The position numbers and the translations under genes were made by a program. From the NCBI GenBank assembly GCA_015059015.1, contig SVBG01000001.1:322026-386025 (forward strand): a stretch of DNA of 64,000 nucleotides, written 5' to 3'. The notes under the pieces were generated by a model. It was not told the origin of the DNA and did not search any database. It saw nothing but the letters and a program-made list of their open reading frames with translations. Positions 1 to 64,000 of this stretch are shown piece by piece (positions within the stretch are counted from its first letter, which is position 1; the number at the start of each line of letters is the position of its first letter). The DNA is from Erysipelotrichaceae bacterium. Lineage in GTDB: Bacteria > Bacillota_I > Bacilli_A > ML615J-28 > CAG-313.

Positions 1-1197
1 GAAGTAGTAGGTAGTGATAATAGTAATTATTATTTTACTGTTGATGAGTTAAACAATAATGATATTGAAATTAAAGAATATAATAAGAATAATATTAAGA
101 ATGATTGTATATATATAATTGGTCTATCTATAAAGAAAGATAATGTAGAGTTTAGTGAGATTTTAAATCGTGATTTAGAATATTATTATTATAATGATTT
201 TATTGGAGAGTTTATTGATAAGAAAATGATTGCGGTAAGTGGAACACATGGAAAGACTACTACTTGTCATATTATAAAAGAGTTATCTAATATTTCATAT
301 ATTATTGGATGTGGAAATGGTGGATGTAATGAAAGTGAGTATTTTGTGTTAGAAGCTTGTGAATATAAGAATCATTTTCATAGTTATTCTCCAGAGCTAT
401 TATTAATCCTTAATATGGATATAGATCATCCTGATTTCTTTAAGAATAAGAAAGATGTAATTAATAGTTATCAAGGAATGTGTGATAGATCTAAAGTAGT
501 ACTTGTAAATGGTGATGATAAATTAAGTAAATATTTAGTGCATTCTAATATATATACATATGGTTTTAGTGAAGGTGTAGATTATCAAATTAAATTAATA
601 GAATCTAGTGTTAATGGATATAAGTTTTTGTTAAAAGGTAAAGGACTTTGTAGATTTTTAAAATGTAATTTAGTTGGTATACATAATTTATATAATTATG
701 TTGGCGCTTATTTAGCTTGTTTATTAAGTTATTTAAAAATTAATCAATATGTAAATATTACACTTCCTAAAAGAAGAATGACTTCATATAAATATGGCAA
801 TAGTGTTTTAATAGATGATTATGCACATCATCCAACTGAGATTAATGCATTGCTTGAGAGTTTAAAGATTAAATATGATGGATATAAAATAAATTGTATT
901 TTTCAAAGTCATACATATTCTAGGACAATTAAGTATCGTAATGAGTTTAAAAAGGTATTGAAGAAATTTGATGATGTGTATTTACTTGATGTATTTTCTT
1001 CTGCAAGAGAAAAAGAAGGTGTTTTGATGCAAAAAAGAGTCAATAGATATTTTAGAAAGTTTAAAAAATACGATAGTTCCATACTAGAAAGTATATGTGA
1101 ATCAAATAAAGAAGTATGGGTTTTTCTTGGAGCAGGTACAAGTAACGAGTTATTAGAAACATTTAAAAAAGAACATTTTAATGCAATGAAAATGTAA
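1..1197 (+). CDS. murC: UDP-N-acetylmuramate--L-alanine ligase (MurC), 5'-truncated by the window edge
   Basis: Cytosolic Mur ligase that adds L-alanine to UDP-MurNAc, the first peptide step of peptidoglycan synthesis. The frame is open from base 1, so the start lies upstream. The fragment begins in the N-terminal nucleotide-binding domain (VVGSD). The ATP-binding loop GTHGKTT follows at fragment residues 81-87, then the central-domain GIHNLYN stretch, and DDYAHHPTEI, a hallmark of MurC, opens the C-terminal domain. It ends FLGAGTSNEL..., matching the usual MurC C-terminus. The frame runs well upstream of the first ATG at 226, so that ATG is internal and not the start. Its presence shows that the host makes peptidoglycan of its own. 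Strong identification from motifs. Confidence 0.93.
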   Translation, partial: EVVGSDNSNYYFTVDELNNNDIEIKEYNKNNIKNDCIYIIGLSIKKDNVEFSEILNRDLEYYYYNDFIGEFIDKKMIAVSGTHGKTTTCHIIKELSNISYIIGCGNGGCNESEYFVLEACEYKNHFHSYSPELLLILNMDIDHPDFFKNKKDVINSYQGMCDRSKVVLVNGDDKLSKYLVHSNIYTYGFSEGVDYQIKLIESSVNGYKFLLKGKGLCRFLKCNLVGIHNLYNYVGAYLACLLSYLKINQYVNITLPKRRMTSYKYGNSVLIDDYAHHPTEINALLESLKIKYDGYKINCIFQSHTYSRTIKYRNEFKKVLKKFDDVYLLDVFSSAREKEGVLMQKRVNRYFRKFKKYDSSILESICESNKEVWVFLGAGTSNELLETFKKEHFNAMKM

Positions 1198-1228
1198 TGA
1201 AAAATTTTCATAAAATGGAATATATTAC

Positions 1229-1257
1229 TTGATAAACATTCCTCTTTATGCTATAAT
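1229..1257 (+). promoter_or_regulatory. Promoter of the LacI-family regulator gene
   Basis: A TTGATA -35 (1229-1234) and a perfect TATAAT -10 (1252-1257) are separated by 17 bp. They lie just after murC and about 58 bp before the regulator start. Confidence 0.75.
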
Positions 1258-1314
1258 TTTAGTAACTATAGCATTTTGTCAACTATAGAATATTTAAGAA
1301 AGCGAGGAATGTTT

Positions 1315-2373
1315 ATGAAGCCTGATCGTCGTGCAAGCCAAGCTACTATTATGGAAGTTGCGATTGCTGCTGGAGTAAGTTTAGCTACAGTTTCTAGAAC
1401 AACTAATCATCCGGATAAAGTTAAACCAGAAACACGTGAAAAGATTTTACGTATCATTAAAGAAAAAGGTTATAAACCTAATCTTAATGCAAAAAGCCTT
1501 GCGAGTAGTAAATCTACCACTGTTGCGGTTGTTGTTCCTGAACTTACGCGTAGTTCAATTGCTGGTTTAGTTGATGGCATTGCTGATTGTGCAAATCGTC
1601 GTGGTTATTTTGTTAGATTGTTTGTTAATAACAAATTAAAAGATGGTGATGTTGAAAGTCTAAAAGACTTTTGGTCTACACTTATGGCATCTGTTGTTGA
1701 TGGTGTTTTATATATTAATGATGAAATGACTGAAGAAAGTATTGAACTTATTAAAAACTCAAGTATTCCTGTTGTCTTAACAAATATTGTATGTGGTGAT
1801 CCAGAAATTCCATATGTATCAATTGACTATTATAAAGCTGCGTATGAAATGACTAAAGAAATGATTAAACGTGGTAATAAGAAAATTTGGATGATTAATA
1901 CAATTAGAAAGTATGTAGTTAATGATTTAAAAGTTGCCGGTTATTCTAAAGCAATGACTGAAGCAGGGTTAGAGCCTATTGTTAAAAATGTTCCAGGTAA
2001 AACTGAACTTAATGAACCGATCTATAAAGAATTATTAGAAAATGATAAACCTGAAGTTGCAATTGTTGTTCGTGACTCAATGGCAGTTTCATTTATAAAT
2101 GTTGCGAGACTTCTTCATATTCATATCCCTGATGAAATTGAAGTTATTGGTTTCCAAAATACAAAGTATGCAGAACTTTCTCGTCCTAAGCTTTCTTGTA
2201 TTGAAACACCTATTTATGATTTAGGTGAAGAAGCAATGGATTTATTAACAAAGCTTATGGATATATATGATTCTGAAGATGATGATAATGAAGAAGAAGT
2301 AGAAGAAGAAATTGATGCAAATATTTATGTTGATTATAATGTTGTATGGAGAGAATCAACAAAAAATAATTAG
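1315..2373 (+). CDS. LacI-family transcriptional regulator
   Basis: DNA-binding repressor/activator with an N-terminal LacI helix-turn-helix (ATIMEVAIAAGVSLATVSR, about residues 9-27) and the hinge region KPETREKIL. A periplasmic-binding-protein-like sensor domain follows (from about residue 65) and ends with the typical GFQNTKYAELSRPKLSCIE stretch. I chose ATG 1315 because the AGCGAGGA ribosome site sits 6-7 bases upstream; an ATG at 1309 and a TTG at 1276 are in frame but worse placed. It has its own promoter and faces the salvage locus. Two promoters there share an ACGCTTTC element resembling LacI-family operators (11474-11502, 33866-33917), so it is the natural candidate regulator; that link is inference. 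Oddity: a strongly acidic run (about residues 315-338) is inserted near the C-terminus. Confidence 0.9.
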   Translation: MKPDRRASQATIMEVAIAAGVSLATVSRTTNHPDKVKPETREKILRIIKEKGYKPNLNAKSLASSKSTTVAVVVPELTRSSIAGLVDGIADCANRRGYFVRLFVNNKLKDGDVESLKDFWSTLMASVVDGVLYINDEMTEESIELIKNSSIPVVLTNIVCGDPEIPYVSIDYYKAAYEMTKEMIKRGNKKIWMINTIRKYVVNDLKVAGYSKAMTEAGLEPIVKNVPGKTELNEPIYKELLENDKPEVAIVVRDSMAVSFINVARLLHIHIPDEIEVIGFQNTKYAELSRPKLSCIETPIYDLGEEAMDLLTKLMDIYDSEDDDNEEEVEEEIDANIYVDYNVVWRESTKNN

Positions 2374-2379
2374 TAGTTA

Positions 2380-2582
2380 TCTTAATGGTAAATAAGAGAA
2401 TATCCGGTTGGTGAAAGGGTATCAAGTTAAGTTAATGAATTATATCAGTATGTACATAGTTTATGATGAACTATTTACTTTATAAAAAATAATGAGTGCA
2501 GGATATCCTGAATAAAGGTGGTACCGCGGAAAAGATTTTTTCGTCCTTTGAAAAACGAGAGTTTTTAAGGGGCGTTTTTTAT
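2380..2582 (+). promoter_or_regulatory. T-box leader of tyrS (tyrosine-type)
   Basis: The T-box core AAAGGTGGTACCGCG lies at 2514-2528 and is followed by a terminator. Upstream, an apical-loop-like GGTTGGTGAAAGGG and a likely specifier TAT (2441-2443, in the context TGAAT-TAT-ATC) fit a tyrosine T-box. T-boxes sense uncharged tRNA and switch from terminator to antiterminator. Start of the leader is approximate, and I see no strong promoter between the regulator gene and this leader. Confidence 0.88.
2542..2580 (+). terminator. Intrinsic terminator of the tyrS T-box
   Basis: CGTCCTT pairs with AAGGGGCG around an inner AAAAAC/GTTTTT stem, followed by TTTTTT (2575-2580). It competes with the T-box antiterminator. 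Confidence 0.85.
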
Positions 2583-2617
2583 TTAGATTAAATATATTAG
2601 AAAAAGAGGTAAAGAAT

Positions 2618-3853
2618 ATGAATTTATTTGAAGAATTACAGTGGAGAGGTTTAGTACATAGTGTTACTGATGAATCAGTTATTGAAAAATTAAATAACGG
2701 TAAAGTTACATTTTATTTAGGTACTGACCCAACTGGGGATAGTTTACATGTAGGACACTTACTTGTATTTATTCTTGCAAAAAGACTTGAAAAACATGGG
2801 CATCACCCAATTCTTTTAATTGGTGGGGCAACAGGCTTTATTGGAGATCCAAAACCAACTGCTGAAAGAAAGATGTTAACTAAAGAACAAATTGATCATA
2901 ATGCAGAATGTTTATATAACCAAGTTAAGAGTTTATTTAATTGTGATATGGTTAATAACTATGACTGGATTTCTAAACTTGATTTAATTAGTTTCTTAAG
3001 AAAATATGGAAAACTATTTAATGTTAACTATATGATTAATAAAGATACTGTAAAATCAAGACTTGATAGTGGTATTTCGTATACAGAATTTTCATATCAA
3101 ATTTTACAAGCGTTAGACTTTGAACACTTATGGGAAGAAAAAGGTTGTCATATGCAAATTGGTGGTCAAGATCAATGGGGTAATATTACTAGTGGACTTG
3201 AACTTATTAGAAAACTTCATGGTTTTGAAGCTTGGGCTGGTGGTTTTACTGCACCATTATTTACTAAGAGTGATGGTACTAAGTTTGGTAAATCAGAAAG
3301 TGGTGCTGTATGGCTAGATCCTACTAAGACATCTCCTTATGCATTTTACCAATTCTGGCTAAATACACCTGATGCTGATGTTATTAAAGAATTAAAACAA
3401 TTTACATTCCTTTCTAAAGAAGAAGTTGAAGCATTAGAAAAATCATTTAACGAAGCTCCGCATTTAAGAGAAGCACAAAAAGCTCTTGCAAAAGAAATGA
3501 CAGTTATGATTCATGGTGAAAAAGCTTATGAACAAGCTATTAGACTTAGTGCTGCATTATTTAGTGGTAAAGTTGCTGAACTATCAAAAGAAGAAATTGC
3601 AATGGGATTTGAAGGAATTCCTCAAGTTGAAGTAAGTGAAAGTATTGGTTTAATTGATGCCTTAGTTCTTGTTAAAGCTGCATCATCTAAACGTGAAGCA
3701 CGTGATTTCGTTAATGGTGGTGGTGTATCTATTAATGGTGTTCAACAAAAAGATATGAATTTTGTAATTACAGCTGACTGCACTATTGGCGATGAATATA
3801 CAATTATTAGAAGAGGAAAGAAGAATTACTACGTTATTAAACACGTAAAATAA
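2618..3853 (+). CDS. tyrS: Tyrosyl-tRNA synthetase
   Basis: Class I aminoacyl-tRNA synthetase that charges tRNA-Tyr in the cytosol. The HIGH-type motif appears as HVGH (about residues 44-47) after TDPTGDSLH, and the KMSKS-equivalent loop is KFGKS (residues 222-226). GGQDQWGN is the tyrosine-site signature. The C-terminal ~70 residues form an S4-like RNA-binding domain (SKREARDFVNGGGVSING). Length (411 residues) is normal for bacterial TyrS. A GAGGTAAAG ribosome site precedes ATG 2618. It is preceded by a tyrosine T-box. Only 6 bases separate it from the next gene, so the T-box probably also influences three downstream genes. Confidence 0.98.
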   Translation: MNLFEELQWRGLVHSVTDESVIEKLNNGKVTFYLGTDPTGDSLHVGHLLVFILAKRLEKHGHHPILLIGGATGFIGDPKPTAERKMLTKEQIDHNAECLYNQVKSLFNCDMVNNYDWISKLDLISFLRKYGKLFNVNYMINKDTVKSRLDSGISYTEFSYQILQALDFEHLWEEKGCHMQIGGQDQWGNITSGLELIRKLHGFEAWAGGFTAPLFTKSDGTKFGKSESGAVWLDPTKTSPYAFYQFWLNTPDADVIKELKQFTFLSKEEVEALEKSFNEAPHLREAQKALAKEMTVMIHGEKAYEQAIRLSAALFSGKVAELSKEEIAMGFEGIPQVEVSESIGLIDALVLVKAASSKREARDFVNGGGVSINGVQQKDMNFVITADCTIGDEYTIIRRGKKNYYVIKHVK

Positions 3854-3859
3854 TTTATT

Positions 3860-4942
3860 ATGGAAAGAATAAAAGAACTAGAAAAGTTACTATTAGATGC
3901 AGTAAGTGATGGAGCATTTCCTGGTGCAAACTACGCAGTTGTTACAAAAAATAAAGTATGGATGGGTAGTGTTGGTAATAAAGAATTATATCCTGAAGTT
4001 ATTCCTAATAGTGTAGAAACAATCTATGATATGGCATCACTTACAAAAGTTGTTTGTACAACTACTTGTTTGATGCAACTTGTAGAAAAAGGACTTTTAA
4101 GAATATATGATCCAGTATCTAGATATTTTGAAAAGTTTAGATTTACAGATATTACAGTATGGAATCTAATGACACATACATCAGGTCTACCTGAAGGTAT
4201 ATATGGACCTAAAGATAAATTATCCGAATCTGATATTTGGGATAAAATATTTACGATTGAAGAATTAAAATTTAAGCCAGGTACAAAGATTATATATTCT
4301 GATATTAACTATATTTTACTTGGTAAAATTGTAGAGATTTTATCTGGTATGCCAATAAATGAATACGCTAAAAAGAATGTCTTTGAACCACTTGAAATGG
4401 TTGACTCTGGTTATTTACCAAGTGATAAAAAACGTTGTGCTGCAACTGAATATCGAAACGATGCAACAATGACTGGTTATGTAAAAGGCGAAGTTCATGA
4501 TGAAACAGCTTATGCAATGAATAAGGTTGCAGGTCATGCAGGACTATTTTCAACTGTAAAAGATTGTAGTAATTTTATTAAAATGATATTAAATGACGGA
4601 ATACTTAATGGAAAAAAAGTTTTATCTAAAAAATCAATTGATGAACTATTTAAAGTACAAGTAAAAGAATTTAGTGGTGTAGAAGTATTACCTAAAGCAA
4701 GATGTCTTGGGTGGCAAACAAAAGAACCTGCTTGTAGCGCAGGTGAATTAGTTAGTGAAAATACTATTTTACATACTGGATTTACTGGAACTAATATGTT
4801 TATTGATCGTGATAATGAAATTGGATTTGTGCTACTTTCTAACCGTGTACATCCGACGAGAAATAATGGAAAATTATTCCATGTTCGTGCTTGTGTTGCA
4901 AACTTTATTATGGCACATTTAGAGGAATTTAAAAATGATTAA
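3860..4942 (+). CDS. Serine hydrolase of the beta-lactamase/AmiE (YbbE) type
   Basis: Penicillin-binding-protein-fold serine hydrolase, 360 residues, no signal peptide, so probably cytosolic. Visible catalytic motifs are SLTK (Ser60/Lys63), YSDINY (about Tyr146, the second motif, with Asp where many have Asn) and HTGFTGT (about residue 306, equivalent to KTG). In Bacillus subtilis a relative, AmiE, removes peptides from muropeptides and is encoded beside nagZ and namZ, both of which occur in this window; an amidase role here is therefore inferred from family and context. It follows tyrS by 6 bases with no clear ribosome site, suggesting translational coupling, and overlaps the next gene by 8 bases. 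Esterase or D-amino-peptidase activity cannot be excluded. Confidence 0.8.
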   Translation: MERIKELEKLLLDAVSDGAFPGANYAVVTKNKVWMGSVGNKELYPEVIPNSVETIYDMASLTKVVCTTTCLMQLVEKGLLRIYDPVSRYFEKFRFTDITVWNLMTHTSGLPEGIYGPKDKLSESDIWDKIFTIEELKFKPGTKIIYSDINYILLGKIVEILSGMPINEYAKKNVFEPLEMVDSGYLPSDKKRCAATEYRNDATMTGYVKGEVHDETAYAMNKVAGHAGLFSTVKDCSNFIKMILNDGILNGKKVLSKKSIDELFKVQVKEFSGVEVLPKARCLGWQTKEPACSAGELVSENTILHTGFTGTNMFIDRDNEIGFVLLSNRVHPTRNNGKLFHVRACVANFIMAHLEEFKND

Positions 4943-5912
4943 TTACGTTAAATTAACTGATGATTTATTATATAAAGTTTATGAATGTTATAACAATAAT
5001 GTAGGTGACTTTTATAAGAAATTAAGCTATGAAGAATTTTCTAATAACTTATATAATCATGTAGAATTTGATAAAAATGGAGTGTTTGTTGCGGTAAGTG
5101 ATGAAACGCTAGTTGGTTTTATATGCTCGCACGTTCGTCATATTGAAGAGTTTGATGATACAAAACCTGGTTATATATCAACTTTTGTTGTAGATGATAA
5201 TTATTTAAATCTTGGTGTTGGAAAGAAACTTTTGAGTTTAGCGGAAGAATATATTAAAAGTTTAGGTAAGAAAAAGGTTAGATTTGGGTATATGTGTACG
5301 CTTAACTGGCCATGGTATATTCCTAATACTAACTCGCATGATCATAATGGTGCTCCAGGTGTTTTAGTTAATAGTAAATTATATTTATACTTATTAAATA
5401 ATGGATATGACATTATTGATGAACAAGATGCTTTTCATCTTAATTTAAGTGAGTTTAACGTTCCTAAAAGGGTTCTTGATGATTTAGATGTATGTAAGAA
5501 TGAAGGAATTTATATTACTCTTTATGATAAAGAAAAACACTTTGGACTTGATGAATTTTATCAAGATATTAATGATGAGGCTTTTGAAAGAGTCATTAGA
5601 TATAATTTAAATTTAGATAAGCCAATGCCTTTTGCGGTTATTGTAAAAGATAATAAAATTATGGGATGGACTGGTGCTTTTTATACTGAGAAGTCTGGTC
5701 GTGCTCATTTTGATGGTATTGTAATATCACCGAAGGTTAGAGGTAAAGGACTTGGACGAGCGTTATTTGCAACTCTTGCAGAGTATTCTAAAACACATGG
5801 ATCTGTTTTTATGACGTTTTTTACAGGTAGAAAAAACTTTGCTAGATATATATATTTAAGTCTTGGATTTAAGATTATTCAAAGTTTTGCAATTATGGAA
5901 AAGGAGATTTAA
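4935..5912 (+). CDS. Tandem-GNAT N-acetyltransferase (GlmA-like candidate)
   Basis: Two acetyltransferase domains in one 325-residue protein. The first has the acetyl-CoA-binding stretch FVVDDNYLNLGVGKKLL (about residues 86-102) and the second VISPKVRGKGLGRALF (about 265-280). No signal peptide. Clostridium acetobutylicum GlmA is a two-GNAT glucosamine/glucosaminide N-acetyltransferase linked to peptidoglycan salvage, and this gene sits beside an AmiE-like enzyme and a PIG-L deacetylase, so re-acetylation of glucosamine-containing wall sugars is a reasonable hypothesis. The start overlaps the preceding stop region by 8 bases (coupled translation), and the PIG-L gene begins 2 bases after it. 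A second tandem GNAT is at 37077-38024. Confidence 0.78.
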   Translation: MINYVKLTDDLLYKVYECYNNNVGDFYKKLSYEEFSNNLYNHVEFDKNGVFVAVSDETLVGFICSHVRHIEEFDDTKPGYISTFVVDDNYLNLGVGKKLLSLAEEYIKSLGKKKVRFGYMCTLNWPWYIPNTNSHDHNGAPGVLVNSKLYLYLLNNGYDIIDEQDAFHLNLSEFNVPKRVLDDLDVCKNEGIYITLYDKEKHFGLDEFYQDINDEAFERVIRYNLNLDKPMPFAVIVKDNKIMGWTGAFYTEKSGRAHFDGIVISPKVRGKGLGRALFATLAEYSKTHGSVFMTFFTGRKNFARYIYLSLGFKIIQSFAIMEKEI

Positions 5913-5914
5913 TT

Positions 5915-6598
5915 ATGGCAAAAACTATACTTGCAATTGGAGGACATATTGGTGATGCTTGCCTTACGGCTGGTGGTGTAATGGCTAGTAATGCTATAGA
6001 AGGCGGTAAAAATTATACGCTTGCACTTACTGCAGGTGAACGTGGTAATCCTCCCCATATGACAAAAGAAGAATATCGAGTACAAAAAATTAAAGAGGCA
6101 GAAAATTTTATGTCGCTTATGAACGGTGAAGCATTTGTCTTAGAATATGAAGATGGTGAACTTCCAAATAATGAAGAAGTAAGGCTACAAGTTGCGGAAA
6201 TTATCGTTAAGCTAAAACCTGATATTATTATTACGCATTGGCGTAGTCAAATGCATAAAGATCATAACAATACACACTATATTGTTCAAGATGCAAGATT
6301 TATGGCAAGTGTTGTAGGAACAAAATATGGTCGTCACTATGCCGCATTATACTTTGCGGAAAACTGGGAAGATGATCATGATTTTGAACCATATGTTTAT
6401 GTTGATATTACAAAAGGATATGATCTTTGGTGTAAAGCTCTTCATGAACATTGGTTTGTTATGAATAGTAAAGATTTTGCATATTATGATTACTATACAT
6501 CACTTGCTAGATGTCGTGGAGCTTTATCTAAAAAGCAATATGCAGAATGCTTTAATGTATTTGAATATCAGAAAAAGATTGTGAAAGATGAACTATAA
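5915..6598 (+). CDS. PIG-L/LmbE-family deacetylase, divergent zinc motif
   Basis: 227-residue cytosolic protein of the LmbE/PIG-L family, which includes zinc-dependent N-acetylglucosaminyl deacetylases such as MshB and BshB. The usual AHPDDE metal motif is altered to GHIGDA (residues 8-13), keeping His and one Asp. The second metal/catalytic block is clear: THWRSQMHKDHNNTHY (about residues 109-124). The gene is the last in the tyrS operon, 2 bases after the tandem GNAT and before a terminator. Pairing a deacetylase with an acetyltransferase suggests handling of N-acetylated amino sugars, and as no nagA is present it could stand in for a deacetylase step, but that is speculation. Substrate unknown. 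Confidence 0.82.
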   Translation: MAKTILAIGGHIGDACLTAGGVMASNAIEGGKNYTLALTAGERGNPPHMTKEEYRVQKIKEAENFMSLMNGEAFVLEYEDGELPNNEEVRLQVAEIIVKLKPDIIITHWRSQMHKDHNNTHYIVQDARFMASVVGTKYGRHYAALYFAENWEDDHDFEPYVYVDITKGYDLWCKALHEHWFVMNSKDFAYYDYYTSLARCRGALSKKQYAECFNVFEYQKKIVKDEL

Positions 6599-6603
6599 AA
6601 ATA

Positions 6604-6632
6604 AAAAAGGCTAATTTATTTAGTCTTTTTTT
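6604..6632 (+). terminator. Terminator of the tyrS operon
   Basis: AAAAAGGCTAA pairs with TTTAGTCTTTTT around a short loop, followed by a T-run. It lies directly after the PIG-L gene. Confidence 0.75.
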
Positions 6633-6659
6633 GCTTTTTTAATAACTATGTGTTATAAT
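6631..6659 (+). promoter_or_regulatory. Promoter of the dipeptidase/GHL10 operon
   Basis: A TTGCTT -35 (6631-6636) and a TATAAT -10 (6654-6659) are spaced by 17 bp, directly downstream of a terminator. Confidence 0.7.
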
Positions 6660-6684
6660 AATTAGAGGAAAAGAGGTGCTTTTA

Positions 6685-7587
6685 ATGAAAATATATGATA
6701 CACATTCTGATATCTTTTCTAATCTTTATGAAAGAGTTTTAAAAGGGGAAAAGGATATTTTTAAAAACTATCATATTGACAATTTAAAAAAAGGTGAAGT
6801 TGTTGGTGGTATATGGGTAGTTTATAGTGAACATGATTTTGATATTATAGAAGCATTTGATCTTGCTTTAAAAGAGTATGAACCTTATAAAAATAACTAT
6901 GATGTTGTATTAGGCTTAGAAGGTCTTCGTAATGTTCCTAATCTTGATTGTTTAAAAAGATTATATAATCTTGGGATTAGACATGCAATGCTTACTTGGA
7001 ATGAAGAAAATCATCTTGCAACAGGTGTTGCTGGCGATAAAGATCATGGTTTAAAGGAACTTGGCAAAGAATTTATTACTTTTATGGAACAAAATAATAT
7101 GATTGTTGATGTATCACATCTTAATATTAAAAGTTTTTATGAAGTAATGGATTTTGTTACTAAACCTGTTATAGCAAGTCATTCTTGTGCTTATAGTTTA
7201 AGTGATCATAGAAGAAATTTAAATGATGATCAACTTGAGGTTCTTAAGAAAAATAAAGGTTATGTTGGTGTAAATAGTGCTCGTAATTTTGTTTCAAAAG
7301 AAAGAAATCTTCAAACTGTAAAAGGGCTTGTAGATCAAATTTATTATTTGATTGATAAACTTGATATTGATCATGTTATGCTTGGCCTTGATATGATGGA
7401 TTATTTGGGGGATTATGGTGAAAATAAAGAAACAGGTTTAAATGATAATTTAGATGATCTTGGAACACATGCTGATTGTCAAAATATTATTATTGAGTTA
7501 AAAAACAGGGGTATGAGTGAAGAAAATATTAAAAAAATCGCATATCAAAACTATTTAAATATGCGTAAAGAATTATTAGGATATTAG
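6685..7587 (+). CDS. Membrane dipeptidase family (M19) peptidase
   Basis: Zinc dipeptidase of the renal dipeptidase/M19 family, about 300 residues, no signal peptide. Visible metal ligands are H7/D9 in DTHSD, the Glu of LGLEGL, the His of VDVSHLN and the His of ASHSCAY; GLDMMDYLG replaces the usual GSDFDG block. Bacterial members cleave dipeptides, often with a D-residue at the C-terminus, which fits breakdown of wall peptides. I chose ATG 6685 because AAGAGGTG lies 7 bases upstream; the in-frame GTG at 6676 is inside that ribosome site. It opens an operon with the two GHL10 enzymes (9-base gap). Substrate in this host is inferred from context. Confidence 0.88.
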   Translation: MKIYDTHSDIFSNLYERVLKGEKDIFKNYHIDNLKKGEVVGGIWVVYSEHDFDIIEAFDLALKEYEPYKNNYDVVLGLEGLRNVPNLDCLKRLYNLGIRHAMLTWNEENHLATGVAGDKDHGLKELGKEFITFMEQNNMIVDVSHLNIKSFYEVMDFVTKPVIASHSCAYSLSDHRRNLNDDQLEVLKKNKGYVGVNSARNFVSKERNLQTVKGLVDQIYYLIDKLDIDHVMLGLDMMDYLGDYGENKETGLNDNLDDLGTHADCQNIIIELKNRGMSEENIKKIAYQNYLNMRKELLGY

Positions 7588-7596
7588 GAGAGAAAA

Positions 7597-10131
7597 ATGA
7601 AAAAAATAGTTAAAAGATTACTTGGTTTTAGTGTAACTTTAATGTTATTACTTAGTTTTTGTTTACTTGTTAATGCGTGGACGCCACCAAAATTAAAAAA
7701 TCCTTATGTTGAACCTGAAGTTCAATTTAGATCTGTATGGGTATGTACTGTAGCTAATATGGATATTAAAAAACAAGGTGGTACAGATGAGGCTTCTATA
7801 AATGCGTGGAAAGAACAATATTTAGCTATTCTTGAAAGATCGATTGAAAGTGGAATGAATGCTATTATTTTCCAAGTAAGTCCATGTAATGATGCGTTTT
7901 ATCCTTCTAAATATCGTCCTTGGAGTGAATATTTAGCTGGTTTTGGTGTTGATGCTGGATGGGATCCGGTTGAATGGATGATTGAAGTTACACATGCTGC
8001 GGGACTTGAATATCATGCTTGGTTTAATCCATATCGTACTTCTACTAGTGCTCTTACTTATTCAATTACTCAACTTGATTCTGCAACTAATGGTCATTTT
8101 GTATATGATTATGATAAAGATACAATTTATAATTATAAACAATCATATTTTGGTGAATTAAAATCGATTTGTGAAAAAAATGGGACATTAGTTGATAATC
8201 CAATTTTTAAAACTGGTGCTGAATTAGATCATAGCGTTGTTTATGGTACAGAAGGTAAGTTTGTTTTAAACCCTGCTGCAGATGCTACAATTGAAAATGT
8301 TGAAAATACAATTCGTGAATTTATTACTAATTATGATGCTGATGGTATTCATTTTGATGATTATTTCTATCCAGATGATAAAGCTTATAAAGGTTCAAAT
8401 ACTGAATATAAAAAATATTCATTCTCTTGTGAACCTGATATTGATTTAAATGATTATCAAAGTTATTTATCAAAGGGTGGTGAACTTTCTATTTATGATT
8501 GGCGTAGAGAAAATGTTAATACATTAATTAGTAATTTAGGTGGAATTGTTCGTGAAATTAATGAAACAGATACTTATAAATGTGCGTTTGGTATTTCTCC
8601 TGCTGCAAGATGGGCTCCAAGTTTAGAGGCTTGTCAAAGTACACCACAACGTGGTGTTGAAGGCGGAATGAATGATAATTGTAATAATTATTACTCTTAT
8701 TCTGATTTATATGCTGATACTTATAAATGGGCTAAAGAGGGATGGATTGATTATATCTTACCTCAAGTATATATGTATTTAGGCGATACACCAATTGGTG
8801 TTCCTGACGGTGATTATCCAGAAGTTACTAAATGGTGGAGTGATGCATTAGAAGGATATCCATGTAAACTATATATCGGGACTGCTTTATATCAATTAGA
8901 TGAATGGTCAAGTCAAGGAAATGCAACATCTGATGAATTTTTCTATCAACAAATGTATAACCAAGATAAAGAATTTAGAGTTGATGGATATGTAATGTTT
9001 AGATATGCGTCTTTAAATACTTCATTAGGTAGTAAAGCGGTGGACAAAATGGTTGCTAAAGTTTGGAAAATAGCAGCATTAACTCCAATTTACCCTGCAT
9101 ATACATATGATAGTGTTGATTCTGCTGCTACAATAAATCAATTAAAATTAAATAGTGATGGAACTTATACAGTTAGTTTTAATAAAGTAGATGATGCTAA
9201 AGCATATGGTCTTTTAGCAGATGGTGAGTGTGTTGCAAGAGTATTATCAGGTAATTCTTCACTTGTATTTACAAAGGAAGAAGGCAAGACATATGAACTT
9301 GTCACATATGGGTATGATAATGTGATGCATACTGATAAAGATGTTATTAATTTTGATGAAGTTGCAGTTAATGAAAAACCTGTTGTTTCCTTTAAAACTA
9401 AGTTTGAAAAAGAGTATTTAATAAGTTCTAAAATAGAAGTTGTAATTAGTATTGAAGATAAAGAAAATGATCCGATGATTTATACTTTAGCTTACCAATA
9501 TGATGATAGAAATCGTATTTTAGTTGATAATCAAAAGGTTACTGAAAATGAATTTACATATACATTTAGTTCTTACGCAAGAGAATATGAAAATTGTTAT
9601 TTTATTTTAACAGTAGATGATGGATATGGACCTATTGAAGTAATAAGTGAGTCGTTTAAAATGGTTAAAGAATTGACACCGCCACATGAACACGTGTTTG
9701 TAGATGGTGTTTGTGAGTGTGGAGAGGTTGATCCAAATTATGTACCACCTCATGTTCATGAATTTATAGAAGGAAAGTGTGAGTGTGGAGAAGTTGATCC
9801 AAATTATGTACCACCTCATGTTCATGAATTTATAGAAGGAAAGTGTGAGTGTGGAGAGGTTGATCCAAATTATGTACCACCTCATGTTCATGAATTTATA
9901 GAAGGAAAGTGTGAGTGTGGAAAAGTTGATCCAAATTATGTACCACCTCATGTTCATGAATTTATAGAAGGAAAGTGTGAGTGTGGGGAAATTGATCCAA
10001 ATTATGTAGCTCCTGGTGATTCTGAACCTGAACCTGCAAAGAAAAAATGTGGTAAGAAGAGTGCAGAAATTGTTGTTGCATGCTTAACATTTGCGACACT
10101 AATTAGTGTAGTTTTAAGAAAGAAGGATTAA
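7597..10131 (+). CDS. Secreted, C-terminally anchored GHL10 (DUF187) glycoside hydrolase with His/Cys repeats
   Basis: 844-residue extracellular enzyme. An N-terminal signal peptide (hydrophobic residues about 9-26) is followed by a glycosyl-hydrolase-like 10 barrel (about 40-500) with RSVWVCTVANMD, HAWFNPYR, HFDDYFYPD and WIDYILPQVYMYLG. Two beta-sandwich/Fn3-like regions lie at about 510-690. Then come five 22-residue His/Cys repeats (695-804), and a tail with KKKCGKKS (Cys818), a membrane span and RKKD at the end. The family includes E. coli DigH, which cuts peptide-free peptidoglycan strands, so a murein substrate is plausible. The next gene is a cytosolic paralogue starting 1 base later. 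The tail recurs in two other proteins of this window and looks like an anchoring signal. Confidence 0.88.
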   Translation: MKKIVKRLLGFSVTLMLLLSFCLLVNAWTPPKLKNPYVEPEVQFRSVWVCTVANMDIKKQGGTDEASINAWKEQYLAILERSIESGMNAIIFQVSPCNDAFYPSKYRPWSEYLAGFGVDAGWDPVEWMIEVTHAAGLEYHAWFNPYRTSTSALTYSITQLDSATNGHFVYDYDKDTIYNYKQSYFGELKSICEKNGTLVDNPIFKTGAELDHSVVYGTEGKFVLNPAADATIENVENTIREFITNYDADGIHFDDYFYPDDKAYKGSNTEYKKYSFSCEPDIDLNDYQSYLSKGGELSIYDWRRENVNTLISNLGGIVREINETDTYKCAFGISPAARWAPSLEACQSTPQRGVEGGMNDNCNNYYSYSDLYADTYKWAKEGWIDYILPQVYMYLGDTPIGVPDGDYPEVTKWWSDALEGYPCKLYIGTALYQLDEWSSQGNATSDEFFYQQMYNQDKEFRVDGYVMFRYASLNTSLGSKAVDKMVAKVWKIAALTPIYPAYTYDSVDSAATINQLKLNSDGTYTVSFNKVDDAKAYGLLADGECVARVLSGNSSLVFTKEEGKTYELVTYGYDNVMHTDKDVINFDEVAVNEKPVVSFKTKFEKEYLISSKIEVVISIEDKENDPMIYTLAYQYDDRNRILVDNQKVTENEFTYTFSSYAREYENCYFILTVDDGYGPIEVISESFKMVKELTPPHEHVFVDGVCECGEVDPNYVPPHVHEFIEGKCECGEVDPNYVPPHVHEFIEGKCECGEVDPNYVPPHVHEFIEGKCECGKVDPNYVPPHVHEFIEGKCECGEIDPNYVAPGDSEPEPAKKKCGKKSAEIVVACLTFATLISVVLRKKD
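9679..10008 (+). repeat. Five 66-bp tandem repeats coding for HxH/CxCG units
   Basis: Units start at 9679, 9745, 9811, 9877 and 9943, exactly 66 bp apart. The last four are nearly identical at the DNA level and the first is diverged. Each codes for 22 residues with the pattern HxHxFxxGxCxCGxxDPNY. The near-identity points to recent expansion, and copy number could vary without breaking the frame. Confidence 0.97.
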
Positions 10132-10132
10132 T

Positions 10133-11401
10133 ATGAAATTAAAAAGATATACTCCAGATTATTTAAAATACTGGCATAATAAAGAAGAAATTGATATTCC
10201 TGAGTTTAGATTTAGAGAAGATGATGTTCGTGGATGTTGGATTTCGAATGTTGCGAATATTGATACGCCAAAAGGATTAAATGTTGATGATTATAAAGCA
10301 CATTTAATTGCTATCTTAGATAATATGAAAAGTTATAATATGAATACAGCAGTATTTCAAGTAAGACCTTGTAATGATGCGTATTATCCATCTAAACTTA
10401 ATCCTTGGTCAAAATTCATTACTGGTGTTGAAGGTAAAGATCCAGGTTTTGATGTTTTAGCATTCTTTATTGAAGAAGCTAAAAAACGTGGTATTAAAGT
10501 TCATGCTTGGATGAATCCATATCGTGTAGATACTGTAGATGTAAGAACTGTTAATATGACAAAAGACGAATATCTTGATACTTTATCAGAAGGTAATTGG
10601 GCAAGAATTCATAAAGAACATACGGTGTTAGATGGTGTTAGTAAAATCATATTAGCTCCATCGCATCCTGAAGTTATTGAATTTGTTACAGAGTCAATTA
10701 TGGAAGTTGCAAGAAACTATGATGTTGAAGCTGTTCATATTGATGATTACTTCTATCCTTACGCAAAAATACCAGAAGAAACAGAGTATGATGATTATTT
10801 AAAATATCGTGAAAGTGAAACACAATCATTTGATGATTTTAGAAGAAGCAATGTCGATAAAATGATTAAAAGTGTAAGTGATGCATTAAAGGAAATGTAT
10901 GCTGAAACTGGTAAAAAAGTAGAATTTGGTATTAGTCCATTTGCGGTATATAGAACTCATTCTTCAATTGTAGAAAATGGATGGGAAAAAGGCTCTTATA
11001 ATGTTGCAAGCGCATTGCAATGCTATAGTGAACTTTATTCAGATGTTTATAAGTGGATGGTCGAAGGTTGGATTGATTATGTTGTTCCACAAAATTATTT
11101 CTCTTTTGAACGTCGTGATGTAGCATACCATGATGTAGCTTGGTGGTGGAGTAATATATGTAATGAAACTGGAACAAAACTTTATATGGGACAAGGAATA
11201 TACCATATGGGTGCTACTGAAGGGTGGGGGCATGAAACATGGCAAAATCCTGAAGAAATTAATAATCAATTAAAATTTAATTGTAATTTTGATAATATAA
11301 AAGGTACAATTTTCTTTACTTATAAAGATTTAGTACCTGGTAAAAACACAATAAAAGACGAAGGACTTGCTAAATTAAAAAAACTTTGGAACAATAAATA
11401 A
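10133..11401 (+). CDS. Cytosolic GHL10 (DUF187) glycoside hydrolase
   Basis: 422-residue paralogue of the catalytic domain encoded just upstream, without signal peptide, repeats or anchor, so it should act inside the cell. Shared motifs are GCWISNVANID near the N-terminus, FQVRPCNDAYYPSKLNPWS, HAWMNPYR, VHIDDYFYPY (about 201-210) and WIDYVVPQNYF. The pair suggests that the same glycan is cut first outside and then, after import of oligosaccharides, inside. The gene begins 1 base after the previous stop and is followed by a terminator. GHL10 relatives act on denuded peptidoglycan; other beta-linked glycans remain possible. Confidence 0.87.
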   Translation: MKLKRYTPDYLKYWHNKEEIDIPEFRFREDDVRGCWISNVANIDTPKGLNVDDYKAHLIAILDNMKSYNMNTAVFQVRPCNDAYYPSKLNPWSKFITGVEGKDPGFDVLAFFIEEAKKRGIKVHAWMNPYRVDTVDVRTVNMTKDEYLDTLSEGNWARIHKEHTVLDGVSKIILAPSHPEVIEFVTESIMEVARNYDVEAVHIDDYFYPYAKIPEETEYDDYLKYRESETQSFDDFRRSNVDKMIKSVSDALKEMYAETGKKVEFGISPFAVYRTHSSIVENGWEKGSYNVASALQCYSELYSDVYKWMVEGWIDYVVPQNYFSFERRDVAYHDVAWWWSNICNETGTKLYMGQGIYHMGATEGWGHETWQNPEEINNQLKFNCNFDNIKGTIFFTYKDLVPGKNTIKDEGLAKLKKLWNNK

Positions 11402-11404
11402 TAT

Positions 11405-11439
11405 AAAAAATAGTCTCTTTTTTAAGAGGCTATTTTTTT
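11405..11439 (+). terminator. Terminator after the GHL10 pair
   Basis: AAAATAGTCTCTT pairs with AAGAGGCTATTTT, followed by a T-run. Confidence 0.8.
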
Positions 11440-11473
11440 GTTTTTAAAAATGTTAAAATAACTATTATTTTAG

Positions 11474-11502
11474 TTGCAAAAAAACGCTTTCTTTGGTATA
11501 AT
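11474..11502 (+). promoter_or_regulatory. Promoter with LacI-type operator element for the GH20/ABC operon
   Basis: TTGCAA (11474-11479) and TATAAT (11497-11502) are separated by 17 bp. The spacer contains AAAACGCTTTC, a half-site also found in the promoter region at 33898-33917. A repressor bound here would block RNA polymerase. Assignment to the LacI protein at 1315 is inference. Confidence 0.65.
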
Positions 11503-11568
11503 AAGATAGAATAGGATTAATATGGACTATTGTGACTAATGGTCCCAAAAAAGAGGTAGGTGAGAAAG

Positions 11569-13398
11569 TTGAAATTGGTACCAAAACCTAAAAAAATTAA
11601 GATTTTAGATGGATATTTTGAACATATCTTAATTGAAAAAGTAAACTATGACCCTTTTTTAGACGACCGAATATTTAAAGAATTAAAAAAAATAAATATA
11701 TGTATCAAAAAAACTGATGAATTGGATGCTCCCCTACTCTTTGAGTTAGATCAAACTTTAAAGAAAGAACAATATAAAATATTTATTAATTCTAAACAAA
11801 TTATTGTTAACGCTGCGACATTAGTTGGTGCTTTTTATGGTATTAAAACATTACAACAAATTTTAAAAGAAGAACAAGTTCCATGTATTGAAATAGATGA
11901 TTATCCAGACTTGGAATTGCGTGGTGTAATGCTTGATATAAGTAGAAGTAAAGTTCCTACTCTTCAAACACTTAAAAAATTAGTTGATAAGTTTGCAACA
12001 CTTAAACTTAATCATTTAGAATTATATGTTGAAGGGTTTAGTTTTGAATATAAGAGTTTTAGAAAAGAAATTGAAATTAATAATAATTATTTACCGCTTG
12101 ATGATTTTATAGCATTACAAACTTATTGTGAAGAAAATTTTATTGACTTAGTACCTAATCAAAATGGTTTTGGCCATATGGCTGATTGGCTTGCACTTGA
12201 TGAATATATTGACTTAGCTGAATGCCCTGATGGATTCTTTATATGGGGGGCAAACAGACCTCCTAGTACACTTGATCCTACTAATCCAAATAGCATTAAA
12301 CATGTTAAGAAGATGTATGATGATATGTTGCCATATTTTAAATCAAAATACTTTAATATGGATTTTGATGAGCCATTTGAACTTGGTCATGGTAAGAGTA
12401 AACAACATGTTTTAGAATTAGGACTTGCAAATGTATTTATAGACTTTTTTAAACAACTTAGTGATTATGTAACTGATACTTATAAAAAAACACCAATGCT
12501 ATGGGGTGATGTACTAATTAAACATCCTGAAGCGATATCTAAACTTCCTAAAAATGCGGTATTTATAGACTGGGGTTATAATCATAAATATGATTTTGAC
12601 AGTCATGCTAAAATACTTTCAGAAAGTGGGCTTGACTTTGTTTTAGCACCAGGTACAGTTTCTTGGGGAAATATTTTAGGAAATTATCTTGATATGGAAG
12701 GATCAATTGCTAATGCAGCTTTAGCTTGTAAAAAGTATGGTGCTAAGGGATTGATTGTAACAGACTGGGGTGATATTGGACATCTTCAATATTTACCTGT
12801 AAGTTATGCTGGAATTAGTTATGCCGCAATTAAAGCTTGGTCTGATGGAGATGAATCAGATATTGTTGAAGGTGTAAATTTATTTATTGATGATGATAAG
12901 TTATCTAATTTAATTGTTAAGTTGATGAAATTTATTCCCCTTGAAGGTGAATATAGAGATTATGGATGTAGATTGTTTTATACGATCCTTTGGGCTGAAC
13001 ATGCTTCTAGGTATGAAAATCCTAAAGAATTCTTCTTAGAAAAAATGAAATATAACTTAATTGCAGAAGAAAATGTAGCTAAATTAAGAGAATTCTTTGA
13101 TGAAGCATTATTTATTTTAGAAGAAAATGAAAACGTTTTAGAGGTTAGTGAACTTAAAAACAGTATTTTCTTACTTAAAACTTTACTTGATATTAACGTA
13201 AAACTTACGATAATATATAATAATCAAAACGAAGATGAAATTGATTTTGATAAAGAAATTTCGTTGTTAGAGATTTATAGCAACACACATTTAAAATTGT
13301 GGAATGCGCGTAATATTCATGCCGGCTATAAAATGAGTAATCAACGAATTTTATGGCTGATACAAGTATTAGCTTTAGTGAAAAAGGAAAGGAGTTAA
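11569..13398 (+). CDS. GH20-family beta-N-acetylhexosaminidase, cytosolic
   Basis: Retaining hexosaminidase that would remove terminal GlcNAc (or GalNAc) using substrate-assisted catalysis. The N-terminal GH20b-like domain (about 1-105) is followed by the barrel starting LRGVMLDISRSKVP. The neighbouring Asp-Glu pair typical of GH20 is seen in NMDFDEPFE (Asp267/Glu268 with my start). There is no signal peptide, which implies that short oligosaccharides are imported before cleavage. I favour TTG 11569, 8 bases after GAGGTAGG; GTG 11560 overlaps that ribosome site. It is first in a long operon, and its last codons contain the ribosome site of the next gene (1-base gap). Length (609) suits the family. 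Confidence 0.83.
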   Translation: MKLVPKPKKIKILDGYFEHILIEKVNYDPFLDDRIFKELKKINICIKKTDELDAPLLFELDQTLKKEQYKIFINSKQIIVNAATLVGAFYGIKTLQQILKEEQVPCIEIDDYPDLELRGVMLDISRSKVPTLQTLKKLVDKFATLKLNHLELYVEGFSFEYKSFRKEIEINNNYLPLDDFIALQTYCEENFIDLVPNQNGFGHMADWLALDEYIDLAECPDGFFIWGANRPPSTLDPTNPNSIKHVKKMYDDMLPYFKSKYFNMDFDEPFELGHGKSKQHVLELGLANVFIDFFKQLSDYVTDTYKKTPMLWGDVLIKHPEAISKLPKNAVFIDWGYNHKYDFDSHAKILSESGLDFVLAPGTVSWGNILGNYLDMEGSIANAALACKKYGAKGLIVTDWGDIGHLQYLPVSYAGISYAAIKAWSDGDESDIVEGVNLFIDDDKLSNLIVKLMKFIPLEGEYRDYGCRLFYTILWAEHASRYENPKEFFLEKMKYNLIAEENVAKLREFFDEALFILEENENVLEVSELKNSIFLLKTLLDINVKLTIIYNNQNEDEIDFDKEISLLEIYSNTHLKLWNARNIHAGYKMSNQRILWLIQVLALVKKERS

Positions 13399-13399
13399 A

Positions 13400-16300
13400 A
13401 TGAAAAAGACGCGAAAAATTTTAATCTTTTGTATTGCATGTGTCTTTGCAACTGCTATATTCTTTAGCTTTTACAAAGGCGATGTAAAAGTATCTGCTGA
13501 AAATAGTTCAGCAAGTACACAAACAAACTCATATAATGCTTCTGCTTATGAACAATATATTAGTGAAAAAACTAATGAGCATATAGCAAAATATGGAGAA
13601 CAAACATTAACACCAACATTATCTGAATCTATTAAAGTAAAAGGTGCAGATTATGCTGAAGTTGGTGGAGTTGCTGACGATGGTTTTAGTTCAGCAATTA
13701 AAGAATTATCAATTGCTGATAACTCTACTTATGCGAATTCTGAAACTGCAAAATTAGGTGGTGACAAAGTTGTTGCTCACCTAGGAGGGTATGTAACTTA
13801 TGAAGTTGAAATTCCTGCTGCTGGTTTCTATACATTATACTTAAACTATTATACTTATAGTGGTTTTAGTTCTGCTACAGAAAGAAGCTTATATATTAAT
13901 GGTGAATTACCATTTGCTGATTGTAGTGCGTTTGCATTCTCACGTGTATGGCAAGATAAAGCTGACACAAGAATTAAAGATGGCAAAGAAACAGTATATA
14001 ATGTATTAAATTCTGATGCTGATGAAAATGGTAATATTACTATTTCTAAGTTATGGCGTAAAGATACTAATGAAAACGAACTTAAACCTCAACAAATTGA
14101 AGTTAATAGTGCTAAAGCTGGTGCTGCATTTAAAGATTCAATGGGTTATGTAATTGAACCATTTGAATTCTATTTTGAAAAGGGTACTCAAAAAATTCGT
14201 TTAGAATTTATTAAAGACTATTTTGTAATTGATACTTTAGAAGTTCGTCAAGTCGAAAAAGCGGATTCATATTCTGAATACTATAATGCATTAGTTGCAA
14301 AATATGGTGACCCTGCAAATTCTGTTAAAAATGTTTATACAAGAATTGAAGCAGAAGCATCTGCAACTAAATCTTCACCTACACTTTACCCTGTAACTGA
14401 CCGTTCTGATTCTGCTACTTATCCATTTAGTATTACTAAATCTTACCTTAATACTATTGGTGGTGCAAACTGGAAAGTTCTTGGTGACTGGATTGCATGG
14501 GAATTTACTGTTCCTGAAAGTGGTTATTATGAAGTTTCAATGCGTGCTAAACAAAATACAGTTCGTGGAATGTTCTCTACAAGAACTGTTAGTGTTGCTG
14601 AAAAAGAAGCAAACGGAACTTTAGGTGAATATAAAGTATTATTTGATGAATTAAATACATTTAAAGTAACTTATAATAATAAATGGAAAAATGTTACAAT
14701 TGGTGATAGTTCACTAGACAAGAAACAAGAATGCGAAACTCCATATTTATTCTATTTTGAAAAAGGTAAAACTTATTCGTTAAAAATGGAAGTTACTCTT
14801 GGTGATTATTCATCATTAATTGCTAGACTTCAAGCTGCTATTGATGAATTATCTGCAATCTATCGTAAGATTATTGCTTATACTACTACATCTCCAGATG
14901 CTAATCGTGACTATGAATTAACAGTGAAATTCCCTGAATTATTCTATGGTATTGATGAAGCAACAGGCGAATATGAAAAAGTTGCTGGTGGTGGTGAGTT
15001 TTATCAAGTTCTTGATGAGTTAACAGCAATTTCTACTTCTATTAAAAAGATTTCTGCTGGTTATGCTCCAGATGCTGATGTAGAAGAAAAGATTTATAAA
15101 CAAGGTGCATCTGATAAAACAGGTGTTATTGATAGTGTAGTTGTTATTTTGCAAAAAATGGTTGATAAACCACGTGAAATTACTAAACGTTTAAATTCAT
15201 ATTCAACAAACGTATCTTCATTAGGATCACTTCTTACTGAATTAAGAGAGGCTCCTTTAACAATTGACTATATTGAAATTCATACTCCAGATATTGAATT
15301 ACCTAAACCTAATGCTGGCTTCTTTAGATCATTATGGGATGGTATCGCAAGTTTCTTTGCATCATTCTTTATTGATTATTCTTCAATTAGTGAAACTGGT
15401 GATGCTACAAACTCAAATACTTCAATTGAAGTTTGGATGACTCTTGGTCGTGACCAAGCTAATGTAGTTCGTAACTTAATTGATACAAGCTTTACAGGTG
15501 ACTCTGGTTATGCTGTTGAGCATTATGGTGAAAATATTAATGTAGATTTAAAACTTACTGGTGGTGACGTATTACTTAAGGCTACACTTGCTGGTATCGG
15601 TCCAGATGTTGCGTTGAACGTTGATTCAAGTTTACCTGTTAACTGGGCATTAAGAAATGCTGTATTTGATTTAACTGAATTTGATGATTTCTGGGAAGTT
15701 GTTTATGCAGTTCCAGATGGAGATGATGGTACTAATGTTCCTGATAAATATGAAAATGTATATATGGCATCTTCAATTAGACAATTCCAATTTAGTGCAA
15801 TGGATGCTGCTGATGAATGGTTTGATAGCAAAAATTATACAGCTAAAGAATTAAAAGAAAAGATTACTGGTGTTTATGCTCTTCCTGAAAAACAAATTTT
15901 CTTAATGATGTTTGTTCGTGATGACGTAATGGAAGAATTAAAATTAACTGAAATGTTCCCTGATGGTTGGGATAATATGACTTGGGATGATATGCTACGT
16001 TTAACTGCTGAATTACAAGCTCAACAATTACAATTCTATCTACCTGTTAATGACTTAGGTGCTAATGCTCTTAACCCAATCTTTATTTCGTTACTATATC
16101 AAAATGGTGGTGAATTATATTCATCTAATAATATGGAATCTGGTTTAAAATCTGAAGCTGCTATGAATTCATTTGAATTCTGGACTGAACTTTATACTAA
16201 TTATTCATTCCCTACTTCTGCAAGTTTCGTTAACCGTTTCAGAACTGGTGAAATGCCAATTGGTATTTCTTATTATGAAATGTATAATACATTAAGTGTA

Positions 16301-16882
16301 TTTGCTCCTGAACTTAAAGGTAAATGGAGCTTCCATGTAATTCCTGGTACAGCTATGACTGATGCTGATGGTAATTACTTATATGATGAAAATAATAACT
16401 TATTAATTGACCATACTGCTACTGCAAGTGGTACTGGTGCTGTTCTTATGAAACAAGAAGTTGCTGATATTGTTAATGGTGAAACTGTAATTAATGAACA
16501 AGGTTATGCTGCTTGGACATTCTTAAAATGGTGGACAAGTGCTGATACTCAAAGACAATTTGGTGTTGAAATGGAAGGTATTTTAGGTTCTGCTGCAAGA
16601 CATGCTACTGCAAATGTTAAAGCATTACAAAAACTTTCTTGGCCACAAGAAGACTTAGATATGTTACTTACTCAATGGTCTACAGTTCATGAAATGCCAC
16701 AAATTGCTGGTTCATATATCACTGGTCGTGAAATTGAAAATGCGTTCCGTGAAGTTATTAATAATCTTTATAATGCTAGAGAAACACTTTATGAATATTC
16801 ATTATTAATTGATGCTGAAATTAATCGTAAACGTTCTGAGTTTAATTTACCATTATTAAAAGATCAACCAGAAGAGGAATAG
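13400..16882 (+). CDS. Giant membrane-tethered ABC solute-binding protein with two carbohydrate-binding-like domains
   Basis: 1160 residues. One N-terminal hydrophobic segment (about 7-24, no lipobox) would export and may anchor it. Two beta-sandwich domains resembling carbohydrate-binding modules follow: about 60-280 (GGYVTYEVEIPAAGFYTLYL) and about 310-480 (DWIAWEFTVPESGYYEVSM). After a helical linker comes a type-1 extracellular solute-binding domain from about 670 to the end (SIEVWMTLGRDQANVV... GTGAVLM... AARHATANV). Ordinary sugar-binding proteins are about 400-550 residues, so this one adds a glycan-capture arm. It lies directly before two permease genes and is their likely partner. 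The substrate is not readable from sequence; context suggests an amino-sugar glycan. Confidence 0.82.
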   Translation: MKKTRKILIFCIACVFATAIFFSFYKGDVKVSAENSSASTQTNSYNASAYEQYISEKTNEHIAKYGEQTLTPTLSESIKVKGADYAEVGGVADDGFSSAIKELSIADNSTYANSETAKLGGDKVVAHLGGYVTYEVEIPAAGFYTLYLNYYTYSGFSSATERSLYINGELPFADCSAFAFSRVWQDKADTRIKDGKETVYNVLNSDADENGNITISKLWRKDTNENELKPQQIEVNSAKAGAAFKDSMGYVIEPFEFYFEKGTQKIRLEFIKDYFVIDTLEVRQVEKADSYSEYYNALVAKYGDPANSVKNVYTRIEAEASATKSSPTLYPVTDRSDSATYPFSITKSYLNTIGGANWKVLGDWIAWEFTVPESGYYEVSMRAKQNTVRGMFSTRTVSVAEKEANGTLGEYKVLFDELNTFKVTYNNKWKNVTIGDSSLDKKQECETPYLFYFEKGKTYSLKMEVTLGDYSSLIARLQAAIDELSAIYRKIIAYTTTSPDANRDYELTVKFPELFYGIDEATGEYEKVAGGGEFYQVLDELTAISTSIKKISAGYAPDADVEEKIYKQGASDKTGVIDSVVVILQKMVDKPREITKRLNSYSTNVSSLGSLLTELREAPLTIDYIEIHTPDIELPKPNAGFFRSLWDGIASFFASFFIDYSSISETGDATNSNTSIEVWMTLGRDQANVVRNLIDTSFTGDSGYAVEHYGENINVDLKLTGGDVLLKATLAGIGPDVALNVDSSLPVNWALRNAVFDLTEFDDFWEVVYAVPDGDDGTNVPDKYENVYMASSIRQFQFSAMDAADEWFDSKNYTAKELKEKITGVYALPEKQIFLMMFVRDDVMEELKLTEMFPDGWDNMTWDDMLRLTAELQAQQLQFYLPVNDLGANALNPIFISLLYQNGGELYSSNNMESGLKSEAAMNSFEFWTELYTNYSFPTSASFVNRFRTGEMPIGISYYEMYNTLSVFAPELKGKWSFHVIPGTAMTDADGNYLYDENNNLLIDHTATASGTGAVLMKQEVADIVNGETVINEQGYAAWTFLKWWTSADTQRQFGVEMEGILGSAARHATANVKALQKLSWPQEDLDMLLTQWSTVHEMPQIAGSYITGREIENAFREVINNLYNARETLYEYSLLIDAEINRKRSEFNLPLLKDQPEEE

Positions 16883-16899
16883 AAAGGAGATAATATCTA

Positions 16900-18261
16900 A
16901 TGTTTACATTAAAAAATGTTCTAATTATATTATTATTAGTTACGATTGTTTGGATTATCTATCTTTTTATTAAAACTCTTAAAACTTCTGCAACAACAGG
17001 AAGTTTCCAAAAGAAACTTGCTGAACGTAAGAAAAGATTAGAAAATCAAAAAACTCGTGAACAAAAGGCTCAAGAAAAAGCAGAGCTAAAAGCAGAAATT
17101 GCTAAAAAACGTGCTGAATGGAAAGCTGAAGATGAAGAAAAAGAAGCTATTGTTAAGGCTGAACTTGAAGAATTAATTGCTAAAAAGAAAGAAATTGAAC
17201 CTGAATGGAAACGCATTTGTAAAGAATACAAAGCTAATCCTGAAGATGAAAACTTAGCACAACAATATCAAGAAATTAATAAAAAATATGATCGTCTTAA
17301 ACAAAAAATTAGAATTGCTAAAGATCGTTTAAGTGTTGGTCGTAAGTTAGAAAATTGGAGTAAACGTGGTGGTAAACTTCGTCGTCAAATCTTTATTAAT
17401 CGTCAATATTATTACTTAATTGCTCCTTATACATTCTTATTTATTATCTTTACAGTTGTTCCGGTAATTATGAGTTTAGCTTTAAGTTTTACTTACTTTA
17501 ACTTACTAGAATTTCCTACATTTATTGGTTGGGATAACTACATGAATTTATTTGTTAATGATGATGTTTGGATGGTTGCTATTAAAAATACTGCGATTTT
17601 GGCTGTTGTTACTGGGCCACTTAGTTATATTATGGCATTCGTATTTGCATGGTTAATCAATGAATTAAGACCTCTTCTTAGAAGTTTTATGACACTTGTA
17701 TTCTATGCTCCATCTATTTCTGGTAACGTATATTTAGTATGGAAATTAATCTTTAGTAGTGATATGTATGGTTATGCTAATGCGTTATTGATTCAAACAA
17801 ATATTATTAAAGAACCAATTACTTGGTTACAAGATGCTGATTACATTGTATGGATTTTAATTATTGTTCAATTATGGATGTCACTTGGGGTTTCATTCTT
17901 ATCATTTATTGCAGGGCTACAAAGTGTTAATAAAGAACTTTATGAAGCTGGTGCAATCGATGGTATTAAGAACCGTTGGCAAGAATTATGGCATATAACA
18001 CTTCCACAAATGAAGTCACAATTATTATTCGGTGCGGTAATGCAAATTACTTCAGCACTTTCAATCGCTGATGTTTCGGTTAACTTAGCCGGATTTCCAT
18101 CAGTTGAGTATGCTGGGCATACAATTATAACACACTTAATGGACTATAGCTCGATTCGTATGGAAATGGGTTACGCAAGTGCAATTGCGACAATTCTATT
18201 CTTGATTATGATCTTAGCTAACATTGGTGTACGTAAAATCTTAAGAAGGGTAGGTGCTTAA
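16900..18261 (+). CDS. Sugar ABC transporter permease (MalF/UgpA type) with N-terminal membrane-anchored coiled coil
   Basis: Inner-membrane permease of a CUT1-type sugar importer. The C-terminal ~280 residues hold six membrane spans and the EAA loop (YEAGAIDG...ITLP, about residues 348-368) that contacts the ATPase. Unusually, residues 5-25 form an extra span, followed by a Lys/Glu-rich, probably coiled-coil cytosolic stretch (about 35-150). Normal permeases of this type are about 290-320 residues, while this one has 453. The next permease gene starts 1 base after the stop. No ATP-binding subunit is encoded nearby, so a shared MsmX-like ATPase elsewhere is expected. The added cytosolic stalk may recruit that ATPase or other operon products; this is inference. 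Confidence 0.9.
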   Translation: MFTLKNVLIILLLVTIVWIIYLFIKTLKTSATTGSFQKKLAERKKRLENQKTREQKAQEKAELKAEIAKKRAEWKAEDEEKEAIVKAELEELIAKKKEIEPEWKRICKEYKANPEDENLAQQYQEINKKYDRLKQKIRIAKDRLSVGRKLENWSKRGGKLRRQIFINRQYYYLIAPYTFLFIIFTVVPVIMSLALSFTYFNLLEFPTFIGWDNYMNLFVNDDVWMVAIKNTAILAVVTGPLSYIMAFVFAWLINELRPLLRSFMTLVFYAPSISGNVYLVWKLIFSSDMYGYANALLIQTNIIKEPITWLQDADYIVWILIIVQLWMSLGVSFLSFIAGLQSVNKELYEAGAIDGIKNRWQELWHITLPQMKSQLLFGAVMQITSALSIADVSVNLAGFPSVEYAGHTIITHLMDYSSIRMEMGYASAIATILFLIMILANIGVRKILRRVGA

Positions 18262-18262
18262 T

Positions 18263-19288
18263 ATGGCAGTTGATCGTATTGGTGTAGATGAACAAGAAGT
18301 CAAAGGCGTAGAATTATCTAAAGCTGAGAAAAAGCGTATTAAACGCCAACAAAAGAAACTTAAGAAATTCGGTTTAAAAGATGAAGCTACAATGGGTAAG
18401 GTGGAACTTTTCTTCTATAAAATGGCGAAGAAAAGAAGAATCAAGAAAAAGAAAAGAGTAAGTCGTAGCCTTGCTGGTGATATTTCGTTATTCTTATTAT
18501 TAGCATTATTTGGTTGCTTCTCTGCTTATCCTTTAGTTTATTCAATTTGTGCTGCATTTAAACCTTTAAGTGAATTATTTATTTTCCCTCCAAAGTTATT
18601 CTTCCAACATCCAACATTAGATAACTTTAGAGATTTATCAACTTTACTAGAAAGTTCATGGGTTCCATTCTCACGTTACTTCTTTAATACAATTTGGATT
18701 ACACTTGCAGGTACTATTGGGCATGTTGTTTTCGCGTCAATGGCTGCCTATCCTCTTGCAAAATACAAGTTCCCAGGATCAAAAGTTATATTTAGTTTAG
18801 TTGTTTATTCGTTAATGTTTGCTGGTCAAGTTACTGCTACTCCAAGATATATTATCTTTAGTGGTTTAGGTTTAGTTGATACTCAACTTGCTATTATTGT
18901 TCCAGCATTTGCATATTCATTAGGTTTATATTTAATGAAACAATTTATGTCTGATATTCCAATGGAATTAATTGAATCTGCAAAAATAGATGGTGCTAGT
19001 GAATTCCAAATTTATTGGAATATTGTAATGCCAATGGTTAAACCTGCATGGCTTACGTTAATTATTCTATTATTCCAACAATTATGGAACAACGATGGTG
19101 GTACATATATCTATACAGAAAGTTTAAAACCATTATCTTATTCGTTACATCAAATCGTAGCTGGTGGTGTTGCTCGTCAAGGTACTTCTGCTGCAGTTAT
19201 GTTAATTATGATGATTGTTCCAATCACAGTATTCATCTTATCACAAAGCCAAATTATCGAAACAATGGCTCACTCAGGTATGAAATAG
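18263..19288 (+). CDS. Sugar ABC transporter permease (MalG type)
   Basis: Second half of the first permease pair, 341 residues. A basic cytosolic N-terminus (about 1-70) precedes six spans. The EAA loop reads IESAKIDGASEFQIYWNIVM and the C-terminus ends IETMAHSGMK, typical of MalG-like proteins. I start it at ATG 18263, 6 bases after GGGTAGGTG; the GTG at 18254 is inside that site and inside the previous gene. The basic, lysine-rich N-terminal extension is longer than usual. It would form a heterodimer with the product of 16900-18261. Confidence 0.92.
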   Translation: MAVDRIGVDEQEVKGVELSKAEKKRIKRQQKKLKKFGLKDEATMGKVELFFYKMAKKRRIKKKKRVSRSLAGDISLFLLLALFGCFSAYPLVYSICAAFKPLSELFIFPPKLFFQHPTLDNFRDLSTLLESSWVPFSRYFFNTIWITLAGTIGHVVFASMAAYPLAKYKFPGSKVIFSLVVYSLMFAGQVTATPRYIIFSGLGLVDTQLAIIVPAFAYSLGLYLMKQFMSDIPMELIESAKIDGASEFQIYWNIVMPMVKPAWLTLIILLFQQLWNNDGGTYIYTESLKPLSYSLHQIVAGGVARQGTSAAVMLIMMIVPITVFILSQSQIIETMAHSGMK

Positions 19289-19302
19289 GAGGCAGTTAAA
19301 GT

Positions 19303-21540
19303 ATGAAAAAATTGTTTAACAAAAATATAAAATATAAAGTACTAACTGCCGTACTATTAGTAGTTGTTACCATTGCTTGTGTAACAGTTAAGTCTAATGT
19401 TAAAGCTACTTCATATGTTTATGATTTCTGGAAAAACGTTATTCCTTCATCAGAAGGTATCACTTATAAAGAAACTTATTATAATTCTGATATTGCTTAT
19501 TATAAATATGATGAATTAAGCGATGAAGAAAAAAGTAAAATTGAACCTAATCTTCCTATATTTAATAATTTAACTGACATGGAAGTTTATGAAGATACTA
19601 TTTATGTTTTAGATTATAATACAACATCTCTTACGCTTCCTACTGGAAATGTTGATAAATATTCATTAGGTAGTGTATATATTATTAACCAAGATTTTAA
19701 ATATACTCATATTTTAAAAGAATTTTTAATTAGTGATGAAGTTAAGGCTAAATTAGATGAATTCTATCAATTCTCAACTCCGCTTGATAAAATTACTCCT
19801 GATCAAGTAACATCAACAGAATTTGTTGATATTTATGATGGTATTCTTGAAGAAGGTGTAGTTAGTGAAGGTGTTGTTAAATTTAGTACATTCGAATATA
19901 AAGAAGGTAATAATTTAGTACTTACTGATATATCTGATCCTAATAATCCTGTAGTTATTGATGAAAGTGAATATACTGCTAAAAAAGTAACTATTCAAGA
20001 AGAAGAAATTTCAACAGATAAAGATGGAAATCAAACTATTAATAAAGTTGATAGAACTTATTCTGTTGTTACATTTGATAATTATCAAGAAGGTGCAAAA
20101 ATTAAAGCTTCATATACATGGTTAGATGTTCCTGGACGTGCTCCATATGTTCCTTCTTCAACTGATAAGACTAAAGCAGCTGTTATTCTTGATTCACCTC
20201 AAGGTATTACAGTTACTGATAAGTATATTTTAATTGCTGATACTGAAAACTTAAGAATTTTAAAAATTGATAAATTTACTTTAGAAGTTGTTGATGTATA
20301 TTTAACTCCAGAAGATTCTTCATTCTATCAATTATATGATTCACAATATGAAACTGAATATGGTGTTGCTTATGAAACAATTAAAGAAGTAAATGACTAT
20401 TATACAATTATTAATAATCATAAGATTTTCAAACCTACTAAAGTTGCGTTAAATTCTGCAGGTGTTTGTTATTGTATTGCAAAAAATGCTTATGAAGGTT
20501 TAATTGAATTTGGTGATAATACAGAATTCAATCGTTATGTTGGTAAAAATACTGTTGTTGCTGATGCTTTAAAACAATTATGGTCAAGCATTTGGTCTGA
20601 AGAACAATATGCTTCTCAAGCATTAGATTTACCTGCAATGTTTAATAATATTACTGTTTCTCCAGATGGATTCTTGTATGCTACATCTAATCCAGACAGT
20701 GAAGCTACTCAAGTTGTTAATTTAGTTAAAGTAATTAATACAAAAGGTAATGACATTATGAAACGTAATGGTTATGTTACTCCTGATGGTGATGCTGTAT
20801 ATCTAACAACAAGTAAAGAAGATGGTGTTATTTTAGGTTCTTCTGTATTAACTGCTGTATGTGTTTCTAAAACTGGTAACTTTACAGTAACAGATGAAAA
20901 ACGTGGACGTTTATTTACATATGATTCAGAAGGTAACTTATTATATATTACTGGTGATCAACCTGGTGGTACACAACAAACTGCTTCAGGTGGTTTATCA
21001 AATAGTATTATTTCTCCAATTGCAGTTGACTATTTATATCGTACAACTGCAGATGGTATTGAAGAAGAAACTGTTATTGTATTAGATAAATCTTCAAAGA
21101 GCATACTTTTATTTGAAACAACTGAATTTGGTAAAGCTGTTAATACTGCTACATATTTATATCAAACTGGTCAAATTGAAGACCAAATCGTTAAAGATGA
21201 AAATGGTAATGAAGTTGTCGTTAAAGGTGCTGAATCTTATTGGCGTGAAGTTATTCGTATGAATACTAACTATGAGCTTGCTTATTTAGGTATTGGTAAA
21301 GCGTTAAATCGCCGTGGAGAATATAAAGAAGCTATGAAATATTTTGAACTTGCTCACAATGCTACATATTACTCAAAAGCGTTTAATAGTTATCGTGATG
21401 CTGTATTAAATGAAAACTTTAATTTATTAATGGCTGTTATTATGGTGGCAGTTGCAGGTTATGCAATAGCTAAAATTACAAAATATGTAAATAAGAAAAA
21501 TAAAGAAAATGCTAAAAATGAGGAAGGAGGAAACGAATAA
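19303..21540 (+). CDS. Extracytoplasmic NHL-type beta-propeller/TPR protein with two membrane anchors
   Basis: 745 residues with an N-terminal membrane segment (about 13-30) and a second near the C-terminus (about 703-725), followed by a charged cytosolic tail. The region between is extracellular: NHL-like propeller strands (SPQGITVTDKYILIADTENLRILKI; GNFTVTDEKRGRLFTY; SPIAVDYLY) and a TPR unit near the end (YELAYLGIGKALNRRGEYKEAMKYFELA). Genes of this type accompany Yip1 and DUF5696 genes and CUT1 permeases in other Firmicutes sugar-transport operons, as I recall, with unknown role. It overlaps the next gene by one base. A scaffold or glycan-binding role for the transporter is plausible but unproven. 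Confidence 0.75.
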   Translation: MKKLFNKNIKYKVLTAVLLVVVTIACVTVKSNVKATSYVYDFWKNVIPSSEGITYKETYYNSDIAYYKYDELSDEEKSKIEPNLPIFNNLTDMEVYEDTIYVLDYNTTSLTLPTGNVDKYSLGSVYIINQDFKYTHILKEFLISDEVKAKLDEFYQFSTPLDKITPDQVTSTEFVDIYDGILEEGVVSEGVVKFSTFEYKEGNNLVLTDISDPNNPVVIDESEYTAKKVTIQEEEISTDKDGNQTINKVDRTYSVVTFDNYQEGAKIKASYTWLDVPGRAPYVPSSTDKTKAAVILDSPQGITVTDKYILIADTENLRILKIDKFTLEVVDVYLTPEDSSFYQLYDSQYETEYGVAYETIKEVNDYYTIINNHKIFKPTKVALNSAGVCYCIAKNAYEGLIEFGDNTEFNRYVGKNTVVADALKQLWSSIWSEEQYASQALDLPAMFNNITVSPDGFLYATSNPDSEATQVVNLVKVINTKGNDIMKRNGYVTPDGDAVYLTTSKEDGVILGSSVLTAVCVSKTGNFTVTDEKRGRLFTYDSEGNLLYITGDQPGGTQQTASGGLSNSIISPIAVDYLYRTTADGIEEETVIVLDKSSKSILLFETTEFGKAVNTATYLYQTGQIEDQIVKDENGNEVVVKGAESYWREVIRMNTNYELAYLGIGKALNRRGEYKEAMKYFELAHNATYYSKAFNSYRDAVLNENFNLLMAVIMVAVAGYAIAKITKYVNKKNKENAKNEEGGNE

Positions 21541-22343
21541 TGAAAAGAAATCTTGATGTCTCAGTAAAAGATGTTAACTACATTAGACAAGAACTTGGTT
21601 ATGATACATATGAAGTTGTAGAAAAACAACCAACTCCTTCAAAAGAACAAAAAGAAAAAGTTCCATTTAAAGAAAAATGTAAAAATTTCTTTGCTAAATT
21701 TAAAGCTTTCTGTAAAAAATTCTATGATGATGTTTTCCGCTTCCCTGGGTATATTTTAAGTCACCCTGTTCAAGGATGGCAAGAATTTAAACAAGAAAAA
21801 CGTGGAAAGATGAGCGTTGCTATTACAATTATTCTATTATACGTTGTTATGAGAATGCTTGAATACAAATATACTGGTCCTGTATTAAATACTAATAACC
21901 CATATAAATTTAATAGTATTACTATTTTAATATATGGTGTTATGCCTCCAATTCTACTTGGTGTTGCTAACTGGAGTGTTACAACATTAATGGATGGTAA
22001 AGGAAAAATGAAAGAAATCTTTATGATGTTATGCTATTCATTCTTCCCTATTATGATTATTGGTTTCTTAAATATTGTTATTAGTAACTATGTTACTGAA
22101 GATGAAGCTCAATTTATTCTAATCCTTAATATAATTGGATGGGCATTAACTGCTTATATGGCATTAACTGGTTTAATTGGTATTCATGAATATGGTTTAG
22201 GTAAGATGTTATGGTCTGTTATTGCAACTGTTATTGCAACAGCAATTATTGCATTCCTTGCATTATTATTATTCAACTTAGCTGAACAAGTTTATTCATT
22301 CTTCTATTCATTGTATAATGAATTAGCAACGAGATATATGTAG
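21540..22343 (+). CDS. Yip1-family integral membrane protein
   Basis: 267 residues. A hydrophilic, Lys-rich N-terminal ~70 residues precedes about five membrane spans with the Yip1-like region FRFPGYILSHPVQGWQEFK. Its ATG overlaps the preceding stop (TAATG), so translation is coupled. The family has no settled bacterial function. Position between the propeller protein and the DUF5696 protein suggests it belongs to the same membrane assembly around the ABC permeases. Confidence 0.75.
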   Translation: MKRNLDVSVKDVNYIRQELGYDTYEVVEKQPTPSKEQKEKVPFKEKCKNFFAKFKAFCKKFYDDVFRFPGYILSHPVQGWQEFKQEKRGKMSVAITIILLYVVMRMLEYKYTGPVLNTNNPYKFNSITILIYGVMPPILLGVANWSVTTLMDGKGKMKEIFMMLCYSFFPIMIIGFLNIVISNYVTEDEAQFILILNIIGWALTAYMALTGLIGIHEYGLGKMLWSVIATVIATAIIAFLALLLFNLAEQVYSFFYSLYNELATRYM

Positions 22344-22353
22344 GAGGTGCGAC

Positions 22354-25300
22354 ATGAGAAAAAGAATTAAACTTTCTACATTAATAAAAAGAACTGTACT
22401 TGTATTATTACTAGTAATAGTTGTATCTGTTGTTTTAGTGTATTTTGTTGATAAATATTCACCTACTGCAAATGCATCGGTTAATAAATATGATGATGCT
22501 TATTGGGAACAAGAAGTATTAACTGGTTTTGAATATTCTGAAAGTATTTATGCTAGAATAAATGAATATAATATGAACCATAAAGATTATAAAACTCCTT
22601 GGGAAAAAGAAGGATTAACAAGTGCTACTGATGAAATGCTTGCTGATTGTGGTCGTTATACTGAAGAACATTATATATTTACTAAAGATATTTATAGTCA
22701 ATATGAATATTATAATAAATTAAAAACTGAACAAGATGTTGTTAAAGAATGGGCTGATAGAACTACTGACAATTCTGTATATGATTGGATTTTTGATCGT
22801 TTTGAAGTTACAGAAGAAGACATTATTAGTGACTATGATGATGGTAATTTAGATATCGCTGATAAAAATTCTAAAAATTACAAGGGGTATATTAACATTG
22901 ATGAGTTTGAAGATGCAATGGCTTTATTAGCTTATTGTTATGTTGAAATTGAATATGATGAATTGGTATTTATCTTAAAAACTAATAAAAAGATTTCTAA
23001 CATAAAAAATATATTAAAAAATAAATGTGTTGATCCTGTTGATGCTGATGGTAATCCTGTGTTAGGTGTTGATAGTAAGCCAATTAATGCTAAAACTGTT
23101 TTTGAAAAATGTTTCTATGAGAATTCATTTGCATATTTAATTTCTATTGATGAACAATTATATGAAGATATTTGTGAATTTGATGCTGAAGGATATAAAG
23201 TTATTGCAGAAAATTATAACTATTATAAACCTTTATATGAAACTGCAGAACAACATGTTAAAACATTAACTCAATGGAAAAATTACTATCCAACTACACT
23301 TCTTGGTTATGGTGGTATTGCAACTGATTATGCTAATAAACCAACATTAAGTTTTACAACTGAAGATGGTTGTACTTTAGAATTATGGTTTAATATGTAT
23401 ACAACTTCATTTAAGCTAGTTAAGGTTGATCAAAATGGTAATGTACTTCAAACTTGGCTTTCTAATCCTGAAGGTGACTCTGGTGTAAATAATGATATTT
23501 TAACAAAACAAAAATCAATTTTAAATGTGTCTTATTCAGTTCTAAAAGGTCAAACTGATATTTATTCTACATATGAACATTCTGTTAGTGAAACAAATAT
23601 TTATGGTGATAAACTTACTCCAACATATGCTGTAAATGTTGATGTTGAAAATAATAAATTAGTAGTTTGGTATAAACTTGATAAACGTGGCATTAACTAT
23701 ACTAACTTCCCTAAATATATTGCTGCATCTAAGATGGAAGAATATTTTGAAAGAAACAAAAAGTTAGCTGAAGAAGGTGCTACTACATCTACTGGTGAAG
23801 TAATTACTAACATTAAAGAAAATAAAAGTTTATATAGTCAATTCTGTCAAACAGACCAATCTTATTATAAATTAGTTCCTGCTGTTTTAGTATTAAAGGG
23901 CGAAGAAGTTGTTAACCCTAATAATGAATTTGGATTTGATTATTATGAACTTAGCTTTAAACATTCAAGTATGTCTGGTATCGTTCGTGACACATTATAT
24001 AAATGTTTATATGAATATTCTAGTTATACAGAAGAAGATTTAGTAGATGATAATGGTCAATTTGATTATGAAATTAATACTGCTGACCCTGCTTATTCAA
24101 TTGCAATTGAATATACATTAACTGAAAATGGTTTAGATGTTACTGTTCCTGGTAACTCAATTAAAGAGGATCCAGCTTATCCACTTACATATATTGATAT
24201 CCTTCCATATTTTACTGCTACTGCAAATAACATTGAAGGTTATACAATTATTCCAGATGGTTCTGGAGCAATATTAAATCATGCTAATGGTAAAACTTAT
24301 TCTAAATATCAAAAACGTGTTTATACAACTGATTTAACTCAAACAAGTTATGTAAATACTGGTTCTAATGATGATTTAATGTTCCCTATGTATAGCGTTG
24401 TTAATACAGGTAATTCTAGTGGTATGCTTGTTTATGCAACAAGCGCTGGTGCTCAATTACAATTAACTGCTGATATTTCTGGTCGTTCGTCTAGTGAATT
24501 TGGTAACTTTAGTGTTAACTATTTTACTGCATACTTACGAGAATCTAAAAAGATTTATGTTGGTACTGCTTCTTATGAAAAGAAAGAATTAACTAAGTGG
24601 ACAGCAGCTCGTGTTGAAGATGATATTTCACTTTCTTATCATTTACTTGAACAAGATCAACTTAATTATTCTAGTGTTGCAAAACAGTATCGTGATATTT
24701 TAATTGAATTATATGATATTGATAATAAAGATACCACAACTAATCCTGTACTTGATATGGATGTAATTGGTTCATATTCATATACTGAAAACTTTATAGG
24801 TATTCCATATACTTCTAAAGGCACATTAACTACTATTGATCAATTAAATGAAATGATTAAAGATTTCCAATCTCAAGGTGTTAATAATATTAATGCATTC
24901 TATTTAGGATGGAGAAACGAGGCATTATCTAATACATCTTTTGAAAAGATTAAACTTGCTAAAAAATTAGGTTCTAAAGCTAAATTTGAAGCTCTATTTG
25001 TTGATGATAAAGACAGTGTTAATGTCTATCCTTATGTATCATTTGGTGAATTAAATAGTTATCAAGAATCATTTGGTAAAAACCATTATACAACTCATGC
25101 AGTTGATGGTAGTGTTGTTTCTAAACAACCATATGATTTAAGTTCTAACGTATTTGATAAAACTAAAGAAAAGATTTATATTTTATCTCCACGTTACTAT
25201 GTATCATTTGCTGAAGCATTAGCTGATAGTTATAAAGAAACAACTAATAATTATAATTACATTGCTATAGATAAAATGGGTTCTTCATTATCTGGTGATT

Positions 25301-25911
25301 ATCGTAAAGGTAAAGAAACATTTAAAACTGATGCTGTTAAAAATCAAATTGCTTCACTTGATACTTTAATGAATTCTGGAATAAATAATATTACATTATA
25401 TAAACCATATGAATATGCATTTAAATATGTAACTAATGCTAAAGATATTCCATATCAAACAACAAAATATGAAATTTTAGACTTTTCTATTCCATTCTAT
25501 CAATTAGTTGTAAATGGTTTATTTGATTATAGTGGCGAAAGCTTTAATGCAAATAGTGAAAAAGGTGCAACAGAACATCTTATGAGAATGATTGAGACTG
25601 GTTCTAATATGTCATTTACATTCTCTTATGATTCAAGTGAAAAATTACTTCAAACAGATTATAATAATTATTATTATACTCTTTATACAGACTGGTTAGA
25701 AACTGTTAAAGAAGTATATGAAGAATTAGATGGTTTAGGTATTTATAATGGTGAATTAGTTTCTCACGAATGTATTTCATCTAATATATTTAAAGTAACA
25801 TATGCTACACCTGATGGTGATGTTGTTATTTATTTGAATTATACACGTAATAATTATGTTGCTGCTGATGGAACAAAAGTTCCATATAAGAATTATGCAG
25901 TTGCAAAGTAG
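22354..25911 (+). CDS. DUF5696-type large extracellular membrane-anchored protein
   Basis: 1185 residues with one N-terminal membrane span (about 12-30) and the rest outside the cell. The block IIPDGSGAILNHANGK (about residues 641-656) is characteristic of DUF5696 proteins, and the C-terminal half looks like a glycoside-hydrolase-type barrel followed by a small beta domain. The function of the family is unknown. It is always worth noting that it sits between two pairs of sugar permeases here, with AGGAGGTG before its ATG and only a 15-base gap to the next permease. It may be a glycan-processing or docking subunit of the importer, which is inference. Confidence 0.72.
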   Translation: MRKRIKLSTLIKRTVLVLLLVIVVSVVLVYFVDKYSPTANASVNKYDDAYWEQEVLTGFEYSESIYARINEYNMNHKDYKTPWEKEGLTSATDEMLADCGRYTEEHYIFTKDIYSQYEYYNKLKTEQDVVKEWADRTTDNSVYDWIFDRFEVTEEDIISDYDDGNLDIADKNSKNYKGYINIDEFEDAMALLAYCYVEIEYDELVFILKTNKKISNIKNILKNKCVDPVDADGNPVLGVDSKPINAKTVFEKCFYENSFAYLISIDEQLYEDICEFDAEGYKVIAENYNYYKPLYETAEQHVKTLTQWKNYYPTTLLGYGGIATDYANKPTLSFTTEDGCTLELWFNMYTTSFKLVKVDQNGNVLQTWLSNPEGDSGVNNDILTKQKSILNVSYSVLKGQTDIYSTYEHSVSETNIYGDKLTPTYAVNVDVENNKLVVWYKLDKRGINYTNFPKYIAASKMEEYFERNKKLAEEGATTSTGEVITNIKENKSLYSQFCQTDQSYYKLVPAVLVLKGEEVVNPNNEFGFDYYELSFKHSSMSGIVRDTLYKCLYEYSSYTEEDLVDDNGQFDYEINTADPAYSIAIEYTLTENGLDVTVPGNSIKEDPAYPLTYIDILPYFTATANNIEGYTIIPDGSGAILNHANGKTYSKYQKRVYTTDLTQTSYVNTGSNDDLMFPMYSVVNTGNSSGMLVYATSAGAQLQLTADISGRSSSEFGNFSVNYFTAYLRESKKIYVGTASYEKKELTKWTAARVEDDISLSYHLLEQDQLNYSSVAKQYRDILIELYDIDNKDTTTNPVLDMDVIGSYSYTENFIGIPYTSKGTLTTIDQLNEMIKDFQSQGVNNINAFYLGWRNEALSNTSFEKIKLAKKLGSKAKFEALFVDDKDSVNVYPYVSFGELNSYQESFGKNHYTTHAVDGSVVSKQPYDLSSNVFDKTKEKIYILSPRYYVSFAEALADSYKETTNNYNYIAIDKMGSSLSGDYRKGKETFKTDAVKNQIASLDTLMNSGINNITLYKPYEYAFKYVTNAKDIPYQTTKYEILDFSIPFYQLVVNGLFDYSGESFNANSEKGATEHLMRMIETGSNMSFTFSYDSSEKLLQTDYNNYYYTLYTDWLETVKEVYEELDGLGIYNGELVSHECISSNIFKVTYATPDGDVVIYLNYTRNNYVAADGTKVPYKNYAVAK

Positions 25912-25926
25912 GAAGGAGGCAATTTT

Positions 25927-27042
25927 ATGGCTAAAAATAAAGAAAATAAAATTCCATTAAAGACTAGAATTGCTGAATTCTTCTCTAATTTATGGAGCAA
26001 AATTTTAAATTGGTATCGTACATCTAAATTTGGTGCATTCACACAAAAAGTTGGTTGGTTTATTGGTTATGCAATGTGGCCGATGGCTTGGATTAAAGCA
26101 AGAACATTTGATAAGTTAAGATTTGATATTCAAAAGAAAGTTGTATCTATAATCTTCTTGTTACCAGTTTTAATTGGTTTCTTAGTGTTCTTTGCATATC
26201 CTTTAGTTACATCGTTTATTTATTCATTTAGTACTGTTAAAATTTCACCTCAAGGTGTAGAAATATTATTTAATCAATTCTTCACACAAAGAGATTTCTT
26301 AGATAAAATCTTTGATAATCCTTTAACTGATGCTGGGCTATTCTACAATTATAGTTATGCTTTAACTATTGACGCAGAATATCCTGTGGAATTATTAAGT
26401 ACTATTGGAACTATGGTTGCTGACTGTGCGGTTATTACAATATTTAGTTTGTTAATTGCAGTTATGTTAAATGGTAATTTTAAAGGAAGAGCTGCAGCTC
26501 GTGCAATCTTCTTCCTACCAGTTATCTTTAACTCAGAGGCTGTTTCTGCTGCTTTAGTTGATTCTGGTCTTGCAAATCCAAATGAGAATGCGTTAACTGC
26601 TTTATTTGATATGGGACAATTTATGCAAGGTATTGGTATTCCTAAATTCTTAATTACATTCTTAACTGGTATTACTGATGGTATTTATGATACTATTTCA
26701 TATTCTGGTATTCAAATTTTAATCTTCTTAACGGCTATTCAATCAGTGCCTAAGCACTTATATGAAGCTGCTAAGATTGAAGGTGCTACACAATATGAAA
26801 TGTTCTGGAAAATTACACTTCCAATGGTTTCAGCAATGATTCCAACAGTTGTTGTATATACAGTGGTTGACTCATATTTACGTTCTAGTGTTAATGATGT
26901 TATTGAATCATATGCTACTGACTCAAATTATGGTGTTCATGCAGCGATGTCTTGGATTTACCTTGGTGTTGTAGCGTTATTATTAGTAATTGTACTAGGT
27001 ATTTTATCGAAGGTGGTGTTCTATTATGACGACAAAAAATAA
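25927..27042 (+). CDS. Sugar ABC transporter permease, second pair (MalF/UgpA type)
   Basis: 371 residues, six spans after a cytosolic basic N-terminus of about 70 residues. The EAA loop is YEAAKIEGATQYEMFWKITLP. An extracellular loop after the first span is longer than usual. It overlaps the next gene by 17 bases, so the pair is made together. This second permease pair in one operon, together with the first at 16900-19288, implies either two importers or one larger machine; a binding protein that might serve it is the lipoprotein at 38040-40184. Confidence 0.9.
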   Translation: MAKNKENKIPLKTRIAEFFSNLWSKILNWYRTSKFGAFTQKVGWFIGYAMWPMAWIKARTFDKLRFDIQKKVVSIIFLLPVLIGFLVFFAYPLVTSFIYSFSTVKISPQGVEILFNQFFTQRDFLDKIFDNPLTDAGLFYNYSYALTIDAEYPVELLSTIGTMVADCAVITIFSLLIAVMLNGNFKGRAAARAIFFLPVIFNSEAVSAALVDSGLANPNENALTALFDMGQFMQGIGIPKFLITFLTGITDGIYDTISYSGIQILIFLTAIQSVPKHLYEAAKIEGATQYEMFWKITLPMVSAMIPTVVVYTVVDSYLRSSVNDVIESYATDSNYGVHAAMSWIYLGVVALLLVIVLGILSKVVFYYDDKK

Positions 27043-28123
27043 TGATGAAAAATTAACTTTTAAAGAATTAGTTGCGGCATACAAGAATGAAGCTAAAGAA
27101 AGTTATAATACTTTTAGAGATAACTTAAGAAGACCATTAACACGTGCAGTATATGCTCAACGTATTTCAGGTGTTGCAGGAAGTTTATTAAGAGCATTTA
27201 TCATTTTTGGTTTATCATTTATTATTTTATATCCTATTTTCCAAGAAGTTATTGTTGCAATTAAAGACCCTATTGATTTAAATAATCCACTTGTTGTTTG
27301 GATTCCTGAACATTTTAGTTTAGTTAATATTCAAATCTCAGCAGAACTTCTAGATTATTGGAATGCCCTTAAAAATAATATTAAGATTTCAGCGTTTACT
27401 GCTGTGTTGCAAGTTGCGTCTACATCACTTGCTGGTTATGCATTTGCAAGATTAAGATTTAAAGGTAGTGATTTAGTATTCTGGATTGTAATGCTTACAT
27501 TACTTGTTCCACCTCAAACTACTACACTTGCTCGTGCTTTATATTTCTCTCACTTTGATGTGTTTGGTATTTTTAAAGCGTTAACAGGTGAAGCGTTATC
27601 GTTAAAAGGTGAAGGTAAAGACGTAATCCTTTATATGATGGCTATCTTTGGTCAAGGTATTAGAGCTGCTTTATTCGTGTTCTTATTTAAACAATTCTTC
27701 CGTGGAATTCCTGTTGAACTTGAAGAAAGTGCTCAAATCGATGGTGCTGGTGTTGTAAGAACATTCTGGAGTGTAATGCTTCCGAATGCTCGTGGATGTA
27801 TTACAACTGTTTCATTATTTGCCTTTGTTTGGCAATGGAATGATTCATTCTATGTAAGTCAATATGGTTTATCTGGTGAGGCTTTCCCACTTTTAACAAT
27901 GAGACTTTTAAACGTTGCAGAATGGGTTAGAAATGTTTTAATGTCTCCACAATTTAAACACTTATATTATTTAGTTGGTGAAGAAGTTGGATCAAATCCG
28001 ATGTTTACTAAATCAATTACAAATACTTCAGCATTCTTAGTAATGTTGCCGTTATTAATTGGATATTTATTCGTTCAAAGGTTATTCATTGAAGGTGTTG
28101 AACGTTCTGGTATCGTAGGTTAA
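27026..28123 (+). CDS. Sugar ABC transporter permease, second pair (MalG type)
   Basis: 365 residues with the MalG-like layout: cytosolic N-terminus, six spans and an EAA loop EESAQIDGAGVVRTFWSVMLP. The C-terminus FIEGVERSGIVG is typical. It starts inside the previous gene (17-base overlap), where GGTGGTG provides the ribosome site. It would pair with the product of 25927-27042. The ATPase is not encoded in this window. Confidence 0.91.
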   Translation: MTTKNNDEKLTFKELVAAYKNEAKESYNTFRDNLRRPLTRAVYAQRISGVAGSLLRAFIIFGLSFIILYPIFQEVIVAIKDPIDLNNPLVVWIPEHFSLVNIQISAELLDYWNALKNNIKISAFTAVLQVASTSLAGYAFARLRFKGSDLVFWIVMLTLLVPPQTTTLARALYFSHFDVFGIFKALTGEALSLKGEGKDVILYMMAIFGQGIRAALFVFLFKQFFRGIPVELEESAQIDGAGVVRTFWSVMLPNARGCITTVSLFAFVWQWNDSFYVSQYGLSGEAFPLLTMRLLNVAEWVRNVLMSPQFKHLYYLVGEEVGSNPMFTKSITNTSAFLVMLPLLIGYLFVQRLFIEGVERSGIVG

Positions 28124-28152
28124 TATAAATTAAAATAAGGAGAAAAGAAGGA

Positions 28153-28860
28153 ATGAAAAGATTTAATTTGTACAATAGTAAAATATTCAAGTTTTTCGAT
28201 TATTGTTTTCGTCTTGTACTAATTAATTTATTAATATTGTTACCTTCTTTTCTTCTTTTTTATCTTTTCTCACTTCTCTTTAAAGACAACATGGAAAGCC
28301 TTTTAGGATTAATACCACTTATTCCTGCTATGCTTTATATGTATCCTGCTATTTGTGCTGGCGTTGATTTAATTAGAAAATATGAATTAAAGCAATGTAA
28401 TACTGTTTTTAAAGAATTCTTCAAAAGCCTTAAACGAATATTTTTTAAAGCATTAATTGAAATTATAATTATTTTAATCTTTGTTGTACTATTTTATTTT
28501 AGTATTAGTTATTTCTATTTACATCTATCAGATGGAATAATTAATGGTTTTGGTTTTGTGCTTGCTATTGCGTTTGCAATCATGCTGCTTGTAATAATTG
28601 TTCATCTTCCTCTTGTAATGAATTACATGGAAGGTTGTATGATTATTGATGATATAAAACTTGCAAGTATGATGGCTTTTCAAGACTTAGTGATTACACT
28701 TGGTATTGTTATATTTATTATTGGTGATGTCGCATTAATGATTTATACGCCTACTTTGGCTGTTATATGTGGATTTAGTTTACCAATGTATTTACTTATA
28801 AAACTTACTTTTAAGAAATACTATATTGTATATATAAGAACACATAAGGATAAGGAGTAA
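28153..28860 (+). CDS. DUF624/YesL-family membrane protein
   Basis: 235 residues with about five membrane spans and the family's N-terminal block (FFDYCFRLVLINLLILL). YesL-type proteins sit next to CUT1 sugar transporters in many Firmicutes, as in the B. subtilis yes cluster, but their job is not known. It closes the long operon begun at 11474, 29 bases after the last permease, with AAGGAGAAAAG as ribosome site. A second family member is at 41818-42528. Confidence 0.85.
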   Translation: MKRFNLYNSKIFKFFDYCFRLVLINLLILLPSFLLFYLFSLLFKDNMESLLGLIPLIPAMLYMYPAICAGVDLIRKYELKQCNTVFKEFFKSLKRIFFKALIEIIIILIFVVLFYFSISYFYLHLSDGIINGFGFVLAIAFAIMLLVIIVHLPLVMNYMEGCMIIDDIKLASMMAFQDLVITLGIVIFIIGDVALMIYTPTLAVICGFSLPMYLLIKLTFKKYYIVYIRTHKDKE

Positions 28861-28862
28861 AC

Positions 28863-28895
28863 AAAAAAAAGTCCATCACTTGGGCTTTTGTTTTG
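28863..28895 (+). terminator. Probable intrinsic terminator or attenuator after the ABC operon
   Basis: AAAAGTCC pairs with GGGCTTTT, flanked by an A-run and followed by TGTTTTG. I see no strong promoter between it and the next gene, so partial read-through into 28929-33755 is likely. Confidence 0.6.
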
Positions 28896-28928
28896 CTTAA
28901 TATACTATTAAAATAGGAGGAAAAAATA

Positions 28929-31415
28929 GTGAAGCAAATTACAAAAAAAATTAGTTTATTTTTACTAGCTTTTGTATTTGTTTTTGGACTTTTCGCTAAA
29001 GTTTCAGTAAAAGCAGATAGTGAAGATTACAAAGAAGCTAGTGAAGCAGTCACTACTAATGTATATGGTACGATGACTGCAAATTCTCAAAGAATTGAGA
29101 CTATTAATAATGGGGTTCAAAATCCTGATAGTGCTAAGTATTATTGGAATAATCATACTGTACACTGGGTAGATTTTGATACTTCTAATGATGTTAAAAT
29201 TGTAACATATAGTGGTAGTAATCAAGATAAATGGAAGCAAATGACTACTCGTCAAGCAGCTGCTGACTGGGAAAAAAATAATCCAGGTTGGATTGTTGTT
29301 GCTGGTATTAATGGTGATTTCTTCAATAATAGTGGAACTGCAACGTATGAACCTACAGGAAACTTTATGCAAGGTGGCCATATGTATCGTGCACAAAAAT
29401 CTGGTATTGATTATCGTCAAACTATCGGATGGAATGCTGATGGTAGTGTAATTGTTGGTGACCCAAGTATTTCTTCTAGTATGTATTTAAGAATTTATAA
29501 TGAAGAAAGAACTGAAATTGAAAATGATGTAGTAATTAGTGCTGTTAATAAAACACCTAGTGATTCTGGTATTACACTTCTTACAAAAGATGTTAAAAAT
29601 ACATTTGATTTAACAGGTTATAAAGTAATTGATTGTACTTATGACATTTGCCGTATTTCTACTGGTGGTTATGTATTTGTAAAAGGTATTGTAGGTGACG
29701 AAATTATTCTTGGTGCAGATTCAGCACCTGGTGATGATCATTTCTATTTGGTTGCAAAAGATGGTTCTTTAGATAATGTTGTTGTATCTGGTGATTATGT
29801 TAAGTGTGAATATGTATATGAGAACGATTGGAGTAATGTTCAAAACTCAATCGGTTATATCTATCAAGTACTTGCTAATGGTACTCCACAATTACGTGAA
29901 TCAAGTGATGCATTTGCTTATACAACTCATCCTCGTACATTAATTGGCTTTAAAGAAGATGGTTCAACAGTATTTATGGTAGTTGAAGGGCGTGGTCTTT
30001 CACAAGATTATCAAGTTGGTGTTTCACTTTATGAAGCTGGACAATTATTACAAGCACAAGGCTGTGTTAGTGGTTATAATTTAGATGGTGGTGGTTCTTC
30101 TACATTAATTGTTAGAAATAGATATAATGGATTTGATGTATTAAATGATCCAAGTGATGGTAGTGAAAGAAGCGATGGTAACCACTGTTTAGTTGTAATG
30201 CGTGATCCTGGTTTTGTTTATACTGATGTTTTTTCTACATATGATCAAGCTGTTGTTAAATTAAATGTTACAAAACCTGAATACTTTAATACATTAAGTA
30301 ATATTAAAGTAACTCTTAATGGTGTTACAAAAGATTATGTTGATGGTGGTGTAAGTTTTGATAATGTTGAAATGTTAGCAACTTATCCAGTTACAATTAC
30401 TTATGATAGTCCTGGAACATATGATGCAAGTATTATAACTAATAAAACTTATATTAAATATTTAACAGTTCCAGAATATGAATATCCAGATCATGGCTTA
30501 TTTGTTAAAGATGTTACTGATACTTCTATTACTATCGCAAAAGATATGACATTATCAACTGCAAATCAAATTGAAGATGTAGTTATTCATATTAATGATA
30601 GAACATTTAATTTAGGTAATAATGAAGTTATTGAATGTAAAGATTTATATCAAGACGTTAACTATGAAGTATATTATGAATATGTAGTTGTAGCGCCTAA
30701 TGGTTTAAGATTTAATTTAACAAGTGATGTGTTTAATGTTAAAACTAAAGCATTTAAAGTTCCTACAATTGTTTCATTTGTTGAAGCTCGTAAGGGAACA
30801 TCATCATTAAAATTTGATTATGAAATTTTAGATGATGATAATGTTGCAACAAAGAAATATGTATCTATTAATGGTGAAATTGCTAAAGAATTTACTCTTA
30901 AATCTGGAAGTGTTACTATTACAGGATTAGATTTTGATGTAAATGAATATATTGTTAAATTAGTTATTGAATATGTTGATGAAAATGAAAAAACAGTTAA
31001 AGTTGAATCTGAAGAATTAATATATGTTAAAGAGCATGTTCATGAATATGTTGATGGTGTTTGTGAATGTGGAGAGAAAGATCCAAATTATGTTCCACCA
31101 CATGTACATAACTTTGTAGAAGGTACTTGTGAATGTGGAGAAGTTGATCCTAACTACGTACCACCACATGTACACAACTTTGTAGAAGGTGCTTGTGAAT
31201 GTGGAGAAAAAGATCCAAATTATGTTCCACCACATGTACACAACTTTGTAGAAGGTACTTGTGAATGTGGAGAAAAAGATCCAAATTATGTTGAACCTAA
31301 CGATCCACAACCTGAACCTGCTAAGAAAAAATGTAGTAAAAAGAGTGTTGACGTAGTTATTGGTATATTATCATTAACTGCAATAATGGGAATATTCTTT
31401 AGAAAAAGAAAATAA
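28929..31415 (+). CDS. Secreted phosphodiester glycosidase (NAGPA domain) with His/Cys repeats and C-terminal anchor
   Basis: 828 residues starting at GTG 28929, 8 bases after AGGAGG. After a signal peptide (about 8-28) comes a NAGPA-type domain (about 105-420), recognised by NGDFFNN, HPRTLIGF and the active-site block NLDGGGSST (about 385-393). Human NAGPA removes GlcNAc from GlcNAc-1-phospho-6-mannose; bacterial relatives act on sugar-phosphodiesters. Ig/Fn3-like regions (about 430-700) lead to four 22-residue His/Cys repeats (701-788) and the tail KKKCSKKS (Cys802), a membrane span and RKRK. It precedes nagZ by 18 bases. Inference: it could cleave the GlcNAc-1-phosphate bond that joins teichoic acid to MurNAc O6. 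Confidence 0.87.
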   Translation: MKQITKKISLFLLAFVFVFGLFAKVSVKADSEDYKEASEAVTTNVYGTMTANSQRIETINNGVQNPDSAKYYWNNHTVHWVDFDTSNDVKIVTYSGSNQDKWKQMTTRQAAADWEKNNPGWIVVAGINGDFFNNSGTATYEPTGNFMQGGHMYRAQKSGIDYRQTIGWNADGSVIVGDPSISSSMYLRIYNEERTEIENDVVISAVNKTPSDSGITLLTKDVKNTFDLTGYKVIDCTYDICRISTGGYVFVKGIVGDEIILGADSAPGDDHFYLVAKDGSLDNVVVSGDYVKCEYVYENDWSNVQNSIGYIYQVLANGTPQLRESSDAFAYTTHPRTLIGFKEDGSTVFMVVEGRGLSQDYQVGVSLYEAGQLLQAQGCVSGYNLDGGGSSTLIVRNRYNGFDVLNDPSDGSERSDGNHCLVVMRDPGFVYTDVFSTYDQAVVKLNVTKPEYFNTLSNIKVTLNGVTKDYVDGGVSFDNVEMLATYPVTITYDSPGTYDASIITNKTYIKYLTVPEYEYPDHGLFVKDVTDTSITIAKDMTLSTANQIEDVVIHINDRTFNLGNNEVIECKDLYQDVNYEVYYEYVVVAPNGLRFNLTSDVFNVKTKAFKVPTIVSFVEARKGTSSLKFDYEILDDDNVATKKYVSINGEIAKEFTLKSGSVTITGLDFDVNEYIVKLVIEYVDENEKTVKVESEELIYVKEHVHEYVDGVCECGEKDPNYVPPHVHNFVEGTCECGEVDPNYVPPHVHNFVEGACECGEKDPNYVPPHVHNFVEGTCECGEKDPNYVEPNDPQPEPAKKKCSKKSVDVVIGILSLTAIMGIFFRKRK
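31029..31292 (+). repeat. Four 66-bp tandem repeats coding for HxH/CxCG units
   Basis: Units start at 31029, 31095, 31161 and 31227. They encode the same 22-residue pattern as the repeats in the GHL10 protein at 9679-10008, with different codons and with Thr/Ala before CECG, so the two arrays expanded separately. Confidence 0.96.
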
Positions 31416-31433
31416 TTAGAAAGATATAATTTT

Positions 31434-33002
31434 ATGGAATTTGATATTAAAAAATTATCATTAAAAGAAAAAGTTGGTCAAATGATTGGTCTTGCTTTTG
31501 CAGGTGGTGAATATTCTCCAGAACTTGCAATGCAAATTGAAGATATTGAAGCTGGCTTAATTATCTATTTTAAAGACAATTGTTTAAACCCTAAGCAAAT
31601 CTTTGATCTTAATAAAGAAATCAATTCTAAGGCTAAAATACCGCCATTTATTGCACTTGATCAAGAAGGCGGAATGGTGGCAAGGGTAACAACAGGGGTT
31701 ACACAATCACCTGGTGCTATGGCTATTAGAGCAGGGTCTAAAAAAGAAGCTGCTTATCACCTTGCATATAATATGGGAAAAGAATTAAGACACTTAGGTT
31801 TTAACTTTAACTTTGCTCCTGAAGGAGATGTAAATAATAATCCGTTAAATCCTGTAATTAATGTTAGAAGTTATTCTGAAGATCCAGTTGTTGTTGCAGA
31901 ATATATGCATGAAGCAGTAAAAGGTTATACTGATGCATTAATGATGTCTTCTGTAAAACATTTCCCTGGTCATGGTGATACTGCGGTTGATTCTCATATT
32001 GGTCTTCCAGTTGTTGATTTTGATGAAGAAAGACTTAATAGTGTTGAACTTGTTCCTTTTAAGAAAGTAATAGAATATGATCTTCCTGGTATTATGGCAA
32101 GTCATGTAATGTATTCATCTTATGATAATGTTTATCCTACAACTCTTTCAAAAAAAATTGTTCAAGGATTGTTAAGAGATAAAATGGGATTTAAAGGATT
32201 AGTTGTAACTGATTCTTTAACAATGAAAGCTGTATGGGGAAGATTTACAATTGAAGAAATTGTATTAAATGGTTTTAACTCTGGTTGTGATATATTATTA
32301 CTTTGTGGTGCAAGACGTATTGATGAGCAAAAAGAATTTGCAGAAACTGCATTAAGACTTGCAGAGGAAGGCAAAATTCCACTAGAAGTAATTGATGCTG
32401 CAGTTGAAAGAATTCTTAAATATAAGGCGATGTTTAAAGTTGGTGAAATGGCTGATACATTTGATGATATTAAAGATGATTTAGAAGTTAAGGAAAGAGT
32501 TGATTTTGCACAAGATGTTGCTGATAAATCTATTACGGTTATTAAGGATAATAAAAAGGTATTACCACTTACAAAAGATGATAAAACACTTATTGTATTC
32601 CCTGTTATTAAAGTTGTAACACTTGTTGAAAATGATGATAATACATTAAACTCTTTAGGTGATTTTATGCCATTTAAAGTTGATAAACATTATGTATCAA
32701 TTGATCCGACAAAAGAAGAACAAGAAGAATTAATTAAACTTGCAAAAGAGTATGACAAAGTTGTTTATTGTAGTTATAATGCGTGTTTTAATAAAACGCA
32801 AGCTGATTTAATTAATAGTTTAGAAAAAGATAAACTAGCTGTTATTGCAATTAGAACACCATATGATTTAAATGTTTTGGATGTTGATACTTATCTATGT
32901 AGTTATGAAGCTAGTGTTCAAGCATTTATAGCTCTTTCAAAAGTATTAACTGGAAAACTTACTGCAACAGGTAAAGTGCCTGTTACACTAAATAAAAAAT
33001 AA
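31434..33002 (+). CDS. nagZ: Beta-N-acetylglucosaminidase NagZ (GH3), cytosolic
   Basis: GH3 enzyme that releases GlcNAc from GlcNAc-MurNAc fragments. The NagZ signature KHFPGHGDTAVDSH (residues 175-188) supplies the catalytic His, and the nucleophile Asp is in LVVTDSLTMKAV (about 259-270). A C-terminal GH3 sandwich domain (about 350-522) is present as in Bacillus NagZ. There is no signal peptide, whereas the B. subtilis enzyme is secreted, so cleavage is probably intracellular here. It lies between the phosphodiester glycosidase and nagB, 24 bases before the latter. Identification is strong. Confidence 0.94.
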   Translation: MEFDIKKLSLKEKVGQMIGLAFAGGEYSPELAMQIEDIEAGLIIYFKDNCLNPKQIFDLNKEINSKAKIPPFIALDQEGGMVARVTTGVTQSPGAMAIRAGSKKEAAYHLAYNMGKELRHLGFNFNFAPEGDVNNNPLNPVINVRSYSEDPVVVAEYMHEAVKGYTDALMMSSVKHFPGHGDTAVDSHIGLPVVDFDEERLNSVELVPFKKVIEYDLPGIMASHVMYSSYDNVYPTTLSKKIVQGLLRDKMGFKGLVVTDSLTMKAVWGRFTIEEIVLNGFNSGCDILLLCGARRIDEQKEFAETALRLAEEGKIPLEVIDAAVERILKYKAMFKVGEMADTFDDIKDDLEVKERVDFAQDVADKSITVIKDNKKVLPLTKDDKTLIVFPVIKVVTLVENDDNTLNSLGDFMPFKVDKHYVSIDPTKEEQEELIKLAKEYDKVVYCSYNACFNKTQADLINSLEKDKLAVIAIRTPYDLNVLDVDTYLCSYEASVQAFIALSKVLTGKLTATGKVPVTLNKK

Positions 33003-33026
33003 TAATTTTTAAGGAGAAAATAAAAA

Positions 33027-33755
33027 ATGAAAGTAATAGTAGTTAAAAATTATGATGAATTAAGTGAATTAGGCGCTTCTATCATCGCTAAATTAATTAA
33101 AGAAAAACCTAATTGTACATTAGGTCTTGCAACAGGATCAAGTCCAGTAGGTACTTACCAAAACCTAATTAAAGCTTATAATAATGGTGAAATTTCATTT
33201 AAAGATGTTCATTCATATAACTTAGATGAATATTGTGGTATTGATAGAAATCATCCTCAAAGTTATTACTACTTTATGCATGACAATCTATTTAATCATG
33301 TCGATATTGTTGAAGAAAATACGCATGTTCCATATGCTGCTCCAGGAAGTGATCTAGATGCTGAAGCAAAAAAATATACTGAAGCTTTAAATAGTGTTGA
33401 AATTGATTTACAACTTCTTGGTATTGGTGGAAATGGTCACATTGGTTTTAATGAACCAGGCACTCCATTTGAACAAGAAACATTTGTTGTTACACTTGCA
33501 CAAAAAACACGTGAAGATAATAAACGTTTCTTTAATAGTATTGATGAAGTTCCTACTCATGCAATGACAATGGGAATCGCAAATATCATGAATGCAAAAA
33601 GTATTTTAATGTTAATTTCTGGTGCTTCTAAAGCAGATACAGTTGTTAAATTATTAAAAGGCGAAATTACTACTGATTTCCCTGCTTCAATTCTTCATAA
33701 ACATCCAAATGTTACTGTTATTATTGATGAAGCAGCTTATTCTAAGATGAATTAA
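33027..33755 (+). CDS. nagB: Glucosamine-6-phosphate deaminase
   Basis: Converts glucosamine-6-phosphate to fructose-6-phosphate and ammonia, the last step of amino-sugar salvage. Signatures are LGLATGSSPVGTY (sugar-phosphate binding), YNLDEYCGI and LLGIGGNGHIGFNEPG (about 130-145). At 242 residues it is the short form typical of Firmicutes. AAGGAGAAAAT precedes the ATG and a strong terminator follows. NagA, which normally supplies its substrate from GlcNAc-6-phosphate, is not in this window. Confidence 0.97.
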   Translation: MKVIVVKNYDELSELGASIIAKLIKEKPNCTLGLATGSSPVGTYQNLIKAYNNGEISFKDVHSYNLDEYCGIDRNHPQSYYYFMHDNLFNHVDIVEENTHVPYAAPGSDLDAEAKKYTEALNSVEIDLQLLGIGGNGHIGFNEPGTPFEQETFVVTLAQKTREDNKRFFNSIDEVPTHAMTMGIANIMNAKSILMLISGASKADTVVKLLKGEITTDFPASILHKHPNVTVIIDEAAYSKMN

Positions 33756-33768
33756 TTAGGAAAAAATT

Positions 33769-33801
33769 AAAAAGCAAAACTGGTATAGTTTTGCTTTTTT
33801 T
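33769..33801 (+). terminator. Terminator after nagB
   Basis: AAAAAGCAAAACT pairs with AGTTTTGCTTTTT around GGTAT, followed by further T residues. Confidence 0.88.
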
Positions 33802-33865
33802 ATATGTTTTTTGAAAACATTTTCATAAAATGGTAAAAAATTTATTAAAAAAAATATTGTTTCTA

Positions 33866-33917
33866 TTGCAAACAAAAAAAACATATGTTATAATATAAAC
33901 GCAAACGCTTTCAAATT
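33866..33917 (+). promoter_or_regulatory. Strong promoter with LacI-type operator before the coiled-coil surface protein
   Basis: TTGCAA (33866-33871) and TATAAT (33889-33894) have a 17-bp spacer. Just downstream, GCAAACGCTTTCA (33901-33913) resembles a cre/LacI-family operator and shares ACGCTTTC with the 11474 promoter. The operator lies at the likely transcription start, suited to repression. Confidence 0.68.
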
Positions 33918-33940
33918 ATAAATAGGAGGAAAATAAATTT

Positions 33941-36900
33941 ATGAAAAAAGTCTTTGCTTTTTTAAGTGTATTTGCACTTACAATCGCATTTGTTGGCTTT
34001 AGTGCTAAACCTGCTAATGCAGCTGGTGGCTTAATTACTGAAGACCCAACTTTAAGTGAAAATCAAATACCTATGTATATTATGGATAGTATCTATACTA
34101 CATTCCCTAATTACTATGATTATGCAACTGCAGGTGATGACAAATGGGAAGGTGTTTCTCGTATGTATCCATGGAATGAAACTAGATTCCAATGTAAATT
34201 AATCGATGAAGATGGTAATTTTACTGGTAAAGAATATGCAGTTTATTTCTCTGGTTCTACAACTGCTACTAGTGCAGGTGCTGGTAATAACCTTTTATTC
34301 TACACTACTGATGCAGATGGTAATGTTAAACTAAATAGATTAAGTGGTGAAGCTAAATATGATGAAGCTGGTAATATTAAATGGGATTCAAGTGGTCTTC
34401 CAATGGACCCATCTCTATCTCACATGAGAAGTAATATTTCTGGTCAAGATGTAACATTTGATGCTCTTGAATTATGGGCAGCATATGGCAAAGCTGATAG
34501 TGGTGCTAACTTCTATAACCGTTCATTAGTATTTGATGGTAATGGTCGTATGGTTAGAGGTGTCGCTCCAGATGCTGGTTACTTATTAGCTGGTGCTGAA
34601 GGCGCTTATGGTGTTACTGTTGCTCCTGAATACTGTTTCGTTGAAACTGGTGAAGTAGATGAAGAAGGTAACCCAATTAAAGAAGTAACTAAAATTAAAG
34701 AAGGTACAGTTTGTGCTGTTGAAGAAGTTGTTGATGAAAAAACTGAAGAAGTAAAACAAGTTACTCAATATATCACAAATCGTTTTGTATGGCAATACTT
34801 CTCTGCTGAAGAATTTGATCTTGAAACTGTTAATACAGTTCCTTACCTTTCTGAAGGTTGGGATGCTATGAAATGGGACTATGTAAATGAAGAAGAAGAT
34901 GGTTATGTATGTATCGCATTCGTTAGTGGTGCAAATAGTGCTTCTGCATTTACATTAACTGCTGAACAATTAGCTGTTTATACTGCTACTTGTGAAGCTA
35001 ATGGTTTAGAAGCTCCTACAGCTACTACATCTCGTATGCCAATGCGTCAAATTACAGTTCCAGCTGGTGGTTGGACTTATGACTATGGTTTCTTAGATGC
35101 TGGTAAAGCTGGTTTACAAGACAAATATATGGACATGTTCATTGATGGTTACTACTATGGTAGAACACTTGATGAAGAAGGTAAAGGTATGGCTTACCAA
35201 TCAACTCATGATTTCTCAACAAGTCCAATTTATGCTAAAGATATCCAAAACAATGGTGTTTCTTACCAAGTAATGGATGGACAAAATGTTATTGAAGTTC
35301 TTCAAGGTGAAGTTGTTTACCCAACTAAGAATATAGTTTATGCTGGTATGGCTAAATATTGGCAAACTCCTGGTGATTTCTTATCTTATAAATCAGATAC
35401 TTCTGTTCTAGAATTAACTGTAAAACAAGATGGTGTTACTGTTGTTCAACCTGCTACTGGTTATACTTCATTTGAAGATATGGTAGTAGACTTCATGAAT
35501 GACGTTAATGCAACTGTTGGTGCAATCAAAGGTGAAGGTTATGTTCCTGTTGAAGTTCCTAAATTAGCTGATGGAATTACTACTACTGGTGCATTCTATG
35601 CTACATTAAATAACAACATTATTTCTAATAATGAAACTTATGATAACTTTGCTAGAAACGATGAAATGTGGACTAAATGGTCTTGGTTATTTGAATATAT
35701 GAATACTAAACTTGCTGATGCAGCTAAGATTGACTTAAAGAAACGTACTTGTCCTTCTCCAGGTAACTTTACATATGGTATTTGGGCATTCTTAACTGAA
35801 TCTCCAGAAATCACTGGATGGCCAGCAAGTAAAGCTGACTTCTCTAATGGTGCTGCTCGTGAATGGTTAGATACAAGAACTAACATTGAAAAATGGGATC
35901 AATATTGTATCGATACTGCTACTGCTGCTGTAGATACTAACTATGTAATTAATTTCAAGGCTTACAATCCTAATACAAATCTTGAAACAGAATTAACAAT
36001 TACATATGTTGTAGTTGATGAATATACTCCAATTCTTGAAATCAACAAGAACAATTTAATGTATGCTCCTAAACTAGTTGGTGAAAAACTTGAAATGCCT
36101 GTTATTGATGAATATTCATTCTGTACAGCTTACAATGCTAGATACAATGGTACTTCAATTAAAGGTGACAACATTTCTTACAAAGTTCACTATACTTCTG
36201 AAACATTAGACTTTGATAACCCAACTGAAGGTGATCACGTTGTTACTGCTAAAGTTTATAACCAAACTAAATGGGTTGAAAAATCATTCGTAGTTTCTAT
36301 TGAAGATATGACTGCACCTCGTGCATTTGCTGTTCAATCTATTACAATTGGTGTTGGTGAATACTTTGATTTATTAGATGCTATTATTTATGCATACGAT
36401 AACGTTGATGGTAATTTATTAGATATGAATAGAAGCAACTGGTATCAAGATGTTTCTACTAAGAAATTAGACGTTACAAAAGTTGGTAAATATCAAGTTG
36501 TTCTTGAAATTTGGGATTCAATGGATAATACAGCAACTGTAAGTTATGTTGTTAACGTTGTTAATAACCAAGTAAATGAAGATTTAGCAACTAGCGTTTC
36601 TGCTAATAAACAAGCTATTGATAATGTTGAAAGCTTAGTAATTGAAAACTTCGAAGCAATTAATGAAAACTTCGAAGCAATTAAAGAAAACTTTGAAGCA
36701 ATCAATAATAAGTTTGAAGAAATCGACAATAAGTTTGATGCAGTTGATGACAAATTTGATGCTGTAAACGGTAAATTAGATGAAAATAAAAATGCTGTAA
36801 ATGGTAAATTTGATGAAGTTGAAGAAAACTTTGAAGCTGTTAATGGCAACCTTGGTACATTAGCTGGTAAAGTTGATGCTATTCAAGCTGAATTCGATTC

Positions 36901-36985
36901 TAAATGTGGTTCTAAGAATGCTATTATGGTTCAATTCTTAGCTGCTACAAGTTTATTAGTTGTATTCTTAAGAAAGAAACACTAA
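33941..36985 (+). CDS. Large secreted surface protein with coiled-coil stalk and C-terminal anchor
   Basis: 1014 residues; I do not recognise the main domain. A signal peptide (about 1-27, ending ANAAGG) is followed by a unique region to about 690. Two Ig/cadherin-like sandwiches follow (about 690-870, with VDEYTPILEI and GEYFDLLDAIIYAYDNVDG). Residues about 890-985 are a heptad coiled coil of repeated NFEAIxE/KFDAVxx units. The tail has SKCGSKN (Cys989), a membrane span and RKKH, like the GHL10 and NAGPA proteins. Strong promoter, an AGGAGG ribosome site and biased codons suggest an abundant product. A stalked envelope protein or glycan-capture fibre is plausible; its transcription unit is separate and carries the shared operator. 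Confidence 0.75.
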   Translation: MKKVFAFLSVFALTIAFVGFSAKPANAAGGLITEDPTLSENQIPMYIMDSIYTTFPNYYDYATAGDDKWEGVSRMYPWNETRFQCKLIDEDGNFTGKEYAVYFSGSTTATSAGAGNNLLFYTTDADGNVKLNRLSGEAKYDEAGNIKWDSSGLPMDPSLSHMRSNISGQDVTFDALELWAAYGKADSGANFYNRSLVFDGNGRMVRGVAPDAGYLLAGAEGAYGVTVAPEYCFVETGEVDEEGNPIKEVTKIKEGTVCAVEEVVDEKTEEVKQVTQYITNRFVWQYFSAEEFDLETVNTVPYLSEGWDAMKWDYVNEEEDGYVCIAFVSGANSASAFTLTAEQLAVYTATCEANGLEAPTATTSRMPMRQITVPAGGWTYDYGFLDAGKAGLQDKYMDMFIDGYYYGRTLDEEGKGMAYQSTHDFSTSPIYAKDIQNNGVSYQVMDGQNVIEVLQGEVVYPTKNIVYAGMAKYWQTPGDFLSYKSDTSVLELTVKQDGVTVVQPATGYTSFEDMVVDFMNDVNATVGAIKGEGYVPVEVPKLADGITTTGAFYATLNNNIISNNETYDNFARNDEMWTKWSWLFEYMNTKLADAAKIDLKKRTCPSPGNFTYGIWAFLTESPEITGWPASKADFSNGAAREWLDTRTNIEKWDQYCIDTATAAVDTNYVINFKAYNPNTNLETELTITYVVVDEYTPILEINKNNLMYAPKLVGEKLEMPVIDEYSFCTAYNARYNGTSIKGDNISYKVHYTSETLDFDNPTEGDHVVTAKVYNQTKWVEKSFVVSIEDMTAPRAFAVQSITIGVGEYFDLLDAIIYAYDNVDGNLLDMNRSNWYQDVSTKKLDVTKVGKYQVVLEIWDSMDNTATVSYVVNVVNNQVNEDLATSVSANKQAIDNVESLVIENFEAINENFEAIKENFEAINNKFEEIDNKFDAVDDKFDAVNGKLDENKNAVNGKFDEVEENFEAVNGNLGTLAGKVDAIQAEFDSKCGSKNAIMVQFLAATSLLVVFLRKKH

Positions 36986-37003
36986 TTCTAAAATAAAAAA
37001 TTT

Positions 37004-37034
37004 AGGAGGGTGGAGGTAGCTTCATCCTCCTTTA
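37004..37034 (+). terminator. Probable terminator after the surface protein gene
   Basis: AGGAGG (37004-37009) can pair with CCTCCT (37026-37031), followed by TTATAAG. The T-run is short, so this may be a stability hairpin instead. Confidence 0.5.
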
Positions 37035-37076
37035 TAAGAAAACTAAATAAAATTTAAGTGAAACGATTTAATTGAT

Positions 37077-38024
37077 ATGAAAATAATAAATCTTAAAGAG
37101 TATGAAAAATTAGAACAAATATATCAAATTTGGAATGCTGAATATGGTAATATCTTTCCAATTAGTGCTGAATTATTTAATCGTAACATTGAAAATATAT
37201 ACATGAAAGCGTCGTATGTTGCAATTGATGATGAGAAATTAGTTGGATTTGTTATTGGAAAAGTTTGGCATGATTTATATGAAGTTAAAGGGTATGATGA
37301 AATTGGATGGATTAGTTTAATTTATGTAACACCTAAATACCGAAAATTAGGCATAGGTACTGAACTTCTTAATTTATCTATAGATGCAATGAAAGAACGT
37401 GGTGTTAAAGTAATTAATATTGGAAAAGATTATAATAATTTCTTTCCAGGATTACCAGTAGATCTTATTAAATATCAAACTTGGTTTCAAAACAGAGGGT
37501 TTGAATATACTTATCAAACTCATGATCTTATTTCGAGAAATAATAAAAATAAGTTGAAAATTGTTAATAACAATTATAAGTTTATTAGTGCCAGTGGGTT
37601 AGATAAAGATTTAGTGATTAAATTTATTGAAACTAATTGGCCTGGTAGATGGACAAAAGAAGCCATTGATTACTATAACAATGGTGGAACAGGAAATGAA
37701 TACCTTATTTGTCTTAACGACAAAAATGAAATTTGTGCTTTTTCAAAAGTTTGTTATCCAACAACTTCTATTAAGCATATCAGCAATAGCCATACATGGC
37801 GTGCTAGATTTGACGCTCTTGGTGGGATTGGCCCTTTAGGTGTTGCCCCTTCCTATCGTGGAAACCATTTAGGGTATGATATTGTAGCTGCAGCAGTAAA
37901 TAATTTAATTGATGCTAATGTTACAGAAATGATTATTGATTGGACTGGTCTTTTAGACTTTTACAGAAAAATGGGGTTTGAAGTATGGAAATCATACTCG
38001 TATCTTTTTAAAAAATTAAAATAA
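37077..38024 (+). CDS. Second tandem-GNAT acetyltransferase
   Basis: 315 residues with an N-terminal GNAT domain (IYVTPKYRKLGIGTELL, about residues 82-98) and a second, more divergent one (LGVAPSYRGNHLGYDIV, about 257-273). It is a distant relative of the protein at 4935-5912, with the same two-domain plan. The ATG at 37077 has no evident ribosome site, so expression may be weak, or the site is unusual. It lies 15 bases before a lipoprotein binding protein and within the amino-sugar locus, which fits a GlmA-like role in acetylating glucosamine residues, by analogy only. Confidence 0.7.
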   Translation: MKIINLKEYEKLEQIYQIWNAEYGNIFPISAELFNRNIENIYMKASYVAIDDEKLVGFVIGKVWHDLYEVKGYDEIGWISLIYVTPKYRKLGIGTELLNLSIDAMKERGVKVINIGKDYNNFFPGLPVDLIKYQTWFQNRGFEYTYQTHDLISRNNKNKLKIVNNNYKFISASGLDKDLVIKFIETNWPGRWTKEAIDYYNNGGTGNEYLICLNDKNEICAFSKVCYPTTSIKHISNSHTWRARFDALGGIGPLGVAPSYRGNHLGYDIVAAAVNNLIDANVTEMIIDWTGLLDFYRKMGFEVWKSYSYLFKKLK

Positions 38025-38039
38025 AGAAAGGATAAAAAA

Positions 38040-40184
38040 ATGAGAAAATCATTTGTAAAAACATTATTATTATTATGTTTAGTTCTTATCATTAGCTTTG
38101 GTGCTTCTTGTAAGAAAAAATGTAAAAATCATGATTATGTAGATGGCGTTTGTACAAAATGTGAAGCTGTAGACCCAGATTATAAACCTCATACACATAG
38201 TTATGTTGAAGGTAAATGTGAATGTGGTGCTGTAGACCCAGATTATAAACCTCATACACATAATTATGTTGAAGGTAAATGTGAATGTGGTGCTGTAGAC
38301 CCAGATTATAAACCTCATACACATAATTATGTTGAAGGTAAATGTGAATGTGGTGCTGTAGACCCAGATTATAATGATGATCATGAACACGTATATGTTA
38401 ATGGTTATTGTGAATGTGGTGCTAAAGACCCTAACTATAAAGTTGTTTATACAATTACTTTCAATTTAAATGGTGGTACTTTAACAGGTGCTCCTAAAGA
38501 ATATGATGGTTCTACTAAAGTAACTCTTCCAGCTCCAACTAAAGACAATTATGACTTTGATGGTTGGTATGAAAATGATAAATTCTCTGGCTCAGCTGTA
38601 ACTGAAATTGCTAAAGGTTCTACTGGAAATAAAACTTTCTATGCAAAATGGGTTGAAAAAACAGTTATTCCTGGTGGGAATCCTTGGGAATTAAATAGAG
38701 CTGGATTTGATGGACAAAGCATGAATTATTTAATTAAAGTTTTACCTGTTGCAGAATTTGACCCATATGATGCTGGTTATACTGGAACAAAACAAGCTTT
38801 AAAACAAGCTCACCAAGCTGATGTTGAAGATGCTTACAATATTAATATTGTATATTCTGCATGGGATAATGATGCTCAATGGGGTCCTACCAGAGTTGAA
38901 TTTATTAAAAATAGCTTTATCGATAGTTCATTCCAAAAGAAAAATGTTTATGCTGTAAACATTACTTCACAATGGATTCCAACTCTTGTTAAAGCTGACT
39001 GTTTAGCTGAATTATATAACTATGAATTAGAAGAAGGTATTTTTGCAGATTACGATTATGAACAAGATTCAACAATTAATGAATCTGTAGCTGTTCGTAG
39101 AAAAGTTTATGGTTACCAAACTGGTTCTGCTCGTCCTGACTATTTCTTATACTACAATGCAACTAAGATTGCTAATATCGGTATGGATGATCCTGCTGAA
39201 ATGTGGTTTAGAGGTGAATGGACTTGGTCTAACTTTGATAAGTGGGTAAGAGATGCTCAAATCAAACTTGGTTCTGGTGAATTTGCAATTGACTGTGGTT
39301 ATGCAGAATTTATTATTGGTGCTGCTCCTGCTCAAGGTGCTCAATTAATTAATGCATCTCGTGGTAATATTATGTTTACTAAATCATCAGTAACTAATAT
39401 TGTTGATAAGATGAAAGCTTACTATAAGGAAGGCTTCTGGGATACTAAACATGGTGTTCAAGACGTTTCTACAAACTTTAAAGCTGGTAAGACTTTAATT
39501 CATACTGGTAGCTTATGGTTCTTAAAAGAATCTACTCGTTTCACACCAGAAGGTGAAGAAAATGGTATTCAATTTAAGATGGGTGTAGTTCCTTATCCAC
39601 TTGATGATAATACTACAGTTACTCCATATACTGAACCATATTCATATGAAGATGCTGAAGGTAACTTAGTAGAAGTAACTGAACCATTAAAAACTAGAAC
39701 TAATGAAACATTAACTACTAAGACTGGTGAACCAATTTATGGTATTGATTTATCTGAATCTAACTTCTTAATCCCTTATACTGGTAGTTCATGCTTCTCA
39801 TTAATGAACTATGCTGGTGAAGGCCAAAATGGTATTAATACTTCAATCGCATTCTGTATCCTTCATGACTTATTATCTGATATGGCACCAGACCCTGCTG
39901 ATGATGGATTAACTGCTGATGATGGATATCGTCTATACTTAAATAAGAAACTTGACTATACAATTGACGTTGAAGTAATTATGTCAGTTCAAGATTCTTC
40001 ATTATCTTATTATGAATTAATGGAAGTTCTTTCTATGACAGTTGGTGGTGGTTCACACTTTGGTCCTAACGGATTCTGGGTTGTTGCATCAGGTATGATG
40101 ACAAGTGAAGATACTCCTGCTACTAAACTTAAGGAAATTGAAACTCCTTATAAAGAAGCATTACAAAGCTTAGGTTATAACTAA
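38040..40184 (+). CDS. Lipoprotein ABC solute-binding protein with His/Cys repeats and an InlB B-type repeat
   Basis: 714 residues. The signal peptide ends in a lipobox (FGASC, Cys24), so the protein should be lipid-anchored. Residues about 29-135 contain five His/Cys repeats, three of them nearly identical 21-residue units. One Listeria-Bacteroides (InlB B) repeat follows (about 138-205: FNLNGGTL...YDFDGWYEN...FYAKW). A type-1 sugar-binding domain fills about 215-714. The repeats sit between anchor and binding domain, as a spacer. It follows the GNAT gene and is followed by a strong terminator. It may serve the second permease pair, but could share the first. Confidence 0.88.
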   Translation: MRKSFVKTLLLLCLVLIISFGASCKKKCKNHDYVDGVCTKCEAVDPDYKPHTHSYVEGKCECGAVDPDYKPHTHNYVEGKCECGAVDPDYKPHTHNYVEGKCECGAVDPDYNDDHEHVYVNGYCECGAKDPNYKVVYTITFNLNGGTLTGAPKEYDGSTKVTLPAPTKDNYDFDGWYENDKFSGSAVTEIAKGSTGNKTFYAKWVEKTVIPGGNPWELNRAGFDGQSMNYLIKVLPVAEFDPYDAGYTGTKQALKQAHQADVEDAYNINIVYSAWDNDAQWGPTRVEFIKNSFIDSSFQKKNVYAVNITSQWIPTLVKADCLAELYNYELEEGIFADYDYEQDSTINESVAVRRKVYGYQTGSARPDYFLYYNATKIANIGMDDPAEMWFRGEWTWSNFDKWVRDAQIKLGSGEFAIDCGYAEFIIGAAPAQGAQLINASRGNIMFTKSSVTNIVDKMKAYYKEGFWDTKHGVQDVSTNFKAGKTLIHTGSLWFLKESTRFTPEGEENGIQFKMGVVPYPLDDNTTVTPYTEPYSYEDAEGNLVEVTEPLKTRTNETLTTKTGEPIYGIDLSESNFLIPYTGSSCFSLMNYAGEGQNGINTSIAFCILHDLLSDMAPDPADDGLTADDGYRLYLNKKLDYTIDVEVIMSVQDSSLSYYELMEVLSMTVGGGSHFGPNGFWVVASGMMTSEDTPATKLKEIETPYKEALQSLGYN
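38187..38375 (+). repeat. Three near-identical 63-bp repeats (five with diverged flanking units)
   Basis: Units start at 38187, 38250 and 38313, each coding for 21 residues of the type PHTHNYVEGKCECGAVDPDY. Diverged units flank them (about 38124-38186, with CTKC in place of CECG, and 38376-38441). Confidence 0.95.
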
Positions 40185-40204
40185 GATTTATAATTTTTTA
40201 AATT

Positions 40205-40247
40205 AGAGTTAGTTCAAAAGTTAGTCTTTTGACTAACTCTTTTTTTA
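40205..40247 (+). terminator. Terminator after the lipoprotein gene
   Basis: AGAGTTAGTTCAAAAG pairs almost fully with CTTTTGACTAACTCT, followed by seven T residues. Confidence 0.92.
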
Positions 40248-40283
40248 TTCATAAGGAAACTTCATATTTTCTAAAAAATTCTA

Positions 40284-40312
40284 TTGTTTTTAATAATTTG
40301 AAATGGTATAAT
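40284..40312 (+). promoter_or_regulatory. Promoter of leader RNA copy 1
   Basis: TTGTTT (40284-40289) and TATAAT (40307-40312) with 17-bp spacing. It places transcription start just before the structured leader. Confidence 0.65.
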
Positions 40313-40318
40313 TATAGT

Positions 40319-40540
40319 GTATGAATTACAAGTTTTAAAGGTTATTATTTACTCTAAAGGAGTAATAATCATATTGAAATTCTTGCTACTCCTGGAGAAA
40401 CAGGTAACTTAAAGAACTCTCGCTTTAAAGGTTACGCGGGTATTGACATAATAAGAGATATATTTATTTCTAAATTTAGAAATAGAATCTTTTATATTGT
40501 TGATACCCCTTTTTATTTATAAAAGGAAAGGGGGTGAAAA
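40319..40540 (+). ncRNA. Riboswitch-like structured leader RNA, copy 1 (before dead tnpB)
   Basis: Homologous to 54393-54610. Stem P1 pairs TTTAAAG (40334-40340) with CTTTAAA (40423-40429). P2 is a hairpin at 40341-40370. P3 pairs CCTG (40391-40394) with CAGG (40401-40404). P4 pairs TAAC (40405-40408) with GTTA (40431-40434) and crosses P1, forming a pseudoknot. A long hairpin from GGGTAT (40438) to ATACCCC (40509), then TTTTT, looks like a terminator. The CCCCTTT of its right arm can instead pair with AAAGGGG of the ribosome site. I do not recognise the class. Confidence 0.7.
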
Positions 40541-40543
40541 GAT

Positions 40544-41586
40544 ATGTTTAAAGTAATAAAGTATAAATATATTCCAACAAAAAAAGAAAGAAGATTATTA
40601 AGACTTTTATGTCATATATCTAAAAACTTATATAATAGTGCTCTTTATATCTTAAACAAGAATATTTTAAAACTAAAAAAGTGATTAAATATTATGATTT
40701 AAATAAAATAATGAGTGATAATGATAATTATAAAATATTAAATTCATATATTTTAATTTGTATTATTAAATCAGTCCATACAGCATTTACTAATTTTTCA
40801 AATAAAATAACTAAATTGCCAAAATATTTTAAAAAGAACGATTGTTATTAAATATACACAGAACAAATACTACCTAAAATTATTAATAAAAAACTAGTAA
40901 TTAAACTTCCTTTGTCTAACTTAACTAGAACAAGTAAAACATTTAATAAAATGTTTGAAGATGAACTAATTAATAAATTCATCAAGGAGTCAGACATAAA
41001 AAGAGTTTTGATATTTTTTTTAAAATACCTGAAGTAATAAAAGATAAAGATATAAGAGTATTTAAAATTATACCTTCTTTTAAAGGACTATCATAAGATA
41101 TTCATATTACATATGTTGATGATACAAATATTAAAATAAATAAAAATCCCAATCAAATTATGCCAATAGACTTAGGAGTAAATAATCTAGCAATCTGTGT
41201 GCTTTTTAATAATGAATCGTTTATTATTGATGGTAAATACTTAAAATCAATTAACCATTTTTATAATAAACAAAAAGCATATTTATAATCAAAAATAAAA
41301 TAAAAGAACTGTGCAAAAGATACAATATTAAATATATTGAAATAAACGAAGCATACACATCAATATGTTCATTTTATGATAATGAAGAAATTAAATATCA
41401 CAAAAGCTATTTAGGAAAAAGAATAACAAGAAGCCTCTTTAAGACAAAAGAATGAAAGATCATTAATGCAGATGTTAATGGCGAATTAAATATCTTAAAA
41501 AAAGGTAAACCCGATAGAACTGATATAATATCATTCTTGAGGAATATAGGTCAAACAGTACCAATAAGACAAAAAATCAAGTTATA
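40544..41586 (+). pseudogene. Degenerate TnpB (OrfB) RNA-guided nuclease remnant
   Basis: The ATG at 40544 opens a TnpB-like start (KVIKYKYIPTKKERRLLRLL) but stops at TGA 40682-40684. Further pieces in different frames match TnpB in order: KYFKKN, then MPIDLGVNNLAI with the first RuvC Asp (near 41161-41193), IIDGKYLKSINHFYNKQKA, and after a gap YIEINEAYTSICSFYDNEE with part of the zinc-finger region, ending in INADVNGELNILKK. The stretch between the first RuvC motif and the YTS block is far too short, so the middle including the RuvC Glu is deleted. There are several stops and frameshifts. It cannot make an active nuclease. TnpB normally cleaves DNA guided by an RNA from the element's 3' end. 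Confidence 0.85.
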
Positions 41587-41673
41587 AACGAAATATTACG
41601 TTTAATAACTTGATTTAATGCTTCTTATAAAACAAGAGCGAATGCTCTTAGATGATTTTTTTTAAAAATCATT
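41575..41673 (+). repeat. Right-end hairpins of the TnpB element, omega-RNA-like
   Basis: Three inverted repeats in a row: AATCAAGTTAT/ATAACTTGATT (41575-41615), AAGAGC/GCTCTT (41634-41649) and GATGATTTTT/AAAAATCAT (about 41651-41672). Overlapping the tnpB 3' end and extending past it is the usual place of the guide RNA scaffold. Confidence 0.6.
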
Positions 41674-41817
41674 TTGTTCTTTAAAAAAGGTCTAATTAGG
41701 ATGAGATTATTTTCTTTAGTAAAAGTAAAGTAAAATATGTATTAATATGTTATACTATATAATAAGAACATGTATGATATATATAATATGAATTTTTATT
41801 TTAAATAGGAGAAATAA

Positions 41818-42528
41818 ATGGCAAATTTAGATTATGAGCAAAAATTAAATTCTAAACCATATCGATTTTTTGATCAAGTGTATCGTTTGTTAGTTTTAAA
41901 TGTAATTACAATTCTTTTAAGTGCTACATTAATTGGGATGTTTCCTGCTTTTGTTGCCACTACTGCAACCCTAAAACAAGGAAATCAAATGAATGTTTTT
42001 AAACAATTTATTAAAAATTTTTTACACTATTTTAAAAAATCTTTTTTTGTTGGACTTATTTTATTTTTTGTATATGCAGTTAATATATATGCATTTTATT
42101 TTTATGCAACTTCAGTAGTTGAAGATGTACAAGATTTTGATTGGACACTATTATTTGTAAATGCAGGATTTATTGTAAGTATAGTAATGTTTGTAATAAT
42201 TACATTATTATCTGTTCATTTACCACTTTTAATTATAACGTTTGAATCTTTAACAGTTGGTGAAACATATAGAACAAGTCTATATGTTTCAATTAGATAT
42301 ATTATTACTACACTTATATTATTTGTGTTACAAGTTTTAATAATAGGATCATTTATATACTGTATGGTGGATCCTAGATTTTTAGCAGTATGGTTACTTG
42401 TTGGAATTAGTTTACCTGTATTTTTGCAAGTAAAATTTACAACAGCAGTATATTATAAACTAAGTCAAATTGATTTTGAACAAATTATGTATCAAGTAGA
42501 AGATGAGGAGGATGAAAGTAATGAATAA
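41818..42528 (+). CDS. DUF624/YesL-family membrane protein, second copy
   Basis: 236 residues, about five membrane spans, with the family pattern YRFFDQVYRLLVLNVITILL at the N-terminus. It resembles the protein at 28153-28860. Its last codons carry AGGAGG, the ribosome site for the next gene, which starts 8 bases before this stop. It heads the operon of muramic-sugar enzymes, so it probably belongs to the same uptake function. Upstream 41674-41817 holds only a weak -10-like TATACT near 41751. Confidence 0.82.
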   Translation: MANLDYEQKLNSKPYRFFDQVYRLLVLNVITILLSATLIGMFPAFVATTATLKQGNQMNVFKQFIKNFLHYFKKSFFVGLILFFVYAVNIYAFYFYATSVVEDVQDFDWTLLFVNAGFIVSIVMFVIITLLSVHLPLLIITFESLTVGETYRTSLYVSIRYIITTLILFVLQVLIIGSFIYCMVDPRFLAVWLLVGISLPVFLQVKFTTAVYYKLSQIDFEQIMYQVEDEEDESNE

Positions 42529-43669
42529 AGTTATTTTAGGAATTGAAAATATTGATAATTATAAAAATTTATTTGAAAACAAAAGAGTTGGATTAATCAC
42601 TAATCCAACAGGTATTACAAGTAATTTTGAGTCTAGTATTGATGTTTTAAGAAGAAAGACTAATTTAGTTGGATTATTCTCTCCTGAACATGGTGTACGT
42701 GCAAGTTTACAAGCAGGTGTTCATCTAGATACATATATAGATGATGAAACAGGGATTACTGTTTATAGTTTATATGGTAAGGATAAAAAGCCAAGTAAAG
42801 AAGTTATGGATAATATTGATGTTCTTACTATTGATATACAAGATAATGGATCTAGATACTATACGTTTATTTATACAATGGCTTATGCAATGATGGCATG
42901 TGCTGAATATGATAAAGAGTTTGTAGTATTTGATAGACCAAATCCAATTAATTGTGAAAAAGTTGAAGGTAATCATTTAGATGTTGAAAAATATCGTTCA
43001 TTTGTTGGATATTATGATATTCCACAACGTCATGGTTTAACGATTGGTGAACTTGCAAAATTATTTAATACTGAATATGGTATTAATTGTAAACTTCATG
43101 TTATTCCAATGATTGGATATGAAAGATGGATGGATTTTGAAGATACTAAATTACCTTGGATAATTCCTACACCAAATATTCCTACTGTTAATACTTGTTA
43201 TGTATATAACGCAACTTGTATTTTTGAAGGGACAAATGTTGCGGAAGGTCGTGGAACAACTACACCATTTGAACTTGTTGGGGCTCCTTGGATGAAGGCT
43301 GAAACACTTGCTAAAGAGTTAAATAGTTATAATTTAGAAGGTGTTATATTTAGACCTCAATGGTTTACGCCAACATTCTCTAAATATAAAGATGAAATGT
43401 GTGGTGGAGTATTCTTACATATTACAGATCGTAAGAAGTTTAGTGCTTTAAAAACAAGTTGGACAATGCTTTATCATATTAGAACTACATATAGTGAATA
43501 TTTTAAAATTAATAAACCTTATGTTGAAGGTCGTCCAACATTGTTCCATTTTGAAGCAGGTCATGATACTATTATAGATAATAGTGTATCTTTAGAAGAA
43601 CAATTTAAGTTGTTAGAATCTGCAACTAGTGATTTTATTAAAATAAGAGAAAAATATTTATTATATTAA
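42521..43669 (+). CDS. namZ: NamZ-type exo-beta-N-acetylmuramidase (DUF1343), cytosolic
   Basis: DUF1343 protein, 382 residues. B. subtilis NamZ (YbbC) of this family removes terminal MurNAc from the non-reducing ends of peptidoglycan. Signatures are RVGLITNPTGIT near the N-terminus, GLFSPEHGVR (about residues 58-67), DIQDNGSRYYTF and GTNVAEGRGTT. I chose ATG 42521, nine bases after AGGAGG; ATGs at 42503 and 42512 overlap or abut that site. No signal peptide is present, unlike the secreted B. subtilis enzyme, so it would act on imported oligomers. Next gene mupG follows after 14 bases. Confidence 0.92.
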   Translation: MNKVILGIENIDNYKNLFENKRVGLITNPTGITSNFESSIDVLRRKTNLVGLFSPEHGVRASLQAGVHLDTYIDDETGITVYSLYGKDKKPSKEVMDNIDVLTIDIQDNGSRYYTFIYTMAYAMMACAEYDKEFVVFDRPNPINCEKVEGNHLDVEKYRSFVGYYDIPQRHGLTIGELAKLFNTEYGINCKLHVIPMIGYERWMDFEDTKLPWIIPTPNIPTVNTCYVYNATCIFEGTNVAEGRGTTTPFELVGAPWMKAETLAKELNSYNLEGVIFRPQWFTPTFSKYKDEMCGGVFLHITDRKKFSALKTSWTMLYHIRTTYSEYFKINKPYVEGRPTLFHFEAGHDTIIDNSVSLEEQFKLLESATSDFIKIREKYLLY

Positions 43670-43683
43670 GAAAGGAATTTGAC

Positions 43684-44706
43684 ATGATTGATACAGGTAT
43701 AAGTGTTTATGCAGGATTAGCTGATTATTCAAAAGAAGAAAATGTTAAATATTTGCGTCTTGCTAAAGACTTAGGATGTACGCATGTTTTTAGTTCTGCT
43801 CATATTAATGAAGCTAAAACGTCTGAGGAAGAACTTCAAAGTATAATTGATGAATGTAATAAACTAGGATTAAAATTAAGCCTTGATGTTTCTAAAAAAA
43901 TTGTTGATAAATATAGTGGTTTAGAAGGGTTATTTGCACTTAGGCTTGATTATGGGTTTACTGATGAAGAAATTATTGAACTTAGTCATTGTGCTCCATA
44001 TTTAGTTGAACTTAATGCATCAACATTGTCATATGAACACATTAAAAGTTTAATCGATAATGGTATTAATACTTCTCGTACTAGATTTACATTTAATTTT
44101 TATCCCAAGCTTTATTCAGGACATGATATTTTAGATGTTTATAACAAAACTAAAATTTGTAATGAAGTAGGAATTTATGTTGGTGCATTTATTCCATCCC
44201 ATACTGGATTTAGACCTCCAATGTATGAGGGACTTCCAACTGTTGAATCACATCGTAATATGATTCTTGATAATGCGATTGAAGAGTTAAAAGCTTGTGG
44301 TATTAATGGTATATATTTTGGTGATGCATATGCAAGTAATGAAGAGATAAAAACTTTAAATATACATAATACTAGTGATGTTTTAATTAAACTTTCTATA
44401 TATAATAATGAATATGATTACTTATATGATAAGTCATTTAGAATAAGACCAGATTTAAATGGTTCTATATTAAGAGTATCTTCTGTAAGAAGTAATGCTG
44501 AAATTTCAGCGTTTAATACTGTAGGACGTAAAAAGTATGATGTAACAATTGATAATTCAAAATTTAAGCGCTATGCGGGTGAAATTAACATTGTGTTAAA
44601 AGATTTACCAAATGATGATAGAGTTAATGTAATAGGTAACATTGATTCTACTGATTTAATTATTGATAATATTAAACAAGGAAAAATATTTAAATTTATA
44701 AAATAA
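43684..44706 (+). CDS. mupG: MupG-type 6-phospho-N-acetylmuramidase (DUF871)
   Basis: DUF871 family, 340 residues: a TIM barrel (GISVYAGL at the start, GCTHVFSSAHI, LDVSKKI, RLDYGF) and a C-terminal cyclophilin-like domain (about 240-340). Staphylococcus aureus MupG hydrolyses MurNAc-6-phosphate-GlcNAc made by PTS uptake. Here no PTS is encoded nearby, so the source of the 6-phosphate is an open question; see the phosphodiester glycosidase at 28929-31415. It lies between namZ and anmK in one operon, with AGAAAGGAATTTGAC before the ATG. Confidence 0.88.
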   Translation: MIDTGISVYAGLADYSKEENVKYLRLAKDLGCTHVFSSAHINEAKTSEEELQSIIDECNKLGLKLSLDVSKKIVDKYSGLEGLFALRLDYGFTDEEIIELSHCAPYLVELNASTLSYEHIKSLIDNGINTSRTRFTFNFYPKLYSGHDILDVYNKTKICNEVGIYVGAFIPSHTGFRPPMYEGLPTVESHRNMILDNAIEELKACGINGIYFGDAYASNEEIKTLNIHNTSDVLIKLSIYNNEYDYLYDKSFRIRPDLNGSILRVSSVRSNAEISAFNTVGRKKYDVTIDNSKFKRYAGEINIVLKDLPNDDRVNVIGNIDSTDLIIDNIKQGKIFKFIK

Positions 44707-44722
44707 AAAAGAGGTGAAAGAA

Positions 44723-45856
44723 GTGCTAGCAATAGGTATTATGAGCGGAACATCACTTGATGGTGTGGATGCTTGTTTAGTTGATATTAAAAAAGGTAAA
44801 AAAAGTAAATTTAATATTGTACATTTTACGTATGTACCATATGATAAAGAATTAAAGAATAAAATATTAAATATTTCATCTAATAAACAATGTACCATTC
44901 AAATGGTTTGTAGTTTGAATGTTGAAATTAGTAAAGCTTATGTTAAAGCAGTTAAAAAGTTATTAAGAGATACCAAAGTGGATGCTAAAGAAATTGAGTT
45001 TATTGCTATGCATGGTCAAACTGTTTGGCATAATCCTGATGGAAAAGATAATTATGAATCTTCTACTTTACAACTTGGTGATCCAAGTGTACTTGCAGCG
45101 ACATTTAATGTAAAAGTAATTAGTAATTTTAGAACAATGGATATGGCATGTGGTGGTAGTGGAGCTCCACTTGTTCCATTTGCGAATTATGTATTATATT
45201 CTAATAAAAAAGAAAATATTGCACTGCAAAATATAGGTGGAATTTCAAATGTAACATATCTTAAGAAGAATTGTGAATTAAAAGATATTATTGCATTTGA
45301 TACAGGACCAGGTAATATTTTAATTGATGCTGCAATGCGTAGACTTTTTAGAAAAGATTATGACGATTGTGGTAAAATTGCTAAAAAAGGTCATGTAATT
45401 GATGAAGTGTTACAAGAATTAATGACTGACCCATATTTATATCAAAAAGCCCCAAAAAGTACAGGTAGAGAAAAATATAGTGATTCTTACCTTGCAGAAA
45501 TTATTCTTAAAATAAGAGGCTTAGGTGGGACTGATTATGATATTATAGCTACTCTTGCTGCATATACTGCTGATTGTATTATTTTCTCATATCAAAAATT
45601 CTTACCATCTATTGACCGTGTAATCGTTTCTGGTGGTGGTGTGTTTAATGAATTTATTATGGAACGTCTTTCTCAAAGACTTCCTTGTATTGTAGAAAAA
45701 GAAAAGAATTATGAAGCATTAGAAGCGCTTAGTTTTGCACTGCTTGGATATTATACATTATTAGGCATTCCAACAAATGTACCTAAAGTAACTGGTGCAT
45801 CACGTGCTTGTGTTTTAGGTAATATTACTAATCCTATTATTAGAGGTGAAATTTAA
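44723..45856 (+). CDS. anmK: Anhydro-N-acetylmuramic acid kinase
   Basis: Cleaves the 1,6-anhydro ring of anhydro-MurNAc while phosphorylating it, giving MurNAc-6-phosphate for MurQ. Signatures are GIMSGTSLDGVD at the N-terminus, AMHGQTVWHNP, GGISNVTYL, AFDTGPGN and the late VSGGGVFNEFIMERL. Length of about 377 residues fits. I chose GTG 44723 because AGAGGTG lies 7 bases upstream; GTG 44714 is within that site. It overlaps murQ by one base. Its presence suggests that anhydro-muropeptides from lytic transglycosylases, perhaps phage or other bacteria, are among the substrates. Confidence 0.95.
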   Translation: MLAIGIMSGTSLDGVDACLVDIKKGKKSKFNIVHFTYVPYDKELKNKILNISSNKQCTIQMVCSLNVEISKAYVKAVKKLLRDTKVDAKEIEFIAMHGQTVWHNPDGKDNYESSTLQLGDPSVLAATFNVKVISNFRTMDMACGGSGAPLVPFANYVLYSNKKENIALQNIGGISNVTYLKKNCELKDIIAFDTGPGNILIDAAMRRLFRKDYDDCGKIAKKGHVIDEVLQELMTDPYLYQKAPKSTGREKYSDSYLAEIILKIRGLGGTDYDIIATLAAYTADCIIFSYQKFLPSIDRVIVSGGGVFNEFIMERLSQRLPCIVEKEKNYEALEALSFALLGYYTLLGIPTNVPKVTGASRACVLGNITNPIIRGEI

Positions 45857-46770
45857 TGAGTGTTGATTTAAAGAAAATCTCAACTGAATCAAGAAATCAA
45901 AATACTCTTGATATCGATTTAGTTTCTACGCTTGAAATATTAAAGAAAATTAATGATGAAGATAAAACTATAGCGTATGCTGTTGAAAAAGTGCTACCTA
46001 ATATAGCAAAAGTTGTTGATAAAGTCTATGAGGCATTTTTAAATGGTGGAAGACTTATTTATATGGGAGCAGGAACAAGCGGAAGAATTGGTATTTTAGA
46101 TGCTGTTGAGTGTCCTCCTACATATGGAGTTGATTATGATATGGTAATGTGCCTAATGGCAGGTGGAGAAAAAGCATTTATTAAAGCAGTTGAGGGCGCT
46201 GAAGATTCTCTTACACAAGGAAAAGTTGATTTAGAAAATATCAATTTAACTAAAAATGATGTTGTAATTGGTATTGCGGCAAGTGGTAGAACACCTTATG
46301 TAATTGGTGGTTTAAATTATGCAAATGAAGTTGGTGCTGTTACTTCTTGTATTACCACAAGCTCATCTTCATCAATTGAAAGTATTGTTAAATTTCCGAT
46401 TGTTGCTGTAACTGGTCCAGAACCTATTACTGGATCTACTAGAATGAAATCAGGTACTGCTCAAAAAATGATTTGTAATATGATTTCTACTGCATCAATG
46501 ATTAAGATGGGTAAAGTATATGAAAACTTAATGATTGATGTTAAGGCTACAAATGAAAAGTTAGTTTCAAGAAGTTTAAGTATTATTTGTACAATCCTAG
46601 AATGTTCTATGGATGAAGCAAAAGAATTATTACTAAAGTTTAAAACTGTTAAAAAAGTAATTTTTTCATCATTTACTGGTGAAGAAAATTTAGATATTAT
46701 AGATGAATGTTTGGCTAAAGAGCATGGAAACATTCGAAAAGCTATTAAAAATTATGAGGAGACTAAATAA
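45856..46770 (+). CDS. murQ: N-acetylmuramic acid 6-phosphate etherase
   Basis: SIS-domain lyase that removes D-lactate from MurNAc-6-phosphate, yielding GlcNAc-6-phosphate. Signatures are GAGTSGRIGILDAVECPPTYG (positions about 71-91), GIAASGRTPYVIGG and GSTRMKSGTAQK. 304 residues, normal length. Start and stop overlap with both neighbours by one to two bases (TAATG), so it is translated together with anmK and the hydrolase. Product would need NagA (not in this window) before NagB. Confidence 0.97.
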   Translation: MSVDLKKISTESRNQNTLDIDLVSTLEILKKINDEDKTIAYAVEKVLPNIAKVVDKVYEAFLNGGRLIYMGAGTSGRIGILDAVECPPTYGVDYDMVMCLMAGGEKAFIKAVEGAEDSLTQGKVDLENINLTKNDVVIGIAASGRTPYVIGGLNYANEVGAVTSCITTSSSSSIESIVKFPIVAVTGPEPITGSTRMKSGTAQKMICNMISTASMIKMGKVYENLMIDVKATNEKLVSRSLSIICTILECSMDEAKELLLKFKTVKKVIFSSFTGEENLDIIDECLAKEHGNIRKAIKNYEETK

Positions 46771-47513
46771 TGAAAATTAGTTATAATGAATTAAATGTTA
46801 ATGGATATATTATTAGAGGATTATTCTCTACCCCAGATAGTGGTGAATATAAAACTGTTGCGGTATTCTTACATGGTTATACTGGACATAAAAATGAAAC
46901 AAGTTTCTTATTTAAACAACTTTCTGCTCGCTTTGTAGAAAATGGTATTGCAACACTTAGATATGATTATTATGGAAGTGGAGATTCTGATGGTGAATTT
47001 CATAATCAAACATTTACAACTGCAAGAAATGACGCTAAAGCTGCTATTGATGAAGGTGTAAGATTAAATAATGGTAAGAAAATTATTCTTTGTGGTTTCT
47101 CAATGGGTGGTGCAGTATCTGCAAGAATGAGTATAGAAAAAGCTGATTGTATTGAAAAATTAGTTTTAATTTCTCCTGCAGGATGTATGTTAAATATTTT
47201 AACTACAACATTTAAAACTAAACCTATTGCAGAAGATAATTGTATTGATTTAGGTGGCTATTATGTATCAAAAGATTTCTTAGATAGTTTAATGGGGGTT
47301 GAATTCTATGAAGGATTAGAAAACTTTAAACAACCTGTTTTAATTGTACAAGGCGAAGAAGATTTAGCCGTTAAACCTGAAGTTAGTAAAAAGTATACAG
47401 AATATTATACAAACTGTGAATATGTCCTTATTCCTGGTGCTGGTCATGGTTATAATAGTGTTCCAATTAGAAGACAAATTCAAGGTATTATTTTAGATTT
47501 TTTAAATAAATAA
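46770..47513 (+). CDS. Alpha/beta hydrolase
   Basis: 247-residue cytosolic alpha/beta-hydrolase. The oxyanion-hole region is LHGYTGH, the nucleophile elbow GFSMGG (about residues 109-114), the acid Asp/Glu lies in QGEEDLAV and the catalytic His in GAGHGYN. It closes the muramic-sugar operon and overlaps murQ. Substrate unknown; removal of O-acetyl or other ester groups from wall sugars would suit the neighbourhood but is a guess. A bidirectional terminator follows. Confidence 0.85.
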   Translation: MKISYNELNVNGYIIRGLFSTPDSGEYKTVAVFLHGYTGHKNETSFLFKQLSARFVENGIATLRYDYYGSGDSDGEFHNQTFTTARNDAKAAIDEGVRLNNGKKIILCGFSMGGAVSARMSIEKADCIEKLVLISPAGCMLNILTTTFKTKPIAEDNCIDLGGYYVSKDFLDSLMGVEFYEGLENFKQPVLIVQGEEDLAVKPEVSKKYTEYYTNCEYVLIPGAGHGYNSVPIRRQIQGIILDFLNK

Positions 47514-47515
47514 AA

Positions 47516-47542
47516 ATTGTATAGAGAATTTCTCTATACAAT
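47516..47542. terminator. Bidirectional terminator between the murQ operon and trpS
   Basis: Perfect palindrome ATTGTATAGAGA/TCTCTATACAAT with A/T runs on both sides. It serves both converging units and overlaps the end of the trpS stop codon. Confidence 0.88.
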
Positions 47543-48543
47543 TATTTTTTTCTACCAACACCAATTTTTCTTTTAACTTTTGCAACCATTTTATTTGCAA
47601 AGTAATTTGCTTTTTCAGCACCTTTATCTAATACTTCATCTAAATATTTATTATTATTAATTATTTCTTGATATTTAGTTTGAATTGGAATTAGGATTTC
47701 TACGACTGCATCTCCAACAAGTTTTTTAAATTCTCCATAGTTTAAGTCTTTTACTTCATTAACAGCATTTTCAATTGTAATGTTTTTACAACATGAGTAA
47801 ATTGTAAGTAAGTTACTAATACCAGGTTTATTATCAGGATCATATTTAATAATTCCATCACAATCAGTTACAGCGCTTGCAATTTTCTTCCTAATAATAT
47901 TAGGTTCATCAAGGATAAAGATTGAAGCTTTATCTAAAATATCAGATTTACTCATTTTCTTTGTAGGTTCTTGAAGTGACATAATTTTTGCACCTGTTTT
48001 TTGAATAAGTGGTTCTGGAACTTTAAATGTATCACTATATTTAGAATTGAATCTGATAGCCAAGTTTCTTGTTAATTCTAAGTGTTGTTTTTGATCGGCA
48101 CCTACTGGTACACAATCGGCATTATAAAGAAGAATATCACCAGCCATTAAAACAGGATAAGTTAGAAGAGCTGTAGATACACCTTCAACTTGTTTTTGTT
48201 TTTTATCTTTAAATTGTGTCATTCTTTCAAGTTCACCGATATATGTGATTGTTTGAAGTAAATATGCCATTTCTGCATGAGCAGTGACTTCAGATTGAAT
48301 AAATAAAGTTGTAATATTTGGATCTAGTCCACATGCGATATATAGTGCCGCAAGACCTTTAATACTATTTCTAAGTTTTGTGGGATCTTGTGGAACAGTT
48401 ATTGCGTGTAAATCCGCAATAAATACAAATAATTCTTTTTCTTCTCCATTATTTTGTAAATCTACAAAGTTTTTAATTGCACCTAAATAGTTGCCAATGG
48501 TAAGTGTTCCTGATGGTTGAACACCAGATACAATAGTTTTCAT
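47542..48543 (-). CDS. trpS: Tryptophanyl-tRNA synthetase
   Basis: Class I synthetase for tRNA-Trp, 333 residues. The HIGH-type motif is TIGN in GVQPSGTLTIGNYLGA at the N-terminus and the KMSKS loop is KKMSKSD (about 195-201). LLTYPVLMAGDILLY and DQKQHLELTR are characteristic. AGGAGGAAAATTTT precedes the start. It is transcribed against the neighbouring salvage operon and is controlled by its own T-box. Confidence 0.98.
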   Translation of the reverse strand: MKTIVSGVQPSGTLTIGNYLGAIKNFVDLQNNGEEKELFVFIADLHAITVPQDPTKLRNSIKGLAALYIACGLDPNITTLFIQSEVTAHAEMAYLLQTITYIGELERMTQFKDKKQKQVEGVSTALLTYPVLMAGDILLYNADCVPVGADQKQHLELTRNLAIRFNSKYSDTFKVPEPLIQKTGAKIMSLQEPTKKMSKSDILDKASIFILDEPNIIRKKIASAVTDCDGIIKYDPDNKPGISNLLTIYSCCKNITIENAVNEVKDLNYGEFKKLVGDAVVEILIPIQTKYQEIINNNKYLDEVLDKGAEKANYFANKMVAKVKRKIGVGRKK

Positions 48544-48573
48544 AAAAATTTTCCTCCTAGTAAAATAAAAAAA

Positions 48574-48790
48574 AGTTAGTTTCTCATCTAATACGATATT
48601 GTATTAGGACGAACTAACTCGTGGTACCACCTAAATTTAAAAGATATAAAATCTTTCCTCATTTGAAATTAACGCTTTTCTAACGGATATGCATTTCCTC
48701 ATATCTTATCCAAGATCCATTCAATAAGAAAATAACATACCTCGTTTCACTATCTAAGGCTCCCTGAAATGTATTATTCTTATTTACTAT
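48574..48790 (-). promoter_or_regulatory. T-box leader of trpS
   Basis: On the minus strand the T-box core GGTGGTACCACG lies at 48619-48633. The competing terminator AGTTAGTT...AAACTAACT with a T-run is at 48566-48618. The specifier is most likely TGG (48717-48719 on the plus strand as CCA) in the context TGAA-TGG-ATC. An apical loop AGTGAAACGAGG is also visible. Confidence 0.9.
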
Positions 48791-48826
48791 TTCTTTTCTT
48801 CTAATTTTATGTATATAACTATTATA

Positions 48827-48855
48827 AGTATATCAAAATTTTTTTTTTACAGCAA
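48827..48855 (-). promoter_or_regulatory. Probable trpS promoter; rest of the gap to 49015 is nearly empty
   Basis: Read on the minus strand, TTGCTG (48850-48855) and TATACT (48827-48832) are 17 bp apart. From 48856 to 49014 I see only AT-rich DNA with a weak TATAAT (48938-48943), which may drive the oppA-like gene. Confidence 0.5.
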
Positions 48856-49014
48856 GAAAAAAGTATTTTAAATTAATAAGTTATCAATAAAATAATAAAA
48901 CTTTATTATAAAGTTAAATTAAATTATGTTAATTTGATATAATATTATTAGCCATTAAGAGTTATAGTTAGTTTTATATTTAAAAGTTGAATTTAGATTT
49001 GAAGGAGAATTAAT

Positions 49015-51381
49015 ATGAAGAAAATTATATTTATAATATATTTTATGATAGTATTATTTACTGCAAGTTGTGGTAAAAATGAAAATAATGGTAATATTGA
49101 TGTTAAAGTATGGTTTGAAAATGATGGTAATTATACATATAATACGTGTATTAGTGATACTAGTAGTGTGAATTGGAATCCACTTACACGTGAAATGTAT
49201 TATGGTAATAACGAATTTGAATATTTATCTATGGGATTTTATGATTATCAATTAAATAGTACTTATGATAATTGGGAAATAATTCCAGAAATGGCTAAAT
49301 CTCTTCCATTAGATGTTACTTCAGAATATGTTGGTAAGTATGGTATTAAAATTGGTGATAAAGCAAAAGCATGGTCTATTACACTTAATGAAAATGCAAA
49401 ATGGGAGAATGGTGTAAATATAACAGCTAAAGATTATATATATTCAATGAAACAATTATTAGATCCTATGCAATGTTATCGTGGTGCAGAATTTTATTGT
49501 AGTGGAAACTTTGCAGTTTACAATGCTAGGAATTATTTAAATAGTTTACAAGATGGTGTTTATGAAACTCCTGCAACATTAGGATTTGATTCTGTACAAG
49601 AGGCAATTGATAGAGGGCTAATTGTTTACATTGATATTGAGTGTTTTTTAAATCTTAATGCAAAAGATGCAGAAACTGAAATTATTGATGCTACTAAAGA
49701 CGGAGCATTAGTGCCTGTAACTTCTACAATAAAAATTCGTAATAATAAGGTCACAAAATGTGAAGATGAAGATTGGATTTCTGCTTTTGATATTTGGCAA
49801 AAATATTAAGATGATCTAGAAGTAGGTGGTAATAATCATTCGTGTATGCAAATTTATGTACCTAATGAATATAAAAATTTAGAATTTAGTGACGTAGGCT
49901 TATTTGCTAAAGATGATTATACATTAATTATAGTTTTAGAAAATGAATTGTTAAATCCTTCATTTTATTTACCATATTATTTATCAAGAAATTGGTTAAT
50001 AAATGAAGAATTATACGAAGCGTGTTGGATTGAAAATTTTGATGGACAAAGATCAAATATTTATATGACTTCTAAATCAACTACAATTTCTTATGGACCT
50101 TATATATTAAGTGAATATGATAATGATAAGCAAATTGTATTTAGACGTAACGTAGAATGGTATGGTTATTATGATGATAAACATAATAATCAATTTCAAA
50201 CTGATACAATATGTTATAAAGTTATTAAAGAACATGAAAATACAATATTGGCGTATGAAAATGGTGTAATTGATACAATACAATTAGAATTCCAAGATAT
50301 TAAAACTTATGGGGATTCTCAATATTTATTATACACTCCACATTCACAAAATACTCAACTTAGTATTAATACTAAATTAGATGCATTAATTGATAGAGAA
50401 TCTAATGGTATAAATAAGAGAATTTTAACAGTTAAGCAGTTTCGAGAGGCATTATCTTTATGTATAAATAGAACATATTTTACTATGAATTTTACAACAG
50501 CATCTGGACCATCATATTCTTTATTTAACCAAGTATATCAAATACTTAATGAAAATGGCGTTGAAAATTCGTATCGAAACTATGAGGCAGCAAAACAAGC
50601 AATAGTTAATTTATATGGTATTGAATATGGTCAAGGAACTAAATATCGTGATTTGAATTCTGCTTATCGAGCAATAACTGGTTACGACATAAAAAAAGCA
50701 CGAAATTTAATGCAAGAAGCTTATGATTATGCAGTTCAAAATAATTTATATTGTGATGATGAAATTATTAAAATTCGTCTTTCAGTATCTAAGTCTGATC
50801 CAGTAAATTTAGAAATGTATGAATATATAAAATCGCAATTAAACAAAGCTGTTACAGGTACTTCATTAGAGGGAAAGATTGAATTGGAAATTTTCTTTGA
50901 TGATAATTATTATAATTCATTTTATCTTGGTGAAACTGATATTATTTTCAATTCAAGTGGATACAATGAATATGATATTTTTGATATAATGTCACAAGTT
51001 TATTGCAGTGATAATCAATTAGAAAATATTTTTGACACTAATAAAATTCCTGTAACAATTACATTAAGAGATAATCAGTATACTTATTCTCTTAAAGAAT
51101 GGGCTGATTGGTTAAATGGAACTCAAACTATCGTAAAACTTGGTCATAATAGTAATTGGACGATTACAGAAAGGGTTAACGTGTTAGCTGCTTGTGAAAA
51201 AGCATATTTGGCTGAATATTGTGAAATTCCTATTTATTATTGTCAAACTGTATCTTTATATTCAAGTAAGATTAATTATGGTGCAAATATGTATATAAGT
51301 TTAATTGAATTTGGTGGTGTAAGACACATGACTTATAATTTTACTGATGAAGCCTGGGAAACTGTTAAACAACAAGGCTAA
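49015..51381 (+). pseudogene. OppA-like peptide-binding lipoprotein interrupted by one in-frame stop
   Basis: An SBP_bac_5 family protein of about 788 codons. It starts at ATG 49015 with AAGGAGAAT upstream and has a lipoprotein signal (FTASC, Cys19). Family features include ENAKWENGVNITAKDYIYSMK (about residues 126-146) in the first part. The second part contains KQFREALSLCINR, HNSNWTITERVN and a late IPIYYCQTVSLYS region. A single TAA at 49807-49809 cuts it, and the frame stays open on both sides, with 11 codons between the stop and the next ATG at 49846. No frameshift is needed. It is either a recent nonsense mutation, a sequencing error, or read-through. Related proteins import peptides, including wall peptides. 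Confidence 0.8.
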
Positions 51382-51502
51382 TGATTAATAATTTTAGAAT
51401 ACATATTTTTATATAGGAATTAATTATATAGTAAATTTAAAACTAAATTGTTATAATTTTCGTATTATTTTAAAAAAATACAAATAATTATGAAAATTGG
51501 AC

Positions 51503-51531
51503 TTGACATTTTCATTAAAATATGGTAAAAT
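51503..51531 (+). promoter_or_regulatory. Promoter of spx
   Basis: Perfect TTGACA (51503-51508) and TAAAAT (51526-51531), spacing 17 bp. The preceding 51382-51502 holds only AT-rich DNA. Confidence 0.75.
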
Positions 51532-51561
51532 TTATTTAGCAAAAATTTAAGGTGGGAAAAA

Positions 51562-51987
51562 ATGATACAAATTTATACAACTCCAAGCTGTGCTTCATGT
51601 AGAAAAGCAAAAAAATGGTTCGATCAATACAATATTCCATATTCAGAAAAAAACATTTTTAGTATCAAATTATCTAAAGACGACATCTATAGAATGCTTG
51701 CTAATAGTGAAAATGGTTTTGATGATATTATCTCAACAAGATCTAAAGTATTTAAAGAAAAGAAATTAGACCCAGATAGCATGAGTGTTGGTGAATTAAT
51801 CGATTTTATTATTGAAAACCCTAGTGTTTTAAAAAGACCAATTATTATAAATGAAACAGAATTGCAAGTTGGGTATAATAATGAAGATATAACTATCTTT
51901 TTACCTAAAGAATTACGACACAATGAAAACATTTTAAGAGCAACAAGACTTATGGATATGGAAGAAGATTTTGAGGAAGAAGAATAA
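51562..51987 (+). CDS. spx: Spx-type redox-sensing RNA polymerase regulator
   Basis: ArsC-fold protein that binds the alpha subunit of RNA polymerase and controls thiol-stress genes. The CxxC switch is at Cys10/Cys13 (SCASCRK). The block IISTRSKVFKEKKL and RPIIINETELQVGYN match Spx closely and separate it from arsenate reductases. 141 residues, slightly longer than B. subtilis Spx, with an acidic C-terminal tail (EEDFEEEE) not present in the usual protein. Spx is degraded by ClpXP in Bacilli; clpP is in this window. GGTGGGAAAAA precedes the start. Confidence 0.92.
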   Translation: MIQIYTTPSCASCRKAKKWFDQYNIPYSEKNIFSIKLSKDDIYRMLANSENGFDDIISTRSKVFKEKKLDPDSMSVGELIDFIIENPSVLKRPIIINETELQVGYNNEDITIFLPKELRHNENILRATRLMDMEEDFEEEE

Positions 51988-52013
51988 AAAGGAAGCCGGA
52001 GCTTCCTTTTTGT
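51986..52013 (+). terminator. Terminator after spx
   Basis: AAAAAGGAAGC pairs with GCTTCCTTTTT, followed by GTTTTTTT. Confidence 0.9.
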
Positions 52014-52031
52014 TTTTTTAATTGTAAATAA

Positions 52032-52601
52032 TTATAATACTTTTCTAAGAGCATCATATGCTCTTTTTAATTTTACTTGACTCTTTTTATATGCAATATT
52101 GTTCTCTTTAATAATTTGGATAAATTCTAGTTTACCAGTATTACGATTAGGAACTTCATATTCTAATTCATAATCTACAGTATTTACATATTCACAGCGG
52201 TCTAAAGATAATTTTCCTTTATTATATGGAACTGAAATACGATATGTAGCAAGATTCATAAAATTAATAATCTTTTGTCCCTTTATAATATCATTAACTT
52301 CTTGTGCAATTTTTTCTGAACAAATGTTACCATTTTCTACTAGATCTTTAAACTCATCTTCAGTAATGTCTTCATCAATTCTGATAAAGTTATAACCTTT
52401 TTTTCTTTCTAAAGTTAAAGTATATGTTTCACGATGTTTTACTCTTAGAACAGCATCAGTAGCTTTTAAAGTAAAACGCTTTGTATCAAAATAGTAATTT
52501 GTTTGTAAATTACCAGGATATTCCTTTACTTTTTCGTAGATACGATCATATTCTTCTTTAGTTAATAAAGTTTTAAATTCTGCTGTGATTTCTTTTGCCA
52601 T
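52032..52601 (-). CDS. CYTH-domain phosphatase-like protein with altered signature
   Basis: 189 residues of the CYTH (YjbK) family, tunnel-fold enzymes acting on triphosphates or polyphosphate. The signature ExExK normally near the N-terminus is here T6-A-E8-F-K10, so the first Glu is replaced by Thr. Other features are RVKHRETYTLTLERKK (about 54-69), LSLDRCEY and YELEYEV. In Bacilli yjbK lies near relQ, nadK and rluD-like genes; here relQ and an rluA-type gene follow divergently, keeping the neighbourhood. Activity may be altered by the substitution. Confidence 0.85.
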   Translation of the reverse strand: MAKEITAEFKTLLTKEEYDRIYEKVKEYPGNLQTNYYFDTKRFTLKATDAVLRVKHRETYTLTLERKKGYNFIRIDEDITEDEFKDLVENGNICSEKIAQEVNDIIKGQKIINFMNLATYRISVPYNKGKLSLDRCEYVNTVDYELEYEVPNRNTGKLEFIQIIKENNIAYKKSQVKLKRAYDALRKVL

Positions 52602-52748
52602 AATATAAATCTCCCAAAATTATTATTTCTTTTTTCATTGATATTATACACAAAAAAAATAAAAATGCAAGTTTAATAATTATTTTTTTTCTTTATTTAA
52701 TTCATATCTAATTTATATTCAATATGGTATAATATATTTGGTGATAAA

Positions 52749-53435
52749 ATGATAGAAATGAATGAATTATTTAACTGGGATATATTTTTACAACCATATG
52801 AACTTGCGGTAGAAGATTTTATTTTAAAAATGGAAGGTATTAAGAATCAATATCATAAAGCAAACCTTTATTGTCCAATTGAAATCGTATCAGGACGAGT
52901 AAAGAGTCCACAAAGTATTCTTGATAAAGCAAGAAGAATGAATGTTCCAACTGCTTTAATTGATGAAAAAGTTCATGATATTGGTGGAATAAGAATTACT
53001 TGTAAATATATTGATGATGTTTATAAAGTAGCAGAACTTGTTGTAAAAAGACGAGACCTAGAAGTTTTAGAAGTACGTGATTATATTAAAAACGTTAAAC
53101 CAAGTGGATATAGAAGTTTTCATATTATCGCAAGATATATAGTAGAAACTATAAAAGGTGCAATTCCTGTACTACTTGAATTTCAAATTAGAACACATGC
53201 AATGCATTTTTGGGCAAGTATTGAACATTCATTAAAATATAAATATCAAAAGAAGATTCCAGTAGAATTAAAAGAACGTTTAACAGCTGCCGCAAAAGCT
53301 GCAGAAAAACTTGATGAAGAAATGACTTCAATTAAATCAACAATAGAAAAACTAGATTTAACACTTGGTGAAGATAAGAGTAAAGTTGCTGATCCTTTGG
53401 AAAGTGAAGTAACAATTAATCATAAGAAGTGGTAG
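52749..53435 (+). CDS. relQ: Small alarmone synthetase, RelQ type
   Basis: Single-domain (p)ppGpp synthetase, 228 residues, lacking the hydrolase and TGS/ACT domains of long RelA/SpoT. Signatures are VKSPQSILDKARR, HDIGGIRITCKYIDDVY (about 75-91) and FQIRTHAMHFWASIEHSLKYKY (about 145-166). A TATAAT -10 is at 52728-52733, so the leader is very short. The stop and the next gene's start are one base apart. RelQ responds to wall stress in Bacilli in other species; regulation here is not visible. Confidence 0.93.
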   Translation: MIEMNELFNWDIFLQPYELAVEDFILKMEGIKNQYHKANLYCPIEIVSGRVKSPQSILDKARRMNVPTALIDEKVHDIGGIRITCKYIDDVYKVAELVVKRRDLEVLEVRDYIKNVKPSGYRSFHIIARYIVETIKGAIPVLLEFQIRTHAMHFWASIEHSLKYKYQKKIPVELKERLTAAAKAAEKLDEEMTSIKSTIEKLDLTLGEDKSKVADPLESEVTINHKKW

Positions 53436-53436
53436 T

Positions 53437-54285
53437 ATGATTGTAAGATATAAAATTGAAGAGTCTGGATACCGTATAAAAAGATATCTAATTAAACAAG
53501 GTATTCCAGATCATGTATTTAAAGAAATAAGAAGTGGTAATGGACAATATTTAGTAAACGATCAAATTGTAGATAACCACTTTTTACTAAAACCTGGTGA
53601 TTTATTAGAAGTCGTAATGCCTGCAAGTGATCAAGGAGAAAATATTGTATCAACACTAGGTGATTTTGAAATTGTATATGAAGATTCATATTTACTAGTA
53701 ATTAATAAAGAACCTAATATTGCAACTATTCCTACTAAAGAACACTTTACAAATTCACTTGCAAATTATGTAATGTCATATTATAAAAGAAATGGTATTT
53801 TAGCAAATATTCATTTTGTATCACGCCTTGATGCGCCTACGTCTGGGCTTATTATGCTTGCAAAAACATCTTATATGACAACACTTCTTCAAAATACTGT
53901 TATTACAAAAAAATACTTACTTGAGACAACAAATATTGTTGAACCATTTGAAGGTATTATAGAACTAGGTATTGAAAAAGATCCAACAAGTGTAATTAAG
54001 CGTTATACAACAACAGAATTTATTAATAGTAAAACAGTGTATAAAACACTTTATCAAGAAAACAATCATTCATTTATTGAAGCACTTCTTTGCACAGGTA
54101 AAACTCATCAACTTAGACTTCATTTTTTAAGTAAGAATGCTCCAATTGTAGGTGATATGTTATATGGTGAAGAAACACAAGATGGAATTCTACATTTACA
54201 TAGTTACTATTTAGAGTTTATTCATCCCGTAACTAAAGAAAAGTTAATATTTACAACATATCCAACTTGGTATAAGAGTAATTAG
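53437..54285 (+). CDS. RluA-family pseudouridine synthase
   Basis: 282 residues. An S4-like N-terminal part (about 8-62: YLIKQGIPDHVFKEIRSGN) is followed by the catalytic domain. The catalytic Asp sits in SRLDAPTSGL (usually HRLDxxTSG), and GKTHQLRLHF is the conserved late block. It probably modifies uridines in 23S rRNA, as YjbO/RluD relatives do, but the exact site is not readable. It begins one base after relQ, matching the Bacilli order relQ-(nadK)-rluD-like, with the NAD kinase absent. Confidence 0.88.
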   Translation: MIVRYKIEESGYRIKRYLIKQGIPDHVFKEIRSGNGQYLVNDQIVDNHFLLKPGDLLEVVMPASDQGENIVSTLGDFEIVYEDSYLLVINKEPNIATIPTKEHFTNSLANYVMSYYKRNGILANIHFVSRLDAPTSGLIMLAKTSYMTTLLQNTVITKKYLLETTNIVEPFEGIIELGIEKDPTSVIKRYTTTEFINSKTVYKTLYQENNHSFIEALLCTGKTHQLRLHFLSKNAPIVGDMLYGEETQDGILHLHSYYLEFIHPVTKEKLIFTTYPTWYKSN

Positions 54286-54357
54286 TGTTAGATTTATCTA
54301 ACACTATTTTTAAAATTTAAAATAAAAGTTTATATTTTGTAAATATCTAAAAATCTA

Positions 54358-54386
54358 TTGACTTTTATAACTTAAAATGGTATAAT
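54358..54386 (+). promoter_or_regulatory. Promoter of leader RNA copy 2
   Basis: TTGACT (54358-54363) and TATAAT (54381-54386) with 17-bp spacing. Strong match, just before the structured leader. Confidence 0.8.
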
Positions 54387-54392
54387 TTAATT

Positions 54393-54610
54393 GTAAGAAG
54401 TTCAAGTTCTAAAGGTTATTATTTACTCTAAAGAAGTAATAATCATATTAAAATTCTTGCTACTCCTAGGTATTTAGGTAACATTATATTGCGCTTTAGA
54501 GGTTACGCGGGTATTGACATTATAAAAGAATTGTCTATTTCTAAATTTAGAAGTAGAATCTTTTATATTGTTGATACCCCTTTTTATTTTGAAAAAGAAA
54601 GGGGAAATTA
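54393..54610 (+). ncRNA. Riboswitch-like structured leader RNA, copy 2 (before the AlbA_2 regulator)
   Basis: Same architecture as copy 1 at 40319-40540. P1 pairs TCTAAAG (54408-54414) with CTTTAGA (54494-54500). P3 pairs CCTA (54465-54468) with TAGG (54475-54478). P4 TAAC (54479-54482)/GTTA (54502-54505) crosses P1. Compared with copy 1, one pair in P1 and one in P3 have changed on both sides, keeping pairing. The terminator-like hairpin runs from GGGTAT (54509) to ATACCCC (54580), then TTTTT. CCCCTTT could otherwise pair with AAAGGGG of the ribosome site (54598-54604). Confidence 0.75.
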
Positions 54611-54612
54611 AA

Positions 54613-56037
54613 ATGCTACAAAAATTTATTGCTGAATGTTCGGATTATGATTTTAAAATGTTTTTAGAAATGAACAAACCTAAGAGTTGGTTAAAATCTG
54701 TTTCTGCTTTTTCTAATGGGATTGGAGGTATTTTATTTTTTGGAGTAGATGAAAATAGAAATTTTATTAACATTCAAAATCCACAATTTATATGTGATAA
54801 AATTTCTGAATTAATAAATTCAAAAATTGATCCTATACCTACTTACATTATTGAACCAAAAACTGAGATATATCATGGTGTAAATTATGTATATATAGTC
54901 TTAAAAATAATGCCTGGTCCTTCTACTCCTTATTATTATTCTTCAGATGGAGTAAAAGAAGCATATATTAGAAGTGGAAATCAAAGCATTAAAGCTCCAC
55001 GATATATATTGGAGGAATTAATACTAAAAGGAAATAATAAAACATATGACTCTATCGTTACAAGTTATTTAAAAAATGATTATTCATTTAGTTTCTTTGA
55101 AGCTAATTTTTTGGATATAACTCATTCAAAGTTAACTGAAGATGATTATGTTTCGTTTTCATTAATGAATAGTTTAGGATATTTAACAAATGCAGGTGTT
55201 TTACTGGCAGATCAAAATATATATAGACATAATAGAGTTTTCTGTACAAGATGGAATGGTTTAAATAAAACATCATTAGAAGAAGCTTCTGATGATGCAG
55301 AATATTCAGGAAGTCTTGTTAAATTACTTGATTCAGCACTTAACTTTGTGAAAAATAATACTAAAAAGAAATGGAAAAAAGAAGCGCATGGAAGAGTAGA
55401 AATGCCAGAATATAATGATATAGCTATTAGGGAAGCAATAGTAAATGCACTTATTCATAGACAATATACAAATGTAGGGTCTGAAGTTACGATAGATATT
55501 TATGATGATAGAATAGATATAACTTCTCCAGGGCCTACTGCTTCTGGGGTAATAATCAATAAAAATATAGAAAATAAGATTCCCTCAATTAGACGAAATC
55601 CTATTATAGCAGATATTTTCTCAAGAATGAATTATATGGATCGAAGAGGAAGTGGTTTTGATAAAATTATTAATTGGACAAATAGATTATTTAATGATGG
55701 AAAAAATCATGTTGAATTTTATGCCACTCCTACTCATTTTAGTGTTATTATTTATAATGCTAATTATGTAAATGACAAGGTAAATGGCACCAAAAATGAC
55801 ACCAAAAATGACACCAAAAGTGGCACCAAAAATGGCGCGAATAATTATGAATTAAACAGCATTGAAAAAGAAGTTTATAATATTATGAAAATGAAAGCAA
55901 ATGTAACAATCAATGAAATAGTAGAAAAAACAGGAAAATCACAAAGAACGATTAAAAGAGTTGTAGCGAATTTAAAAAGTTATGGAATTATTAAACGTTC
56001 TGGTTCTAATAAAGGAGGAAAATGGGACGTTTTATAA
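54613..56037 (+). CDS. AlbA_2/Schlafen-type ATP-binding transcription regulator
   Basis: 474 residues starting at ATG 54613, eight bases after AAAGGGG; the longer open frame upstream lies inside the leader hairpin. The N-terminal AlbA_2 domain (about 1-115) has FSNGIGGILFFGVDE and EAYIRSGNQS. A GHKL-like HATPase_c_4 region follows (about 260-375: REAIVNALIHRQY, GSGFDKI). The C-terminus is a winged helix (about 415-474: TINEIVEKTGKSQRTIKRVVANLKSYGIIKR). A linker of TKND/TKSG repeats joins the last two. Such proteins are accessory regulators, often mobile or defence-associated. It carries the same leader as the dead tnpB element. Confidence 0.88.
   Translation: MLQKFIAECSDYDFKMFLEMNKPKSWLKSVSAFSNGIGGILFFGVDENRNFINIQNPQFICDKISELINSKIDPIPTYIIEPKTEIYHGVNYVYIVLKIMPGPSTPYYYSSDGVKEAYIRSGNQSIKAPRYILEELILKGNNKTYDSIVTSYLKNDYSFSFFEANFLDITHSKLTEDDYVSFSLMNSLGYLTNAGVLLADQNIYRHNRVFCTRWNGLNKTSLEEASDDAEYSGSLVKLLDSALNFVKNNTKKKWKKEAHGRVEMPEYNDIAIREAIVNALIHRQYTNVGSEVTIDIYDDRIDITSPGPTASGVIINKNIENKIPSIRRNPIIADIFSRMNYMDRRGSGFDKIINWTNRLFNDGKNHVEFYATPTHFSVIIYNANYVNDKVNGTKNDTKNDTKSGTKNGANNYELNSIEKEVYNIMKMKANVTINEIVEKTGKSQRTIKRVVANLKSYGIIKRSGSNKGGKWDVL
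55783..55842 (+). repeat. 12-bp tandem repeats within the AlbA_2 gene
   Basis: Four to five units of AATGACACCAAA with small changes, coding for a linker of Asn-Asp-Thr-Lys and Asn/Ser-Gly-Thr-Lys. Copy-number change would keep the frame. Confidence 0.9.
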
Positions 56038-56041
56038 AAAA

Positions 56042-56626
56042 TTATATTTTATTATTATTTTTTATTATTTCATCAATGATTCCGTATTCTAGTGCTTTTT
56101 TAGAATCCATATAGAAATCTCTTTCAGTATCTTGTTCAATTTTAGAAAGTGGTTGTTTAGTGTTTTTAGATAGAATTTCATTAAGTTTTTTCTTAATACT
56201 AATAATTTCTTCCGCAACAATCATAATATCTGTTGCTTGACCTTTAGCACCACCTAGTGGTTGATGAATCATTACTTTGGTATTTTCAAGTGCATATCTT
56301 TTATCGCCACTTGAAAGTAAGAATGCTCCCATGCTTGCACAAAGTCCCATTCCAATTGTAACAACACGTGGTTTAATATATTTCATAGTATCATAAATGG
56401 ATAATCCTGAAGTAACACTTCCTCCAGGGGAGTTTATATATATATAAATATCTTTTTTTTCATCAGTTGAAGATAAGAATAAGAGCTGTGATATGATACT
56501 TGCACTTGTAGCATCAGTTATTTCTCCGAATAAAATAATTATTCTATCTTGAAGTAGTCTTGAATATATATCATAACTTCTTTCTCCTCTTCCATTTTGT
56601 TCAATTACAATTGGTGTTAAATTCAT
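56042..56626 (-). CDS. clpP: ATP-dependent Clp protease proteolytic subunit
   Basis: Serine protease that forms the 14-subunit chamber of ClpXP/ClpCP. Catalytic Ser98 is in [11 protein letters not shown] (most have GMAASM), His121-containing [13 protein letters not shown] follows, and the Asp is in QDTERDFYM (about residue 170). 194 residues, normal. It lies on the minus strand, ending five bases after the AlbA_2 gene, with no clear terminator between. AGAAAGGATTAATTT supplies the ribosome site. No CtsR operator was recognised upstream. Confidence 0.97.
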
Positions 56627-56663
56627 AATAAATTAATCCTTTCTATAATATTAAATTGATTAT

Positions 56664-56691
56664 ACTATATTTATATAAATTATTTTGTCAA
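56664..56691 (-). promoter_or_regulatory. Probable clpP promoter
   Basis: On the minus strand TTGACA (56686-56691) and TATAGT (56664-56669) are spaced by 16 bp; an alternative TATAAT is at 56659-56664. Confidence 0.6.
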
Positions 56692-56761
56692 ATCTAGGCA
56701 TCTATTTATACATTTTATAAAGTTATACATATTATATTAACAGAAAGAGAGGTGAAAACTC

Positions 56762-57103
56762 TTGAATCAATTTCAAAATCCTTTTATTAATAATATGAAC
56801 TATATGGGAAATAACGATCAAAATACAGGTAATACTTGTGGATGTAATAATCAAAATCAAATGCCTTGTGGATGTGGTAATATGCAAAAACCTATGTGTC
56901 CACCGATTTATAAAGAATGTCCACCAATTGTTACTTGTTCTAAACAAGTAATTGATCAATATCATATCGTTAAACAACCATATGTTCACAACTATCATAC
57001 TGAAGTGGTACATCATCACGTTGTTCAAAAAGAATTTATTCCAAACTATACATGTAGTGAAGTACATGTAAATGAACCTGATAATTATAATGTACCTAGA
57101 TAG
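56762..57103 (+). CDS. CotD-like spore coat family protein
   Basis: 113 residues starting at TTG 56762, seven bases after AGAGAGGTG. The N-terminus is Asn/Gln-rich with Cys-Gly-Cys motifs (TCGCNN, PCGCGN), and the C-terminal half (PYVHNYHTEVVHHHVVQKEF) resembles the His-rich core of CotD inner coat proteins. It stands alone between clpP and the pheST operon with its own terminator. It suggests that the host forms spores or descends from a spore former; no other sporulation gene is in the window. A general surface or metal-binding role is possible. Confidence 0.7.
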   Translation: MNQFQNPFINNMNYMGNNDQNTGNTCGCNNQNQMPCGCGNMQKPMCPPIYKECPPIVTCSKQVIDQYHIVKQPYVHNYHTEVVHHHVVQKEFIPNYTCSEVHVNEPDNYNVPR

Positions 57104-57115
57104 TATGAAGAAAAA

Positions 57116-57145
57116 AGCTTATAAGTTTATACTTATAAGCTAATT
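57116..57145 (+). terminator. Terminator after the CotD-like gene
   Basis: AGCTTATAAG (57116-57125) pairs with CTTATAAGCT (57132-57141), followed by AATTTTATT. Confidence 0.78.
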
Positions 57146-57159
57146 TTATTGCAAAATTA

Positions 57160-57431
57160 TTCTTTTTATTTATAAATTATGTTATAATTATAAAGTAATG
57201 AATATTAAATACGTTGATTAAGGAAAAGTATATAATTCTTTCTTATTAGGGATTAAAGCCATAGACTGAAAGCTTTAAATGTAAAGAGTTATAGAAGTGT
57301 TCGCCTTATGAGTGGTTCTAATCAAACCCGCATAACTTGCGTTAAAGGTTTTAGAGTGTACAGTGTTTTTTTATACTGTAAACTAAGGTGGTACCACGTC
57401 AACATATGCGTCCTTAGAGAGGGGTGCATTT
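57160..57431 (+). promoter_or_regulatory. Promoter and phenylalanine T-box leader of pheST
   Basis: TATAAT at 57183-57188 has a weak TTCTTT -35 (57160-57165). The leader that follows has a Phe specifier TTC (57316-57318, context GAGTGG-TTC-TAATC), T-box core AAGGTGGTACCACG (57385-57398) and a terminator TGCGTCCTT/AGGGGTGCA with T-run (57406-57431). Confidence 0.92.
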
Positions 57432-57452
57432 TTTTATTTTTAGGAGGAAGAA

Positions 57453-58493
57453 ATGAGTATTCAAGAACAATTATTAAACATTGAAACTGAAGCAGTAACA
57501 AAAATTAATGCTGCAAATAGTCAAGTAGAACTAAATGACTTAAGAGCTTTCTATATGGGAAAGAAGAGTCCACTTGCTGAAATTATGAAATCAATGGCAA
57601 CTTTATCAATTGAAGATAAGAAAGTAATTGGTAAACTTGCAAATGAAGTAAAGGTAAGAATTGAAAGTGCTGTTACTGAAAGAAGAGCATATTTAGAAGC
57701 TGAAGAAGTAAATAAGCGTTTAAAGAGTGAAACTATTGATGTAACACTTCCAGGTAAAGAATTTAAAGTAGGGACTAGTCATCCACTTTCTAGAACAATT
57801 GAAGAGGTGCAAGAGATTTTTATTGGAATGGGATATAGTATTGCAGAAGGCCCTGAAGTAGAAGTTGATTTATATAACTTTGAAATGTTAAATGTACCAA
57901 AAGGTCACCCTGCTCGTGATATGCAAGATTCATTCTATATTACAGAAAACTTGCTTATGCGTACACAAACATCTCCAGTTCAAGTAAGAACTCTTTTAGA
58001 AAAAAAAGGAGCTCCTGTTAAGATTTTAGCTCCTGGTAAGGTATATCGTCGTGATGATGATGATGCTACTCACTCACATCAATTTATGCAATTTGAAGGT
58101 TTAGTTGTTGATAAACATATTACAATGTCTGATTTAAAAGGAACACTTCAATTATTTGTTCAAAAAATGTTCGGTGATTCACGTAAGATTAGATTTAAAC
58201 CATCATACTTCCCATTTACAGAACCATCTGTTGAAGTAGATGTATCTTGTTTTAAATGTGGTGGTAAAGGATGTAGTATGTGTAAGCAATCCGGTTGGAT
58301 TGAAGTACTAGGTGCTGGTATGGTTCATCCTAATGTTTTATCAGCTGCTGGTTATGATCCTAAAGTTTATCGTGGATTTGCATTTGGTATTGGTATTGAA
58401 CGTGTAACAATGTTACGTCATGGAATAGATGATATTCGTAACTTCTATTTAAACGATAAACGTTTCTTAGAACAATTTAAAGGAGAAAATTAA
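57453..58493 (+). CDS. pheS: Phenylalanyl-tRNA synthetase alpha subunit
   Basis: Catalytic subunit of the alpha2-beta2 class II enzyme, 346 residues. An N-terminal coiled coil (about 1-85) is followed by motif 2 ([22 protein letters not shown], about 193-214) and motif 3 ([22 protein letters not shown], about 308-329). The four-Cys insert [17 protein letters not shown], usual in this subunit, is present at about 266-282. AGGAGGAAG precedes ATG 57453. It is controlled by the Phe T-box and is one base from pheT. Confidence 0.98.
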
Positions 58494-58494
58494 G

Positions 58495-60897
58495 ATGATA
58501 GTTTCATATAATTGGTTAAAAGAATTAATAAATTTAAATGTTTCACCTGAAAAATTAGCTGAAGAAATGTCTTTATATTCAGTAGAAGTTGAAACATTCA
58601 ATAAAATGGTTAAAGCTACAAACCTTGTTGTTGGTCATGTATTAGAATGTGTAGATCATCCAAATTCTGATCACTTACATGTTTGTCAGGTTAATCTTGG
58701 TGAAAAAACTGATCAAATCGTTTGTGGTGCTCCTAATATTGCAACTGGCCAAAAAGTTATTGTTGCACTACCTGGAGCAAAACTTCCTGGTGGAACAATT
58801 AGTAATTCTAAAGTGCGTGGTGTTGAATCTAATGGTATGATCTGTTCACTTCAAGAACTTGGTATTGAAAATAAATATGTTCCTGCAATTTATCAAAATG
58901 GTATTTACGTTTTAGATGATGATGCAACACCTGGTATGGATGCTTTAGAATACTTATGTTTTGATGATTATCTAATTGAACTTTCACTTACACCAAATAG
59001 AATGGACCTTATGTCAATGCTTGGTGTTGCTCATGATGTTTCTGCAATGTATAATATTCCAATGAATTGCTTAGAATATAAATTCAATGAAACTGATAAG
59101 CTTGCAAGTGATGAAATCAGTGTAAAATTAGAAACAGAAGATTGTTATTCTTATTACGCAAGAATTGTAAAAGATGTTGTAATTAAAGAATCACCTAAAT
59201 TTATGAAGGCTCGTTTAATTGCAGCTGGTGTTAGACCTATTAATAATGTTGTAGATATTACTAACTACGTACTTATGTTATTTGGTCAACCACTTCATTC
59301 ATTTGACCAAGATAAACTTGGGGATACAATTATTGTAAGAAATGCACATGATGGTGAAGTATTAGAAACACTTGATGATTTAGAAAGAAAACTTGTATCT
59401 AGTGATATTGTTATTTCTGATAATCTAGAAAATAATCGTGCAGTATGTGTAGCTGGTGTAATGGGTGGTAAATCTACAGAAGTTACTCTTGATACTAAAA
59501 ATATTGTATTAGAAAGTGCAATATTTAAACCACTTTCAGTTCGTAAGACTTCTGCAAGACTAGGTTTAAGAAGTGAATCAAGTGTTCGTTTCGAACGTGG
59601 AGTTGATTTAAATAGAAGCCTTGCTGCAGTGGATTATGCTTGTTATTTACTTGAAAAATACGCAGATGGTAAAGTGTTAAAAGGTTATGTTCATGAAGGC
59701 GTAGAACATATTGCTGATAAAGAAATTCATTTAACAGAAAAATATGTTGAAGAGTATCTAGGTATTAATATTCCAACTGGAGAAATTAAAGCAATTCTAG
59801 AAAAACTATGCTTTAAAGTTGTTGTAAATGGTGATGATATTAAAGTATTAGTACCAAATAGACGTTTAGATATTGAAATTAAACAAGATTTAGTTGAAGA
59901 AATTGTAAGAATGTATGGTTATGATAAACTAAATGAAACTCTTCCTGCAATGACTGTTGAAGGTGAACTTACTCATTCACAAAAAATTAAGAAAATCATT
60001 AATAAAACACTTATAGGACTTGGTCTTTCTGAAACTGTTTCATATTCTTTAGTAAGTCCAAAACTTTCAAATATGTGTAAAGTATTATTTGATGATAGTT
60101 TTGAACCTATTAAATTATTACATCCAATGACTGATGAACATTCAATTTTAAGAAGAAGTATTGTTCCAAGCTTAATTGAAGTAATTAAATATAATAATGC
60201 TCGTAAGAATTATAATTTAGCTCTTTATGAAATTGCTCAACAATATGGACTTGTAAATGGTGAACCTACTGAGGCTTATCTACTTGCTGGTGCATTACAA
60301 GGTGTTCATTCATCATGTGATTGGCAAGGTAAGAAAGAAGTTGTTGATTTCTTCTATGTAAAAGGTATTTTAGACGTAATGTTTGAGAAAGTTGGTGCAA
60401 AAGTTAAATATGCTCCACTAAGTGCTAATTGTCCTGAGCTTCATCCTGGTCGTAGTGCTGTAATTCTTCTTAATAATGAAGTAATTGGTTATGTTGGTGA
60501 ACTTCATCCAACTCTTGTAAAAGCAGAAGATATTGAACCTACTTATGTATTTGAAGTAAAACTTGATGCGTTATTTAACATTCAAGAAAATGTAGTAGTA
60601 TTTAAACAAATTTCAAAAGTACCATCTGTAGAACGTGACTTAGCACTTGTAATGGACAAAGAAGTTTTAGTTGGTGAAGTCTTAGAAACAATCTATCGTT
60701 GTGACAAGAATATGATTAAGAATGTATCAGTATTTGATATATATGTTGGCGATAAGATTGAAAGTGGTAAGAAGAGTGTTGCAGTGCGAATTACATTAGA
60801 ATCTCTTGACACTTTAACTGATGAAGTTATTAATCAAAAGATGAAGAAAATTTTAAATACACTTGCTTATATGCATAAGATTGAAATTAGAAAATAA
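58495..60897 (+). CDS. pheT: Phenylalanyl-tRNA synthetase beta subunit
   Basis: 800-residue partner of PheS. Domains in order: tRNA-binding EMAP/Arc1-like domain (about 40-150, VVGHVLECVDHPNSDHLHV), B3/B4 editing domain (about 215-385, NNVVDITNYVLMLFGQPLHSFD), B5 (about 400-470), a class II-like core (SETVSYSLVSP), and the C-terminal ferredoxin-like anticodon-binding domain (about 705-800, KVPSVERDLALVMDKEV). Length and order are standard. It shares the operon with pheS. Confidence 0.98.
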   Translation: MIVSYNWLKELINLNVSPEKLAEEMSLYSVEVETFNKMVKATNLVVGHVLECVDHPNSDHLHVCQVNLGEKTDQIVCGAPNIATGQKVIVALPGAKLPGGTISNSKVRGVESNGMICSLQELGIENKYVPAIYQNGIYVLDDDATPGMDALEYLCFDDYLIELSLTPNRMDLMSMLGVAHDVSAMYNIPMNCLEYKFNETDKLASDEISVKLETEDCYSYYARIVKDVVIKESPKFMKARLIAAGVRPINNVVDITNYVLMLFGQPLHSFDQDKLGDTIIVRNAHDGEVLETLDDLERKLVSSDIVISDNLENNRAVCVAGVMGGKSTEVTLDTKNIVLESAIFKPLSVRKTSARLGLRSESSVRFERGVDLNRSLAAVDYACYLLEKYADGKVLKGYVHEGVEHIADKEIHLTEKYVEEYLGINIPTGEIKAILEKLCFKVVVNGDDIKVLVPNRRLDIEIKQDLVEEIVRMYGYDKLNETLPAMTVEGELTHSQKIKKIINKTLIGLGLSETVSYSLVSPKLSNMCKVLFDDSFEPIKLLHPMTDEHSILRRSIVPSLIEVIKYNNARKNYNLALYEIAQQYGLVNGEPTEAYLLAGALQGVHSSCDWQGKKEVVDFFYVKGILDVMFEKVGAKVKYAPLSANCPELHPGRSAVILLNNEVIGYVGELHPTLVKAEDIEPTYVFEVKLDALFNIQENVVVFKQISKVPSVERDLALVMDKEVLVGEVLETIYRCDKNMIKNVSVFDIYVGDKIESGKKSVAVRITLESLDTLTDEVINQKMKKILNTLAYMHKIEIRK

Positions 60898-60910
60898 TAA
60901 TTTTGTTTAC

Positions 60911-60946
60911 AAAGAGATTTAGAGTGTCATACCTAAATCTCTTTTT
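60911..60946 (+). terminator. Terminator after pheT
   Basis: AAAGAGATTTAG pairs with CTAAATCTCTTT around a ten-base loop, followed by TTCTT. Confidence 0.9.
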
Positions 60947-61023
60947 CTTATTAAAGCCTTGAATATAAAATCTAAAAGTGGTATAATAGATAAAAATATG
61001 TAAAATTTTTTTAGGAAGATATT

Positions 61024-62961
61024 ATGAATGTAAATAAGATAATAAAAGAAAGATTAGATCTTTTAAATAAATCAAATAAAGATTTTAAATCAATATTTGA
61101 AATAATTCATAAAGATAAAGAAAATATTTTTTGTGAAAAAACAGATGGATTTAAAATTCATAAAACAACATATAAAGAGTGTTATATAAATTCCTATAAA
61201 ATGGGTGAATATTTAAAAAATATTTTAGATGATTCTTGTGAATATGTAGGTTTAATGATGAATAATTCATTAGAGTTTATTACATCGCTATATGGTATAT
61301 TAATGAATAATAAAAAACCAGTCTTATTAAATATAAGACTAGGGAATGTACTTAATAATGAAATTATCAAAAGACTTAATATAAAAGATATTGTATGTGA
61401 TGATGATTATGATGTAATAGGAAATAAAATAAATGTTTCAGATTTTGATTATAGTAAAATTACTTCTTATGATGAAACAAAATTTATTTGGGCTAATGAG
61501 CTTGCGATATGTACTTCTGCAACTTCGTTAAATGTAAAGATTTGTATCTATGATGGATACGCAATCTCTTCTCAAATTACTAATTCTGAATATATATGTA
61601 AAACTAATAAGATAATTAAAACTCATTATAATGGTTATTTAAAACAACTTGCTTTTTTACCATTTTATCATATCTTTGGTTTAATGGCATCGTATTTTTG
61701 GTTTTCTTTTTTTGGTAGATGTTTTGTATTCTTAAAAGATTTAAGTAGTGATACGCTTCTTAGAACTATTAAAAAACATGAAGTGACACATATATTTGCA
61801 GTTCCGATGTTATGGCATACTGTTCATAAGACGATTATTAAAGAAATCGATAAACAAGATGAAAAAACAAAAAATAAGTTTTATAAAGGATTAAAACTTT
61901 CTACTAAATTACAAAGTATTTGTCCTAAACTTGGACTAATGATTGTTAAAAAACTATTTAGTGAAGTTAGAACAAAAGTATTTGGTGATAGTGTTGCATT
62001 TATGATATCAGGTGGAAGTTATTTATCTTACGATGCATCTTATGTATTAAATGGAATAGGGTATCCATTATTTAATGGTTATGGAATGAGCGAAATAGGT
62101 ATTACATCAGTAGAACTCTCTTATAATATCAATGAAAGAAATAAACGTTCAATAGGTATTCCATTTAATACTGTTGAATATAAGATTAATGATAATAATC
62201 AATTACTTGTAAAAAGTAAGGGAGTTTGTAAAAAAATTATTACTAAAGACAGTATTGTTGAAATTAATAATGATGAATACTTTAATACTTTTGATATTGT
62301 AAATTGTGATAAAAAACATAAATACTATATTCTTGGAAGATGTGATGATGTTGTACTGACTCCAAGTGGAGAAAAAGTAAATCCTGATGTAATTGAACAA
62401 ATGATTTTTCTTCCTAGTGCAGAAAGATTTTGTTTAATGGGGTTAAATGTTGATAATATTAATTATTTAACACTAATTGTAGAACTTAATAAAACACTTA
62501 GTGAGCTAAGACTTAATAATATATTTGATGAAGTAAATAAGATGTTAGAAGTTTTAGACAAAGAAAATTTTAAGATAGATAAAATACTTTATACATTTGA
62601 TCCTATTCAATCTGCTACTGCAGTTAAAGTATCAAGAAAAATACTAAAAAAATGGATTGATGAAGGAAATATAAAACTTCTTTCTTTTAATGAATTAAAG
62701 GTTGAAAAATTAGATAATATAGATGAGTTAACAAAAAAAGTTGTTGATGAAGTTAAAATAGTTTTTAATGAGGTATTAGATTCAAATATTGATATTGATA
62801 TTAATGCTCACTTTATTTTAGATTTAGGTGCAACAAGTTTAGATTATTTAACATTACTTGTAAAATTAGAAGAAAAATATGATATTAAATTTAATACTAA
62901 TAATGAGCCTTGTTATAGTGTTTTACAATTTGCAAACTATATTATTAGTAATATAAAATAA
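61024..62961 (+). CDS. Acyl-AMP ligase fused to an acyl/peptidyl carrier domain
   Basis: 645 residues. An ANL-superfamily adenylation domain spans about 1-545: GYGMSEIGITS (about 350-360) is the A5 motif and ILGRCDDVVLTPSGEKV the hinge region. The P-loop equivalent, usually TSGTTGxPK, reads TSATSLNVKI and is degenerate apart from the Lys. A carrier domain at about 570-645 has the phosphopantetheine Ser in LGATSLDYLTL (normally GxDSL). It would activate an acyl chain and load it on its own carrier. Target unknown. It is followed after 9 bases by a transporter gene. No membrane O-acyltransferase is seen within the window. Confidence 0.8.
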   Translation: MNVNKIIKERLDLLNKSNKDFKSIFEIIHKDKENIFCEKTDGFKIHKTTYKECYINSYKMGEYLKNILDDSCEYVGLMMNNSLEFITSLYGILMNNKKPVLLNIRLGNVLNNEIIKRLNIKDIVCDDDYDVIGNKINVSDFDYSKITSYDETKFIWANELAICTSATSLNVKICIYDGYAISSQITNSEYICKTNKIIKTHYNGYLKQLAFLPFYHIFGLMASYFWFSFFGRCFVFLKDLSSDTLLRTIKKHEVTHIFAVPMLWHTVHKTIIKEIDKQDEKTKNKFYKGLKLSTKLQSICPKLGLMIVKKLFSEVRTKVFGDSVAFMISGGSYLSYDASYVLNGIGYPLFNGYGMSEIGITSVELSYNINERNKRSIGIPFNTVEYKINDNNQLLVKSKGVCKKIITKDSIVEINNDEYFNTFDIVNCDKKHKYYILGRCDDVVLTPSGEKVNPDVIEQMIFLPSAERFCLMGLNVDNINYLTLIVELNKTLSELRLNNIFDEVNKMLEVLDKENFKIDKILYTFDPIQSATAVKVSRKILKKWIDEGNIKLLSFNELKVEKLDNIDELTKKVVDEVKIVFNEVLDSNIDIDINAHFILDLGATSLDYLTLLVKLEEKYDIKFNTNNEPCYSVLQFANYIISNIK

Positions 62962-62970
62962 GGAGTTCAT

Positions 62971-64000
62971 ATGAAGAAAAAATATGTAACATTAGATAAG
63001 AAGTGGAAGGAGATATTGTTTGCGGCATCGGGGTTTGGACCAAACTTATTAATGATTTTAATGGGTGCTTTTTTTACAGATGCAATTAACCCTGTTGCGT
63101 TACCAAATGGTAGTTATCAAGCAATAAGTACAGCTTGTTTTATATTACCTGCCATATTCCCTACTTTATGGGCTGTTTCTAAAATATTTGATGGAATTGT
63201 TGATATTCCACTTGCAGCACTTACAGATACCTTAAAAACTAAATGGGGTAAACGTCGTCCACCTATTGCGATATGTTTTATTCCAATGGTCGTTTCATAT
63301 ATGTTTTGTTGGATACCAATCTTTGGTGAAGGTGATACACATCAACTTGGAAATACAATTTGGATTGTATCTTGGGCGCTTGTGTTCTTTTCTACTTATA
63401 CAATGAGTTTAATTGCATTTTATGGAAGCTTATCTAATGTTTGTTCAACTGATAATCAAAGATTAAGAGTTTCTAGTTTTAAATCATTTTTTGATACAAT
63501 TACATATTGTTTAGTATATGCTTTAGTACCATTACTGTTAGATATAATGGAAATTCATATTGATAAATTTGTAATTTTATTACTTCCAATAATGGCGACA
63601 ATGTTAATACCTTTATTTATGATTAAAGAAGGTGACAAATTTGAAGCAAAAGCTATTAAAGAAGGTTATGATATAACACCACTAAAAGAAGAAGAAAAAG
63701 TTGGTATCGTTGAAAGTCTTAAATTAACATTTACTAATAGACCATTCTTAAGATGGTGTGCAGTTAACTGCTGTTCATTCTTTGGACTTCAAATGTTCTT
63801 AGTTGCAATGAATGCAATGATAACAGGTGGTATGGGAATGAATGGTGTTGAGATGGCTATTCTTAATACTTGCGCATTTGCACCTGTCCCGTTAATGCTA
63901 TATTTATTTAATAAACTTAAAGCAAGAAAAGGATTAAGATTTGCATATCAAACATGTTTATTATCGTTTGCTTTTTGTATTTTAACATTTGTTATTAATA
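62971..64000 (+). CDS. GPH-family (MelB-like) sugar:cation symporter, 3'-truncated by the window edge
   Basis: The frame opens at ATG 62971, eight bases after AAGGAG, and is still open at the window end. At least 343 residues with nine or more membrane spans are present. Family features include SKIFDGIVDIPLAALTD (about 71-87) followed by TKWGKRRPPI, equivalent to the MelB/GPH cytosolic loop, and NRPFLRWCAVNCC in the middle. These symporters carry glycosides or uronides with Na+ or H+. It follows the acyl-AMP ligase closely. The substrate cannot be read from the sequence. Confidence 0.87.
   Translation, partial: MKKKYVTLDKKWKEILFAASGFGPNLLMILMGAFFTDAINPVALPNGSYQAISTACFILPAIFPTLWAVSKIFDGIVDIPLAALTDTLKTKWGKRRPPIAICFIPMVVSYMFCWIPIFGEGDTHQLGNTIWIVSWALVFFSTYTMSLIAFYGSLSNVCSTDNQRLRVSSFKSFFDTITYCLVYALVPLLLDIMEIHIDKFVILLLPIMATMLIPLFMIKEGDKFEAKAIKEGYDITPLKEEEKVGIVESLKLTFTNRPFLRWCAVNCCSFFGLQMFLVAMNAMITGGMGMNGVEMAILNTCAFAPVPLMLYLFNKLKARKGLRFAYQTCLLSFAFCILTFVIN

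Follow-up and report, generated by a model that had tools for sequence, protein, structure and literature searches.

Several unrelated proteins secreted by an uncultured bacterium of the gut type share a C-terminal tail that looks like a surface-anchoring tag. To judge from its sequence and its spread among relatives, it is a real, clade-restricted Cys tail. It is tentatively proposed, at slightly under even confidence, that the tail serves as a modular C-terminal signal for anchoring or sorting and depends on its Cys, with the Cys being lipidated and the membrane span cut off. The stretch of DNA analysed here (64,000 nucleotides, 29 % GC; hereafter the window) is part of contig C3 of a 2.01-Mb genome in 14 contigs, and it encodes three of the tailed proteins:

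7597..10131, +: secreted GHL10 (glycosyl hydrolase-like 10) protein of 844 aa with the Cys tail (reading frame, Pfam)
9685..10017, +: five HxHxFxxGxCECGExDPNYVPP repeats upstream of the tail of the GHL10 protein (sequence)
10027..10128, +: C-terminal tail of the GHL10 protein, PEPAKKKCGKKSAEIVVACLTFATLISVVLRKKD; Cys codon at 10048-10050 (profile search, sequence)
28929..31415, +: secreted NAGPA (phosphodiester glycosidase) protein of 828 aa with the Cys tail (reading frame, Pfam)
31035..31301, +: four HxHxFxxGxCECGExDPNYVPP repeats upstream of the tail of the NAGPA protein (sequence)
31311..31412, +: C-terminal tail of the NAGPA protein, PEPAKKKCSKKSVDVVIGILSLTAIMGIFFRKRK; Cys codon at 31332-31334 (profile search, sequence)
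33941..36985, +: secreted 1014-aa protein with a coiled-coil stalk and the Cys tail, conserved and syntenic in the order
36884..36982, +: C-terminal tail of the 1014-aa stalk protein, ending FDSKCGSKNAIMVQFLAATSLLVVFLRKKH; Cys codon at 36905-36907

A previous reading of the window, made from the sequence only, had described the three tails as a Cys, a span of 15-20 residues and basic residues, and the reading frames bear this out. The Cys, which is residue 818 of the GHL10 protein, 802 of the NAGPA protein and 989 of the coiled-coil protein, was also correctly placed by that reading at 26, 26 and 25 residues from the C-terminus, respectively, and the reported lack of an LPXTG motif in the three proteins was confirmed. 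All three have a signal-peptide-like N-terminal segment, based on hydropathy, and no lipobox Cys was seen when their N-termini were read by eye. The Pfam E-values of the window proteins are 8e-44 for GHL10 and 6.5e-28 for NAGPA. It had also been stated that the proteins share no other domain plan. This holds for the third protein, which has the tail alone in common with the others, but not for the GHL10 and NAGPA proteins; these are not wholly unrelated, because the CECG repeats (five and four copies) are common to both. The repeats stand directly before the tail, and are also present in several other tailed proteins of the genome. In addition, they are found near the N-terminus of a lipoprotein-like protein (38040-40184), and the antisense reading frames that overlap the repeats are open, though repetitive. 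A structure model of the 1014-aa stalk protein was unusable (pLDDT 47).

Rarity of the tail in the genome had been put forward as a point against a sorting system, and does not apply: there are at least nine tailed proteins in this genome and several in each relative of the genus. Eight were identified at E<=4e-16, with nothing else below E=2, by a single-tail search and again by one that used a seven-tail profile, and the ninth, on a 1183-aa protein, was added by a broader profile. The tailed proteins include five NAGPA proteins (that at 28929 in the window and four on contigs C8, C13 and C3), the GHL10 protein, a purple acid phosphatase with Listeria-Bacteroides (List-Bact) repeats, the coiled-coil protein, and the 1183-aa protein; with the last of these left out of the domain scan, the genome has at least four unrelated tailed architectures. 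Their layout, as read from sequence, is a signal-peptide-like segment, an enzyme or stalk, a variable linker, an invariant Cys at the outer edge of the span, a short span, and two to four Lys/Arg residues. In a 404-kb contig sample (305 genes), in which Cys makes up 1.4 % of residues, the Cys is present in four of the five proteins that combine a signal peptide with a single C-terminal span.

By the first profile, each of the relatives within the genus has 3-12 tails, and variants in other genera of the family and order include KKGCGSGALLVLEIAGAAALLAVVLRKRH, SGCKKNNALL..., and GGGGGCQMG.... Clear matches were confined to members of the order when 392 genomes of the phylum were searched with the tail profile, which is short and would miss divergent tails outside the order; the three weak matches at class level in this search are short frames. 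No such tail is present in the tail-free relative G018 among 311 genes (400-kb sample). Tail frames of 26-45 aa are cut off at contig ends in two genomes (G003:C23:75237 and C12:47909; G013:C65/C10 and C33/C12), which suggests assembly breaks immediately ahead of the tail (in G003, within the CECG-repeat region). Tail counts in draft genomes are therefore lower bounds.

Conservation of the Cys was assessed using NAGPA proteins from 43 genomes that had been chosen by catalytic domain, not by tail, and the C-termini of the returned loci were read. In the window's family, all 13 complete proteins (13 genomes) have the Cys, the span and the basic residues, with 24-29 residues from the Cys to the end, whereas none of the 13 complete proteins of the sister family has a C-terminal span. 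The presence of the tail on NAGPA in one family and its absence in the sister family indicate that it is a separable module. Outside the Cys, the mean pairwise identity of the 13 tails is 19 %, and there is a clear contrast in conservation between the Cys and the neighbouring positions. Cys makes up 1.6 % of residues in secreted proteins and the chance of a Cys within a 9-residue window is approximately 0.14 per protein; 0.14 to the 13th power is not a true p-value, because the NAGPA proteins share ancestry.

These results bear on the suggestion that the tail reflects mere common descent of NAGPA paralogues and that its Cys has no functional meaning. Five of the nine tailed proteins are indeed NAGPA paralogues, several of them with near-identical tails and shared CECG repeats. 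However, the tail is also present on the GHL10 protein, the purple acid phosphatase and the stalk protein, no residue but the Cys is invariant in tails that have otherwise diverged to this extent, and the NAGPA proteins of the sister family are without any such tail. Common descent by itself is therefore very unlikely to be the explanation.

Likewise, the 1014-aa stalk protein has the Cys at -25/-26 in all nine complete orthologues (five obtained with two N-terminal patterns, three through tail searches, and the window's own), and the stalk beside the tail differs among them in sequence and in length. A Cys that is not conserved in orthologues had been named as a finding that would speak against the proposal; instead, it is kept throughout, in the NAGPA proteins and in the five complete stalk orthologues found by pattern. 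Among named relatives, the 1014-aa protein is shared by MAGs of uncultured Bacilli or Firmicutes, including one from goat cecum, and by two Acholeplasmataceae MAGs. In an Acholeplasmataceae MAG, the best segment of the orthologue is 33 % identical, and the gene order NAGPA-type tailed protein, NagZ, NagB, stalk protein is kept. The sole invariant column among 31 tails, a set partly chosen with a Cys filter, is the Cys. At the level of sequence, the NAGPA and stalk-protein tails provide strong evidence for use of the Cys, and it is very likely that it is functionally required.

It is quite possible that the tail is a plain C-terminal membrane anchor that stays intact, with no cleavage and with the Cys either S-acylated in place or disulfide-bonded to another tail, giving dimers or oligomers. 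The span and basic end alone would be enough for anchoring, no dedicated protease was found, and a second Cys is present three residues away in two tails (G005 and G014). C-terminal spans without a Cys of the tail kind also exist, for example in a 632-aa protein on C3. However, a plain anchor needs no invariant residue, whereas these tails, though divergent in other respects, have retained the Cys in 13/13 NAGPA and 9/9 stalk proteins, and the spacing from the Cys to the end is held within narrow bounds in the NAGPA tails (24-29 residues).

Under the preferred reading of the tail as a Cys-dependent signal, the proteins would be exported by Sec via the N-terminal signal. The span and basic end would act as a stop-transfer sequence, holding the protein in the membrane with the Cys outside; by established topology rules, a span with a basic end stops transfer, and a Cys in this position is at the outer face. 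The Cys would then be used covalently, most likely through lipidation, and an intramembrane protease would cut off the span behind it to give a lipid-anchored surface enzyme, as has been proposed for MYXO-CTERM. That the Cys is covalently lipidated or processed in some way is considered probable, although not strongly so. The candidate for the cutting protease is CPBP (Rce1-like); no other protease from a superfamily known to process such tails was found in these genomes. The lipid donor enzyme may be Lgt or an aberrant second Lgt encoded on G000:C4.

No sortase was found in any of the 43 genomes of the order, and the same search was positive elsewhere in the class and in controls. Exosortase (PF09721) was likewise absent from all 60 genomes searched, including the 43 of the order. 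For rhomboid there was no credible match in the 43 genomes, the one 62-aa frame, which contains stops, being below the cut-off; the search was positive in nine of 17 other genomes of the class. Sorting by an undescribed enzyme family would fit with this absence of known sortase-type enzymes and with a CPBP protein that is not tail-specific. Such an enzyme would act by transpeptidation or by transfer onto a polymer or lipid of the cell surface, and the Cys would serve as the recognition or acceptor residue; no positive candidate for it was identified, and this explanation is considered unlikely.

A CPBP (Rce1/myxosortase superfamily) protease is present in 41 of the 43 genomes of the order, and there are two in the window's genome. 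One of the two belongs to a CPBP type that is single-copy, occurs in all genomes of the window's family but one (70 % complete), and has invariant EExxFRK, His and HxxxN residues, which are the catalytic motifs. The gene considered in the window's genome is as follows:

G000:C14:206625-207737: CPBP protease gene

The surrounding region (G000:C14:204500-210500; L136) contains genes which we take, from their sequences, to be XTP-pyrophosphatase-like, HU and SpoIVA-like, in an order that is mostly conserved within the family. Seven CPBP proteins were scanned, and none reached the curated cut-offs of the myxosortase models; the CPBP proteins are weakly similar to MrtJ/MrtS, with scores far below the curated cut-offs of 75 and 130 bits. 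A Foldseek search with the CPBP model gave no significant match, with Rce1 (4cad) at rank 30 (E 2.1). As a tail-specific enzyme, CPBP was rejected: the subfamily is found throughout the class, tail-free genomes included, and there is no tail clade in the tree, which is poorly resolved. In the tail-bearing genome G029 (92 % complete), neither CPBP nor Lgt was matched; an assembly gap is likely here, because in G017, which belongs to that genus, both genes lie on a single contig, at a distance of 16 kb. Cleavage of the tail by the CPBP protease of G000:C14 is conceivable, although doubtful.

Two Lgt-type genes are present in 13 of the 15 family genomes; one other has a single copy (71 % complete assembly) and one has three. 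The canonical Lgt is fused to a HAD-family phosphatase (PpaX-like) in a 542-aa protein (G000:C7:202183-203007; L213:3633-5261, + strand). In the aberrant second Lgt (G000:C4:40508-41236; L212:6245-7294, - strand), HxFGRIGCFxAGCCYG replaces the signature RxGNFxNxE, and there are three conserved Cys residues. This second Lgt occurs across the order beside a normal Lgt, and is the only Lgt-type match in G015, G017, G018, G035, and others. It is present in almost every tail-bearing genome of the order, the exceptions being incomplete assemblies. It does not adjoin tail genes in the window's genome, although in G008 a third copy is approximately 5.5 kb from two tail genes. It too was rejected as a tail-specific enzyme, as it occurs in tail-free genomes, at times as the sole Lgt beside ordinary N-terminal lipoproteins; the tail-free G018, for example, has 17 lipobox-like N-termini in 400 kb and no Lgt other than the aberrant one. 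Because many tail-free genomes have it, the second Lgt is not reserved for the tail, and it is regarded here simply as a candidate acyltransferase.

The sequence-only reading had called for a membrane protease or transferase limited to tail-bearing genomes. None was found, both CPBP and the second Lgt being present in tail-free relatives as well, and the processing at the Cys and the analogy with MYXO-CTERM are therefore inferences. It is improbable that the complete scheme applies, that is, a new Gram-positive C-terminal lipoprotein pathway, replacing sortase substrates, in which the second Lgt lipidates the tail Cys and CPBP removes the span. If true, this lineage would make C-terminally anchored lipoproteins rather than sortase substrates.

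The window contains an island for peptidoglycan and amino-sugar catabolism (7597-47513), with two GHL10 genes, GH20, DUF5696, NAGPA, GH3 (NagZ-like), NagB, NamZ, MupG, AnmK- and MurQ-like genes, and ABC transporters. NagB, AnmK (anhydro-muramate kinase) and MurQ (etherase-like) were named from sequence by eye and are presumptive. In view of this peptidoglycan- and amino-sugar-scavenging setting, the probable function of the tails is surface retention of cell-wall- and phosphodiester-cleaving enzymes, and an anchoring tail would account for the location of such enzymes in these gut bacteria. A Bacilli lineage in which approximately ten tails per genome occur together with two Lgt-type genes and very few CPBP genes, and in which neither sortase nor rhomboid nor exosortase was found, is also a simple background in which to find the Cys-modifying enzyme.

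Relevant work in the open literature was limited to the myxosortase system. There, a C-terminal sorting signal with an invariant Cys has been worked out in the Gram-negative Myxococcus; MYXO-CTERM has the same tripartite plan, the cut by its CPBP protease depends on the motif cysteines, and the Cys-modifying enzyme is unknown there too (PMC11980579). By analogy, we infer that the tail described here works most like MYXO-CTERM. As with MYXO-CTERM and myxosortase MrtX of Myxococcota (TIGR03901, NF040593), a signal peptide is combined with an invariant Cys, a span and a basic cytoplasmic end, each genome has many hydrolases and surface proteins, unrelated to one another, that carry the tail, and a CPBP-superfamily protease is encoded. 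In contrast to that system, the host belongs to the Bacilli, not the Myxococcota, the end is Lys-rich rather than Arg-rich, the CPBP proteins are below every myxosortase cut-off and are not limited to tail-bearing genomes, and neither an outer-membrane nor a type II secretion step is implied.

The whole window proteins reached none of the Pfam/NCBIfam tail models, neither they nor their tails were matched by TIGR03901 or TIGR03382, and no model clearly describes the tail. With single tails, these two models gave weak matches to 3/31 and 1/31, respectively (best 4.7e-4). JDVT-CTERM/MrtJ and Synerg-CTERM/MrtS are likewise Cys-bearing tails paired with CPBP, and six and one of the 31 tails are weakly similar to them. 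The best single-tail match (9e-8) is to the LPXTG model, the other weak to moderate ones being to the JDVT-CTERM and MYXO-CTERM models; such matches are expected, because the tails are span-plus-basic-end sequences. The tail is like the LPXTG/sortase system in its span and basic end, through which TIGR01167 matches ten of the 31 tails weakly to moderately, but the three window proteins are without LPXTG and the 43 genomes of the order without sortase. It shares a tripartite C-terminal signal with GlyGly-CTERM/rhombosortase and PEP-CTERM/exosortase, but no rhomboid or exosortase was found in the order and there is no PEP signature, and a Cys stands in place of the GlyGly-type motif. Unlike canonical lipoproteins (Lgt/LspA), the proteins have no N-terminal lipobox, and their Cys is C-terminal with a span behind it. 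On sequence grounds, the tail is rated as a C-terminal sorting signal of the Cys type, in an order of Bacilli in which no sortase was detected.
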